From NCBI GenBank assembly GCA_023078555.1, contig CM041200.1, forward strand, positions 8,052,807 through 8,116,806: 64,000 nucleotides of DNA. Reading direction: 5' to 3'. The stretch's first letter is position 1; every line of letters begins with the position of its first letter. This DNA is from Ulva prolifera. Its lineage: Eukaryota; Chlorophyta; Ulvophyceae; Ulvales; Ulvaceae. The translations under genes and the position numbers were made by a program. Under the pieces are notes generated by a model. The model made no database searches, was not told where the DNA came from, and was given only the letters and a program-made list of their open reading frames with translations. Shown here one piece after another: positions 1 to 64,000 of the stretch.

Positions 1-1246
1 GTGCCTGTACTCGCATCGGCTCCGCTGCGGATGAGGTGGCCGAATTCACGACACATGCCGGACACACAATCAGTGCGTGCGTGCGTCCACACAGGCGCTA
101 CTGACCGCCTCTTCGATGTTTTGTTGTGATTCTCACAGGAACGGCGGGGTGTGTCGGGCTCGCCATCACAGGTGGTGTCCGTTGCTCCCGTGTACAGCAT
201 TGTTCCTGAATGACCGTCAACTGAAGCATTTCAAACTTGTCTGGTTCGCTTGAACAGCTCTTAATTTCCGTATGTGGCGTATTAGTTGTAGGCATGATCG
301 TTTCCTAGGCTTGCTGTGTTCCTTTGCCGTCCCTTGGTGCTTCTATGTCCCTGCCCTAAGCAGATGCGGATGCTCTCGCATTCGTCCCCACAACCACATC
401 GTGACAACACCTCGACCTCACATAGACGCAAACTGATCACGGCGTACCTGGGTTCAGCACAATCTCGCTGGTTCAGCTTTGACGGTGTCATGCAACAGCG
501 CTCAGCTCTGCAGCATGCTCACAGCGGTGGTATCTGGTCGCCTGCTTGTATATCGCATGGCAACACCACCTATCGACACTGAATGGTGCTGTCGGCTCGT
601 CGATGTGGAAGGCGAGGGCGGAGGTGCATGATCTGTATCGACTGTCACGTGAGCCCAACAGCCACTAGCTACCTGCTCTTACCTCATCGGTCCGTACCAA
701 ACAGACATGGACACCAGCGCCAACAGCGGTGAATGCATCAACATGTATTCCCATCCACACAGGCATTGCCATCTTTGGCGATCTGCAGCATGCTGCCAGC
801 CCTCAGAGCCGGCTCTTCGCAGCAGTGCGTCCGTGCCAAGGGCCCGTCCACAGTGCCAGATATGTATGGCGCTTCTGCATCACGCGTCCATCAGGACACA
901 CCCGAAATGACCCATCAGCAGCCTGTCGAGATCAGCAGAGCCACTCCCGGCACCAGCGCTGTATCCACAGACGAAATTTGCAGCTCGATCGTCTTTGCAC
1001 CGAGCCCAGGAAATCGTGGTAATGTGAATATTGAATATTGACTACATCACACCACTGGACACGTCTCTCTTGATCCCCGCCCCCCCCCCCCCCCCCCCCC
1101 CCCCGCAGAGTCTCTCAGGGATCGTCCAGGTGCCCATGTGCATGACTGATGCATAGTGTTCGTGCAGTCATATCTCAGATCTCGCCCGCGCCACCTGCGG
1201 CCAAGCCCAGCTGCCCAGCACAAATCCAGCGGCCACGTGCATCAGC
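1..1246. other. Intergenic stretch without a recognised gene
   Basis: Only short overlapping reading frames are visible and none shows a recognisable domain or a convincing chain of exons. A run of 25 C lies at 1080-1104. It may contain the 3' UTR of the gene that ends at 1247 on the minus strand. Confidence 0.5.
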
Positions 1247-1788
1247 TCAGTGCCTGTCCAGCAGCCCGGCAGACTGCAGCGGGGCCGCGCACAGGCGCGC
1301 CCACTCCCGCAGCGCCACCATGTCCTGGCTGCCAAAGCCGACGCCCTCGCGCTCTGTTCCGCAGCACACAAACATGCCCCACGGCGCGCGGTCCGCCGGC
1401 GCGCCGGCGGGAGCGGCGCGCAGCGCCGCCTCCGCCGCCGCGGCGGCGGCCGCGCCGGGGCGCGCGTGCGGCGGCTCGCCCGCCGGCGGCTGCAGGCGCT
1501 CGTGCTCCCGGTACTCCGCGTGCAGCGGCAGCACCAGCAGCGCCCTGCACGAGACGGCGGCGCGCTGAGTTGGCGCTGTGTAGCCGCAGACGGCTTGTGG
1601 GTGCTTGAGGGCAACGGGCGTGCGCGCATCGCGGATTGGTGGGGCTGAGCTCGTAAATGAGAGCGGAGTTCGGAAGACATCACCAGAGCGTTCATTTTGT
1701 TTGTGTCGACATACCGGCGCGGATGCGGCTACAAAGAGGGGCAGCCGGTCCGACTGGTTGCGAGAAACACCGGGGAAGGCAGGGTAAA

Positions 1789-1825
<37 letters not shown>

Positions 1826-4800
1826 GAACAGCACGCTGTAGCCAACTTTGAGCTGTAATTCCATGGCCAAACTGATGTATCTACAGACAGCTAGCCAGCC
1901 CTCCCAAGGGCAACAGCAGCGCACCGTTGTTCAATACCGCGGCATCGCGCAAATCCGGCTGTCCACGCGCTCTGCAGGGCCTCCAGCTCCTCCGCCTGCA
2001 TATGCACGCATCACGCTGCTGGGTCTCCACAGGGTCCATGCAGGCTCACCATGAACCACCGTGTCATGATTGGCCGAGCATGATTGGCCCACGAAGCCTC
2101 ATCTTGCAGGGGATTCGGTGTGCCATAGGGCCGCATCTCATAGAACACACCTGAGCTCCAACAGCTCACATCTCTGCTGACACCCTGACACAATCCCAAT
2201 TGAGCGCTCAAACCCTGGAAGTCAGTCGTTGCGCAAGCCACAGCCAAGCCCCATACTACACCGTGCGCGTATGCTGGCGATGCATCAGGGGGGGATGCGG
2301 CTTCTCTTCAGCTGATCACATGCAGATCACGCACAGCACACAGCACAACGCGCACGCAGCATGATTGGCGATCCCAGGCTACTGCCGCAGGAGCGTGCCG
2401 TGGGCGGGGTGCGCCTCCAGGCGTGCTGCGCGCAGCAGCGGTACAGGCCTCCGCCGCCGCTTCCGCCGTCCCCGGCGCCGGCCGCGCGCGCGCTCGCGGC
2501 GGCGAAGAGCTTCACGCTGGGGCTGTGCGTGAGGCGCATCGCGTGGGCCTCGACGGCGGCCCACATCGCGCCCGTCGGGAATGCGGAGTTCACCGTGCGC
2601 AGCCCTGCATGCATGCGTGGTCCGCCGTACAGCTTGGACGTGTGTACAGCTGGACTAGAGCAGCAGCCCGGGGGGAGGGATGCTGCCGCGGCTGCGCACA
2701 CGCTGTTTGGTGTGTACGGCTTGCATTCGCAAGCGCTTGCATGACATCGAGCACCACAGTTGGTCGCGGTCAGAGCAAGCGCCAACCAGTCGACTTGGCC
2801 GAACCACCACCACCTCCACCTCAATCACGACCGTCAAAGCAAAAGGATCACGAGAGCACACAGCTGCGCCAACGGCTTGAGCAAGACGGCATGGAATGCC
2901 ACGATGTACATATACGCAGTCCCGTCAAGCGGATTCCCAGGGGGGCGCATGCCTGCAAAGATGCTCGAGATCGCGACGATCGACGCGATGTGCTCCTCCT
3001 GGGCGGTGCGCAGCACAGTCTGCCGCACGACGACCTTGAGTGCGGGCGCCAGCAGCGCCGCCACCGCGTCCACGAGCGCGCGGTCCACCGCCGTGAAGCC
3101 TCCGCGCGCCGGCACCGCGTCAGACGCGGCCCCCAGCGTCGCGAGCTTGTTCACCGCGAGCAGCACGCCGACGAGCTCCACGCTGCCGCCTGCATGCATG
3201 AGCGTGCAGCATGCGTGCGCTTCCAGGGCTTACAGCTTCAATTCTGCGCACGCCGTATGAACGCGCGGGCGCGTGGGAGCGGGGGCGGGGGCCGCACCGG
3301 GCTGCGGCTGGTGGCGCACAGGCACCGCGTACGCGCTGTGCACCGTGCTGACGCCGTGGCGCAGCAGCCGCCGCACATCGAGGTGCGTCAGGCGGGGGTC
3401 CCCGACCTCCGCCACCAGCGCTGGGCTGTCCGTCTGCAGCACCGTCGCCACGAGGCACTCCTCCTGCACGCGCCGCCACCCCCCTCACGCCACAGCGCGC
3501 ACAGCACGCAGCACACGAACCGCGCCCGTAATTCTCTCGCCCAGAGTGCATCCGGCCCGCGACACGTCGCATGGCTCAGGAGTGAAGTCTGATAAACCAC
3601 ACGAGGTCGTGCAGTTGTATGGAGCATGGGGCTCAGGCGGGGCCGCGCACCTGCATCGCGCAGCGTGTGCGCGGCTGGTCCAGGGAGAGGTACCACTGGC
3701 CGGGCTCGTAGAAGGGGAAGAGCGCAAGCGCCTGCACGGCGGCGGCGGGCGCGACGGCGGCGGCGAGGCGGCCCTCGAGGTCGCGCCCGCAGCCAAACGT
3801 CGCCGCGAGGGTGCTCTTGCTCGTCTCCAGCAGCGCCTGCGCGAGCCTCCGCCTGCAGCCCCAGCACCCGTCGTACACATCCTCTGTTGCTGCTGGGCCG
3901 TGCGCGTGACGCCAGCTCGCGGCATGGGCTTCAGGACACTTGATTCAGGGGTAAGACTGTGGAAACGAAGCACGGCAACTGGATGTGATCAGTCCAGGGC
4001 GGACCGGTCCTCAAGGTCCTGCCGGGCGGCCTTCTCGTGCGCAGCGCGCGCCACGGCGGCGGCGACAGCGGCGTCGCACACCGCCAGCGCCGCGTCCGCG
4101 TCCTCGCCGGGGTGCGTGCGCGCCAGGTCGCAGCCCTGCGACATCGCGATGTGGTACGGCAGCGGCCAGTCCGCGTCCGCACACAGCTCGAACCCCTGCA
4201 CCCCAGCGCCGCCCGGCCTTCACCACGACCTTTATAGAACAACAACCAACTTTCGGTGGGCGACCCTGGCATGTGCAGCTGCGGCTGCACCCGTATTGAT
4301 GTGTCACAGGGCCGGCGCTGCCAAGCCGAGCTGGGGCCCACCCGAGCTGGCGCCGACAGCATGCACACCACGCATACGCTTGTTGCACCTGTCCTCAAAC
4401 TGCGCGCTCGTTTCAGGGTGCCACCTGCTTCGTCGCCTTTGTCCTTTTATCACAGCACGCACAGCATATGGCCGTGAGCTGGCGCCAGCACAGGCGCGTC
4501 AGCCGTCCACAGCACGCACAGCATGGACCGCCCGACGGCGCGCAGCGCGCCATGAATAACGTAACGAAGCATCACGTTAATGTCCCAGCAAGCCCAAACA
4601 CGAAGAAATTGTACGGCCGTGGCGGTGCCGGAGGCACGCCTTGTACGTGTGCTGTGCGAGGAGCATCCCGGAGGGCGCGAGCACGGCGGCCATGGCGTCG
4701 AGGTGCGCGAGCAGCGTGCGGTGGAGGGCGCCGCGGCGGGCGACGTGCGCGACGAGCGCCGCCTGCAGCTTCGCCGCGCGCTCACGCGACGCCGTGCCCA

Positions 4801-4873
4801 TGCATGACGCGAAGTGCTCCGCGTCGATGTCCCCCGCGAGCAGCTGCGCCACCGGGTCCTTTTGCTTTGCACC
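1247..4873 (-). CDS. Multi-exon gene of unknown function
   Basis: At least seven exons can be chained on the minus strand: 4873-4647, 4195 to about 3986, 3852-3651, 3463-3298, 3189 to about 2930, about 2610-2340 and 1544-1247 (stop). Most begin right after TGCAG and several end before GTGCGN or GTAC donors. The encoded pieces are mainly alpha-helical and rich in Ala, Leu and Arg. Distinctive segments are FPFYEPGQWYLSLDQPR (exon 3), DPRLTHLDVRRLLRHGVS (exon 4), ELVGVLLAVNKLATLG (exon 5) and APWGMFVCCGTEREGVGFG (last exon). These look like constrained protein and not random high-GC frames, but I do not recognise the family. The start lies upstream of 4873 and was not found. The GC-rich exon near 2.34-2.6 kb is the least certain. 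The opposite strand carries long shadow frames that I reject. Confidence 0.45.
1789..1824 (+). repeat. Poly-G tract (36 G)
   Basis: An uninterrupted run of 36 G lies in the region between the last two exons, or within an upstream intron, of the minus-strand gene of unknown function. In that gene's RNA it would read as poly-C. Confidence 0.9.
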
Positions 4874-7800
4874 CTGCACACGGACACACATCATGCAAGC
4901 TCTGGCATGCACGGCTCATCAAGCCGGTCGTCCTGCTGAGGGACCTTGTGGTACCAGATGGGTCTACGTGGCGGGGCACAACAGCTGTCTCGGATAGAAC
5001 ATGTACGGATTCTGGAAATCGAGTATCAGATCACAAGAGTCTGGGCAGTTGCATGGCAAAGCACAAAATCCTGCTACCAGGACAGCTGTCTGGGCAGAGC
5101 CCCTCTGGAATGCGAAGGAGCTGGACTCAGACTCTGAGAGGGTAGTGTCCAGCGGGCACGGTCCGGGGCGCTCAGCTCGTGTACGCGCGTGCTGGTGGGG
5201 GGGGGGGGGGGATCCACAGCCCTCGGGTTGTGTGGGGCTGCACGCCTCGACATTGGTGCCTCCGTCGCTGGTGCAAACAAGGCGGTGACACATACTGGAG
5301 CCTGCCTCACCAACTTTGTCCTTGTAATGCATGCCGGAGCCTGTTAATGGCGTATGCCTGGCAGGTTTTCACATAATTGCACAAGCTGAGACTGGGCGCA
5401 TGGTGTGCCCCTGTTTCACAAGTCCCCAGGCAGATCGGCGGGTACTGGAAACGGCGGATCTATCGAACAGACAATCTCAGACGAAACCATGCCACAGCAT
5501 CGCCGAACACGCAAACAGCCGACAGCACAACACCCCCACATGCACCAACACACACCACGCAGCACTCACGCGGTGCATGCGTGTGCGTTTTGTTCGCGCC
5601 TGCAATGCATGGAAGTGGTCTCAAATAACGTCAGCACAGCGGCGGTCTCAGGCGACCTCCGTGGGCAGTTTACTCCGACTGTGTGGAACTTGAAACAAAA
5701 TCATCAACGTCCACATTTCGTGAACGGCCTTCAGCCATGCATGTCCGTCCCATCTTCCAGAGTATCTCTCGCTGCAGCAGTTGGCAGGAAGTTCTGCATG
5801 CATGCAGCGAGGTACAGCAGGGAGGAGCCGCAGAGGAGCTGAGGCCGCACTCCCATGAAGGTGCCAAACTGTGATCCCCGCGTCTGCCCAAGCCCTGATC
5901 CATCGTCCGGGAGATTGTCGAGTGCCGACCGGCGGGCGCTGGCGCGGGCGCTGCGGCGGCCGGACGCTCTGCGTCGGTGGCGGCCACTGCCTGGTCGCTC
6001 CCCATGCATCGCGTCTCCGCCCATCGCCGCGGCTGCCGCATGCATGCCAGCCGCTGATGACCGCGCTGTCCGCCGGCGTGACCCCCTCTCGCGCTTGCTG
6101 GAGCTGCGCCTGGCGCCTAGTGGCTCTCCGAGTCGGGAGCTCCGCCTGTGTGGGGTGTTGCTCCAGTGTGATACCTCGCATGATGACGCCGATGATCCTG
6201 AGCTCATGTAGTCCGATGAGCTGCCCTCGAGTCTGTCGGCGGATGTGGTTGGTACCACCGTTGGCCACATGGTCAGGTCTGGCAGAGGGTTCGTAGCACA
6301 GGGCGAGATGGGCCGGTCCTCGATGGCGTCTTGGCTTGGTTGCTGCTGGAGCCCTTCGTCCTGGTGGGCTCCTCCAGCGCTGCATGGCAGTTGGTGATGC
6401 CTCGTGCCTTCGACGCTGTAGTCTCCATGGAGTTCTGTGCTGCTGGACCTTCCTGGGATGAGCTGGCAGCTGGGCTGCTGCAGGAGCTGTTGAAGGCGTA
6501 CATCAGCGACCCAGCGCTTGTTGGATCGTATGGCTTGTGATTTGTACCGGGCCGGACCATCGAGGGCTGCACAGAAACGGGCGTTGTTCTCTCTGAACTG
6601 CCTTGGAGGATCAACTTTCCTGTGTACCTGTACCTCGATGTCCTGCAACAAGTTGCGATCTGAGTCGCCATACAGATACAAATTGCGTATGACCAGATGA
6701 TGTGCTAGGTGTGGCTGTCATGCAGCTTTGCATCTGCCCCGTGTCCCGCACAAGTATTGCGCTCGCGGCGAAGCATGAGCCATGTGCGTGCGTGAAATTT
6801 TGCTTGCAACAAATTTCCCAAGCACTGGAATATTTCAACAGCCTGCAGACTCATACTGCGTTTAAAGCGTCCGCTCGTTTGTTCGCAAGGTGCACTTTCA
6901 ATTCCTTTGCTGCTTGCGATTCCTGGAGTAACACGGGTATGGCTTGATCCGGATACACATACGGTGCAGTTGGTGCGCAAGTGTACAGCTCCAGAGCGTT
7001 GTATCTGTCATCCTCCCGGTTGGCGTGTGTCCTGCTTGGCTCTCGTGAGCAAGGTACCGCTGCTGTCCCAGTTGCGTCCACGCTCGCAGGACCACAAAAC
7101 TTTGGATCTTGTGAAGAATGTAGCTCGGCCAAGTGTTGACGTATCTTGCTTATGCTTTCGAGGGGCGTTGTTGCCGGTCGTAGCTGTGTATCATTGCCAC
7201 ACGATCGCATGGTGACAAGGAGGCTCGCAGCATATTATACACTTTAACCTCGAGGTGTTCGTCATCCACATGTGAGCATATATGAGGGGTGACCAGAGCT
7301 GTATAGCATAGCACTTTGGCAGACGGTTGTATGCAACTGATCTGAAAGTTTCATTTACTGAAGCGAAATCCAAAACAAACAATGTGACGACAGTCACACA
7401 ACAAACACAGGAAGGCATGTTAGGTCCTGGCTGACTCGATACAAAAGTATGAACAACGCTGCAACCCTGATCATGTGACTGGCACGTGCATCCCAGTGAA
7501 GGATACTTCTGTACGCAAACAGTCGAAGAGAGTATCATGTTTGTGTCATATACTGCGCTGTGAATTAATGAATGTTTGGTTTTCAACCAGCTGGAAATAT
7601 AGCTGTTTGGCTATCCATCTTACATCACACACACACAGTGTTAAAAACACAGCAAAATAACACTGCATTGTGCGTTGTTGCACTACACAATAACCTCCCA
7701 GAAACAAACGTGCATACATGAGCTCCAACAAAGTGATGCTGCATAGACTATGCCCCATCATGACGCAAGAACCTGAAAAGGCCAGTCCAAAACTAAATAC

Positions 7801-8100
7801 ATACAGACATCGCACAAGCACTACCGACACCAGTCGCTTGATCTATGGCTTATTGAAGAATGATCCACACAACCAACAGATACCCTCCTGTTGAATCTAA
7901 GAGACACAGCTGGAGCACAACAGCACCATACCAATGCCGACCATCTCGCAAGCTCTTGCAACTTGATTCAACCTAGCCCACTATATAGACCATCAGCCAC
8001 AGCCCCCGCTGCAACAAATGGTCCCACCTATCGATACTCGCCTGGCGACGCTTGACCTGGTCGCTATATGACCGCTCAATACTGAAGCAGGCTGATCTAC
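4874..8100. other. Region with weak coding potential, unresolved
   Basis: A G13 tract lies near 5198-5210, and one copy of the short interspersed motif (CTTTGTCCTTGTAATGCATGC) lies near 5314-5334. The minus strand of 5648-6681 stays open in two overlapping frames rich in Ser, Arg and Gln, and 6851-7210 (-) is open for 119 codons. No domain is recognisable, and no splice pattern decides whether this is a gene or the 5' part of a neighbour. The stretch 7.2-8.1 kb is AT-richer and shows no coding signal. Confidence 0.3.
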
Positions 8101-8769
8101 TCAGTCCATGACCAGCTCGCGCTTCACTGTGGACAATTTGTCTTCCACTGTCAGGGGCTCCAGGCTCTGCTGAATGTCAGGGGATCCGCGGGAGACATGT
8201 GGAAACAACTTTGGAACATGGAATCCGCCGCAAGATTCACAGCGCGTGAACCGCTTGCCCACACAGCGTGGGCAAGGTTCCACATGCCCCCACTTGCCCT
8301 CCCACACGATCGTGCCAGCTCCATCACACAGCTCACAGCGCTCAATGCCATAGCCACGGCAGTCTTGGCATGACTTGGTGCGCTCGATTGCCCAGGTCCT
8401 GATGGTGTGAGTAACCAGAGAGACAGAGTACGCAGCAGCTATCAGGATAGTGATTGGTGTTGCCCGGTTAGATAGAGCGCTCCGTAACCGAGCATTTGGT
8501 TGGCCTCGTGAAAGGAAGATGCGAGCAATAGATGCTGATGAGTCCAGGGCCTCAGGATGGAAGATAACATCACTTGCGGAAGCATCAATCATGGACTCAT
8601 GGACGTTGCTGGATCGAGTCGGAGCGGCTGTAGGGCTACGAGCTGAGGTTGCAACTGGCGCCTGAACATCAGGCACAGCAGCAGGATGTGTCAAATGGCT
8701 GCAGCGCAAAGGAGCCACAGGGCAGCGACTGGCCAACGGATTAAACTTCATGCCCCTGGTGACGGCCAT
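8101..8769 (-). CDS. DnaJ-type zinc-finger protein, probably plastid membrane-associated
   Basis: A single uninterrupted frame of 222 codons starts at an ATG at 8769. It begins with a Ser/Ala/Arg-rich, acid-poor leader that suggests an organelle transit peptide. A hydrophobic stretch follows (ITILIAAAYSVSLV, around residues 115-130). The C-terminal half has the Cys-rich zinc-binding repeats of the DnaJ central domain: CQDCRGYGIERCELCDGAG, CPRCVGKRFTRCESCGG. There is no J domain and no C-terminal client-binding domain. This matches the group of small DnaJ-like zinc-finger proteins of plant and algal plastids (relatives include LQY1, BSD2 and PSA2), which help fold or assemble photosynthetic complexes. 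Which subgroup it belongs to cannot be decided here. An in-frame TTG three codons upstream is not preferred as start. The gene is co-oriented with the unidentified one at 8.9-9.8 kb; a joint transcript cannot be excluded. Confidence 0.7.
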   Translation of the reverse strand: MAVTRGMKFNPLASRCPVAPLRCSHLTHPAAVPDVQAPVATSARSPTAAPTRSSNVHESMIDASASDVIFHPEALDSSASIARIFLSRGQPNARLRSALSNRATPITILIAAAYSVSLVTHTIRTWAIERTKSCQDCRGYGIERCELCDGAGTIVWEGKWGHVEPCPRCVGKRFTRCESCGGFHVPKLFPHVSRGSPDIQQSLEPLTVEDKLSTVKRELVMD

Positions 8770-8920
8770 TCCCTGCAAAGTATGTATATGTCACAGAAGT
8801 GTACAAACACAGAAAAGATGTGGCCACAAGACTGGGTGAGGCAGGAGGGGTCAGCAGTTATTCGAGCGTCCCGTTGAGAAATATCTGATGTGGAACATGT
8901 GGAACAACATCCGTGGATTC

Positions 8921-9832
8921 CTAGAGGGTCAGGCGGTTGATGTTGAACGAATGTAAGCCTGCACACCACCACAAGGGCGAGGATGCGAGTGCGACAGTGA
9001 GGCGATGATCGCTGTGCTGGCCGCACGTAAGATTTCGGATCCCGGAACGCCGTCGCGAGCTACTTCTGTATTTGCCTGCCTCATGCAAGTCTGTGAGCTC
9101 GGCACGATATGTGTGAAGGTCAGCAACTGCGGAGAGTTCAGCGGCAGGTACACCGCCCGGAGCATGAACGGGACACTCCGAGATCCGGCAGACAAGAGCT
9201 CTCACAACGCTTCCAACCCGTGCAACCCCAAAACCTTTCACAGCCTATTTACATTTTCACGATACTGGCGTTCATCTGGCAATGCCTGTGCCATTCTGCG
9301 CGCCATGAAGAAACAACAGCGCTCTGTCTGCCCATCAATCGCGGCGATATCGCCCGTAACATAGTACCGGAGATTGACTTTGTGAATAAGAACTGACTGG
9401 CTCACAAAGTGGTAGAGCTTCGGGCCGCGAGGCAGAAGGTGTTTACGAGAAGCACGCCAGATGGAATCGATATCACACCTGCTGGCTTGACTTACTCCAC
9501 CAAACAGAAAGAAAGTGTGAAAAGTATACGATTGCTTCAAGTTAGTGACTCCGGACACCGACACCGAGAGTTGATGGCGACAAGATGAAGATGTGGGTGA
9601 AGAGAGACAGTGGCTGAATCAGAAACCAACTGGTAGCGTCTATATGAAATGTTCGAAGGTTAAGTTTGGTGAGTGCGAAGACAGATGGACACTGTTCATT
9701 GGCCTCCCCCGGTGAATGGTCTGCAGCGCTTGCACGACCTCCGAATGTTCCAAACGACCCGGGCCCAGCAGACACGGCTCGCCATGGCCATCCAAGGACC
9801 GTCAATCGGCCACCGCGCCGTGGCAGGGCCAC
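8921..9832 (-). CDS. Hypothetical gene, at least two exons
   Basis: The best exon runs from 9478 (after an AGCAG acceptor) to about 9260 on the minus strand. It encodes a conserved-looking segment including KLYHFVSQSVLIHKVNLRYY, VTGDIAAIDGQTERCCFFMA and RRMAQALPDERQ. A possible first exon at 9832-9640 and a third at about 9195-8950 (frame with HAPGGVPAAELSAVADLH) lie on either side. I could not match the donor of the first exon to the phase of the second. The composition is balanced, unlike the low-complexity shadow frames elsewhere, so I regard the central exon as real. I do not recognise the family. It lies directly upstream of the DnaJ-type gene in the same direction. Confidence 0.35.
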
Positions 9833-10387
9833 ATCAAGGACTTTGCAGCAGATCCGATCTGCAGAGGTGCATCAAAAGTTCACGCGAATCGTGTCTGCGC
9901 ACGCACAGTGGCCCTCAGCTTGCTCAAGACCCCAGGTAGCTCACTGCAGACAGGAGCGAAGGATGCCCGCAAGAATGTCTGTGTTGCCCGGCCTTCCTTC
10001 GCTCCTAGCACCGGTGAAGGGTGTTCATGCCTGTGTCTGAGCATAGCGACATCTCAAGCAGGGCCGGTTGCGCTCAAACTGTAGCCACGCTCATACGGCA
10101 TGACGTGTCTGAATACAATATGCACTTCTCGCTCTGTTCGTGCAGCCGTCGCAACAGCTCCTCACATTAGTTGCTCCGTGCTGAAAGATTCTTATTCATC
10201 AGACGCTTCTGGGCCTTGATGAATCGCGACGTCACGCATTACAAGGACCACTGCATAATACACGTGCCATGCTGACGTCATACACACCAGGTGGCAAAGT
10301 TGCGCCCCGTCCGTCCCGTTTACAGTCGTCGTCATCCGGCCTGGCAGACGCAGGCGAAGCGATAGGGCTTGGTCAACAAGAGCTCTA
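9833..10387. other. Intergenic; holds the probable IF-3 poly(A) signal
   Basis: No gene is seen. TTACA at 10319-10323 reads TGTAA on the minus strand, 65 nt after the IF-3 stop codon, which is the expected place and sequence for a chlorophyte polyadenylation signal. Confidence 0.5.
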
Positions 10388-11081
10388 CTACTGTCTACTG
10401 AGGGGCGACAATGTTGCTACGAGCTGCCTTCCCTGAATGCGGGGTGCAGATTCTAGTGTACTCACATCCTTCACGTGGTCAGCAAGCTGCCATACCAGAT
10501 CCTTCGCTGTGGGAATCAGGGAGCTCATCTCACGCCCCTTGAACTGAACAACCACCTTGACCTTGTTTCCCTTGGTCAGCTCCTTGTGTGCTTTTCGCAT
10601 GCGAACCTGCACATCGCACAATGAATCTCTGAAAACACATACTTGCGGTATTCTGACCCCGGGCCACAATGATCCAGCGTGTGACACAATGCCTCCCTCA
10701 CCTTGCACCAACCCTTTCAGCGCTACCGCGGCACGCGCCCAGCTGCCTGTGCGTGATCAGCACAGGTATGGCAGTGCAAGTTGATCGACCCACATGCTGC
10801 CAATGAGTCTCCAACTTCGCTGTGCAAGCACGGCGCATCACTTCACCATCGAACAGCATCTGGAGCACATGCCACACAAGGCACTGACGAGCAGACCGTC
10901 GCGGTCACCAGTGTTGTGTCACCGCGCCCAATCGATTGAAGCTATTCCAAGTATTCAGGTCTAATTTCCGGATGGCAGCCCTGAAAATGCTGCGACCCAA
11001 CTCTGGCTGTCGCCACGCCTACGAACTGTCAACAGCACTGCGCCGTTCAGAACACGACACCAGCAGCACGTGCTCCCCACT

Positions 11082-11116
<35 letters not shown>

Positions 11117-12994
11117 CCCCCCCCCGGGCCACAATGATCCAGCGTGTGCCACAATTCCTCCCTCACCTTACACCAACCCTTTCAGCGCTACCGAGGCACG
11201 CGCCCAGCTGCCTGTGCGTGATCAGCACAGATGTTGACCTCGACACCAGCAGCACGTGCTCCCCACTACCCCCCCCCCCCTCCCCAGACACCGCCCCTTG
11301 CACCAGCAACATGCAAATGCCCCTGGCATGCACACCCCAGCAGCGGCAAGTGGATCCGCGTGCTCGTGCGACAAATCGCACGCAGCAAGAGGTGCAACCG
11401 CGACCCCTCCCCGCTTCATGGTTGTCAACAGACACGAGGAGCTGCCTCGGCTGACACACACCGCAAATGCAGGATGACATGAGCGAGGCAGGCGCAAATG
11501 TGGAAAATGAAAGAGAGATACAGCGTCCGAGGGGGACAGCACTGCAGGCACCAGAGGCGGGGGCGTGCCTGCATGTCGTGGGGCTCTGTCCGAGGTGACA
11601 TCTTGAGCTCCTTCAGGTCTTGCCTCGACTCCCGCTGCTTCTTCGCAGCGTCCTTCTTGACCTTGTCCTGCTCGTACTTGAACTTGGACACGGAGCAGAT
11701 CCGCACGAGGGGAGGCTTCGCGTCTTTGTTGATCAGGATGACATCCTCTCCTTGCGCAGTTGCCATGCCAATCGTGTCCATCAGGGACATCACGCCGATC
11801 ATCTCCTTCATCTTATCTAGTACACGGACCTCTTCATATCTACATGGAATGAACGGTGCGGTGAGGTATGTGATGGGTGTAACGTCAACGTGTGGGTCGT
11901 GACTGAGGCAGCTTGGATTGACGGGAAATCAGCCACACTCTCTGGCATCCAGCTTGCCAGCTTGAGGACGTCCAGAGGTCAGGTCAGTGTGCTGAAGACA
12001 TACAAAAACATGGCATGCTCAGCCATACATGCAATCATTGCCAGCGACAGATGCCTGTGTAAGCCATCATAGTCTGCAATGGCCAACAGAGAGCAGTGTC
12101 TCCCAACAGCACACAGGCCAGCCTCCAAAGCCAGCACAGCTAGCAAGATATTTGATGCATGATAGGAGGTATATGTGCCCCAGGCACAACGTGACCTACA
12201 GTTGAGCGGCCACCAGTGGGCACCGTATGCCCTGTGCAAGATGATGTTGACCTCGGCTTGACCATACCAGAATAGCATCGCTGGTACGCTCAAAACAGAG
12301 TCAATTCAATGTATCCACCGTGACAGTGGCCATGCAACGGTATCTGCAAGGCCAGGTCAGATGGTGGAAGGGATGCAGCGGCATGTGGCAGCAGCAGCGC
12401 CATGTGGCAGCAGCATTACTTGGTCACAGGGACGCACGGGATCATATCATTGACGACCATGTCCGAGTAGCTGTCGTTTTGAGACTTGAAGTTTCCTCTG
12501 CCCGTCCCCCTTCCACCCATCCCCCTCCCGCCTGGTGACACCCCACCTGGGCCACGGCCACCTTGGCTGCGTCCACCTGGACCCCTGCCTGGCCCCCTGC
12601 CTGGCCCACCCATGCCTCCAGGGCCACGGCCACCGCTGCCCCTGCCTCCAGTATTGGAGTCACCACCTCTGCCCCAGGGAGCTCCCCTCCCTGGGGCTTG
12701 GGTGAATCCGCCAGGGGGTTGGCTACTTCGACCTGGTGCACCGATACCTGGCCCAGATCTCCGTGGGACTGTGCGGGGCAGAGCCTGGCGCTCAGCAGCT
12801 TCATCTAGAAGCTTTGTTGGGAAAACTTCATCTACGCTACCGGTGGCGTCCTGACTACCGGGTTGTCGCTGCTGGCGAGGCGGTCCGGCCTGGCTCGGAG
12901 CAGATGGCGGTGATTGCCTGCCGGGACCAATTGGAGGCCCTGGTCTAGCTGGACCAGAGGCTCGTTGCGGACGCAAAGGACCTGCGCGAGTGAT
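10388..12994 (-). CDS. Translation initiation factor IF-3, organellar (probably plastid)
   Basis: Three exons join in phase: 12994-12438, 11839-11569 and 10606-10388 (stop). Exon 1 encodes a Pro/Gly/Arg-rich stretch with repeated GRG and GGRGPGG motifs and ends in the IF-3 start signature VVNDMIP. Exon 2 continues YEEVRVLDKMKEMIGVMSL and runs through KPPLVRICSVSKFKYEQ, the conserved N-domain and linker helix. Exon 3 is the C-domain: VRMRKAHKELTKGNKVKVVV, then the conserved end RIQGRQLVATLSP. IF-3 binds the 30S-type subunit of organellar ribosomes and proofreads the initiator tRNA. The start and transit peptide lie upstream of 12994 and were not fixed. The Gly/Arg-rich extension before the N-domain is longer than in bacteria; extensions are known in plastid IF-3. 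Intron 2 has a GC donor (CAG before GCACGC) and contains a tandem duplication and poly-C tracts. Confidence 0.86.
10657..11281. repeat. Duplicated 109-bp segment and poly-C tracts in IF-3 intron 2
   Basis: Positions 10657-10765 and 11122-11230 are near-identical direct repeats of 109 bp with about four differences, both running from CCCCGGGCCACAATGATCCA to GATCAGCACAG. A second direct repeat (CCAGCAGCACGTGCTCCCC followed by poly-C) occurs at about 11059-11095 and 11244-11281. The poly-C run at 11083-11125 is interrupted by one G. Confidence 0.9.
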
Positions 12995-15900
12995 CTGCAT
13001 TGCACACCAAAAATCAGTCGTGTTCCCGACTTCGTGGCTGACAATCACAGAAAGCAGCAGATTGCATGAAGAGGCGGGCCCCATCGGGGCAACACAATCT
13101 CCAGCTATACCCCTAAGAATCAGCTATGTCGAGTGGGTGTTTCGGATTAGTGCAAGCAGAAACAAAGATGACTTGCGCGGCTATGCAGCCTCGACGCGCT
13201 CATCGATGCCAGCACCGCTCACGAATACAAGTGTACACACTTATTACAAAGAACCAAACAGCTGCACTTCCAGGATTGACACACCACTATCCGCTTCGGC
13301 AGTGCGGGCCGACGCGAGAAGCCAGTAAGAGAAAGTGTAGGCGCCATAGCTTGACAGCCTCAGAATCGCGCTTGATGGAGTACACACTGCAGCTATTATT
13401 TACTTTACAGATGACAGGGGTTTCTTCCGGAGCTCTGTCGGCGGTTGCCACGTTGCCACAGCACAGCGGTCGCGACTGCACACAAGCACGTGCACGTGAA
13501 AGATGTAGTGCCGGAAGCCTGTACTCCGATCTACAGCAGCAGGCAGTCAACAGTAAATGTTGTTCCTCGTGTCCAATACTGTGTGAACCTTCATGTTAGC
13601 ATGCTCGCTGGCAAAAAATCCGGCGTTCTGCGTGTGGCGTATGGACCCCACCGCTGTGCATGGTGTCTCTGAGATACTGGACATATCCGTAAGTGGGACA
13701 TGCTCGTGGATCGGTCAGAGGTAAAAATGTGATCAGCCTTCACAGATTTCAGCTTCACACCGTCGACGTGGATGTTCGTGTGACCTCCTGCTGGAATGAC
13801 GTCGACTCGGTCTGTGGTTCATGCATTTGTCCACCCCACGACAGCAACAATGATACGTCTGAAGATCTTTGAGAATAAATTACAGCAGATACAATCCCGA
13901 TGAAGTGTAATACCACAAACATCTTATACACTAGTCTCAGGGTAACGCAATTCAAATGTCTCCTGTGTAATCACCTATGCCACTGTCACTCGACATAGCG
14001 CGAGCGGCACATATCAAACCACCTCCTGAAACACCCCACCACAGCATGGAGTAGAGAGTAAGATCTTGAAGATGCCCACGCCTCGCTCAATCAAAGATGT
14101 CACATTGACATCATCACGCATGTTCTTTTGACAGCAGCGGACCACATTTCTCTCGCAGATTGCATGTGACAGCTCCCCCTTGCGGTTCAAGTTCATGCTT
14201 TCTGCACTGGGCAGAAGCTTGGTCTGCCACATCAACATACCGGTAGTGTGCAAATTTCTGCATGTCAACCGTGTGACGAAGAGGCAGCTATGGAAGACCT
14301 GTTGAATCTGGTGTAACATGTACAAACTTACAACACTCAATGGATTCAGTTCACTGCGCAGCGGCAAATCGACCAGGATTGCAAGTTCAGGTCTGGGGTT
14401 GACCACCAACACATTGTGGAATCAGTGGGGACTCTTGCAAGTCAAAGTTTGCAGGGCGAACAGGAAGCGCCATGTGCTGGATTATTCCAGCAATGGCAGT
14501 CACAAATGCAGTGCGATTTCATGCTGTTCCTTTTATACAAGCATATACAGCTATGTTCAAGAGATGTACTGTGGTACTCATGTTCCATGATGTATCTCTA
14601 GATGCCCGACAATTGTGAAATGGGTGCTGGGTTTTTCACCAGCTACATAAAATTTCGTTGCTGACACCAGCTACCTTGCGGTAGAGGGCAGATGCATCGG
14701 AGGTGTGCAGTGTGAGCAACGGATAGACAAGTTCACTTCGCCGCAATTCGACATGAAGGTCGTCAGATGCCACGTGTCAATTGGACAAGCTCGGGACCGG
14801 GCACGCGCTACATTTGATCTCCTGTCAAGATGCTTCCACAGCCGCAAGGCGAAAGCACCTCGAGGGTGAACAGATCAGCTCAAAAGATGTGTTCAACGCG
14901 TGCAGCGTTACCCCGCAACCCGGCGGTTGCGCCTGAAATTGACGGGCCCACAAGCATTGGGCGTAAGTGCACCGCGCGCTGTTGGTGGCCGCCCTACACC
15001 TTGAATGCAGCATCCACAAGGTTTACTTTCTCAAAAAATCCGAATTTGGCTCATTACGGTTTTTAGTCGTCCTGGCAGACGCAGTGCATCAGAGCTGCAC
15101 CGCGCCAACTCTGACCTGACCAACATGTAATCATCGCCAAATACGCACTCGCACAGCGGCTGCGCCTCAGAGTTTCGCTCTATATTCGTCACCAGATATA
15201 TGTCTGATCGGCCTTTGTTTTGTCGTCATCGGCGCCGCGCCTGCTGTGGTCAACACACGCACACAAGAGCGGTTTCGCCAAGCTCACATCAGGGTTCAGA
15301 CATCGATTTCTCGGACCAAAGCTATATCACAGTCAGCACGTATTGCCGGCATCATATTTGGCTGGGGATCGTCAAGACCTCGAAGGAGCCACAAAACACA
15401 CGCTATGCTCGAGCACTTGGAGCCCGTGTGTCCGACTGCAGCGAAAGCAGTTTGAAAACTATACTTCCCATAGGAAGCGGACATCATCGGCGACGCTGAA
15501 TGAGTGCCTCAGAATTGTGTTGTCATCATTGCTGCCGCGCCAGACACAGAGCTTGCAACAAGCGCATTGCAATCCGAAGCTGTCAAGCGTATTTAAGTTG
15601 TTCCGTACGGGACGCCCGTGCGGCCGTTGCAGTGCTTGGCTCGTCTCATGCAGCTATCATGGCTACAGGTGATCCGTCTTCGGTCCGGCTCGCGCCTGTT
15701 CGCTTGTCCTCCGTCTCTAGGGGCGACATGCCGCAAGCAGATCCGTGTGGACATAACATGATGGTCACATGTACTCTGTGGAACTCACTATTTTCCTGCT
15801 CTTCAGCTTGTACAATGATGTCCATTTGTGCCGGTTGGTTCGTGTGCACATCAGCCATGGCGCTATCAACCCGATAGCGATGCCATGATTGGACATCCCA

Positions 15901-16103
15901 AACACATCCAGTGAAATACACATATCATATCTGTCGAGATGTCTGCTAAAGCGACTCGTCCGATTTTGCTCTCTGACAAGGAGAAGAATGAGTTCGACCA
16001 TGTCACGTACGCTATGCCTTCTATATTGCAAGCATGCCTTTCGCTCCGAGATTGCTGGCAACATGAACAGCGCATGAATGATTCTGATGGTGTTGTGCTG
16101 AAG
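12995..16103. other. Unresolved region; should hold the first exons of IF-3 (-) and SPAG1 (+)
   Basis: The transit-peptide exon of IF-3 must lie rightward of 12994; a Cys/Arg/Ala-rich minus frame at 13287-13550 is a candidate without proof. On the minus strand 14014-14412 is open for 132 codons with balanced composition (it contains DVNVTSLIERGVGIFKIL) but begins with GTG and has no recognised domain. For SPAG1, a frame starting with ATG at 15659 (MATGDPSSVRLAPVRLSSVS) and another at 15939 (MSAKATRPILLSDKEKNEFD) are possible first exons. Nothing else is seen. Confidence 0.3.
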
Positions 16104-19100
16104 GCTGGACAGCATACATGAATGGCGAGACGTATCCAAGCTCCGTCGCTTGGAACAGTACATGACGTGCGCCATACGACCCCCGCCTGCCAGATCTGCT
16201 TGCTTCTGCGAATTATAGTTCCGATTAGGACTGCATCACTACCTTTTTCATCTTGGATATGCTTGCTTGCCGCACCTGTGTGACCATGAAAGCAACGTGC
16301 AGTCAGGAAGGCTTCCCCACGACAGCGTCTGCGACCGCAATGAGAATCAAAGCCTTGAGTGCTGGTGCATCTATTTCTGATGAGACAAGACGGAAGGAGC
16401 TCGAAGCCGAGTACAAGTCGTCTGCACATGAATTGATGAGCTGGACGGTACGTTCCGCTTCGGAGCAGCCTTCCACCTGGTAGCTGCAACATGAACTTCC
16501 GGTTCATTGGACTGATGCATTTCTGCCTAGTTCACCTTCTGATCTGATCATGTAGCACAAGATTGTTTCAGAGGAGCAAGAGTTGTCTTCGGAGCCTACA
16601 GTGCTCTCGACGGCTGCACCGGGCATCAGGAAGGGAGTCAAAATAGCCAGTGATACTGCATTTTCCACCAAGGCTACTCAAAGCGCTTTGCCGAAACTCA
16701 AAGGGGACAGTACTGTGGGTGGTAATGTTAGGAGCGGGCCTGAGTATTATGCCAAATGGGACCGGGTGGCGGAGAATGAGCTGAAGAAGCTACAATCTGA
16801 AGATCAGAAAGAATTATCGACTCCGTCTGCAGCGACTTCTTCTAACATGCCTGTGACATCAGCAGGTCCGAGTTTCTCAGCTGTATCCACAGATAGGCGT
16901 CTCGATGTAGCTTGTGTTGCTTGTGTGCCATGCGTATAGTGTATGCATGACTGATCTCATTGATGTGATTCATGTTGAATGCTGGCGCATGTGTTTTCAG
17001 CCGAATAGCCGAATATTGTGGCGTGAAGTGTTGCCAATGCCAACTATGTCGCACCGCGCTTCACAGATGGTAGTCCACCATGTACATTTGCTTAGTCCTT
17101 AGTGCACTGGTTTCCGAGTGTACTGTTACATAGCTGATGCGATTTGATTATATACTGTGTTTCGACTCTTTCTGGTGAGTGTCACCAGTTCGTGATCTAC
17201 TTGCAGCATTGAGTGACAATTGCTGATGTCAAAGGGGGCTGAGCAGTGGAAGGATTTTTTTGTGATCTGGCCAGGGAAGTCACGACTGACTCTCCACGAT
17301 ACCCAGTCCATAACTGCAGCGACGAAGTCGTGCACTGCAGAGAATCCTGAGAACACACAGCGGATCTGCAAAGCTGCTGAAGGCATGTTGCCTGCTGAGA
17401 GGCGGCGTCAGGCGGAGAGCGAGCGGCACAAAGGCAACGATTACTTCCGTGCGCATGATTACCGTGCAGCAGTGGAGGCGTTCACGGTGGCAGTAGAGCT
17501 CGACCCAACAAGTGTAGCAGCTCGCGCCAATCGTGCAGCTGCTTACCTGAAGCTGCACATGTGGTCGGACGCAGAGACAGATGCATGTGAGACTCTGCGC
17601 CTGGACCCAGGCAACCTGAAGGCGCAGCTGCGAAGAGCTCAAGCACGCTGCGAGCTGGGGCAGATGAGTCTTGCACAAGAGGATGCCTTGGCCGTCCTAT
17701 CAAAGGTGCGACACTGCAGTGGCACGGGACAGCAGCCATGCTTGTATGTGTCAGGGAGATGCCGTTGGCGTGACAGCGTCTGACTGCTGATCTACATCAT
17801 GCCTACTGGTTGAGTTTTGGACAGAAGGTCTAGCATCTGCGCGGCCTTTCACTGTGGAGATCAGGTGCCGCGAAGCTATGCTTCTGTGTACCACTTGGCG
17901 AAGCGCTTGCTGTGTTGCACTGCTTGCAAATGTGCCGCTGCTGCCATCTTGCTGTCAGCATGTTGTCACCTGCCGCAGCTGATATCAATACAGTGTGAGC
18001 TAAACCTTTTTCCTTTACAATATCCGATCCTATTCACCATGCTGTTCCAATGTGAGCCATGTTGCGTCTATGTGTTTTGTGCCTGCCACCTGGTCGATCA
18101 GATTGTTTGACTTGCGCAGTAGAGAGAAACACACCGCAGCATTGTCACTTCTGAGTACGCTGTCCCTTAATGATTGTTATGGTGAATGCTTTCCAACAGA
18201 GTTTTGTTGCAGGTCCCAGATGAGCCTTCAATGCTCGCGTTGGTGGAGAAGGCTAACAGTGCTCTCAAGAAGACTGGCACTCGAATGACTATAGAAGAGA
18301 TGTCAACTGAAAGTAGTACAGAGCCCTCCAGTCAAGTTGACAAAGAGTCAGCGCCCCTCACAGAGCAGATGCCTGGATCATCAAACTGCAACTCTGAAGG
18401 TTCTCCGAGCGTCAATGGTCAGACAACGAACTTGCCAAACACCTGTCCTCACGGCCTAGCCGGCCCTACTCAGGAGAAGGCCACCATGTCGGCGGCAGAC
18501 GCCTCTCAACCCACGATTTCCAATGCCACGGTCAAAGGTCAGCACAGGCCGTGTGGCAGCGAATCTAGACCAGGCATGGCAGACCAGACTTGCCTTGATG
18601 GCAAGACTGTGCCTGGTGACACGTTCGACGGCCCGTTGCGTCGAGTCCCAATCATCACAGACTGCAGCGACTCTGACAGCGAAGCTGCTGACGCTGAGTG
18701 TGGCATCACGTGCAGCACTGACAAAACTTTCACAAGATGTGCGGTAGGAAACAACACGTTCGCAGCCTCACCAAGCCATACACACCCTGGTGTGTCAGCG
18801 GACGTTGGCAGTGGTGGTAGCAGTTGTACGGCTGCTGATGTTTCCAGCAAGAGCGAACCGTCTGCAATCCGCGCATCTGATGCTGTGCGGATTCAAGTCA
18901 TTGAGGATGATGAGGAGGCTTCGGCAGCAGATGATGCATTGCTGGCAGCTGCATCGCCACCGAAGTCCATCAATGCCGCAGGTGTTGTCAGGCTCGGTGC
19001 CTCTTCTCGGTCTGACATCAAGGCTGTAGAGGAAGAAAAGCTGGCTGGTCAGGTCGATGCCGCCGTGGTCCCTGGTGCTGATGCACCTCAACCTTCTGTG

Positions 19101-22100
19101 CATGCCACTGGCACTGGTGGCGCTGCTAGTCGAGCGCCGACAGTTGCGGCAGATGAATGCTTAATGCAGCCGACCAAGGCTCCAGAGCCGATCAAGGCTC
19201 CGGAGGCTGTGGCTGAAGAGCTGATGGAGAAGGGCCGGGCGGCTTTTGCCGCTGGGTCGTTGCAGGAGGCTAAGGAAATCTTCACTGCGGCCGTGAACAC
19301 GTGGCCGCTTCTGGCTGCGGCGTATAGCAACCGTGCAGCGGTGTCAACGCGGCAGGGGAGTTGGTCGCATGTTGTGGAGGACGCCACATGTGTTCTGGCA
19401 CTTGCAAACACGGAGCTGCTGAAGTTTAAGGCCCTGTGCCGCCGGGCGAAAGCCCGCTCACACCTCGCCGACCACCTGGGATCGCTTCAAGACTACCAGG
19501 TCATTTCTGCTTGCTGTGAAGCTGCATCCCTGCTTTGGACAATCTTTGCTTCGATCAACATGCTCTAGAATGCCTCCGATGAGCTTACTACTTGGGTTGG
19601 GGCATGTGGACACTGTCTGGATGGAATGGCTTACTTGTGATCGAGGGTCTGCAGTGACTCTGACTCTGCACTTGTGTGTCACTCGGCTGCATTGCTCAAA
19701 TGAAGTTGCTTATCTGGCTGTAAACTTCACTGCTGTTTTTTGTAGCTGCATACTTGAGCCCCAAACATATGTATCTGGCAATACCGCGTTGGGGACACCA
19801 TGGTGTTGTGGATACTCCATATGCAGCAGCCTCCTGCGCTAGACCTGAATGAGATCTGAATTTGGCATCCGGACGTAGCTGCATACTTGACGGTTGGTGC
19901 ACCACTCACTTTGTGTGTGGGTGGTACAGGATGCAGAACTCTTTGTGCCTGAGAACGAGAAGAAGGCGTTGCAGCGTGACATAAACACAGCCACCAACAT
20001 TGTCATGCGTGCAAAGCAAGAGCAAGCGCACCTCGCAAGGAAGAAGGCAGCCAAGTGCGCCTTATACTCTGCATGCAGCGATTGTGATCTTTGTTGTGCG
20101 CCGACAAGGTGCTAGTTGCAAGGCGTCTCATTGAGGCCACAATTGGTTTCGCTCTGTCAATGTGGTGTTTTTTGGTGAAAATTGCGTTCAGTTGCATCTG
20201 TGATGTAAGCTTGACCCATATACTTACGTTCAATGGCAGTGCTGGAGCACATGCAAGCCATATGGACTTCGTCTGAATGGGCTGTGAAGACTGTGTTGCC
20301 GCGAAGCCCGCACAGAGGGTTGTGTGCTTATTGTGGCCTCCACGATTCACGAATTGTGGATTCAGGCAACTGATGCCTTGAAATAATCCATGACCCCGGT
20401 GGTGTTGCAGGAAGGCTCAGAAAGAGCCTCTGCGGTCGATAGCATATGGCAAGGTCACAGTGGAAGAGCTGGACAGCGACGACGAGGAGGAGGCGCCAGA
20501 GGACGACCCACTCGCTGAGGCTGGCCTCCGTGTCCGTGCAACCATGACAACTGCTTCCAACGTCACCGTGGATGTGCATGCCCGCGCCCAGGAAGCCATG
20601 GAGAAGTACAAGTGTGACCCTCCACACTTTCACGCCTTTGCACTGGACCAGCTTGTTGGAGGGCCCGCCTGAAGCTATGTTAGTACAACTCAGTACAACT
20701 CTGCAACTGCCACTGGCCGCAGCACGCAAGTGCTTGCTGAAGTGCCATCTGGGCTGGCATGTGGGAAGAGCCAAGCAAGGAGTTAGACATGGAATGCTTT
20801 GTTGGTGGGATCTATCGTCCGAGATGTCTTGGCGCTGCGTTTTATAGTCTTCCACATTGAGCGCTCTTTTCCAGTGTTGAGTGACGAGTAGATGAGGGGG
20901 TTTTGTGGTGCACGATGGCGGCACTGAACACGCGGTCAGGCTGCGCCGGAACCGCTGGTATATGTCTGGGTGACTGTATGGTGACTCGGCAGTACCAGGT
21001 ATGCATGCGTGCAGGAAGGCTGTTGCGGATGCCGCAGCTGCAGCCAAAGCTGCCCAACGCTCCAGAGCATCCATCACGACACCAGCCAAGAGCACGGCTC
21101 CACATACAAAGGATAAGCCTGAACTCGTCTCCAGTGCTGCCAACCGCGCCACACTGCCGGCACCGGCAGCCGCTGCCGTCCCCCCCAGCAAACCTCTAGC
21201 CACGACTGGAGCCAGTTGCAGCCACAGCCACAAACCGAAATGCGAGACTGCACCTATTTCCCGCACAGAACCGACACAGCCTGCCCCGAGTTGCTTGCCA
21301 GCCGGTCCCACAGCAGCGCCCAAGAATCCTCCAGCCACCCCCGTTGCACTAGTGCCACCCGTGGCTGTTGCTCCTGATCAGGTTGCCTCCAGTCATCCCA
21401 GCTCATCTGGCAGCGACTCATCGTACGTCTTGGTGGATGCGCCAGCGACTGACGCTGTAAAAGCACCTTCAGCCACAGCTCAGGAGCCGAGTCCGCCGCG
21501 AGAGGTTCCACAGGGTCGGGGGGCACTGCCCAGCGGCCCAGCAGCTGCAGCGCCTTGCAGCACAAGCGAGCAGGATGACAGTCATCAAGGCAAGGCGGAC
21601 ATCATGCGAGTGAAGGGAATTGACGCCTGGAAGGCTGGCGATGTGGCCCGCGCTCTTGGACTGTGGTCTCAAGCCGCCCAGGTGGCTCCAAAGGACTACA
21701 GGGTGCACCTGAACATATCACAGGTGTGCTTGTTGTGGGTACCTACTCTGTGCAGTCACTGCTGCGCGATCTTTCTCAATGGAGGGGTTGCATACATTAC
21801 ACATGGTCCATGTGGCTATGGACAGACTTTGGGTAGCAATGACGTTGCTCTCATACCCCCCTGTGCATGCAGGCACTCCTGCGGCTTTCGAGACACGCTG
21901 ATGCCCTCGCTGCCGCAAACACAGCCTTGGAGGCCCTGGAAACCACGCCTGGAGCTCCCACCGATCTTGTTGCCAAGGCGCAGTACCGCCGTGGCGTCGC
22001 TCTGCAGGAGCTGCAGAAGTTTCCGGAAGCGCTCGCCGCCCTTGAGGCGTCTCACAAAGCCATGCCGACCCCAGAGACTTTCGCTGCCGTCGCTAAGCTC

Positions 22101-23213
22101 CGTAAAAAGGTCGGCACGACAGCCCCTGGCCCTGCCGCGGCTACAGCACCCACGCCCGCCAACAAGTCTGCGAAGGCTGCTCCGGCTGAGGCAGATCGGG
22201 CGCCATGGGGCACCTCGCCAGACGCCCCAGCACAGCAGAGGGATGCCCGCACATCGGGCGAGTCAGATTCCAGCTTTGTCCACGTATCGCGGTCGGCCAG
22301 CGCTAGTGGCGCCGCTGCCACAGAAGACGGCGCGGACGCCAACAGATGCGCGCCCGCCGGCGCGATGCGTCCCACCATGGAGTCACTATCAGCAGACGGC
22401 AGCGCACATGCGGACACTGACGAGGCAGACGGGCCCGCCCCAGCTGTGGTGCCGGCATCTGAACTGGAGAGCCTCGGCGAGCCGGACAGCAGCGGTACCC
22501 TGCGCCGCTTCAAGGTGCCAATCCAGGACCCGCCGGCAAGCGCTGAAGCCTCCCCAACTGCCGACGTTGACGTGGTGCCTGGGGATGACACACAGCAGCA
22601 TGCCACACAGTCGCCTTGCGGAGTTGCCGCAGCTGCGCTCGATAGTGGAAGTGAGCCGGCGATAAGAGAATCCACAGCCGGCGACTCTGCCGGCGGTCCT
22701 GCGCCTGTGCAGGCACCCCCGGCGCCGTCAGGGGGCCGGCCGAAGTCTCCTCAGGATCTCGCCGAGCAGGCGCTTCGTGTGGGGCGCCAGTGCGGCGTTG
22801 TTGGCGGCGGCAGCGGCGGGGCAAACGCGGTGCTGCCGCTACCACCACTGCCCGCGACCGCACATGAGCTTCTACAGGCGGTTCAAGGCATGCGCAGGGC
22901 TGGGCAGACGAAGGATCAGGCTGAGGTGGCTGTGGCGGCGTATGTGCGATCGGTGCCACCAGCAGACTATCCCAAAGTGATCAAGTCCAACCTCGATGGC
23001 AGAATTGTGGCAGAGCTTATCGCTGCCCTGAAGGCCACGGTGGCATCAGATAAGGCTTGGTGCAAAGAATGTCTTATGGGGCTGGTCGGGGTGGAGCGCG
23101 TGAACATCGTGCTGGTGATGCTGCCGGCAGTGCAGAAGCAGGCCCTGGCAGGCATCAAAGCACAGCTCGAGCTGACGTCAGAGGAATCTGCACGCCTTGC
23201 CTGCATCCGCTGA
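16104..23213 (+). CDS. SPAG1: SPAG1-like TPR protein, dynein axonemal assembly factor
   Basis: Nine exons chain with consistent phases: 16104-16157, 16303-16447, 16556-16882, 17343-17705, 18213-19499, 19930-20054, 20411-20611, 21015-21723 and 21873-23213, coding for about 1,515 residues plus a missing start. Order of parts: an N-terminal motif LDSIHEWRDVSKLRRLE (compare human LDFKYIEKCSDVKHLEKI), the conserved EYYAKWDRVAENELKKL, TPR block 1 (RHKGNDYFRAHDYRAAVEAF), TPR block 2 (AAFAAGSLQEAKEIFTAAV), an acidic EELDSDDEEE, TPR block 3 (IDAWKAGDVARALGLW), and the C-terminal RPAP3-like domain ending near LDGRIVAELIAALKATV. SPAG1 works in the cytoplasm with HSP90 and R2TP-type co-chaperones to preassemble axonemal dynein arms. 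The protein is longer than the human one (926) because Ser/Thr/Ala/Pro-rich linkers between TPR blocks are expanded. The junction 16882/17343 is the weakest. Its presence argues for a motile, flagellated cell stage. Confidence 0.87.
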
Positions 23214-24452
23214 TGCAAGGAGGAACCACCTGCAATTGATAGAGGCAGCTGCATTGAGGTACCATAGCGGATGAAGTCAAGGCGACAAGAAGGATGCGTT
23301 CAGATGGCAGTGCTCATGCAAACCCGTACGAATAATGCTTGCTCTGCAGTGACAAAAGAAAATGGGCCTATTCGTGGGCAAAAAGCGATTGGTGTGGTCT
23401 TCATCTCCATGTGAAGCGCTTCACATATGATGTATGATTCTGGGAGGCTGGTGAATGTGGTTTGTGGAGTGTTCCCAGTGTGCCCAGGTAGCACATATTC
23501 ACTGCTACCTTTGATCAATGCTTGCGCCTGCAGCCCAAGTGACGCATACTAGGCAGATATGTGCGCTGCTGCTGTCTGTGCACCAAACACACTATGCTTA
23601 ATGCATCGCTCTCATAAAGACACACTAGGCTCAGTATCTGCTGCAGCTGCACACACACAAGATGGACACGAGTGTGGCCAGAATTCACATTTCCCAGATA
23701 TGTAATATGCAGACTAACAGTGCGTTATGAGGTGCATCGCCCACTGTAGCCATGGACTGCTGAACATAGGGTTAATACACTCGCATGTATATCTGCGGGT
23801 TTGGTATGTGAGATGCTCTTCTGTGGATATGCATGAAGCATGTCAGGATCTGGTCTGGCCCCCATCGCTTCTGTGTCACCAGGGACGCACTAACAAGCAA
23901 AACATGTGGTTTTCCAACAGCTGGTACCACAAGTGAATCGAAACGTGATCCAACATTCACAAGTGCCTGACAGCATTGATGCTACAGCAGTGGTAATCAA
24001 AACGATAAAGCAAGCATGGTTTACATTGTGTGCTAGCTACTTCCTGCTGCCACATCCTCTTTTGTGAAGTATCCACACGGTGGGCCACGATGCACAATGA
24101 CCCACCCCATTGTCATGCACATGGCCAGCTGTGGCCGACTTGACCGTTGTAAAAGGCAAGGCAGAAAGGTCTCATGTTGCGCTCCAAGCCAACAACAAAG
24201 CACAGCTCATAATCCGGTCGGACTGTCAAATCATTCTGATGGAATCTCAGACTCTCGACTGCTCCGGCTAGGTGACGTGTGCACGCTGAAGTCATCTTGA
24301 ATCTTTAGTTTAGAGGAATGTCTGCTTATGTGTGATTTCCTGCCTCATCCTGTGGTGTCAAGACCCTGGCCTCTTCCCTTCTTCATCCCGTTTCTGTACG
24401 GCAGGTCATTGGTTGCATACCTCGAACGAGAAACAGGCTCTGGGCCTGAAAC
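23214..24452. other. Convergent intergenic region, no gene seen
   Basis: Only short frames are present. The 3' UTR of SPAG1 enters from the left and that of the NDUFAF2-like gene from the right. TGTAA occurs near 23700 on the plus strand, about 490 nt after the SPAG1 stop. Confidence 0.5.
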
Positions 24453-25791
24453 TCATTCCTCTGGACTATACACATTTGGTCCCTGGAAGCGCACAGATTA
24501 CAACGCACCATTATGGTGGAAGAGGAGATCAATTATTACCTGTGACGGGCCAAACAGCGCGGCGCAGATCACGCATGCGCGGTTTTGATGAGGCAGATGC
24601 CACGAGGCATGTAGCACGAACTGTTCCAAGTGCATGACAGTGGAGGCAGATGTGAGCAGATGCCACCATGTGAAGGATGACAACGACACATCGCTGCAGA
24701 CATGCCATTCTGGTAACTTGCGGAGGCAAGCCAGACGAGCATCTCGGTGGTCATGTCCAACGTCACAGATCATGCCAATGAAGTATTGGTGAGGTAGGTA
24801 AGGATCAGACTGAACCCAGAGAAGCGCACTTCCGCCAGTTGTCGCATGAAAGCATTGACATCAGGGCCTTCTACTCGTTTCCCCATCACCTGCCCCCGAA
24901 GCCGCTGCTTCGCGTCTTCTGCATCGACTGCCTTGGCCCTCTCCCTGACCTTCTCTCGGTAAGCTGCCAGTCTACACAGTAGAATCATGTGCAAACCAGT
25001 GACCTAAACTAGGATGAATGGCATTCGAAAGCAATCACCTTCCCTTTTTCAACCCGAATTACAATCGCATGATATGCCAGGTGGCTGTGAACGACTGCAG
25101 GAACGATACAGAATACCTTTATGCAAACAGAAAAACGCAACATTTGTCGCAACGCTGGTGTCAGCAGAGCATTGCTACATATGGTGGCATTGTCGGGTGT
25201 TTTTAGTCCGCGCACATTGGCACGACTATGATCAGGTTGGTGATGCTACATACTTGTCTGCGGTGCACGCCCAGCTATGTGGATGAACTGGGGATGTACG
25301 ACTGCCTTGAACAAGTTCACAAGTCAACTCTAAGATCACCTGAGCGTACTTTTCCATCTCCTCTGCTGTTGGAGCGACCTGCCGGTGGCCATTCAGCCAC
25401 GATCTCCACTCGATTGGGATTGCATCTGGATCGTAGTCTGCCATGGACTTGATGGGCTTGAACATTTGCACTTCCCTACGCTCTACTGGCTCTCCGCAGT
25501 CTACCACCGTCCATCTGAAAGAGTCTAGGCGTTACTGTGAGCCCTACAGAGGATCTGATGGCCATGTGCGTGGCAGCCTCAGCGGAGTGCATCAGTGCAA
25601 AGCATCAGCGGTTAAATCTGACGTTCTGTTGAAGCCACAAGGACCACTTGGGCATCCGGGAGTCTATCTGTAAGGTCACGTTTTGCGTCGATCGCGCACC
25701 GATAATATTTGTTCCAGTTCTTGTCCACACCCATGATGTGCTTCTTCAGCACCCAGGTGCGCCAAAGTTCCCCGATCTTCGATCTCAACAT
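24453..25791 (-). CDS. NDUFAF2: NADH dehydrogenase assembly factor NDUFAF2 (B17.2-like, mimitin)
   Basis: Four exons join in phase: 25791-25700 (ATG at 25791), 25514-25350, 24971-24830 and a tentative last exon 24482-24453. They predict about 142 residues, against 169 in human. Exon 1 gives ELWRTWVLKKHIMGVDKNWN followed by KYYR, the counterpart of human ALWRSLSREVKEHVG...NKYY. Exon 2 gives RWTVVDCGEPVERREVQMF and AIPIEWRSWLNGHRQVAPT, matching human DIPTEWEAWIRRTRKTPPT. Exon 3 is a charged helix ending VEGPDVNAFMRQLAE. The family is a paralogue of complex I subunit NDUFA12 and occupies its place during late assembly of mitochondrial complex I. The short Pro-Thr spacing and the EW motif fit NDUFAF2 better than NDUFA12. 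The last exon (GPNVYSPEE, stop) rests only on splice signals and phase. Confidence 0.77.
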
Positions 25792-27408
25792 TACTCGACT
25801 GCTTGACTTAAGAGTTTGTACTGGTGATCATCACCCCGTTCTATCTCAATTTGGTTGCTGCATCGATTCTGGGATACGTGCGACCACGATCATGCGACCT
25901 GTTTACTGTTCAACGCAGGTACGGAATTTGTGCACAAATGCAGAATATGCCCCAGCAGGGCCTTCAGAGGTCGATTGCGTACACTGTCTCTTCTGCGCCC
26001 TGAATTTGATTGGAAAATCATCGACCTTGCCACATGATCTGGCGCTCGTGTTGAACATCGAAAGTGGCCAGGTGGCAACAGCGCACTTGTCTTCCACGTC
26101 ATGACGTGATCAGGTCCATGCTCTGTTACACTTTATGCACAGTCATTACAAAGCTTTGGTGTCCTGAAAAGTTCATTGGAAAATTGTGTAAAAGCAGCGG
26201 CGGCAACGTTCTTGGGCCCATAGCAAAGCCACAATGGTGGTCAACCATTCGTTTTCACCTCGAACTCATTCTGTCAATACCCGCCTTCATCTACCTGCCT
26301 GCCCCGACAGACCAACAGTGATACGGCGCAAGATAATTACCAAAAGAAAGCAGCACCATGTTGCCGACCAAAGGTCTGCGGTTTTTGATCCACTGCCCGC
26401 CCGAACAGTTCATGGCCAGACAAAAGGCGAAAGGTGATCATCACTGCAAGCACGCAAAGTGTGCGCCTGCTTGCCTCACCACGACAGCAGCGGCCATAGC
26501 AGCTGATGCTGGGGGATAATCACCGACACTCTGCCTCTCTAAGCAGCTGTGCAGAATCTCGTACAGCTGCCTCAGAGTCTGCCCAACTCACCCATGTGCA
26601 TGGCTGTTCTATCCAGCAGCCCCCCGGATCTGGCTGGCGCTTCTGGGCAAGAAGGTGAAGCTGAAAAGGTCTCGCTCGCTGCGGCCCAGCGTACCGCTCT
26701 GCATGCAGCTGTGGGCCAGGCAGCAGGGAGCTGCTACCACAGCCATGATGTGCAAGCACCTAGCCTCTGGCAACGCTGCTGCTTCCCCAACGGGTCAATC
26801 GCCCTGTGCATCGATACATGCTCATGTGCCATCTCCCAGGTGCCCAGAGTCCAGGGCCTGCACTCCAGGCCTGTTGAAGCCAGGGCGGCTGATATCATGT
26901 GGGATTGCCTGGTCTGAACCAACGAGAGCCATCGACTGGATACCCCCCCTCTGCCACGATCCAAGGCCAAGAGGCATCTGCCTTGTGTGCCAGCGCATGC
27001 ACTGGCCACAAGGTGATGTGTATGCGTGCCATAGCAGCCGGGGTTGTCAGTATCGCCACCGGCGGTGCGCAGCCTTCTGCATAGTGAACACCATGAGTCA
27101 GTGCCCATCCCACAGAACCATGGGAACGTGGCTCCACGTCACATGAGCTGCAACTGCGACCGCAAGAGGTGCAGCAGCATGCGCCACAGCACCACAGATC
27201 GTGGGTGCGTTGATCACAGCCTGTCTGCCGGAGCTGTGCACGGCCGTGTAAGCAGCCGCACAAGTACACCAACACATAGAACAGCATGATCTGGCATGCA
27301 TGATCACACGCCGTGGCACACAGGGACGCCACCGTTTGCATGTGCAGGGGTTGTCATCGGGTCACCACCTGCAGAGCCGCCCCTCGCCGGCCTCGCAGCA
27401 CAACTGCG
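25792..27408. other. Intergenic region between two minus-strand genes, no gene assigned
   Basis: Both strands of 26.5-27.35 kb stay open for 100 to 160 codons, but the frames are Cys/His/Ala-rich, overlap each other and show no domain or supported splice chain. It probably contains the promoter of the NDUFAF2-like gene and the 3' UTR of the TLC-domain gene. Confidence 0.35.
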
Positions 27409-29338
27409 TCACCGCGCGACCTCGTCCACGTTGGCGCTATGGCTGCTCACAGGCCCCGCATCGCCCTTCGCCCGCCGGTGCAGGCCCACGTTGCGCGGGC
27501 TGCCGGCGATCGGAGAATCGAGGACGTTCTCCGACCGCTCTGTGAGGATGTGTGCCGTGTCCACGCTTGGACTCGCCGGGAGGGCGTCAAGTGAGTCGGC
27601 GGGGCTCGTGTGTGCGGCGCGGGATGGCGCAATGAGATCCGGGTAGTCCGTGGCGGCCGGGGCGGGGGCCCCGCCTGGTGTGGGACTCGAGGCGGCGGGG
27701 GCCTTCGTGGGCGCGGGTGCGGCGGCTGCGCGATCCTCCTTCGACTGCATGCCGCCTTGCATGATGACCCTGCATGCGGCGGAGGGTGTCTGCCGGGGTG
27801 TGCCTGGCGCTCGCTGCGATCACGGCCACACGAGACAGTGCTGGCACGGCTGCTGGCAAACAGATCTCTCTCCAGACGTCTACCACAACACAGTTCCGGA
27901 TGGCGCTGACGTGGATCGAATGTGAATGCCCCGTCCTGCAGCAAGCTCAAGAGGCTGCAGGTACAGGAATGCATGCATGCAAGATGTGATCGATCTGCCC
28001 TTGCCCAATGCTCCACCGGCCGCCAGGATACTGAGCCAAAAGGATCCCGAAGCAGACCGCGGCAGGTGGCGCATGCATGGCGCACATGCACGCTGACGAT
28101 CCGCCGCACCTGACGATCCGCCGCATCCAGTAGAACTGCAGCGCCTGCAGCAGCACGAGGCCGGACATGAGGATGGTGGCGGGCAGCACAACCTCTGTCT
28201 GGCCCCGCGCGAGGCGCTCCCGGATTGCGCCGACGATCGTCCAGAGCAGGCGCGGGAAGAGGACGCAGCGGGATAGCGCAAAGGCGGCCGCAAAGAGGAT
28301 GAAGGTGCCGGCCTTGGCGCCGCCGGGGGCGCCGCCGTAGTGCATGATCTTGGCGGCGTGCATGAAAGGGCTGCTGAAGTTGAGGAGGGCGAGGATGAGG
28401 AAGCCCATGCGCTGGACGTTGAAGGCGTGCGCGAGGCCGAGGAGCGCGAGGGTGAGGAAGTGGTGGCCGACCATGTCCAGACCTGGAAAACGGCAGGATT
28501 TTGGGGGAATTTGGGGTTGCGGGTGGGGGAGGATGGAGTGGAAGGAGGGGGGCCGGCTGTTCGGAGGGTGAAGGTGCATGATCGTGCAGGAGGTTTATCG
28601 TCGTGGAATGTTGTGGCAGTGTATGTCTGACATGCACTCATGGATACAGTTACATGGCTGCTGAACGGGGCAACACTTGCGAGTTCAGATGACTCAAGAC
28701 ACGTCATAGCAACTGGCGTGTCACGCCCACAACATTGTACGTGGAACGAATAGTCAAGATTGTTGGCAATATGAGGTGGGGGGGGGGCTGGAGTGGAAGG
28801 AGTGGTTCATGGAGGTGACTCAGACAAGTGAAGGTATGGTGACATATATGAAGAGAGTGGCGCAGGAGAGCAGGAGACTGCGGACCTGCGTGAAGTCCGA
28901 TACCCGGGACCAGGGACTTCAGAACGCAGTGGCAGTACCAGCCAAGAAAAACGGCCAGGGCGAATGTGGCGGGTGTGCTGTTCTTCTGGTGTGGCCAGTT
29001 CGTGAAGCAGCCTGTCTGGCTCAAAAGAGAGCAGTCATCATTGTGATACTCTGAAACCCATGTTGACAGGGCCAGAAGGATGGCGGACGATACGAGCAGC
29101 CAGCTTTCTTCAAGGAGAGACAACCGCTTCTTGTGGTCTTCAGGCGTGCTCGGCTTTGCGAAAACCAAGCCGGCGATCCAGTTTACAGCGATCCGCAGAA
29201 GTGTAGAGATGAGACATACTGGCGCTGCAACGCTGCATAGCGGACGTGGACTTGAGACCCACCGCAGCGACAACCCGGCAACCTCGACGACAAGGATTGC
29301 CCCCGCGAATGTGAAAATCAAAATCGATGAGCGATCGA
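27409..29338 (-). CDS. TLC-domain membrane protein, ceramide synthase (LAG1)-like
   Basis: Exon 29338-28904 encodes two or three membrane segments and a LAG1-like stretch (HKKRLSLLEESWLLVSSAI, FALAVFLGWYCHCVLKSLVP). Exon 28482-28110 joins in phase and encodes the core TLC domain: GLDMVGHHFLTLALLGLAHA, QRMGFLILALLNFSSPFMHA, AKIMHYGGAPGG, then two further membrane helices ending LQALQFYWMRRIV. A Ser/Ala/Pro-rich, charged tail (RMQGGMQSKEDRAAAAPAPT) lies near 27790-27409; a small exon probably links it. Ceramide synthases acylate sphingoid bases in the endoplasmic reticulum. The paired His (HH) is present, but the HDxSD acidic motif usual in ceramide synthases reads LNFSS here, so enzyme activity is uncertain and another TLC-family role is possible. 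No start codon lies in the first exon shown; an upstream exon is expected. A 17-bp tandem duplication covers the donor at 28110. Confidence 0.68.
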
Positions 29339-31513
29339 CTGAAAAGTAGCCCGAAGACTAGACTGTGAAGCTACATGTTGATGTCCAGGTGTGTTGGTTT
29401 GTGGCAGCGCATCATTCGAATACATGTTCGTTCTGATGTGCATGGCGCGTTTCGGGAGTATCGTTCTGGCGGAGCCAAACCGAGGTCGCACAATACAGCA
29501 GCATCGGAGAGATGATGACAAAAAATTGAGAAAAGAATTGCATCAGGCTTACATGAACCTTGATGCAAGATGGTGCTCGCGGCAGCCCTGCGAGGTGACA
29601 TAAGCATGCAGACACTGTCGAAGGAGAGCTTTGCAGAGATGCACATAATCTGAGGCATGTATATTTGGAGTTCACAGCGACCAGAGGAGCGTACATGAGA
29701 CAAGCCTCCAAGTGCTGCATGTCACACGGCACTACAGATGGTAACCGAACGGAGTTGCCACAGAAGGTAGCTGAAACAAGGGACCCCACACGGATATAAA
29801 TGAATGAAATATTAAATAGAATGCTTGGCGCGACGCTAAAACGCTACAGCTCCGGAGTGCGACTTAAGGAACGGAGTTCAACAGTCGATCGGGTCGACTC
29901 GAAAGCAAGCGATAGCGTCTCTGAGGTGAACCGTCGACAGGTACCGATAAAATCGCCAGCACGGAATGTTTATGAATTCCGCTGGGGGCGCCCTGGATCT
30001 CCTGCGTCGTTACATCAGCAATGTTGCCACGCCTTCGAGGGCATCGTGGCTACCGGTGCATTTTCTCACAGTGTGGAGCTCGAGAATATGTACGGGCTCC
30101 GAGCTTCTTGCAGTGCAAACCGAGCTGTCCGAGCTTGGATTCCTTCCTACCAAACCATTGTGGAAAGGATGTCGATCATTTCGTAAGGGGACAAGTGCTG
30201 TGTACGGGCCGTCGTGAGCACCGCCACCACGTCAGCACGCCAAAAGCTTCGTGCAGATGCCAAGCTCAGGAACGAGCGCCTTTACATCCAAAAACGTGAG
30301 TATATTTTATTTGTAGCGGTCGCAAAAGCCGTTGAGAGATAGGAGGTTCGCGCTTGCTGGGCCTGTCCGCCTGCATGAAATGTGCAAACACGAGCAGCAC
30401 TGTCGCAAGCTCGGTCAATGCCCCCGCGTCTTGACAGTAATGTCTCGCACAGAATATTCTCAGCTGTGTGTTGTGTCGATGCTCGCCTTTCTTTGCGATG
30501 TTCTTTTCATGGCTCTGTTCACTTACATCATCAGGCTGTTCTCTCCTGCCTCCGGGCCCATAGCAGCTTACACACACGCGGTCAGCACTCGTTACTGAGC
30601 TGTCAGCCAGCCTTCTCATATCTGTGGGCCATTTCAAATGTCATGTGGAGCTCAGAGATACTTCTGAGGTATGCCCTGGGGTCGTGCGAATTCAAAGTAA
30701 CCGCATTTGCACCAAAAGTGGGGTATACAGCTGAGCAGGCTTGCAGCAGCTTTCACTCGGGCAGTGCACTGCAATGTCGAGTGGTGCCACTTCTGTAGAG
30801 GTGAGTAATTGGCGCACTCGAGAGACTGGCGGATTTCATTCGCAGCAACTCTATGCCTGTTGATCATGCGGAAGCAGGCGGCCTTATTTGTCACAGAATT
30901 CTACATTGCGAATGCCAACTTGCAGATGCTACAGACTGCTGGGTGCTGCTGCAAGGACGCTCCGTAAGATGACGTCGCTGTGATGTTGAGCGGCAATGCT
31001 TTTACACTGTGTCAAGGACTGAGTGAGGAGCAGTCTGTTCCGACTTCAATCGTGGATGTAAGGTCTGCCAGGCAGACGTAGACGTGAATCCACTTCCCAA
31101 TAATTGTAATCCCCAGCTTGCTACAGCCTCTATCAACGGGGGTGAAACTGTACATGTACACAACGCTGTCCGATGAAATGTATGCTCAATTCATCAGTGT
31201 GGGGTGGACATTGCATCTGAAGAGGGCATACTGAAAATTGCAATTGTCGCTGAGATTTTGTACCTGATTGTCAAAGGGTCATCGAATGAAACCTGAGCTT
31301 GCAGACGTGATGTCCCCAGCAAGTGGCGTCGGGACACCACGCAGGCGGCCGCTGTTGCGAATTGGATGTACAGTGCTGCTACGGGCACACCTGCAGCGAG
31401 TATGTGGACTCCAAATACGCGTGACCAGCGCATAGTTCCTTTTGGTCTTTGGAATCGTGATTAGTGTTGACGTCCGGTACATTTGTTGAAGGCGTTCAGA
31501 ACAGTTCACGAGG
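29339..31513. other. Divergent intergenic region, no gene assigned
   Basis: This lies between the TLC gene (-) and the eIF3 subunit gene (+). A frame of 128 codons with an ATG at 29800 (MNEILNRMLGATLKRYSSGV) is the only candidate; it has a partly alternative frame overlapping it and no recognisable domain. The first exon of the TLC gene and the promoters of both genes are expected here. Confidence 0.3.
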
Positions 31514-34500
31514 ATGCCGCCTCCAGGCCCATCAAAAGGCGACCTGGTCACAAAGTTCGTTACATACTTTTATCAGCATATTAGAAATGCTAGCGTTCCG
31601 GATATTCAGACGATGTATATGACAACCTTCAAGAAAATTAGCGACGACTACTTCAAGACCTCTCCATGGCCTTACTACACCGAGCTCAAGCATCACGTCA
31701 ACGATGAACTGTTCTGGATCCTCTATCAAGTGCGGGCTCGTACGCGTGATCATACCTCTCCTATGGCCGTTCATGAACGTTGCTGTCGATCGCGGCATCT
31801 GGAACACGGAGAGCCTGTGCGCTAAGGCCATCGATCATGTTTAATGAGACTACCGTAAATTCAGGAGATGTACTATCGCCATTTGCATGGCCTCCGGCAG
31901 TCGGACATCATCACGCTGGAGCACCGCCGGGAGTCATGGAAGAACTATGTCAGGCTGTTTGAGATTCTGCAGACACAGAACACAAAGATGAATCTGCCTA
32001 ATGTTTGGCTCTGGGACATGATTGATGAATTCCTGTATCAGTTTGGGCTTTACACGTCCATCAAGGGGCTTGTATCGGAGCGCACTAACGCTGAGATTGA
32101 ATTCCTCAAAGCCAATCAAGACGTCTGGGACCCCGCCAAGGTACGTCGTTGAATCTCTGCGTATAATTTGCACGTTCCTACATCGCCATGAGAGCATGGC
32201 CACAGGATGCTCTGTCCCGCTGCGGCTGCAGTCCAGATGCGGTGTCCACTTGCGTGCTGGCATGCAACGGCTGGAACTGTCGCTGTTCGGCAGCCACTCT
32301 ATGTGTGGGAGTGACACAGTTGTCACTGCAGCACTTCCTGTTGATTCGTTGTTACTCTGCTTCGGTAAAGACCTGGCCAGACCTAACAATGTTGCGCCTG
32401 GTGCATGGCATTCGGGGCCATGCAGACCCAGCAAGCATCTACGCAGCCAAACATGCTGCTCCGCCTTCGATATTATCTATTTCAGACTTTTGCCTGCACG
32501 TATACGTGTAGCACAGTGCGATCACCATGGGCCCAGCTGGTTCCGCGCTACCTCGCTCAGCACGCCCTCTGGATCGTAGCGCTCGTTTACAGTGTTGACA
32601 GTGGATGCTCTAGATGTCCGGCATGTGGCATACTACTGCCATGAGCAATGCCAACGTGTCACACACAATTCGCCCTGGCTGTCCTGATCACGCCACCAGT
32701 CATGTGCACATCTGGAGCAACCAGATGCAAGCTGCCTCTGGCGACGATCAGCTTGTCACAGTGGTGCGTGGCCACGCCACCTTGCGTGTGCACACACCGT
32801 TGCAGGGCGTGCCTGCCCTCGGGAGGGCCGTGGCTCTCAGTCAACTCACCTGAACTCCCCTCACACCTGAACCTTACTGCCACCAAAACGGGGCGGCCTG
32901 TCCTGCTGCTAGACAGCATCACCAGCACCCCGTTGGTGTGAGGCAACACGATACAGGCCCCTCTCCACACTACGGTCTGCCCCTGACTCCGCTGCTCCGG
33001 CACTGCCCCTAGGTGCTCCTGTGGAGAGCAACCCTCCGCCTGTCGGCACTGGCCCCGCACACCCTCACCACAGTTCCACAGCCGAGGCGGCCACACCCTC
33101 TGCCCTTGTGCGCTTCCCGGCAGGTACGCAGCAGCACGCCCGGCCGCACCGCTCGCTACTCGTGTCCCAGATGCAACCCGCACTGCCACCCTGCCCTTCA
33201 GGGCCATGACTCGCAGTGCCAGCTGGCACTGTGCGTGGGGTGCCAGCCGCAACCCAGACCCCCCAGCCCTCATCCACATCGCATGCGCTGTAGCGGCATC
33301 TCGCACCCCTCAGCCACGGCGCCTGCGGTGCAGGTGCAAGCGATCCTCGAGTCGTTCATCCAGAAGTCCGACATCCGGACGGCCCTCGGCGCCGACGGCG
33401 GCCAGAAGCTCTTTGAGACGGACGTGATCAGCACCTCCGAGTCGAACGTGCTGCCGGTGCTCGGCTACTTCTCGCTCGTCGGCCTCTCGCGGTACCTCTG
33501 CCTGCTGGGCCAGTACGAGGACTCCCTGAAGGCCCTCGCGCCCCTGAACCCCTTCAACAAGCAGTTCCTGTACACCCTCAAGGTGCGCGCCCTGCGCGTC
33601 GCGCGATAGTTGTTTCGGAACACGTACATTGTGCGATCTTTCTGGCGATGGCCCATACTCATGCCGCACCACGAATGTTCACATGCATGCATGGGGGGGG
33701 GGGGGGGCGCCCTTGTCTGTGCTGTATGGCCACAGGCGGAGAGGCAGGCTGCAGTGCAGGCATAGCACGGTAACAGATAGCACCCCGACCACGGTCGCAC
33801 TGCCCGGAGACGTAGAGCAACCTCAGGGCACCTTGGGCGCAGGCTCACGAATAGCTCCCACCCACTTGCGCCTCTCGCGCACACACGCCGTGGCATACAG
33901 CAACGCTCGCGCCCGGCGGCGCTGGTGCACCCGTCTCTGTGCCTGCGTCAGCAGGTGGCGGCGTGACTGGCCGAAGAATGCCCACGTGTGCACACGTGAC
34001 CGGCGCATGCATGCAGGTGCCCATGGCCAACATCAGCCTGTACTACTACGCGGGGACGTCGTACCTGATGCTGCGGCGCTACATCGACGCCGGCCGCTGC
34101 TTCAGCAGCGTGCTATCCTTCATCGACCGTGTGAAGAAGTCCTACCAGTGCGCCCCCTCTGTCCCCTGATCCCAAATCCTCGAGTAGCCTGCCCACATCG
34201 TGCACATGCATCGTGCACATGCGCCGTTGCTTGCCGAATTGTGAAGCAGTCCAGGCGTGCCCTTGTGGTAAACATCGCTCGAGCGGCTGAGCTCTCCTAA
34301 TGCATGCACCCATGCACCATGCCGGGACACACCAAGATTTTTGCTCTCATTCAGGTACGGATGTTGTGGTCCGGCAGCGCGGCAGTTGTGGCCATGCAGG
34401 GGGTTTTGTTGATGTGCGCGTGGAGGGCTGTCCTGGACCGGCCCATGGGCCTCTGTCGCTCTTGGATTGGCACACCAGTCGCTTGCGTGCTGTGCGTGCT

Positions 34501-35610
34501 GTGCGTGACCCGGCGCCCCCCGACTGCAGGAACACGGCCTTCCACGAGCTGATGCTGAAGAAGAACGAGCAGATCTACAAGCTGCTCGCGCTGTGCATCG
34601 CGATGTGCGTGTCTGTCGAGCGCTGGCTCGACGACGCGGTCAAGGAGAACCTGCGCAAGAAGGCGGCGGACGACCTGCTGCAGATGCAGAGCGGCTCGAT
34701 GGAGCACTTCAAGAAGGTGTTCAGCTACGGCTGCCCGAAGTTCGTGACGGCGATGCCGCCGGACCTGTCGGAGGCGCGGGAGGACAACAGCCTCGCGGGC
34801 TTCCTCGCCGCTCGGCAGCGCTTCATGGCCGAGGTGTGGCCCGGCTGCCAACCCCCCCCCCCCCCCCCCGCACCGCCGGGCCCGACGCCTCACTTGTACA
34901 GAAGTTTCCGGTTGTTTCGTGCGTGCGTGCTTGTTGGCAGGGGCACCAGGTGGGGGTCTTGTGCCATCGTTTGAATCTCGGCTGATCGCGCAACTACGCC
35001 ATGCAGTACCGCGCATGCCGTCATGCACGCACACTTCAATCATCAGGAGGGTAGGCGGGCAGCTTTGTTCCCCCAAGCACATGGGGCATGGACCACCAGC
35101 GCTCGTACATTGCCATCGACAATATGCCCTCATGATCACACATGCCCACCTGTGCTCTTACATGTGATCATAAGCATTCGCTCAGCCTCACACATGGCCA
35201 CACTGCCGGTGCAGGCGGAGGCGACGCACCAGCTGCCGGACCTCAAGCGCTCGCTCAAGCTCTACACCTCCATCTCGACCACGAAGCTCGCGGAGCTGCT
35301 CAAGTGCGACGTCAGCACGCTCATGGCCGCGTTGCACAGCATGCAGCAGCGCGCGACGCAGAAGCAGTGGAGCGCGGGGGACGCCGCGTCGGGGCAGGAG
35401 GCTGCGGTCACGGAGATCGACTTCAGCATCGAGAAGGACAAGGCGAGCGGGGAGGACGTGGTTGTCGTGCGGGAGAACCCGATCCCCGCAAACCACCTCG
35501 CGACGCTGGCAAAGCACATCCTGCGGTTTGAGCAGATCACGCTGGACATGGACCGGCACACGAGCAACGCGCCGGTCGCGGTCGTCGCGTCGGCGGCGGC
35601 AGCGCGGTAG
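31514..35610 (+). CDS. EIF3L: Eukaryotic translation initiation factor 3 subunit L
   Basis: Six exons join in phase to 523 residues: 31514-31729 (ATG at 31514), 31865-32140, 33334-33582, 34017-34147, 34530-34833 and 35215-35610. Human eIF3l is 564 residues. Matching blocks include SPWPYYTELKHHVNDELFWI, EMYYRHLHGLRQSD, LPNVWLWDMIDEFLYQFGLY, VLPVLGYFSLVGLSRYLCLL, YYYAGTSYLMLRRYIDAGRC, LMLKKNEQIYKLLALCIAMC, FSYGCPKFVTAMPPDLSEAR and, in the PCI region, SLKLYTSISTTKLAELLKCD. eIF3l is a PCI-domain subunit of the octameric eIF3 core that binds the 40S subunit during cytosolic translation initiation. All donors are GTGCGN except GTACGT after exon 2. Introns 3 and 5 carry poly-G and poly-C runs (33693-33707, 34852-34869). 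Intron 2 (1.2 kb) holds a possible transposon relic. The N-terminal extension of animal eIF3l is missing. Exons 3 to 6 are much more GC-rich than exons 1 and 2. Confidence 0.95.
32640..33320 (+). mobile_element. Possible DNA transposon relic in eIF3l intron 2
   Basis: The intron between eIF3l exons 2 and 3 contains sense-strand frames with SPELPSHLNLTATKTGRPVL followed further on by a Cys-rich segment ARYSCPRCNPHCHPAL and SQCQLALCVGC. This resembles the C-terminal Cys-rich domain of piggyBac-type transposases, but the match is weak and no terminal repeats were seen. A similar Cys-rich stretch (RISCRICSAEAASEASRCVH, then LC) lies near 62845-62945. The assignment is an inference only. Confidence 0.2.
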
Positions 35611-36620
35611 AGCGGCCGAGCGCGCGCGTGTGCACGGGCAGTGGCATGCTGTGCTAGCGCGGCGTTGGGGGCTGGCTGCGTGTGGGCGTCTCGTACTGTG
35701 GCGTAGATATGTTTGCGTTTCGCCTGTAATGAAAGATCAGCACAGAAATGAAGATGAGCGCAAGGTGTGGCGAGTCGGCTTCCTTATGGCAGTTCCCTGC
35801 AATACACGCTGTTGCCGGACATAAAATAGGCACACGCAAAGGACCTCTGCATTGGTTGAGATCGGCTTGCATTACAGTCTCGTGTATCAACAGCCCCATT
35901 GGCTTTGCACGATATGTGGCACTGGCCTGCTGCCACTCATGGATCAACAGCCACACGTGGGGCCAAACAGCCTGCACTGCCGCAGGGAAGGGGCCACTCT
36001 GCCTGCAACAGCCTGGCACACAGCATGCCTTCCGCTTGCGCATGGCAACCGGCTCACTGCTGTCATTCCTTCACCGCATGCATGCTCAAGCTGTGTTGCG
36101 CAGCTCGGAACGCAGTGCCTGGCTCATCCTCTCACTTTCACCACCCAGCTGCAATCTGGCGCTGTAGCAAACATCAAAGCACACTTCGGGTTGACATGCT
36201 CTTTAGCACCACACACATCGCCCACAATACGCCATCGCTCCTTTCCGTCACGACCCAAGCCTTCCGGCCAAACGACTCTCTGTGCCCAGCCAAAGCAACT
36301 CAACATGACAGCACCCACGGTGGGGGCACCTGCCTCTCCACTCATGTCCTTGTAACACAACATACCGATGATTCACAGCAGATGCATAGCAGCTGTGAGG
36401 TACACGCGTCCGCCCCTTGCCAGACCAAGCCCTCTCCATGTCCATCCACAAGATTGCTTCATCAGCGATGTCAAAAGACCATCATGCATAATAGCATCGC
36501 GATCATATCTTACAGCAATCGCCACCATTCGTTTCGATGCCAAAGCGGGGCTCAAAGCAGGGGAGAGTTCTGACACAAACATGCATGGCCATCATGCATA
36601 GCGCCGCCGTCGCTGCGGAG
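35611..36620. other. Convergent intergenic region with two TGTAA poly(A) signals
   Basis: No gene is seen. TGTAA at 35725-35729 lies 115 nt after the eIF3l stop on the plus strand. TTACA at 36510-36514 reads TGTAA on the minus strand, 107 nt after the stop of the first secreted-family gene. Both fit the chlorophyte polyadenylation signal. One partial copy of the short interspersed motif (TCCTTGTAACACA) lies near 36348-36360. Confidence 0.55.
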
Positions 36621-38343
36621 CTACAGCCCGCAGCGGACGGCGCAGTTGGACTCGATGGCAAAGAGAGGGAGGGTGCCGGTGATAATGTCGGTGCGGAACT
36701 TCTGGACGTCAATGGCGGCGAGGCCGGGCACGAGCGCCGCGATGAGGTCAGGCGGGAGGTTCACAAAGTTAGTGGAGAGGCGCACAAAGTTGGGGTCAGG
36801 CGTGCTGAAGGCGCCGATTGCGGTGACCGTGCTGCACGAGGGGTTCTGTATGAAGCCTGAGACCCCTGCATGCATCATCACAGAACTGTGAGATTACAGA
36901 GTCGCCCCGCTCGTCGATCTTTCCCCCATGGCGATGTTTTCTCAGGGGGGGGGGGGGGTGATGCAGGCTTGGTCAAGGAGATGTACACAGCGGCTGCATA
37001 TGCATGTGCATGGGGTGGCGGATGCCAAGCGGTGCCATGCGGGCGATTCTGTGGGGTTGCACTGATCAGTCCGTATGTGCCGCCGGTATTACTACCGGAC
37101 ACCCCCTTTGGAACCTCGTATGCACGATTGTTCTTGCAAGCTGAATCGTCACCGCAAGCACTGGCATTCAAGAGGCATGCATATCGGCATTGTCCCCGGC
37201 ATGTGGTCTGAGCAGCACACAACACAACTGCGCGCCCGTCCGCACCTGTTGGGATGAAGAACGATGTCAGCGGCGCCAGCGTGCGGTTCCGGATGAGCGT
37301 CCCGATCTCGTTCACAAAGCCGACGTCCAGCGAACCTGTCAGGGGCGTCACGATCTGGGACGCCGACGGCTGAGAGTTGGGGTTCACAAAGCCGCAGGGG
37401 TTGAGGTTGTAGATGAACTGCGACGGCGCGGAGGGCGCGGCACCGAGGACGCGGTTTCGATCGATGTCAACGATTGCAAGAGTTCCGCCGGGGCCGACGC
37501 TGGGGGTCTGTGGTGACAGCGTGAAGTCCTGTGGTTGGAAGGCGGCGCGGAGGAAGATGCTTGTCGCGAAGTCCTTGTCCGGGACTCCCTCGAGGCCGCC
37601 GAAGCCTGCACGGTAGGGGTGCACATGGTCGGTCCTGCGGCCGTGGGGGGGGGGGGGGGGGGGGGAAGGCTCGTACAGGGCTGCGGGAGCCAGATGGTGG
37701 GTTGCGATTTCTATGGGATTGCTGCGGCACACGTTGACCTGTAAATTGGAGGGTCGCTGTGTTATTATGTTTGTTGGTGGAGGGCGTCAAAGCGGGGGGA
37801 GCTGGTGTCGCCACATCGCCGGGAATGTGGGCTGTTAGCACATCCGGGTTCGAGCCCTGTTTTCCTCCCAGATGGCTGGTGTGGGTTTGCAAGAGACTAC
37901 ATAGTCAGTCACCACCCTACGCAATGCCAACGCCGTATGCTGCTTCAGCTCAAGACAAAACGCCGAGCCACCCATGTTGCTCTCAGCGAGCGAGCCCCAC
38001 TTCCTTGATCGTATCAGGCACGCTATGCTCCCTGGACGCTACCGAGCCCACTCTCAACGGTGCCTGGCAGGACAGCTGGACACCATGGTATGTTGCGATT
38101 CCAGGGTCTGCTGATATCTTGTTACCGATGTGTTGTGGTTTTGACGGTGTTCCACCATATCATGGCCCGAGCTGTTGTATATCGGGGCATCGTATGTAGC
38201 AATTCCGGGGCAGGGGGCGGCAAGGGGGGCGCACCGGCCTGGGCGGTGACCATGGCCACAGCATATGCAGCCGCCAGCGCAGAGGCGAGCGCGGCGCGAG
38301 CGCAACGGCGGATGGAAGCGGGCCTCGCCTTGCAGTGCTCCAT
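36621..38343 (-). CDS. Secreted four-cysteine protein, family copy A
   Basis: Three exons: 38343-38235, 37605-37246 and 36865-36621 (stop), 237 residues. Exon 1 encodes a signal peptide (MEHCKARPASIRRCARAALA, then a hydrophobic core to VTAQA); an ATG six codons further upstream (38361) is also possible. Exon 2 begins GFGGLEGVPDKDFATSIFLR and contains SVGPGGTLAIVDIDRNRVLG, FIYNLNPCGFV and GFVNEIGTLIRN, ending FFIP. Exon 3 begins VSGFIQNPSCST, contains IGAFSTPDPNF and ends CAVRCGL. One Cys in exon 2 and three in exon 3 are shared by all four copies, suggesting two disulphides. Both introns are in phase 1 with GTGCG donors and TGCAG acceptors. Introns 1 and 2 carry poly-G runs (37645-37665, 36945-36958). 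I recognise no known domain. A TGTAA signal follows at 107 nt and a 38-bp element shared with copy B lies 415 bp upstream of the ATG. Confidence 0.8.
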
Positions 38344-38757
38344 CTGCAGCAGCAACCACAAACTATAAGTACAGAGACGGGGGTTGATTTTTTCACCTCG
38401 ACCTCGACGCGAGACTCGTGCCGAGTTCAGAGCCCCCGAGCTGGAAACAACATTCTTCCTCGAGGTCCCCGGCCTCGGCTCTGCGCAATCCCCCGCAGCA
38501 GTGCGCCCGCATCGGCATCGCTATGTTGCCTGCCCACAGCTGCCTCTGTGGTTCTGGTGTGCATGCATGCATGTGATCAGCCCGCCCCTCGGGATGCGGT
38601 TGCTGTTAATGGCATGGCAGGACAACCAACTAAGCTCCACGGCAGACCCTGCGTCCGTGTTCCCGTGGACTGGGGAGATCGGCGTCGGCCCATGCATGCT
38701 GGCGTGTTGTCGGGTGGCACTGGAGTGCACTGGGCCATCACGGCCGAGCACGGCGGA

Positions 38758-38795
38758 TTTCAGTGTTTGTTTTCTCCCGTTCACTCTTTTGTAAA
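38758..38795 (-). promoter_or_regulatory. 38-bp element shared upstream of family copies A and B
   Basis: This 38-bp stretch is identical to 50866-50903. It lies 415 bp upstream of the copy A ATG; the other lies 410 bp upstream of the copy B ATG, in the same orientation. The sequence around each is not alike. A diverged copy at about 57343 on the plus strand is not near a start, so it could be a dispersed repeat instead of a promoter or 5' UTR element. Confidence 0.4.
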
Positions 38796-38963
38796 ATATA
38801 GCACGGCGGATTGACATCCCTGGCTGCATGCATCAGCTGCATTTGGCAGTGCTGCGGCCGTGCCATAGCTATGCCCCAAACAACATCTCGATGCCTAGAT
38901 CTGTCGACACGCTCGCACATGCGTGTCTGTGCACATGTTGCAAGCCTGCAGATCTGTATCGAT

Positions 38964-38964
<1 letters not shown>

Positions 38965-39025
<61 letters not shown>
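38965..39025. repeat. (CA)n microsatellite
   Basis: An uninterrupted run of about 30 CA units over 61 bp, upstream of family copy A. The long His/Thr or Cys/Val frames read across it are artefacts. Confidence 0.98.
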
Positions 39026-39027
<2 letters not shown>

Positions 39028-40079
39028 GCGCTGAAGATGCTATCACAATGCGCTGTCTAGGCTGCTCGCGCGGTGCGGTCAGCCTGTTGCTGCATGCTGC
39101 ATGCTGAGCTCCAGACGACTCGTCTTCCGGGTTGCCGCGCATCGCGTCAGCTGCCCGAAGTCAATGCGCATTCCCTGTCTCAGTCATATCATAGCATTTA
39201 ACATGTCGAAATGTATTCATTTCTCCCGATGTGCAGCATCTGGCGCAGACGATGTCGACATGCTTGCTCATGCGTGTGTCGACAAGGCCCCGCTGGCCGG
39301 ATGGCCGTGGCTCTGACATGCCACGAGACATGCCGTCAATGCGCACTGCAGATCAAGGACCTTGATGTGTATGAGTTACTGCGAAAAACTGTGCAATTCA
39401 ATCCAATGCAGGGGCGCCTGCACTGTTACAAAATGCTGGTACAAAACACTCGTGACACTTCACGCACTGCTGTCATTTGGCGAAGATGTGCGAGTGTGCC
39501 CACACTGCTGTTGAAACAATTTGGACGTCAGGCTGGCGTCAATGGGTACAACTCGTTCTTGTAGTGTGCATTACGGGCCCAGGCGCGAGCTCCAGCCCAC
39601 TCTCCACTGCACCTTACATGAATACCCGGGCTACATACGCCGAAGGCAAGTCACAACCTCATATTGAATGACAGTGTGGCTCAATTACGAGTGACAGCAA
39701 CGCATAATACGAATTCCCGCGCGCTTTCAATATTAGCCGGTATCAATCAGACGCCGGGCTGTTTCAAAGTGCCACGCACCCCAACGTATAATATAATCAA
39801 CCAATTCCCCAGGAGCAGTCGGAGTTTGATGTATCGGGCAGGTGTGGACTGCTCTCCCACGACAGGGCACCCGCTGCACTCAGATCAAACTGTCACGGGC
39901 AATCGCTGGGGAAGCCACGAGTCGATGGACCCGAATCAGCACACCCGCGACTGTATCACGGGTGCAGCCGTCCACCCGAGACAAGTCACGGGTGCCGGTC
40001 GTTCTTGTAGTGAGCGAGCTCCCGAAAGTCTGCTTGCGTGAGCGTTAAAGCGTACGCGGAAGACGCGGCGGCCGGATAT
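39026..40079. other. Intergenic, nothing recognised
   Basis: Only short frames are present. A TATA-rich stretch (GGATATATGTATATATATAC) lies at about 40074-40093, next to the putative start of the small gene that follows. Confidence 0.4.
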
Positions 40080-40882
40080 ATGTATATATATACACCTTGG
40101 CCAAGCCTGGAGACAGCGACGACTGCTCGGCCGTTAGCCGGGCCTTTTCGACGCACGGGGCCGTTGTCCTTCGAAAACGCGCGGTTCAAGGCGCAGGCGC
40201 TCGCGGTAGCCGTCGCGCAGGGGATCCTGGAGCTGCACAACAGGCGAGCGCCGCTGGTGAGTGTTGCAACTGGCGTTGCAACTTGAACCACATGTTGCAG
40301 CCATGTGACACTGGAGTTGCCTTTGCACTTGCACAGCGTTAAGGAGCCACATAGGTGATATATATCACAGCTCTCGCATGCAGTGGCTGTGGTGGTGTGC
40401 TTGCTGGCAAAAGATTGGAGAGAATTCGAGGCATGGGTCTTTCATGGAAGAAAGAGGTTCGACCAACGATGTTGGCGTTTGAGGTGCACAGGCGCGCACC
40501 TTACTGAAGCTTGGAGGCTCGATTAAACTGATTGATTGGACAAAGTATCCGGGAATTATCTCTCTTCACGTCTTGCACATGAATCATGTGGCATGATATT
40601 TCTGGAGATAGATGTCAGTCGATGCGATGGTCGCTCGAGGCGGCAGGGGCGCTCGCTTCGCGTGTGGATTGGCGTAAAGTAAATGGGAAGAATTCTCACC
40701 AATGCATGCACCGGCGCATGCCTTACGCCAGCATGCATCATCACATTCGCACAGCTGCAAGCCGAGCCCGCAGGGCGAAACGGGCGTTGCGCGCGTTGAT
40801 CAATGCAGCGGCAAAGGCCTGGCCTAGGCCCGGTGTTCAGCTGTACACAGGCGTGGGGTCAGAAGCCGCACGCCGCCGCTGA
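40080..40882 (+). CDS. Putative small basic protein, two exons
   Basis: A first exon 40080-40256 (ATG at 40080) encodes RPLAGPFRRTGPLSFENARF and KAQALAVAVAQGILELHNRR and ends at a good donor (CTG before GTGAGT). A second exon from 40619 (after GTCAG) to the stop at 40882 joins in phase and ends in a very basic tail (SRARRAKRALRALINAAAKA). Together they would give about 146 residues. No domain is recognised, and the ATG sits inside a TATA-like run, which weakens the start. The exon 1 segment looks coding because its helix-like pattern is better than in the other frames, but there is no paralogue to compare. Confidence 0.28.
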
Positions 40883-41984
40883 CGGCATGCCGGGTCACGT
40901 GCACCTTTGCTGTTACAGAACCGTTGCCGACATGTCATGCGACATCGATCAGGCCGCCCGGATATCCGTGCATATGCAGGGCTAGCTTCGACACGTCGCA
41001 ATCGGTTAACCGTTGACGGAATCCGAAACTTTTCTTTAAACACTACTCTGTGTGTGGTCTGCATGCTTGTGCGATGTGGCGACTTCGACGCTGACATGTT
41101 TGCGGGGAACAAGCACGCTTAAGCAATTGCGTACTAGGTACCGACCCCCCCCCAATCAGTGGGACAGAGCTACGCGTCCTCATCACGCGCTGTGACGGCC
41201 CATGAGATGCCGCATACGTCATCTATCAACATTCTGAGGACAGTATTGCGAGTCGATTGTCGCGTGACGGTGTAGCTGTTACCTGCTTGTGTGCAGTGCG
41301 CTCGTGGCGTGCGTGGTGGCGCACGACCTCTACCAAGCCACAGGCCACCCAGAAACTACATCATATGCTGTAGACATTCAAAAGACTGTTCTGCTACGCC
41401 ATTCGCGGTGTATGGTGCTCTGGTGAGCCTGCGAAAGGGGTGATTACCTCATGCGGATTGTAACGTCGTGAGGTGCAAGTAAATCGGACATGGCCAATTC
41501 TGGGAGGACCTGGTAGCGTAAGCATATCTGGGACTCTACTTAAATACCTCCTGAATCGTTTCGCCTCGGATGCGCGCTTCTTGACACGTTGCAAAGCCCA
41601 AATGTCCAGCAGTAGCTGATCCGTACCGGCTAATCACCGCCTCCTAGTGCCTGGCCTGTCTGCCGCTTTGCCATTGGGCGGGGCAAAGGCAAATACTTAA
41701 GTATTATCACCCGTGTGGTGTCCGGTCGTGGCCATTTGGCAGCGTAGGCTTTGGTCCTATGGGGAGTGGGCAGGACGCTGTGCACCGGCTTCAAATTCTG
41801 CTCTGGGTGCGACATGCTTACTTAATTGGATATAATTCAGTGTGTCGGGACTTTCCATGCCTGCTGGGGCACGGAAGTCGTTTGCAGTGGTCCACAACTT
41901 CGTAATTGAGTTGCTACTCACTATCAACTTGCACTGCGGCCTCTACACATGGCGCGCCGGGCCACTGGGCTCCCAAATTAGAGC
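40883..41984. other. Intergenic; an unpaired transposon-like end
   Basis: No gene is seen. TACTAGGTACCGACCCCC at about 41131-41150 resembles the outer end of the AGGGGGTC-type elements described below, but no partner end or target duplication was found for it. Confidence 0.35.
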
Positions 41985-42839
41985 TTAATTAGTGCTCACT
42001 TCGTGAAGCTGGCAGTCTTGGTCTGACTGATTGCCCGTATCCTCTGGCTCCTCAAGAGGGTGTTGTTCAAGTGCTGCACATGCCATGGCCGTGCCCAGGT
42101 CTTTATAGTACACAACACGCTCCATCTTGTACCTGGCGACCAGCTTGTAATATTTCGGGAGATGGTAATTCCTCCAGCCCGCGCGTTTGCCTCTCTTCCA
42201 CAGCTTGCTGCAGCGCCCCTCTGGTGATAGGTGGGGTCTGGACCACTGCAACATACGAGTGGTCCTAGGCTCAAATCATATGAATCAGTTGCAGCTGGAT
42301 GTGGGCAATGCTGCTGCAAACACAGCACGAAAACACAATGATACATCGTGCCTAGAGTCAGTAGGCACAAAGCACGTTGAGCCCAGCTGAAGCTACGCTG
42401 TAAAACCTTGACTCAAACAGCTTGTCATCTCTTCTGTCATACACTGCAAGTCCAAGTGGGCTTACCTGGTGGTGGAGTGGGTGGCTGTGCTGCCTTTGCC
42501 TTCTTTGCTGCGACACCACGCGCCCCGAAAGTCTTCAGCTGCTGCTTCCGTGCGCGCTTTGTCATTCCATCAGCTGACTCAGGTAGACATTCCAAACCTT
42601 GTTGTAAGTAGTATCAAAATTTACTGTCGGAAGAGGTGTCCCGCCAGCCCCGAGGGACGCGCGTACGTTGCAGCACACGACTCACTGCAGCAGTCGCGAA
42701 GCGCAGCTTGCGTAATTTCCACCGCCAAACCGTGGTTATATCCGAGGTACATATTAAGGGTTTTATTTTCCAGTAGAGTGTGCGCTGATGCGGGTTACAG
42801 GCGCAATTTCGTGGGCCTGCGATGGCAGGCCATCTACCG
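41985..42839 (-). CDS. Lys/Arg-rich protein of unknown function, 3' four exons
   Basis: Four exons join in phase: 42839-42686, 42577-42466, 42245-42133 and 42050-41985 (stop). Donors are GTGAGT, GTAAGC and GTACAA, and the acceptor between exons 2 and 3 is TTGCAG. The pieces read RTLYWKIKPLICTSDITTVW and KLRKLRFATAA, then SADGMTKRARKQQLKTFGAR with GVAAKKAKAAQPPTPPP, then TPPITRGALQQAVEERQTRG and LEELPSPEILQAGRQ, then EPEDTGNQSDQDCQLHEVST. The middle is basic, as in a nuclear or nucleic-acid-binding protein, and the end is acidic. I do not recognise the family. The start is not found; upstream exons may lie beyond the transposon at 43312-44883, which would then sit in an intron. The agreement of three consecutive phases is the main evidence. 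Confidence 0.45.
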
Positions 42840-43230
42840 CTGCACGAATTCGAATCGGCAGCCCACATTTCGCGATTCGGCTCGCAATACTATCTCAGAT
42901 ATGGTATTGTCAGGTGTGTAGTGCCGTTTAATCGGCGATATCGCGGGGCACTTGGGTGCTCGACTCTGTCCCACCAGAACACCGTAATCTCGAGGGGGTC
43001 AGTACCTAGTATTGCGTGCCTACAGCAAGGCCATGAGCACGATCGATCGCGACTCTGCCGCACTCTCACGTAGCTACGCGTAGATGCTCATTTCCCAGCA
43101 GACGTGAAATTCACTGCAGTGCACTCCAAGCCACAACCCACATGCATGGTAGTCCGGGGGGGGGGGTGCGGGGGGGTATTTCTGTGTGTGTTCCCTGACA
43201 CATTGCATGCGTTGTTCGTGCTCTCCCTTT

Positions 43231-43287
43231 TGGTCCTGGCGGTGCTACCGGCCCCTCCGGCTTTTTCCTTTGTAACACATTGCATGC
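43231..43287 (+). repeat. Short interspersed repeat, tandem copy next to a transposon
   Basis: The stretch GGTGCTACCGGCCCCTCCGG followed by CTTTTTCCTTTGTAACACAT is one copy of a short motif seen about ten times in the window. Its nearest sister copy, at about 44904-44945, lies just beyond the transposon inserted at 43312. Without the insertion the two copies would be tandem at about 97 bp. A partial third copy lies at 43189-43208. Confidence 0.6.
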
Positions 43288-43311
43288 TTGGTGGCTTTGG
43301 TCGCCTTGCGC

Positions 43312-44883
43312 AGGGGGGTCGGCACTAAGGCCTCATGCACGTCCAATTGAACCGCGAGCACCTCAGAGCGCTCCAGAACACAAGGAAAAGTCCTTCGGAC
43401 TCGCAATAACCTTCTGAATCGATTGTAAGTAGTGTGGGCGAAACAGGTGAAAACGCCCAGCGAAACCGGGGTTTTTGGACCATAAAGCCCGTTTTGCCCA
43501 GCGACGCCTCAGATGGCCTCAAACGGTGCCCAGCGTATGCCCATCGTGCTCAGTGGGCAGAGAGCACTCGAAAAACACCATAATATGTTGCCCTGATGTT
43601 TAACTGGCTGCCACCTCGACTTGTATCACCGTGCGGTGTTCGCGTCCGACCAGCATCATGGCGGGCGTCCATACTACCGGGAAACATCCCATCGATTACC
43701 ATGATTTCGACTAGCTTACCGGACCATTGGCACATATGCAGCTGTCTTGTGTGGTGATCAAAGAGCAGGCCGGTGGGCGACGTGATCCTTGCTGAGATGC
43801 TCAAAACATCGCAGCAGCTACAATGTTGTGAACTTCATCTTAAGATAGCATTGTTGTGAGACTACCCAAACTTTGATGCCTGCACATACGATACTGAGTG
43901 AACCTCCGGGTCAGTCAGTGTAGCTTGCTACACTGCATAGCAGTGCACCTTTGCACCTTAAGATCGAAGGGACAGCAGCACCACCGACCAGATATGTTCT
44001 TCAAAAGCGATCAGTATACAAATTTGAAATGTACATGCCTATCATCAGCATGGTCTGCAAGCAAACACCATCCTACAAAATGGAAGGCTTGCGTAGGCAC
44101 GTCATTGTTCGCCTGAATCCACACCATCATGCAGTAGATCCACGCACAGTGTTACCAGAGACAGTCTGCCATGGTCCTTAACAGTCTGCCATGGTCCTAA
44201 ACATGCCTGATCTGTTGACGAAGGCGATACACTGATTTCCAGTGGTACAGAGTCACACATGTATGCAACCAGGTCGTCACACATACGCTGAAAGGAAGGA
44301 CAAATATCACACATGCTATCAGGATATGGCAATCTGATGTGCTGCAGAACCTGTGCTTGGCTCTGTTGTGATCAACTGTTGACAACGCCGAGTGCTATGG
44401 AGTACAAATTGCAGCAGCCAAGCTGCCCCCCAGCCAGATCGGGCAAGCAACAGTCTCGCCAGACCCGGAAAGCCATCTCAACTATCTCCGGTAATTATTC
44501 TGTGCGTAACAGCTCCTATCGACGCGGTCGATTGTGTCCAAGGGAAGCAAACATGGCAGAGCATGTACTAGTACCGCCCGCAGCAACACAATAGACCATT
44601 TATAACGCATTTACAGGCATATAAGGGTGTTCTGAGGCCATTGGGCATGCTTCCGGTCCCGCTGGGCGCGTTCACGCGCTTGCTGGGCACAATGGGGCTT
44701 TTTGCCCAGCCATGCACACGGATTTCGGGCCAAAGGTCCATTTCGCCCAGCGAGTTTAAACAAAGATACAGCAGCATTCAGAAGGTTATTGTGAGTCTAT
44801 AGACGTTCCCAGCGATGTATCGAGCGTTCTGAGCTGCTCGCGGTTCAATTGGACGTGCATGAGGCCTGAGTGCCGACCCCCCT
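43312..44883. mobile_element. Non-autonomous DNA transposon, AGGGGGTC family, copy 2
   Basis: This 1,572-bp element starts AGGGGGGTCGGCACT and ends with its exact complement. The terminal inverted repeats match over the first 63 bp with about three differences (43312-43374 against 44821-44883), and weaker matching continues inward for some 250 bp with repeated GCCCAGCG. It is flanked by a perfect 8-bp target duplication, CCTTGCGC, at 43304-43311 and 44884-44891. The interior has only short frames and no transposase. The ends and the 8-bp duplication are shared with the element at 48907. Superfamilies making 8-bp duplications include hAT, P, Merlin and KDZ/Zisupton; the termini do not decide among them. 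Confidence 0.85.
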
Positions 44884-45853
44884 CCTTGCGCGTCGCCCTA
44901 GCAGTGCTACTGGCCACTCGGGCTTTGTCATTGTGACACAGTTCATGATCTACACCTCTTCGCCGGTAAAAATAAACCCAACACCTGGAGAATTCGCAGG
45001 TGTATCCGATGCCTTCTTCACATGCATGCGATTGCTGAGCACCTCTTGGGTTGCCACGCCGCTGAGACCTCACGAGGAACTTGAGATACATGTGGCGCAG
45101 CCGCTGCGTTGCACAATGCTACTAGCATAGTATCTGTCGCTCTGTGTCCTTGCAGCTGCGAGAAACCAGGCCAACAGAATGGCACAGTCTCGATCCAGCT
45201 GATGCCGATCACACGTGTTACCGCCTCACGACGGTGACATGTCGATGTGTTGGTCTCGTACGTACGTGTACATCAGGCTGCTGCGATTGACACACATTAC
45301 ACGATCACGTTCAGCACAGGCACGCCAGGCTGTCTTCCACCAAAAACGACGGGTTCCACCAGATCTAGAAAGGGTGGGGGAGATTGGGGTAGGCGGGCGG
45401 GCCGCACAGGGGTGAACAATCACCCACCGCCTCTGGAGCCCCTGCACAGCACCTTGCTCTTCCACGAGCCACCGCAGCACACGCATGTACTCACTCTGTT
45501 CCTGCAATGGTACCTGCCTCACCATCTTTGCCCTTGCAACACATGCAGGCACACCCTATATCCCTGATGCAGCCACCAACCACCTGCCTCACCCACGCCA
45601 ACACAGACTCTGGCCAGAGTCCCGGGACACAGCCCCCCCCCCCCCCCCCTCAATCTCATGCATGCACCAGACAACAAGCTATGATGCCATCCTCGGTGGT
45701 CAATCAATGCACGCCCTGCTCTGAGCACCATGGCGCCACCATGGTGCTCACAGGGCGGGACGCAGGCCGGAGGGGGCGCCATCTGCTGCTGCATGTAGCT
45801 CACGGCTATACTAGGCTACACCAAAATTGCCTAGTAGTACGAGGCTGTGTAGG
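44884..45853. other. Intergenic with short interspersed repeats
   Basis: Copies of the short interspersed motif lie at about 44904-44945 and 45526-45550. The minus strand around 45552-45420 could encode an exon (SEYMRVLRWLVEEQGAVQGL) ending at a GTGGGT donor, but its partner exons are unknown. A C-run lies at about 45636-45648. Confidence 0.35.
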
Positions 45854-48800
45854 CTAGATGCCGCAGCGGGTGGCGCAGGCGGGGTCGATCGGGAAGGAGG
45901 GCAGCACGCGCGTGAGGACGTCCGTGCGCAGCTGCTGCACGTCCACGGGCGTGAAGTTCGGCAGCACGGTGGTCACGAGGTTGAGGGGCTGGTTGATGAT
46001 GGAGGTGATGAGGACGGAGAAGTTCGGGTCGGGGGTGCTGAAGACGCCGATCGCGGTGACGGGGGTGCATGCGGGGTTCGAAATGAAGCCGGTCACGCCT
46101 ACATGCATGTGCTATGTTACATGTGAAATGCCACGGCCGGCATGCATTGCAGGCAGCGAGGGCCCTGGCGGAGGGCATGCCGCCATAAGCATTTTATACT
46201 CAAGTGTGGTGCAGATGAGCGAGCAGTTTGCAGCAGACGACCACAGCACACGAACTTCTCACAATAGTTTTCAAGCTCATACATGACATCGGAGCCCGCC
46301 GCCGCGAGGGGTCGCACCCTGCGGGATGAAGAAGGACGTCAGCGTCTTCAGCGTCTCGTTGCGGATTAGCGTGCCGAGCTCGTTCACAAAGCCAACGTCG
46401 AGGTCGCCGACGAGGGGCGTCACAATCTGAGACGACGCCGGCTGCGTGTTGGGGCTCATGAAGCCGCAGGGGTTGAAGTTGTAGATGAACTGCGACGGCG
46501 CGGAGGGCGCGGTGCCGAGGACGCGGTTCGAGTCGATGTCGACGACCTGCAGGGTTCCGCCGGGGCCGACGGCCGGCGAGCGTGGGACGAGCGTGTAGTC
46601 GCGCGGCCGGAAGGCGGTCCGGAGGAAGAATCCAGTTGTGAAGTCCTTGTCCGGGATGCCCTCCAGGTTGCCGAAATCTGCATGCAGCGGTCACGCGCAT
46701 TTCCTCCTGTCTCACCGACTGCTCATCGCTGTCACAGTTCAGCCATATCGAGTCGCAGCTGCTTGATGCAGGCACGTTGTCGGAGCCAGGGGTTCGGGGA
46801 GAGGGGGCTGCAAACTCAGATACGCTAGTCTCAGTCACACATGGGCCCTCATCCGCACTGGCGCTGCTACTGACCTCTCTGGCTTTGTCCTTGTTGCACC
46901 ACGGGTCGTTGCAATGCATGGCTGGGTACAATGCATGGTTGGGTGCAATGCATACACACACATCACGCACGACACAGCGCCGCCGTGGCCCAGCAGGCAC
47001 GTATCACGGGGTGGTTCGTGGATTGATTGGGGGCCTTCCGCGTAGGGTGGGGTCCGCGGATGTGCGGCGGCCGCGTCTGTGGCTGCCTCAGGGGAGGCCG
47101 TGCTGGTGTACATGTGGGGTTATGCGCATATGCATCTGTCAAAAGGACAAGGCGGCCAGCACTGCGTGAACAGGGAGCACTGCAAGGCACCGAACACTCG
47201 CCCAACACAATGCCCCAAGTGAGGGGTTGCATGCATGTACATGTGTTACAAAGGCAAAGCCAGAGAGGCATCTGATACCCTTATATATATTCGCTTCGCG
47301 TCTGTGCATCTGCGTCCAGAGACCCCGCGACGCAGGTCGCCTCGCGTTCGCGTCGTTCCTCTGCAGCGGTATCGGGCGCCGAAGTTGCGCTGCACCTCTG
47401 GCCACGCGCCTTTCAGCGGCGCTCCGCCACGGACGCGGCCGCTTCTCGTCCGACCGAGGCATCACATATTCTAATTAAATTATACGCATCATGTTTAGTG
47501 CATCAGAAACGATTCGCATCGAGCTTCGAGCATGACGCATCGCGCAGCAGAGCGCTGCACCTCTGGCCACGCTGGCTGCAGCGCTCCGCCACGGACGCGA
47601 CCGCTTCGGAGCCAGCCGAGGCGTCACAGCATTTATCTGTAGCGTTTGCATTGTTTTCAGAGTGTCAGGCATCGCTTGCGTCGGCTTCAAGCATCACGTT
47701 TTTCAAGCGTCACAGCTTGGCAGGCCCCCCTTCGGGCCCCCTTCGGACCACGTGTACTGGCTATCGAGCTTTTCAGCGGCGCTCCGCCACGGATGCGGGC
47801 GCTTCGAGCCCTGCTGAAATATCACATATTCTGATTGTAACTTATGCATTATATTTACCGCGACAGAAATCAATTGCATTGAGCGTCGAGCACCATGCAT
47901 CGAGCAGCAGAGCGCCGCAGCTGCGCTGCACCTCTGGCCACGTTGGCTGCAGCGCTCCGCCAGCATCGAGCTTCATGCTTCAGCTTCGAGTATCAAAGCG
48001 CAAGAGCCCCCCGAAGGGGGGCTCGGCTGCTCCATTCCGGCCTCGCCTCCGCGTCGGGGCCTCGGCGTCGGCTTCGCATCTGTGCATATGCTTCCAGAAA
48101 CCCCGCGACGCAGGTCGCCTCGCGTTCGCGTCGTTCCTCTGCAGCGGTATCGGGCGCCGAAGTTGCGCTGCACCTCTGGCCACGCGCCTTTCAGCGGCGC
48201 TCCGCCACGGACGCGGCCGCTTCTGGTTCAGCCGAGGCATCACGTATTCTAATTAAATTATATACTTCATATCTAATGTATCAGAAACGATTCGCATCGA
48301 GCTTCGAGCATGACGCATCGCGCAGCAGAGCGCTGCACCTCTGGCCACGCTGGCTGCAGCGCTCCGCCACGGATGCGACCGCTTCGGAGCCAGCCGAGGC
48401 ATCACATAGCTTATGTGTAGCATTTGCATCGTTCTCAGCGTGTCAGGCATCGCTTGCGTCGGCTTCAGGCGTCAATCTTCTCAAGCGTCGAGGACCGACA
48501 GGCCCCCTTCGGGCCCCCCTTCGGGCGACGTGTACTGGCTGTCTACATTTTCATGCGGCGCTCCGCCACGGACGCGGCCGCTTCGAGCACTGCCGAAGCA
48601 TCACATATTCTGAACATAACTTATGCATCATATTTACAGCAACAGAAATCGCTTGCATCGAGCGTCGAGCACCGTGCATCGAGCAGCAGAGCGCCGCAGC
48701 TGCGATGCACCTCTGGCCACGCTGGCTGCAGCGCTCCGCTTCAGCATCGAGCTTCATGCTTCAGCTTCGAGTATCAAAGCGTAAGAGCCCCCCGAAGGGG

Positions 48801-50456
48801 GGCTTGTCGCTTGTATATATATGTCGTTATCTCGCGGGCATAGACTCTATCGGATATGTGCTACGCACAGCCGCGAATGCACCCAACCGATAGGGAGGGC
48901 AGGAGGAGGGGGTCATCCACTCCCGCTAAAGGGTGGTCCCCCCCCGGGCGCGCAAAATCCGCTGCGAAACAGCCAAATTGGGGAAGGTTTCCACCATTGT
49001 TTAGGTAGTTTGGGAACTCGTAGTGTTCGATCTCAGTCTTGGGAAAAGTCCCCAAGGTTCGTACCCTTTTCGGCACAAATCAGCCATTCTCCCCAATATC
49101 GACAGAACGAAGAGATAACGTCCCCAATCACTCGCCTTTGCTTCCAGAACACGAACCACGTCATAAATAAGCTATAATATGTTGCTATCTTTGTGGTTGG
49201 TGTATTTCCGTTGTATGCGGGTGACCCGACACAGTGTGTACAGTACGTAGTGTCGTTCGGCTGCCAATCAACTTGCTGGAGACGGCAAGCAAGCGTCGAT
49301 CGATGGTGTTTTTGTTATATGTTAAGCAGTGTCGTGGATCAATGAGACAACGCCGATTACGTGCGTCGACGGCTGTATGGCACGTTTGCACGCACAGTTC
49401 TTTCGTAACGCGACTCAACCACGTGCTCATCGCATACCAAAACACGACCATCACATCAGCAGTCGGAACAAGCATTCTGCGCTGTTTGACAGCGTCCTCG
49501 CGAGAAGTAGCCCACATCGGAGGATGTCAGGCACTCATTCACCACGACAGACTCGCCACCTCACTAAACACATCGACCACACTACGCCACTTACACCAGG
49601 ATTTGGACTTGCATCCTGTATGTGGGCCCGTTAGAGCCTCGACCGTTGTTCAGCTCTGCAACTGCATTGGCTTGCACACTACACCATCACAAATGCTCCG
49701 AACGGCCGTGACTTGGTTCCAGTCGATGTCCAGGCAACAAAACGAGTTTATATGCTCTCGTGATTTTTCTTATGTTGTCAAGCAGGGTCCATTTGGTGCA
49801 CCTCCGGGTCACCGTCTGCTGCCCTGTCAGAGACACAGGAACGATTCGAGAGCGCTGAAACTGCAGATGCCAAGACACGTAAAATGGTGTGAACATTTGC
49901 GAATCGACACAGTCAAAGCTACTCGCTTTGTCTCACTTGTGCACTGTTACCCCTGCGTGCCGTCTCAAAGTGCACGAATCAGCTGCCTCCCATTTGACAA
50001 ATTCGATGCAGCGCGGCCGTCTAGGGGCAACATAACACAATAGCAAAGGTTGTAGAAGAAGTTTGGGAAAGATTGGGAAAGGAGCTGAGACACTGGGCAA
50101 CATTGGGGAGCCGAGGACGGCAAATCGAGTTTCTCCCCAACCAGACCGGCTATTTCGGCGATTGTGACCCATTTTGCCCAAGACTCCGAACTAAAACACT
50201 ACGATTGTTCATTCAACTTAGACAATAGTGGAAACCTTCCCCAATTTCTCTGTTTCGCAGCGAATTTTGCGCGCCCGGGGGGGGACCACCCTTTAGCGGG
50301 AGTGGATGACCCCCTGCAGGAGGGGGGGAGGGGCGCACCTGTCGGCTGGGCGGTGACCGAGGTGACGGCAAGTGTGGCCACAAGTGTGACCAAGATCGTG
50401 TCACGCATGGAGCGGCCTGGTTTGCGACGGGGCTTCCTTGATTTGAGGGGTGCCAT
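45854..50456 (-). CDS. Secreted four-cysteine protein, family copy B (intron 1 invaded)
   Basis: Three exons: 50456-50339, 46677-46318 and 46098-45854 (stop), 240 residues. Exon 1 starts MAPLKSRKPRRKPGRSMRDT and continues with a hydrophobic core to SVTAQPT, a signal peptide; the same MAP start is seen in copy C. Exon 2 gives DFGNLEGIPDKDFTTGFFLR, AVGPGGTLQVVDIDSNRVLG, FIYNFNPCGFMSPNTQPASS and GFVNELGTLIRNETL. Exon 3 gives VTGFISNPACTPVTAIGVFS, TPDPNFS and the end CATRCGI. All splice phases equal those of the paralogues. Intron 1 is 3.66 kb, against 0.2 to 0.6 kb in the other copies, because it contains a 1,409-bp transposon and a 1.5-kb tandem repeat. Whether the intron is still spliced correctly cannot be told. 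An alternative is that exon 1 at 50.4 kb belonged to another, now lost, copy; the phase match argues for one gene. Confidence 0.74.
47290..48812. repeat. Higher-order tandem repeat, two units of about 778 bp
   Basis: Positions 47312-48089 and 48090 to about 48812 are two similar units with a period of 778 bp. Each contains about four sub-repeats carrying GCGCTCCGCCACGGACGCGG (about 47423, 47580, 47772 and 47951 in unit 1; 48199, 48357, 48555 and 48735 in unit 2) and GCAGAGCGC...CACCTCTGGCCACG. TATA-rich stretches flank both sides (47281-47291, 48813-48822). Long frames run through on both strands because the repeat is high in GC and lacks stops; they look like by-products. The array lies wholly inside intron 1 of family copy B. 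Confidence 0.85.
48907..50315. mobile_element. Non-autonomous DNA transposon, AGGGGGTC family, copy 1
   Basis: This 1,409-bp element starts AGGGGGTCATCCACTCCCGC and ends with the exact complement of that sequence. The terminal inverted repeats match over about 95 bp with five or so differences (48907-49001 against 50221-50315) and more loosely to about 150 bp. A perfect 8-bp target duplication, GCAGGAGG, flanks it at 48899-48906 and 50316-50323. The interior has an open frame on the plus strand from an ATG at 49303 to 50043 (246 codons) without a recognised domain; it shows no transposase motifs. The insertion lies 15 bp downstream of the exon 1 donor of family copy B, in its first intron. 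Confidence 0.9.
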
Positions 50457-50865
50457 CGATGATCTGCATGGACATGGGATCGCATTACGCCGGCCAGAAG
50501 TCTCAGCTATGTGCCTGGTGTGGCCACAGGTAGATCCTGCTACATGGTCTGTGAGAGCCCATGCATTGGGGGGGGGGGGGGGCCGTGGCACCATCGGCCC
50601 AGCTGGTTTGGCCCAGCCTGGCCAACAATTGCCGAGCGCATCTCCAAAGGCGCGTTTGTCCAGTGGGCGCTGCGGGTGTTGTCGGTGTCATTGCAGCGCG
50701 GCAATGCGGATATGTATCGGAAGTCTGGGCTTGTCATCTCTCGGGAGCAAGGGTTGCGATATGATGCGGGCCTGGAGGACGCGATCCTGCCGGACTGAGT
50801 TGTGAGTGCGGTTGTAGTGTTCGTGTGTGTGTGAGTGTATGTTGCATTTGATTCGGATGAGATTC

Positions 50866-50903
50866 GGTTTCAGTGTTTGTTTTCTCCCGTTCACTCTTTT
50901 GTA
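50866..50903 (-). promoter_or_regulatory. 38-bp element shared upstream of family copies A and B
   Basis: Identical to 38758-38795 and placed 410 bp upstream of the copy B ATG in the same orientation. A regulatory or 5' UTR role is inferred only from this matched position. Confidence 0.4.
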
Positions 50904-53900
50904 AATGAACAATTGCCGAGAACGCTACAGCAGCCATGGTGTCTACTGAAGCAATGGAGGCCGCATCGATGGCCGTTCCAGGCAGCAAATGCTCCTGGAC
51001 CAAGTGGAAAGCGTCACGCAAAACCTTCATCTCGGAGTCTGCGACGCGAATGCAGTGCCGGTGCAGCGCGCAAGCTCTGCACAGATGGCTGTGTCGGCGA
51101 CAGCTGATATCTCAAGTTTGCGGCAGTGCACACCTCGACGCCGGCTTGCGGTGACACGGGCCACGTTCGTCGACCGCCACGAGGCTCCGGATGGCGCCCG
51201 CCAGTGTCAACCCGCCGCCGGAGCTGGAAAGTGCCGAGCCGAACGGCTTCGAATTCACAATACGAAGCTTGTGCTGGAGCTTGAGCACGTGAGCTAACCT
51301 CGAGCCTGCAGGGCAGCGGGCACGATATCGATGCACATGTAACCACATATAGGCCTGTTCCGGAGCTTCCTACGCAGATCTAGATCGAGTCGTGGTGAAT
51401 GCGGTCGCTGTGCGTTGATAACGGGTCCTCTTGTCGAGCATCTGCTGGAGCTGTATACATGTGTCGTTACCGGTAGACACGACGAGCTGTTGTGCCTACC
51501 GGTAAGAAACGCCGACGAGTTGTCGAACACGCGGAGCCGTCGCACAGGAAATCTGTGACGCCCTTTGTTCCAACGCGCAGAAATGTTGCAGGACCATTAC
51601 CTGCGCTGACCAGAGCCCTGCAATACGCGAGTCGCCTGTAGATCTGCAACGTTGTCAGCGGTTATCAGCCTGTCTTGTCACTCTTGTCCTAGCAGCCCGT
51701 GGTCCGAATGTTTACGGAAGCGTGCAGTATCTCCAGCGAGCACTCTCCAGCGCTGCTCGTTGGATTCAGATCTCAAGTTATGCCCCGAGACGAATGCTGT
51801 GCGTATCTCTGCGCGGAGTGAATGGGTCAACGGTCTCGGGAATGTCTGCAGCTTTGGATCTTAGTATGCGGTACCGACCAAATGTTTTTTATGGTTCAAC
51901 AAGTTGCAATTGCGCGTGACAAGGCGGCGTGCGCATGCTGCATCGCGATGTGCTCGAGCGGACGCGTCGTTCCAGTGTCCGAAGGGAACTTTGAGTGTGG
52001 AGGCCGGCGCCTCGAGGCCGCGCGGGCGCGTTGATCGACGCGCGATGGCGCACTTTGCATCTCTGAGATGAAAAGCGCGTAATTTACCGCACACGACTGC
52101 GGCGTTGCTGTATATCAAGAGATGGAGATGCAATTGTGCCGGTTCAGTGGTCGAGTCCATGCCGTCGTTGCTCCACATTCCGCTGGCTCGAACTCTATGA
52201 ACCAGTAGTCCTCTTGTATGCTGTTCACGGCGCCACCTGTTCTGATGTGTAATCGGTCATGTTCTGGTAAGTCGATGACTCGATGAAGCCTTCATCCCAG
52301 CGACAGCCCTGCCTTCCGCGCGCAACGTTGAATATGCTGCTAAGTGCGCCAAACCAGACAGGTCGGTTCTCTCAAAAGACCGATGACTGAATTTGTTGGA
52401 GTACTATGCTGATTATTGTATCTTTCGACTTCGATTTATCCCATCGTATGATTGTTGACTGTCGACGACGTCTGCTACAGCATGCAAGGGCCCCGTGGCA
52501 CTGCCATTGCGGCGTGTCGCGGCAATTGTGAACATACGAAGCTGTACCGCATATTGCTCACGCTTCGGCAGGAGACTGGTCAACGATTATCAGAGGTTCT
52601 AGGGAAGGCGATGTGACAAAGAGCTATCGCTCGTGCAAACAGCAGGCACTAGTACGGTGCGCACAGAGCGCCCGGATAGGCTGTCTCGTTGTCCACAAGC
52701 AGAACAAGTCACCGATGTGTGCTGATATCAAGATGTTGCTTCGGCCTCACGCATTTCATTGCTGAAGTGCAGCTACGAGCATCCCTGACACGTAGCCCAC
52801 GAAGTAGATGTCTGCAGCTCGAACAGATGTGCAGTCTATAGGAGAGATCATACAGTTATCGATCGTCGCTGAAGCGCTGGAAGGGTGCAGTGGATGTACG
52901 GCTCGGTGTGAGCAGTGCACAAATGCACATATGCAGGACATTCCCAAACCGGTTGCATGCTGGCCTGGCACATGGACACTTTGCACTAAGACTGTACCAA
53001 GTGGAACATCGAGCTATTTTGGAGTGACGATAGGCTCGACCAGGACCAAATTGTCGCAAGTAAAGCCCTGGAAGTTGCTCAATCACCATCGACAGGCATG
53101 AATATGCTGTTCCACTGCGTCCACGGCATCACGTCACCCATCACATGCTACCAACACACAGCTAGCAGCTCTGCATCAGCACAGGCACTCGGTGCAGCAA
53201 TGCGTCTACAGGCAGGCACGTTTGCTCTCCACAGTGCCATGCAGTCAGCTTGACACCGGTCGGCTTCAGCAGCTCAATGCGTCTTGGCGAATACGAAGCT
53301 TTGCGGGCTGTTGGGCCGTCAATGTTACACAGATGAAGGCAGTGGCGTCAGACGCAACGAAGTGCTTTGATGCTACTTCACAGCTGGCAGATATCTCACA
53401 CTGTCTGCAATCCGTTCGACTTCAATCCCTTCCCATGCGGCTGCATCGTGCTCACTTTCGACCTCCTCGCCCTCCTGAACAAACACGCTCACCGCGCCGC
53501 AGAAGCCCCCACAGCATGCACACCTCCCGATATCAGATGCTAGCTGCCCGACCACCGGCAACATGTTGCCTGCAGCAGCTGCCTCTAGAGGCCTCTAGAG
53601 CGCTGTCAATGCCACCAACGCACGCCATTCCTTTCTTCGCGGTACGCGAAACGCGCCGTGATGCCATACAAAGACGGCTTGTCTGCCGCACACACGGACC
53701 GCTCTGTGGCATCGCAGGTGCCAGTCTCGTGGGGCATGTACATCGGGCTGCGGTGCTCTTCGCGTCCCCTGCTCTGTGTCTGTAAAACAGACCGCTCGGC
53801 ATCTGAACACCATGCCCACACACCCACCCCCCACCCTCACGCCACCCCCCTTGCACGCCAGGGTCAGCCTCGGCGCCGATAGTGGGCATAGAGCATACTG

Positions 53901-53937
53901 GTGTGTGGGGTAGTGGTACCGCAGTGGCAATCGCCCC
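50904..53937. other. Intergenic, no gene recognised; one palindrome
   Basis: Frames are short and show no supported splice chain. A 39-bp palindrome lies at 51467-51505, with perfect 10-bp arms TTACCGGTAG and CTACCGGTAA around a partly self-complementary centre. A short duplication (CCTCTAGAGG) lies near 53583-53600. Confidence 0.4.
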
Positions 53938-55424
53938 TCACACCACCAGGCCGCATGCCGCGGCACACTCCGGGTCGATCTGCAGCAGCGGCCGGTCTCC
54001 CGCGGCGATGTCGGCGCGCAGGCCCAGCACGTCCTCCGCGGACAGCATCGGCAGCATCGCCCGCACGACCGGGACCGGCAGGTTGACGAGCGAGGTGAGC
54101 AGGGGGGCGGGGTTCGGGTCGGGGGTGCTGAAGATTGCGATCGCGAAGGCCTCCTCCGTGCATGATGGGTTCGCGATAAAGCTCGCCAGCCCTGCATGTA
54201 CATGAATTCACCCCCGCGATGCCTGGCACGTCGAGACGCTAAGAGAGACAGGCTTTTACTGCCTGATCATGGCTGCCATGCGTAGCGTGATCCCGCACCG
54301 GTATGTGGTCCTGGACGAATATGTGGAAGAACACATGCATGTGTATACCTGAGTGCTGGGTGTCCTGACAGTGGGGTTTGTGGTGCCAGCCAGCATCCTG
54401 AACGTGCTGTGTGTGGGTTGGTGGTGGGAGCAGCACGCGTCAGCTTATCGCCACAGGGCCCTCCAGCGGAGCACCGTATGCCGACTTGAGCAGCACCTCG
54501 GGTTTGCAATCAGGCGGTGATGCGAAAACGACATGCCAGGCATGTTCGAACACACAGTACAGCGCAACAGCTACAGTAGCTTGCAAGGCGCATCAGCAAC
54601 GGCCTCATCGGCCCTCTCTAGCGGCTCCTCGAGGCTCCATGGACATCCTATAGTTATGTTGACACTATAAACGAATCCATGCATTCATTTTGGAAGATGT
54701 AGACGAGCCGGCACCTTGCGGGATGAGGAAGGAACGCGACATCTCCAGCTCGCGGTTGCGCACAAGCCCCCCGAGCTCGTCCACAAACCCGATGTCCAGG
54801 GGCGCGTTGAGCGGCGTCACTGTCTGCGACGACGCGGGCTGCACGCCCGGCGACACGAAGCCGCACGGCTGCAGGGCATAGAAGAACTGCGATGTCGCGG
54901 AGGCTGTGGCACCGAGGACGCGGTTCGAGTCGACGTCGACGACGGTCAAAGTGCCGCCGGGGCCGACGTCTGGGCGGCGGTCCATTAGGGTGTAGTCGGC
55001 GGGCCGGAAGGCGGCGCGGAGGAAGATGCTGGTCGTGAAGTCCTTGTCCGGGACACCCTGGAGGCCGCCGAAGCCTGCACGCGGTGCTGAGCGGCGCTGC
55101 TGAGTATGTTATGTGGTGGGCGTGTGCAGGGGAGTGTCGACGCGGCCCCGTGGACATGCATATGTGAAGATGTCGTGCTACGGGGAAGTGTATGACATGT
55201 CAGCGCTATCGGGTCTGCTTCGCAGGGCTGCTGTAGCCTCAGGGTTCTGGGGGCAGGTGCGGGGAGGGGTCAAGGCCCTTGTCACAAGGGGGAGGAGCGT
55301 TACCTGCCGGAGGCTGCCCGGACACCATCGCCACGGCGTGTGCAGCCGTCAGCGCCGCCGTGAGTGCGGCGCGCATGCTGCGGCCGCCGGTGCTCCGAGC
55401 CGCCTTGCGGTTAGGGGGTGCCAT
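53938..55424 (-). CDS. Secreted four-cysteine protein, family copy C
   Basis: Three exons: 55424-55304, 55074-54715 and 54191-53938 (stop), 244 residues. Exon 1 starts MAPPNRKAARSTGGRSMRAA, continues with an Ala-rich hydrophobic core (ALTAAHAVAMVSG) and ends at a GTAACG donor. Exon 2 gives GFGGLQGVPDKDFTTSIFLR, DVGPGGTLTVVDVDSNRVLG, ALQPCGFVSPG and GFVDELGGLVRNRELEMSRS. Exon 3 gives LASFIANPSCTEEAFAIAIF, STPDPNPAPLLTSL and ends CAAACGLVV, two residues longer than copies A and B. All intron phases are 1. Intron 1 is only 229 bp, the shortest in the family. No known domain is recognised. Confidence 0.8.
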
Positions 55425-57577
55425 CTGCGGAAGCGGACGAGAGGTGTCAGGCTGTCGCAGGTGGGCGGGCATGCATGTAGCAGGCGCAGGGATGGACAGG
55501 GCCTGGTGGCGTGAATCTTCAGGGCCAGGGAACACCGGTCAGGCCGGCTGGGATCCTGTCAGGCCAGGCCTGGTGTGCATGCGTGCGTGCACGCAGGCCA
55601 CAGCAAGGCACGGACGGTCGCCCACATGTTGCAACCTTGCAATTGTTAACCTTAGGATTTGCTCGCGCATATATCTGTGTGAGCAGGGCCGTGCCCACCC
55701 GGACAGCCTTTTGGATGTACGTCCAAGCTGCCGTCTCAAGAGGAGGTCCCTGGGGAGTCGTGGCTACTGGTACACACCTGGTCCATCTTGGGCGGCTTGC
55801 CTTGGGTGTGCCGGCTTCGTGCCGACCGAGGCTGTGCAGACTGGAGGCTGCTGTGACTGCCGGTGACCGACCTAACGCGATTGTGTTTGCGCCTGGATGT
55901 CGACGTGGAACCGGTAGGAGCTGTGAGGAGGTGTGCACAGCGTTAGCGCAGCCGTAGCTAAGCCTTGAAAGGGTCTTACTTCGCGATGGCGAGCCTCGGA
56001 CCTGCACGAGACGGTCCCTTTAAGCTTGGAGTCAACGACCCCTGCTCGAAGCATGTGCAGGTGTGTCTCTTGTAGTGCATATGCAGGCTTCTTCGAATTC
56101 GGCGGCGTTAGCTACCACTGGCAGGTCGGCCAAGACCAACACCGGATTATCAGCTGGAGGCTAGTCGCTATTCAATGAGTCCTGCGTGCAAGGATAATGC
56201 TTGTGCCACCTGGGAGCGCTGCTCCGCCGTGGCGGAGGTGCGCCTGCAGGGCCAGCTGCCAGTTGGCTAGCCAAGCGCTTGGCCGCTTTTCGATTCACCC
56301 GAACTTCGAAGCGATCGCAACATCGTTGTCACGCTGCTATATGCACCGGTAAAGGTGTGCTGGTCTGTGCACAGGTGTGTTGCGTGCCACGCAGTGCTGT
56401 GGTGGCTGTGTGGGTGTGTTTGTGCCCCGCGGTGCTGCTTTCCTCTCTAGAGACTTTTGTAACGAAAACCTGCCTCTCTGTCTTTGCAAACATGTCTTCA
56501 AGGACAGATGTCATCCACCGCTGTATGCAACAATATATGCATCGCGAGGGGTGCCCATCACGACAGGTGTCCCTGGCCAGGCCCGGGCCGCCTGCGTTGC
56601 CATTGGCGGGCGTGCACAGCATGCTGCAGGCATATGCATGCCGCCCCGGCGGGGGCGACGTGTACAGCCGCTGCGCGCCGAACGGCCATTCAATTGCAAG
56701 TTGCAAGCGGTATTGATTTCAACCGATTGCGCTCGCACTCGCGTTCCGGCCTAGGCTGCATGCATACATATGTCGGCAGGTGTGAGCAGACCTGATAACA
56801 GTAATGAAAAAATATCCGTCGGGGTGCTTGTCCCGCGGCGTCCGCGATAGTCGTCGTGCCGAATGTTGCACCGGCCGCTGCAGTTGTCTCAGGGACCCGG
56901 GCTCGTATGCTGTGTTCACTTGAGCTTGTTCAGTATCTGGTAACAGTTCTCGACAATGAAGGTAACAGGCTGGGCTTGTGCAACCGTAGACAGGTGTAGC
57001 TGTTAATTATAACAATTAATTGTGTACCTCGAGATACGCCGCGGCCCGGGGTCAGTGTCGGCGCTGGCTGTGGGCTCTTTGAGCGCCATGCATGGCCATG
57101 GAGAAAGTTCCCGATCCCCCTCAGCATGAACTTCGACGGAGCAAGGACGATTCACGGTTTGAACTGCCGGCGCCGGCGCGCGCCGCCATTGGCGGAGCGT
57201 GCACAGCGGCGTGCGCTGCATCGTCAGCACGAAAGACCGGGGGGAAAACGCAGCTGGCGTGCCGGCCGGTTTGTTACAAGGACAAAGGCAGCAAGGCGTG
57301 CCGGCCGGTGTGTGGCTTCCGTGGGTGTTACAGCGCGGAAGTTTACAGAAGAGTGAACGTTCGAACGGGCACAGACAAACACAGCAACAGAAGTTGTGGC
57401 GTAAGGACAACTCGGCGATCTCGAGGCAGCTTGCACCACAGGCAACGATATATCACTATACAGCTCAAGCATACCACCCAAGCCCAAATTCGCCGCGAAG
57501 CCCATGGTGCGCACAGGCATGCGCTGACCCAAATCATCCGGCATATTCCCAGCGCTGATCTGGAGCCACCAAGTGAT

Positions 57578-57610
<33 letters not shown>

Positions 57611-58626
57611 ACCAAAATTTCATCTGCACCCTACGGACACACCCCTATCCCACCTCGCCGCATGAGCGGCCGCAGGGGCGTCCACACTCGCGGCCAAGAT
57701 CATCGCCACCCGGGTGGCGAGCCCACACAAATTGTCAATTGTCAACGCATGTGTCGGGCCCCACACCCCCGCTACCCTCCCCCGTACTCCAACACAGAGG
57801 TCCGCAGTTTGAACCCCGCTCCAGCATGCGGTGGCCCGACCGCACAGCACCGCCTGTGTGTTCTTTGCGCTAGCGCAGCTGCTTGCCGGCTTCACCGTGC
57901 TGCTGGCTCCGCCTCCTTCATCGCTTTGAGACTGCACCGCCCGCCGCACATCTGCCGAGGCGCGGTCACCGCAGGGCCCATCGCCCCTGAACGAAGCCGG
58001 CCCCCGCAGCACAGCATAGCGGCCCCAGCGCGGATCATGAGGGGCCACGCTGCGCGCTGTGAGGTGCTGGCAGCAGACAGTGGCGCAGTACATGCACAGT
58101 GCCGCCGCTGAGGCCAGACGGCCAACGATCACTGGCCGGTCATTACCAGTGCATGTATCCACAAGGCCCGTCAGAACTGGTTTACCCGCTTGAGGTGCCA
58201 GCAGCGGAACGGCAGTGCAGACCTGCCATGATCAAGTGCTCGGCAGAGTTACCGCGAGAGCGCGTGCATTGCATTCTCGAGGAAGAGTCTTGTGGAGAGA
58301 TACCACTGGTAGAGGCAAGCTCCCAGCCGATCGCGAGCCCAAGTTTCCCCGTCACGCGTCTTGCGCAACAGCGAGACCATGGTCGAGGGCCCCGTACCGT
58401 CGTGCCCACACTGCCTGCGAGCTTTCTGGTCATGATCAGTGGTAGCCGTTGCCTCGGCGCCGCTGCGCATCGTGGCTGTCGGCAGTGGAGCTCCATGTGG
58501 CAGCGCACTGCCGACCGCCGAGGCGGCGTGTGTGCTGCTGGACCACTGTTCAAATCACAGCACATCATGTATCAGCATTGAACATCGCCCCCCCCCCTAG
58601 CCACCCCCACAGCGTGTTCCCTGCCC

Positions 58627-58658
<32 letters not shown>

Positions 58659-58683
58659 CCGCCACGCATGCATGCGCGGCTCC
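55425..58683. other. Intergenic between copies C and D, homopolymer tracts, no gene
   Basis: Poly-C runs lie at 57579-57610 (32 C) and 58629-58655. A plus-strand frame of 339 codons at 57092-58111 passes straight through the first poly-C run and is Pro/Ala/Arg-rich, so I do not take it as a gene. A diverged copy of the 38-bp shared element lies at about 57343, and the interspersed motif (minus) at about 57271-57290. Two short stretches near 56585 and 57178 share GCCATTGGCGG and GTGCACAGC and may be old duplicates of each other. Confidence 0.4.
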
Positions 58684-60413
58684 TCATGCATCCAGGCCGC
58701 AGCGCGCAGCGCAGGCCGGGTCGATGTCAAGGAACGGCATGCCGGTGTCGGGGGGGCCGGCCGGCGCGCTCGCGGCCGTGAGCGCCGGCGCAACGGCGGC
58801 AATGATCTTTGCAGGGAGGGCCATGAATGAGGCGAACGTCTGGGCGGCGCCCGCGTCGGGGGTGCTGAAGGCCCCGATCGCAAAGGAAGACTCGCACGAG
58901 GGATTCGCGATGTAGCTCACCAACCCTGCATTTGCCGCGATGTTGTGTACCGCAGTTCACCATGCAAAGGTGCTTGAAAGTGGAGATAGCTCATGTTTGA
59001 ACAAAAGCCACGACTGCAGCGGAGCCGCGCATGGATCATGACTAACGAACCCCAGAGGGCTGTCCAGAATTCTTAAGATTTCCTATGGCGCCGGCATGCT
59101 GTAGCATATACATCATGTAGGAGTTGCGGCCCTTCCATGCTTGCAACTAGTTGCAACTAGTACTGAAAAGCTACCACATGCTGTGCGGAACCTATGACCG
59201 TCGAGTGACCGCACCCACGTCGATGAATGTGTGCCCAAGAGTGGACGGGTGTGCACAAACGTCAAAGTGTTCCGCATTGTTCACATGCGTGCTGTTTGCG
59301 GCGGCTGGAGTGTTGCATACACACGGACGGCACGCAGCCGCTGCAGAGGCCGGGGCGTGCCTTGCGGGATGAAGAAAGAGCGTGGCTGAGTCAGCGCGAC
59401 GCCCTCGTGTAGCACCCCCACCTCATCCACAAACCCGACCTCCAGCTCCCCCACCAGAGACGTCACCGTCTGCGACGAAGCCGGGTGCACGCTCGGGACT
59501 ACAAAGCCGCAGGGTTGGAAGTTATAGATGACCTGCGCGGCGGCCAAGGGGACGGTGCCGAGGAGCGGCGCTGAGTCAGCGTCAACGACGCGGACGGCGC
59601 CGCCGGGGCCCGAGGGCGGCAGCCGCTCCGCGAGCGTGAAGTCGGCACGCGGGAAGGCGGAGCGGAGGAAGATGCCGGTAGTGAAGTCCTTGTCCGGGAC
59701 GCCGGCGAGGCCGCCGAAATCTGCATGCGTGAGGACAGCAGTGCATTTGTGTTACACGGACACAGGCAATGAGGTCGGCAGCACCACAGAAACGGCGAGC
59801 GGCTGCAGAACACGTCCATCAATTCAGCAAGGCACAATCCCGGCCACAGCCAGGTATGCGCAGCAGCCTAGGCTTGGGCAGATGTACTGCATCCGCTGTG
59901 CAGGTGCGGGTGCTGCTGGAGCAAGGGGCCCGTCAATGGAAGGAACAAGTGCACGTGCCTCAGTGCTGCGGACTTTTGGGAGACATTGCAATCGGCGACA
60001 GGGGATGAAGCGCTGTGAGTGACTGCTCCGGTCGCCGGACTGTTCACCAGGGTTTGGTCGTTGGGTCGGATCACAAAGAACAGTTCCGAATATTCAGGTG
60101 TGATTTCTGGCTGGCAGTCCCGGAAATACTGCGAACCCAACACTGATGTACACACGGAGTCAGCTGTCTTGACCTCGACCCAGGGCACAGAAGGGGGCGC
60201 CGCATGATGCATGATACATGGCCAGCCGTGGCGGCTCAGCCCGCCGCAGTGGCGGCAGCGGCGCAGTGGCTACTGGGGGTTCGCACCAGCGCCGGAAAGG
60301 TTGGCCATGGCGACGGCGGTGTGCGCCGCAGCCAGTGCGGCCAGGAGCATTCGCCGCATGCCGTGGCCGCGGCCGGGGGGCGCGGGGTGTGCCTTGCACT
60401 GGGGGGGAGGCAT
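58684..60413 (-). CDS. Secreted four-cysteine protein, family copy D (GC-AG intron)
   Basis: Three exons: 60413-60287, 59720-59361 and 58925-58684 (stop), 242 residues. Exon 1 begins MPPPQCKAHPAPPGRGHG, then MRRMLLAALAAAHTAVAMAN forms the signal peptide core; starting at that second Met (60359) is possible. Exon 2 gives DFGGLAGVPDKDFTTGIFLR, GPGGAVRVVDADSAPLLGTV, FQPCGFVVPSVHPASSQTVT and GFVDEVGVLHEGV. Exon 3 gives LVSYIANPSCESSFAIGAFS, TPDAG and ends CAARCGLDA. It is the most diverged copy: VVDxDSNRVLG reads VVDADSAPLLG and a Pro/Ala-rich patch replaces the DVQxLRTD stretch. The intron 2 donor is GCACGC, not GT, so it must be a GC-AG intron or the copy is decaying. The four family cysteines are kept. 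Confidence 0.73.
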
Positions 60414-62936
60414 CGATGTCTCAGATCTGCAGCAGTGACGCGTTGCAACATGTCGTCGCTTCGCAAATGGTGCACATGTGCGATGTGCAAGATACATCAG
60501 AATAGGCAATGCCACATTACACCTGCAGGTGCTGAAAGGAGTACAGAACAGCTCATGTCATATGATGATGCCACGAAGGAATGCTGACAATAATCCGGAT
60601 GAAAATGACCATCTTGCGCGCCAGCTGCGTGAACCGGCCGCGGTGGCCGACAGTGCCTTGTATGCATCGGCTCCATGCATTTATATTGCCAGGCATGAAT
60701 CCACGTGGCAACGTTGTGCACAGGCCGCCGGACCTTTTCGACCGCGATGTTCGATATATGTATCGCGATATCGATGCTGCAGCAAGGTCGGCGGCGCAGG
60801 CCTCAGCCACGTCAAGACGACATGGCAGTTCACCAGAGTAGTTCTGCAACTACGACATCGCGGCGCGCGGTGCGTTGTTGCTGGATCATGATGAACGGCC
60901 GATGTCCACCGTCGATCACGCGAAGGTGTCGTGTCGGCGTACCTGGACGGTTTTAAATTTGCTGCCTGCGGTTCTGCGTTGTCCGAACGTCTGTGACCGC
61001 GATTATGATCACGAAAGAGAATGGGCCGTAGCAAACACCAGAGCCGAACTCAGCGAAGGGAGTACGATCCACTTGCAGCCACACGTGCTATCCAGATCGA
61101 AGCCACGAATTCAGAGCGCAGTGGTGAGATTCCAGGCCTAGATGCACCGCTCAAGGTTCATGAAGAAGGTATCGGAATGTATAGCAGCTCATATCGCTCA
61201 GTCTGATGGGCCTCACAGCTGAATGCATGGGCCTCACAGCAGGACGGGCATCAGCAATTCATACAGGTATCTTGTTCTCTCAGAAATCGGTTTCAGCTTG
61301 AAAGTGCTTCGAATTCCATGACTGGGATGAAAGGCAACACGACCAGAACGTGACGTAGCTTATGTTCAACATAAGCACAGGACCACTTTGGACCCCACGT
61401 GATTGCATATAAGCCGGCGCCGCGGCGACATTGACCACGATCGGGCACCAGGTACTATCTGAGGTAAGAAACTGCAATGGTCGTTTCTGGTTACATGAAA
61501 ATCACGGACAGACACGACATCTTTCGACACATTGACCACGATCGGGCACCATGGTCATGACGCGTCGACGATGATCAGTGATCAGGCGTTGGGGCGACTT
61601 CGTGTGTACCCGAGGCATGCGGCCGCCGCCGCCGCTGCGTCGGTTGCTACAGCTACGGCGCGCGCCGGGTCCATGGAATATTCTGATGCATCTGTGTGCT
61701 CATGTGTGCGAGCCTCTCGATCCAAACTTTGGTTAAATGCCGGCTGAGGAAGTTATGACAAGCAATAGTCAATGTCCTCTTCAGGATACGGCTCAGTGCT
61801 CAGATCTGTCGACTTTACTTGACATGTCTGCAATCATTCTACAAAAAATTCTAACATCTGGACCTGCACAAGTTCAGGCACTAGTACTGCTGGTGCAAGG
61901 GCTGCTGCTAAACATGCGGAGGTGCGTGGGTGTGTTGGTGTGTGCTGCGTGTGGCTTGTGGTTTGTTGCATGGTGTGCGATTCCCCTGGTTGCTGCTCGG
62001 GGTGCTACCTGTCCTTGTAACACATGCGGAGGCAGTGGCACGCAACAATGACTAATAGATGCCACGCGTGTGTCACCAGCATGCTTGTGCACAAGCACTG
62101 CAGTCCCCAGTTGGGGCAAAATCACAACTTGAAGGCCGTCACTTCCACAATCGCAACAGTTGAAGGCCGCCACCACATCTTGAAGGCCGTCACTACATCT
62201 ACCTCAACTCCAACGCCAGCCGAGATGGCCCCGACCGCACCACCCCAACCTCAATTGGCAACTACTAATCCAACCCAGCCACCACTCCACTTTGCGTGCC
62301 CCCGGCCGGTTGGACCGGTTGGACCGGTTGAACCACAGCGCTGCTCTGCGGCATATGCACGACACCCGCCACACCGCCCCTCGAGGTGATCAGCACTGAA
62401 GGCTAATGTCACAGTCAGTAATGTGTACTCACCCGGTGGGCATCAATGGCAAGATGCAGCAGCCGTAATGTCGCGTGTCATGCATTGGCTGCGTCGGGTG
62501 GTGAAACGCAGATCAGCAGCGGCTGCGTGGCGTGTGCTAAGCACTTCGTAACAAGCACCAGACACAACCTCAACCAATGCCGTCACTCCTGTGGCTAGAC
62601 TCACACGTGGCTGGCCCTGGACCTGTCCACAACCTAACGCTACACCTACGCCCCCGCCTCACGTGCGCCCTCAAGCCTCCTCGTTGCCGGGCTCTGTCAA
62701 ACACTAGTACTTCCATGAGAGTCCCAGGCCGGCACACTGCCACATCGCCACCGCAAACCGCCTCCGCCGACACTTTCCGCCCGCATAGATGGCAATGCAT
62801 GTGCATCGGCTCGAGATCCCCAAGCCACCCCTGGGCCTGAGATTCGCCCGCATCTCCTGCCGGATCTGCTCCGCGGAGGCCGCGTCTGAAGCGTCCCGCT
62901 GTGTGCACAGTGCTGACTGCCGGCCTGCTTTGTGCC
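60414..62936. other. Region without a supported gene; short direct repeats
   Basis: A 23-bp direct repeat (ACATTGACCACGATCGGGCA plus CCA) occurs at 61428-61450 and about 61530-61552. A plus-strand frame at 61737-62051 contains a hydrophobic stretch, and 62120-62390 contains the tandem words CTTGAAGGCCGTCAC and GGTTGGACC (three times); neither is a convincing gene. A copy of the interspersed motif lies at about 62001-62030. A Cys-rich frame near 62845-62945 (RISCRICSAEAASEASRCVH) may be a transposase relic. Confidence 0.35.
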
Positions 62937-63900
62937 TCACACAAGGTGAAACGGGCACTCAAAGGACCACGACCTGAAGCAGCCATTCAACGCGACTAAC
63001 GCCCCGTGCCGGAGTGTGCACGTGCGTACACAGCCACGCTCGCATCTCTGGAGGCATCTTTCTCCGCGGTCTGCGACTTGAACATCGTCAGGGGCGTACA
63101 CGGGAGTCTGAACGGCGGTCTGCGCTCCGGCCTCAACGCCTTGCATCGCTGTGCTGCCCGCGTGTTGTGCGCTGTGCGCGAAGCGATCTGCGCTCCCGCC
63201 GGGACAGTTGTCAAAGCAAATTGTCGTCGCCCCTTTTCGGGTGAACGCGCTGTTGTGCACACAAATGCAGATGCACATGTTGCTGCATCTGGTGCTACCG
63301 GACACGCCTTCGTCTCCATCAGGGGGGGGGTCCATGGGTGCCTGCCCCGCGAGAAGGGTGGGCCGCGCATCGCTTTCGCCGCCTTGGGTCTCCGGGCTGC
63401 CCGCGTGCTGTGTGCCGTGCGCCAGGGGGTATCGGCACTGGGCGGGACAGTTCTCAACGCAGCGGTTCAACGTGGCTTTCGGGGCATCCAGGAGCTTGGT
63501 CACACCCGAGCACGTGCATGCGTCGAGGCATTTGCCCGTGCTGGATTCGACTTACGGGCCGGGGTCCTGCGCGAGTGCTGCCCGGGTCGGCGATCTGGCG
63601 CAGTGCAGATGGGCTTCTGCCTGTAGTGCGCGGCTGCCGAGTGAAGGGTTTTCTCCGCACCCCGTGGACGCCTGGACACAGTGTGCACCTCAGCCACGCT
63701 ACAGTGCCCACGCGGGCACCTATAGCTACAAACCTGAGGGCGCACAGGCAGCTGCCTGGTTGCGACTGCGGGATCGCAAGGCCCCACGTGCGGCAAGCTC
63801 ATGCAAGACACAGCGGCCCACACACGAGCGACCCCTGTGGCCATTCAACAGCGCCGCTGTGACACCGCTCGCCTTGCGAATCTGCGCTGCTGCGTGTGTG
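62937..63900 (-). CDS. Putative CX3C-repeat cysteine-rich protein, partial
   Basis: Minus-strand frames contain a series of CX3C pairs: KCLDACTCSGVTKLLDAPKA then RCVENC (about 63560-63440), ICFDNC (about 63210-63190) and ERCLQRCERGCVRTC (about 63050-63005). A further CVGRC lies at about 63815. The sequence following CVENC and CFDNC is itself alike (GCACACAGCACGCGGGCAGC and its counterpart), as expected from a duplicated exon-intron unit. The pattern CX3C...CX3C recalls alpha-hairpinin-type peptides, but the homology is not established. Exon limits and the start are unknown and the gene may run off the window. The plus strand is open through the same region, so the coding strand is also not proven. 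Confidence 0.3.
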
Positions 63901-64000
63901 TAACGCATGGAACTGTGCCGGGCGTGATGACTTCAAATGACTGATTTTTTTACAGCAGCACGCCCAGCACGCAAGCACAGCATGCACGGCACCCTGCGGT

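Follow-up and report, generated by a model that had tools for sequence, protein, structure and literature searches.

The closest described counterpart of the proteins considered here is oxalate oxidase 1 (PDB entries 1fi2, 2et1, and 2et7), which we take to be barley germin. Seed storage cupins, which have lost their metal ligands, are a further point of reference. Germin is a hexamer with one Mn per subunit, and its boxes B and C supply the metal ligands His, His, Glu, and His (PMC7550295, excerpt). These ligands are His88, His90, Glu95, and His137 (PMC3765361, excerpt), and the germin box has the consensus GxxxxHxHPxAxEh (PMC3011853, excerpt). Germins also have two N-terminal cysteines joined in a disulfide (PMC7550295, excerpt). 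The storage cupins of seeds are catalytically inactive, and their 11S globulins have two cupin domains (PMC3765361, excerpt). For green algae, germin-like proteins have been described in the predicted secretome of Trebouxia sp. 'A48' (PMC12712428, excerpt), a chlorophyte likeness to our proteins at the level of description. ABP1, the subject of PMC6287815 (excerpt), is a different cupin, and the words 'germin' and 'cupin' have no occurrence in the main text of PMC11126685. Among the matches listed for the open literature, at the level of titles and abstract openings, no report of metal-less germin-like proteins in algae was present. What is new in the locus described below is the metal site, which a gene cluster has very probably lost although relatives in the same genome keep it.

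The window, by which we mean the whole 64,000-nt stretch of Ulva prolifera DNA that was analyzed, corresponds to contig C5:8,052,807-8,116,806 of an 88.9-Mb genome assembled into 44 contigs. The assembly contains Rubisco small-subunit genes and many chlorophyll a/b-binding genes, one of which matches LHCII-type chlorophyll a/b proteins in the PDB, and these genes support the green lineage; a search for large-subunit Rubisco gave no match. Reading its minus strand, with exon ends set by script, placed four co-oriented genes within positions 36,621-60,413 (Table 1). Three exons each make up gene 1 (38,343-36,621), gene 3 (55,424-53,938), and gene 4 (60,413-58,684), while the body of gene 2 occupies 46,677-45,854 on the minus strand with its first exon lying apart. 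The arrangement proposed in the first-pass annotation, a signal-like exon followed by a 360-nt exon and a last exon with phase 1 introns, was confirmed: all four genes have a middle exon of exactly 360 nt, phase 1 introns, and open frames. The shared architecture thus stood, with two departures from uniformity. The first exon of gene 2 lies 3.66 kb upstream of the body, giving an intron 1 of 3,661 nt, and in gene 4 the donor of the second intron is GC instead of GT. The distant exon was assigned from a pool of 586 candidate ATG-to-donor exons on the minus strand of the window. Against the first exon of gene 3 it scored 64, compared with 59.5 and 58 for those of genes 1 and 4 and 27 for the best candidate from outside the family. 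The predicted proteins of genes 1, 3, and 4 are 237, 244, and 242 aa long, and the body of gene 2 encodes 200 aa in addition to the assigned exon. Judged on sequence, the four gene models look real.

Table 1. Exons of the four germin-like genes, in window positions.
Feature	Position	Strand	Remarks
Gene 1 exon 1	38235..38343	-	signal-like peptide; donor GTGCG, phase 1
Gene 1 exon 2	37246..37605	-	360 nt; initial portion of cupin domain; N, Q, Q at first three ligand positions
Gene 1 exon 3	36621..36865	-	remainder of cupin domain; fourth ligand position G; CxxxCG end
Gene 2 exon 1	50339..50456	-	signal-like peptide; inferred from likeness to gene 3 exon 1
Gene 2 exon 2	46318..46677	-	360 nt; N, Q, Q at first three ligand positions
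Gene 2 exon 3	45854..46098	-	fourth ligand position G
Gene 3 exon 1	55304..55424	-	signal-like peptide
Gene 3 exon 2	54715..55074	-	360 nt; G, Q, Q at first three ligand positions
Gene 3 exon 3	53938..54191	-	fourth ligand position S
Gene 4 exon 1	60287..60413	-	signal-like peptide
Gene 4 exon 2	59361..59720	-	360 nt; S, H, Q at first three ligand positions; GC donor after it
Gene 4 exon 3	58684..58925	-	fourth ligand position S

The proteins had initially been described as having no recognisable domain and no place in any known family, and neither statement survived comparison with Pfam and the PDB. All four proteins scored above the Cupin_1 (PF00190) gathering cut-off of 22, with 31.8, 31.3, 29.0, and 50.1 bits for genes 1 to 4, respectively, gene 2 being scored without its first exon. 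Each predicted protein had one Cupin_1 stretch. The profile and Pfam search proposed with the annotation therefore returned a clear domain match, the very outcome it had named as counting against its claim. When a profile of the four genes was compared with the PDB, the best matches were germin structures (2et7, 2ete, and 1fi2, oxalate oxidase 1; E 2.7e-5 to 4e-5). A fourth match, to a viral capsid protein (E 0.032), was taken as chance. Extending the profile to nine sequences, the four window genes and five paralogs, brought the germin match to E 6e-13, followed by 11S globulins, Peruvianin-I (presumably a germin-like plant protein), and oxalate decarboxylases. In NCBIfam, searched with genes 1 and 4, gene 4 had a weak cupin match below cut-off and gene 1 had no match. 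The middle exon, modeled by itself with AlphaFold, gave an unreliable structure (mean pLDDT 37). An unrelated, new four-cysteine family could be argued from the weak likeness to characterized proteins, and from scans of viral contigs and of prokaryote genome contigs with the four-gene alignment, in which no relative was found. We give that reading almost no credence, as it is refuted by the Cupin_1 matches of all four proteins and by germin being the best PDB match. We consider the identification of the window proteins as single-domain germin-like (Cupin_1) proteins to be firm and close to certain. The protein class is not new.

Compared with barley germin, the window proteins share the single Cupin_1 domain and a similar size, and the alignment between them spans the PGG region through the FxIPxG strand. 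At 237-244 aa, genes 1, 3, and 4 agree with the germin size of ~220 aa including a signal peptide, the signal here being called by hydropathy only. Two differences separate them from germin. The window proteins lack the N-terminal cysteine pair, their four mature-part cysteines lying elsewhere (positions ~71, 131, 195, and 199), and their metal ligands are substituted. The 11S globulins prunin and glycinin resemble them in being matched by the nine-sequence profile, but the 7S and 11S storage globulins have two cupin domains, whereas the window proteins have one and belong to an alga.

We then placed the four genes among their relatives in the same genome. A genome search with PF00190 returned at least 29 places, among them gene 4, one other cupin (on contig C1), two genes elsewhere on C5 (one at 7.18 Mb, the other at 7.87 Mb), and 25 places forming a second type, with 16 on C6, 4 on C2, 2 on C4, 2 on C9, and 1 on C8. 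All 11 matches of a genome search with gene 1 fell within six genes, the four of the window and the C5 pair, and a search with gene 4 also reached the second type, weakly. In hhalign, the four-gene profile matched a distant intact paralog of the second type with a probability of 95.4 (E 1.7e-8), and the two C5 genes scored 55.9 and 56.7 bits against Cupin_1. The domain could be modeled at 23 of the 25 second-type places. The two left out (L014, with an in-frame stop, and L027, with PCS in place of PCG) still had the first three ligands visible in translation.

The four cysteines, fixed in the mature part of all four window proteins, were part of the initial description of the family. The same columns hold cysteines in all nine aligned sequences, that is, in the window genes and in five intact paralogs. 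The intact paralogs of the C5 pair and the C6 cluster share Cupin_1 as well. Across the modeled second-type loci, 22 of 23 had all four, the exception (L011) having two and ending early at a stop. Because the cysteines are also present in the C5 sisters and in these distant paralogs, they are no mark of a new family. The position of intron 2, after I-P-Q-G, is common to the window genes and the C5 pair. A tree of 18 rows (4 window genes, 2 C5 genes, 11 of the 23 second-type models, and 1 germin segment) grouped the window genes together with support of 94/95, just under the star threshold of the tool, and placed the C5 pair as their sister with modest support (81/84), gene 2 having an unusual letter make-up. 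The root is unsure because the germin row is short and on a long branch. The window genes are a divergent germin-like branch of a family that is large in this genome. What holds from the initial description is a tandem family of four members with four cysteines (fixed in 4/4) and signal-like first exons, probably extracellular by hydropathy and, by the tree, expanded in this genome.

Next, we examined the metal site. The alignment of the window genes with the five paralogs is gap-free from the PCG anchor to the first three ligand columns, and so is the stretch that links the fourth ligand column with the PxG in the F-x-I/V-P-x-G strand. The four columns read NQQG in genes 1 and 2, GQQS in gene 3, and SHQS in gene 4, so none of the four window proteins has the H-H-E-H set of germins, and gene 4 has one ligand His left, the second. 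The germin Glu position is Gln in all four genes and lies within a conserved P-x-x-S-Q patch. The germin box consensus was likewise absent from all four proteins: gene 4 reads GFVVPSVHPASSQ, and the others have NSQP, NTQP, or GVQP where HxHP is expected. Alignments to the PDB from the four-gene profile also set the germin ligand stretches onto the substituted residues. In contrast, H-H-E-H is kept in all five aligned paralogs, including the two C5 sisters, and in all 23 modeled second-type loci, three of which are among those five. We conclude that the classical metal site has very probably been lost from the window proteins.

The proteins might still be metalloenzymes with an altered site, in which the metal is held by, for example, Asn, Gln, Ser, a cysteine, or the His of gene 4. 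Such a site would fit the retention of the fold-defining blocks and cysteines and of the second His in gene 4, and the activities of metal-dependent cupins are diverse (PMC3765361, excerpt). We regard it as quite unlikely, given that each copy has lost at least three of the four ligands and that the replacements vary from copy to copy (N, G, or S at the first position, G or S at the fourth), unlike a conserved new metal site. The presence of intact paralogs in the same genome, together with the formation of hexamers by germins (PMC7550295, excerpt), raises a different role, in which the window genes supply subunits with a regulatory or decoy function, and these metal-less chains would join intact germin-like paralogs and tune their activity. 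This too we regard as unlikely, as the intact paralogs in the alignment share no more than 24-33% identity with gene 1.

Conservation among the window genes exceeds chance and follows the exons. The blocks PDKDFxTxxFLRxAF, PCGF, GFVxExG, NPxC, FSTPD, and CxxxCG, listed in the first-pass annotation, are present in all four proteins; a seventh, GPGGxxxVVDxDS, fits three, with gene 1 reading IVDIDR instead. Over the middle exon, 54 of 119 columns are invariant among the four genes. Pairwise blastn of the gene spans (E 1e-3) matched exon 2 in all six pairs and pieces of exon 3 in four of six, with matches extending at most ~10 nt into introns; at this threshold, first exons were without a match at the DNA level. 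Middle-exon dN/dS (Nei-Gojobori) was below 1 in all six pairs, at 0.34-0.62, values that come from a simple method over 119 codons, are moderately high (relaxed) in some pairs, and may be affected by biased third positions.

These data bear on whether the cluster consists of decaying germin-like pseudogenes, as the loss of active-site residues and dN/dS values of up to 0.62 could indicate. All four genes have usable splice sites and are open across the modeled exons, exons 2 and 3 are conserved against diverged introns, dN/dS stays below 1 throughout, and the cysteines are fixed in every copy. We rejected decay, which we judge very improbable, on the open frames, the dN/dS values, and the exon-limited conservation. 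The conserved fold blocks, the cysteines, and the Ser-Gln pair at the former Glu position suggest constraint for binding, structure, or assembly. The N-termini carry basic residues and then a hydrophobic core, with a mean hydropathy of 1.75-2.5 over 12 residues, and by this measure the four proteins are probably secreted or extracellular.

Our best overall explanation, to which we assign a probability of roughly 0.8, is a cluster of secreted, metal-less germin-like proteins. The window genes would have been duplicated from a gene whose germin metal site was already lost in large part or entirely; one such loss, with duplication after it, is the simplest reading of the sequences. The N-terminal hydrophobic segment would direct each protein into the secretory path, where it would fold into a beta barrel of the germin type, stabilized by two disulfides. 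The classical site would bind no Mn, and the proteins would therefore not be oxalate oxidase- or SOD-type enzymes; a metal-free germin-type barrel cannot perform the Mn chemistry of germin. They may instead act as extracellular binding or structural proteins, alone or in mixed oligomers with metal-bearing paralogs; sugar binding and a part in the wall would be candidate functions. The most likely products of the cluster are thus germin-like proteins that are secreted, free of metal, and non-enzymatic and that serve in binding or structure, though for a binding or structural role outside the cell, taken by itself, our confidence falls a little short of even. We would give even odds to the broader scenario, in which the site was lost once and the genes then duplicated while constrained by a new extracellular role that is non-enzymatic. 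The cluster would then be an algal parallel, arisen independently of seed plants, to their catalytically inactive storage cupins.

If this explanation is correct, the intact sister genes offer a built-in comparison within the same genome. The proposal of an unknown family is replaced by a testable one, of ligand-less and ligand-bearing germin-like paralogs in a single algal genome, and the two forms make a clean pair for probing the function of the cupin metal site and the capabilities of a germin barrel that lacks it.

Finally, we note some further features of the locus. A Pfam scan of 10 window ORFs, from the 191 listed of at least 100 aa, gave no match at E 0.001. A CAG resembling a splice acceptor lies 0, 7, 0, and 13 nt 5ʹ of the ATG in genes 1, 2, 3, and 4, respectively, and an additional 5ʹ intron is therefore likely in the four genes. 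The long first intron of gene 2 contains a long direct repeat (~780 nt apart, 95%) and one pair of 121-nt inverted arms.

The four germin-like genes of the window, genes 1 to 4, lie on the minus strand and have three predicted exons each. Intron 2 of gene 4 opens with a GC donor (59,360, minus strand), where genes 1, 2, and 3 have GT at the corresponding position. An acceptor-like CAG was found 0–13 nt upstream of every ATG (38,343, 50,456, 55,424, and 60,413), suggesting a 5′ intron or an additional first exon.

Gene 2 has a long first intron containing a direct repeat, with copies 95% alike at a spacing of ~780 nt, as well as a pair of inverted arms; these repeats are perhaps an inserted element. 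A separate inverted-repeat pair, with arms 95% complementary and separated by 1,448 nt, resembles a small transposable element. Ten long ORFs, among 191 listed in the window, were scanned against Pfam; none had a match at E 0.001, and these may be chance ORFs of GC-rich DNA.

Elsewhere in the assembly (G000), intact germin-like genes, those retaining the His-His-Glu-His metal ligands, form an array on contig C6, where many near-identical copies occur in both orientations. Domain models are identical between some of these places (L015 and L016, for instance, or L024 and L025), as would be expected if the copies had duplicated very recently. Two germin-like paralogs, L014 and L011, carry a stop codon within the frame and may be pseudogenes. 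Finally, L033 is a cupin protein of another kind, with an intact His-x-His motif and no PCG anchor, the motif from which the first three metal-ligand columns align without a gap in the germin-like genes.

Coordinates of repeats, ORFs, and cupin loci in the window and in assembly G000
Feature	Location	Strand	Detail
Gene 2 intron 1	window 46,678-50,338		3.66 kb
Inverted arms in gene 2 intron 1	window 48,907-49,027 / 50,195-50,315		121 nt
Inverted-repeat pair	window 43,312-44,883		62 nt
Long ORFs without Pfam match (examples)	window 18,186-19,565; 21,001-22,662		
Intact germin-like array	C6:3,331,904-3,438,877	both	16 places, among L005-L028
L014	C8:1,080,321-1,080,960		
L011	C6:3,364,464-3,365,300		
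L033	C1:7,841,705-7,841,860
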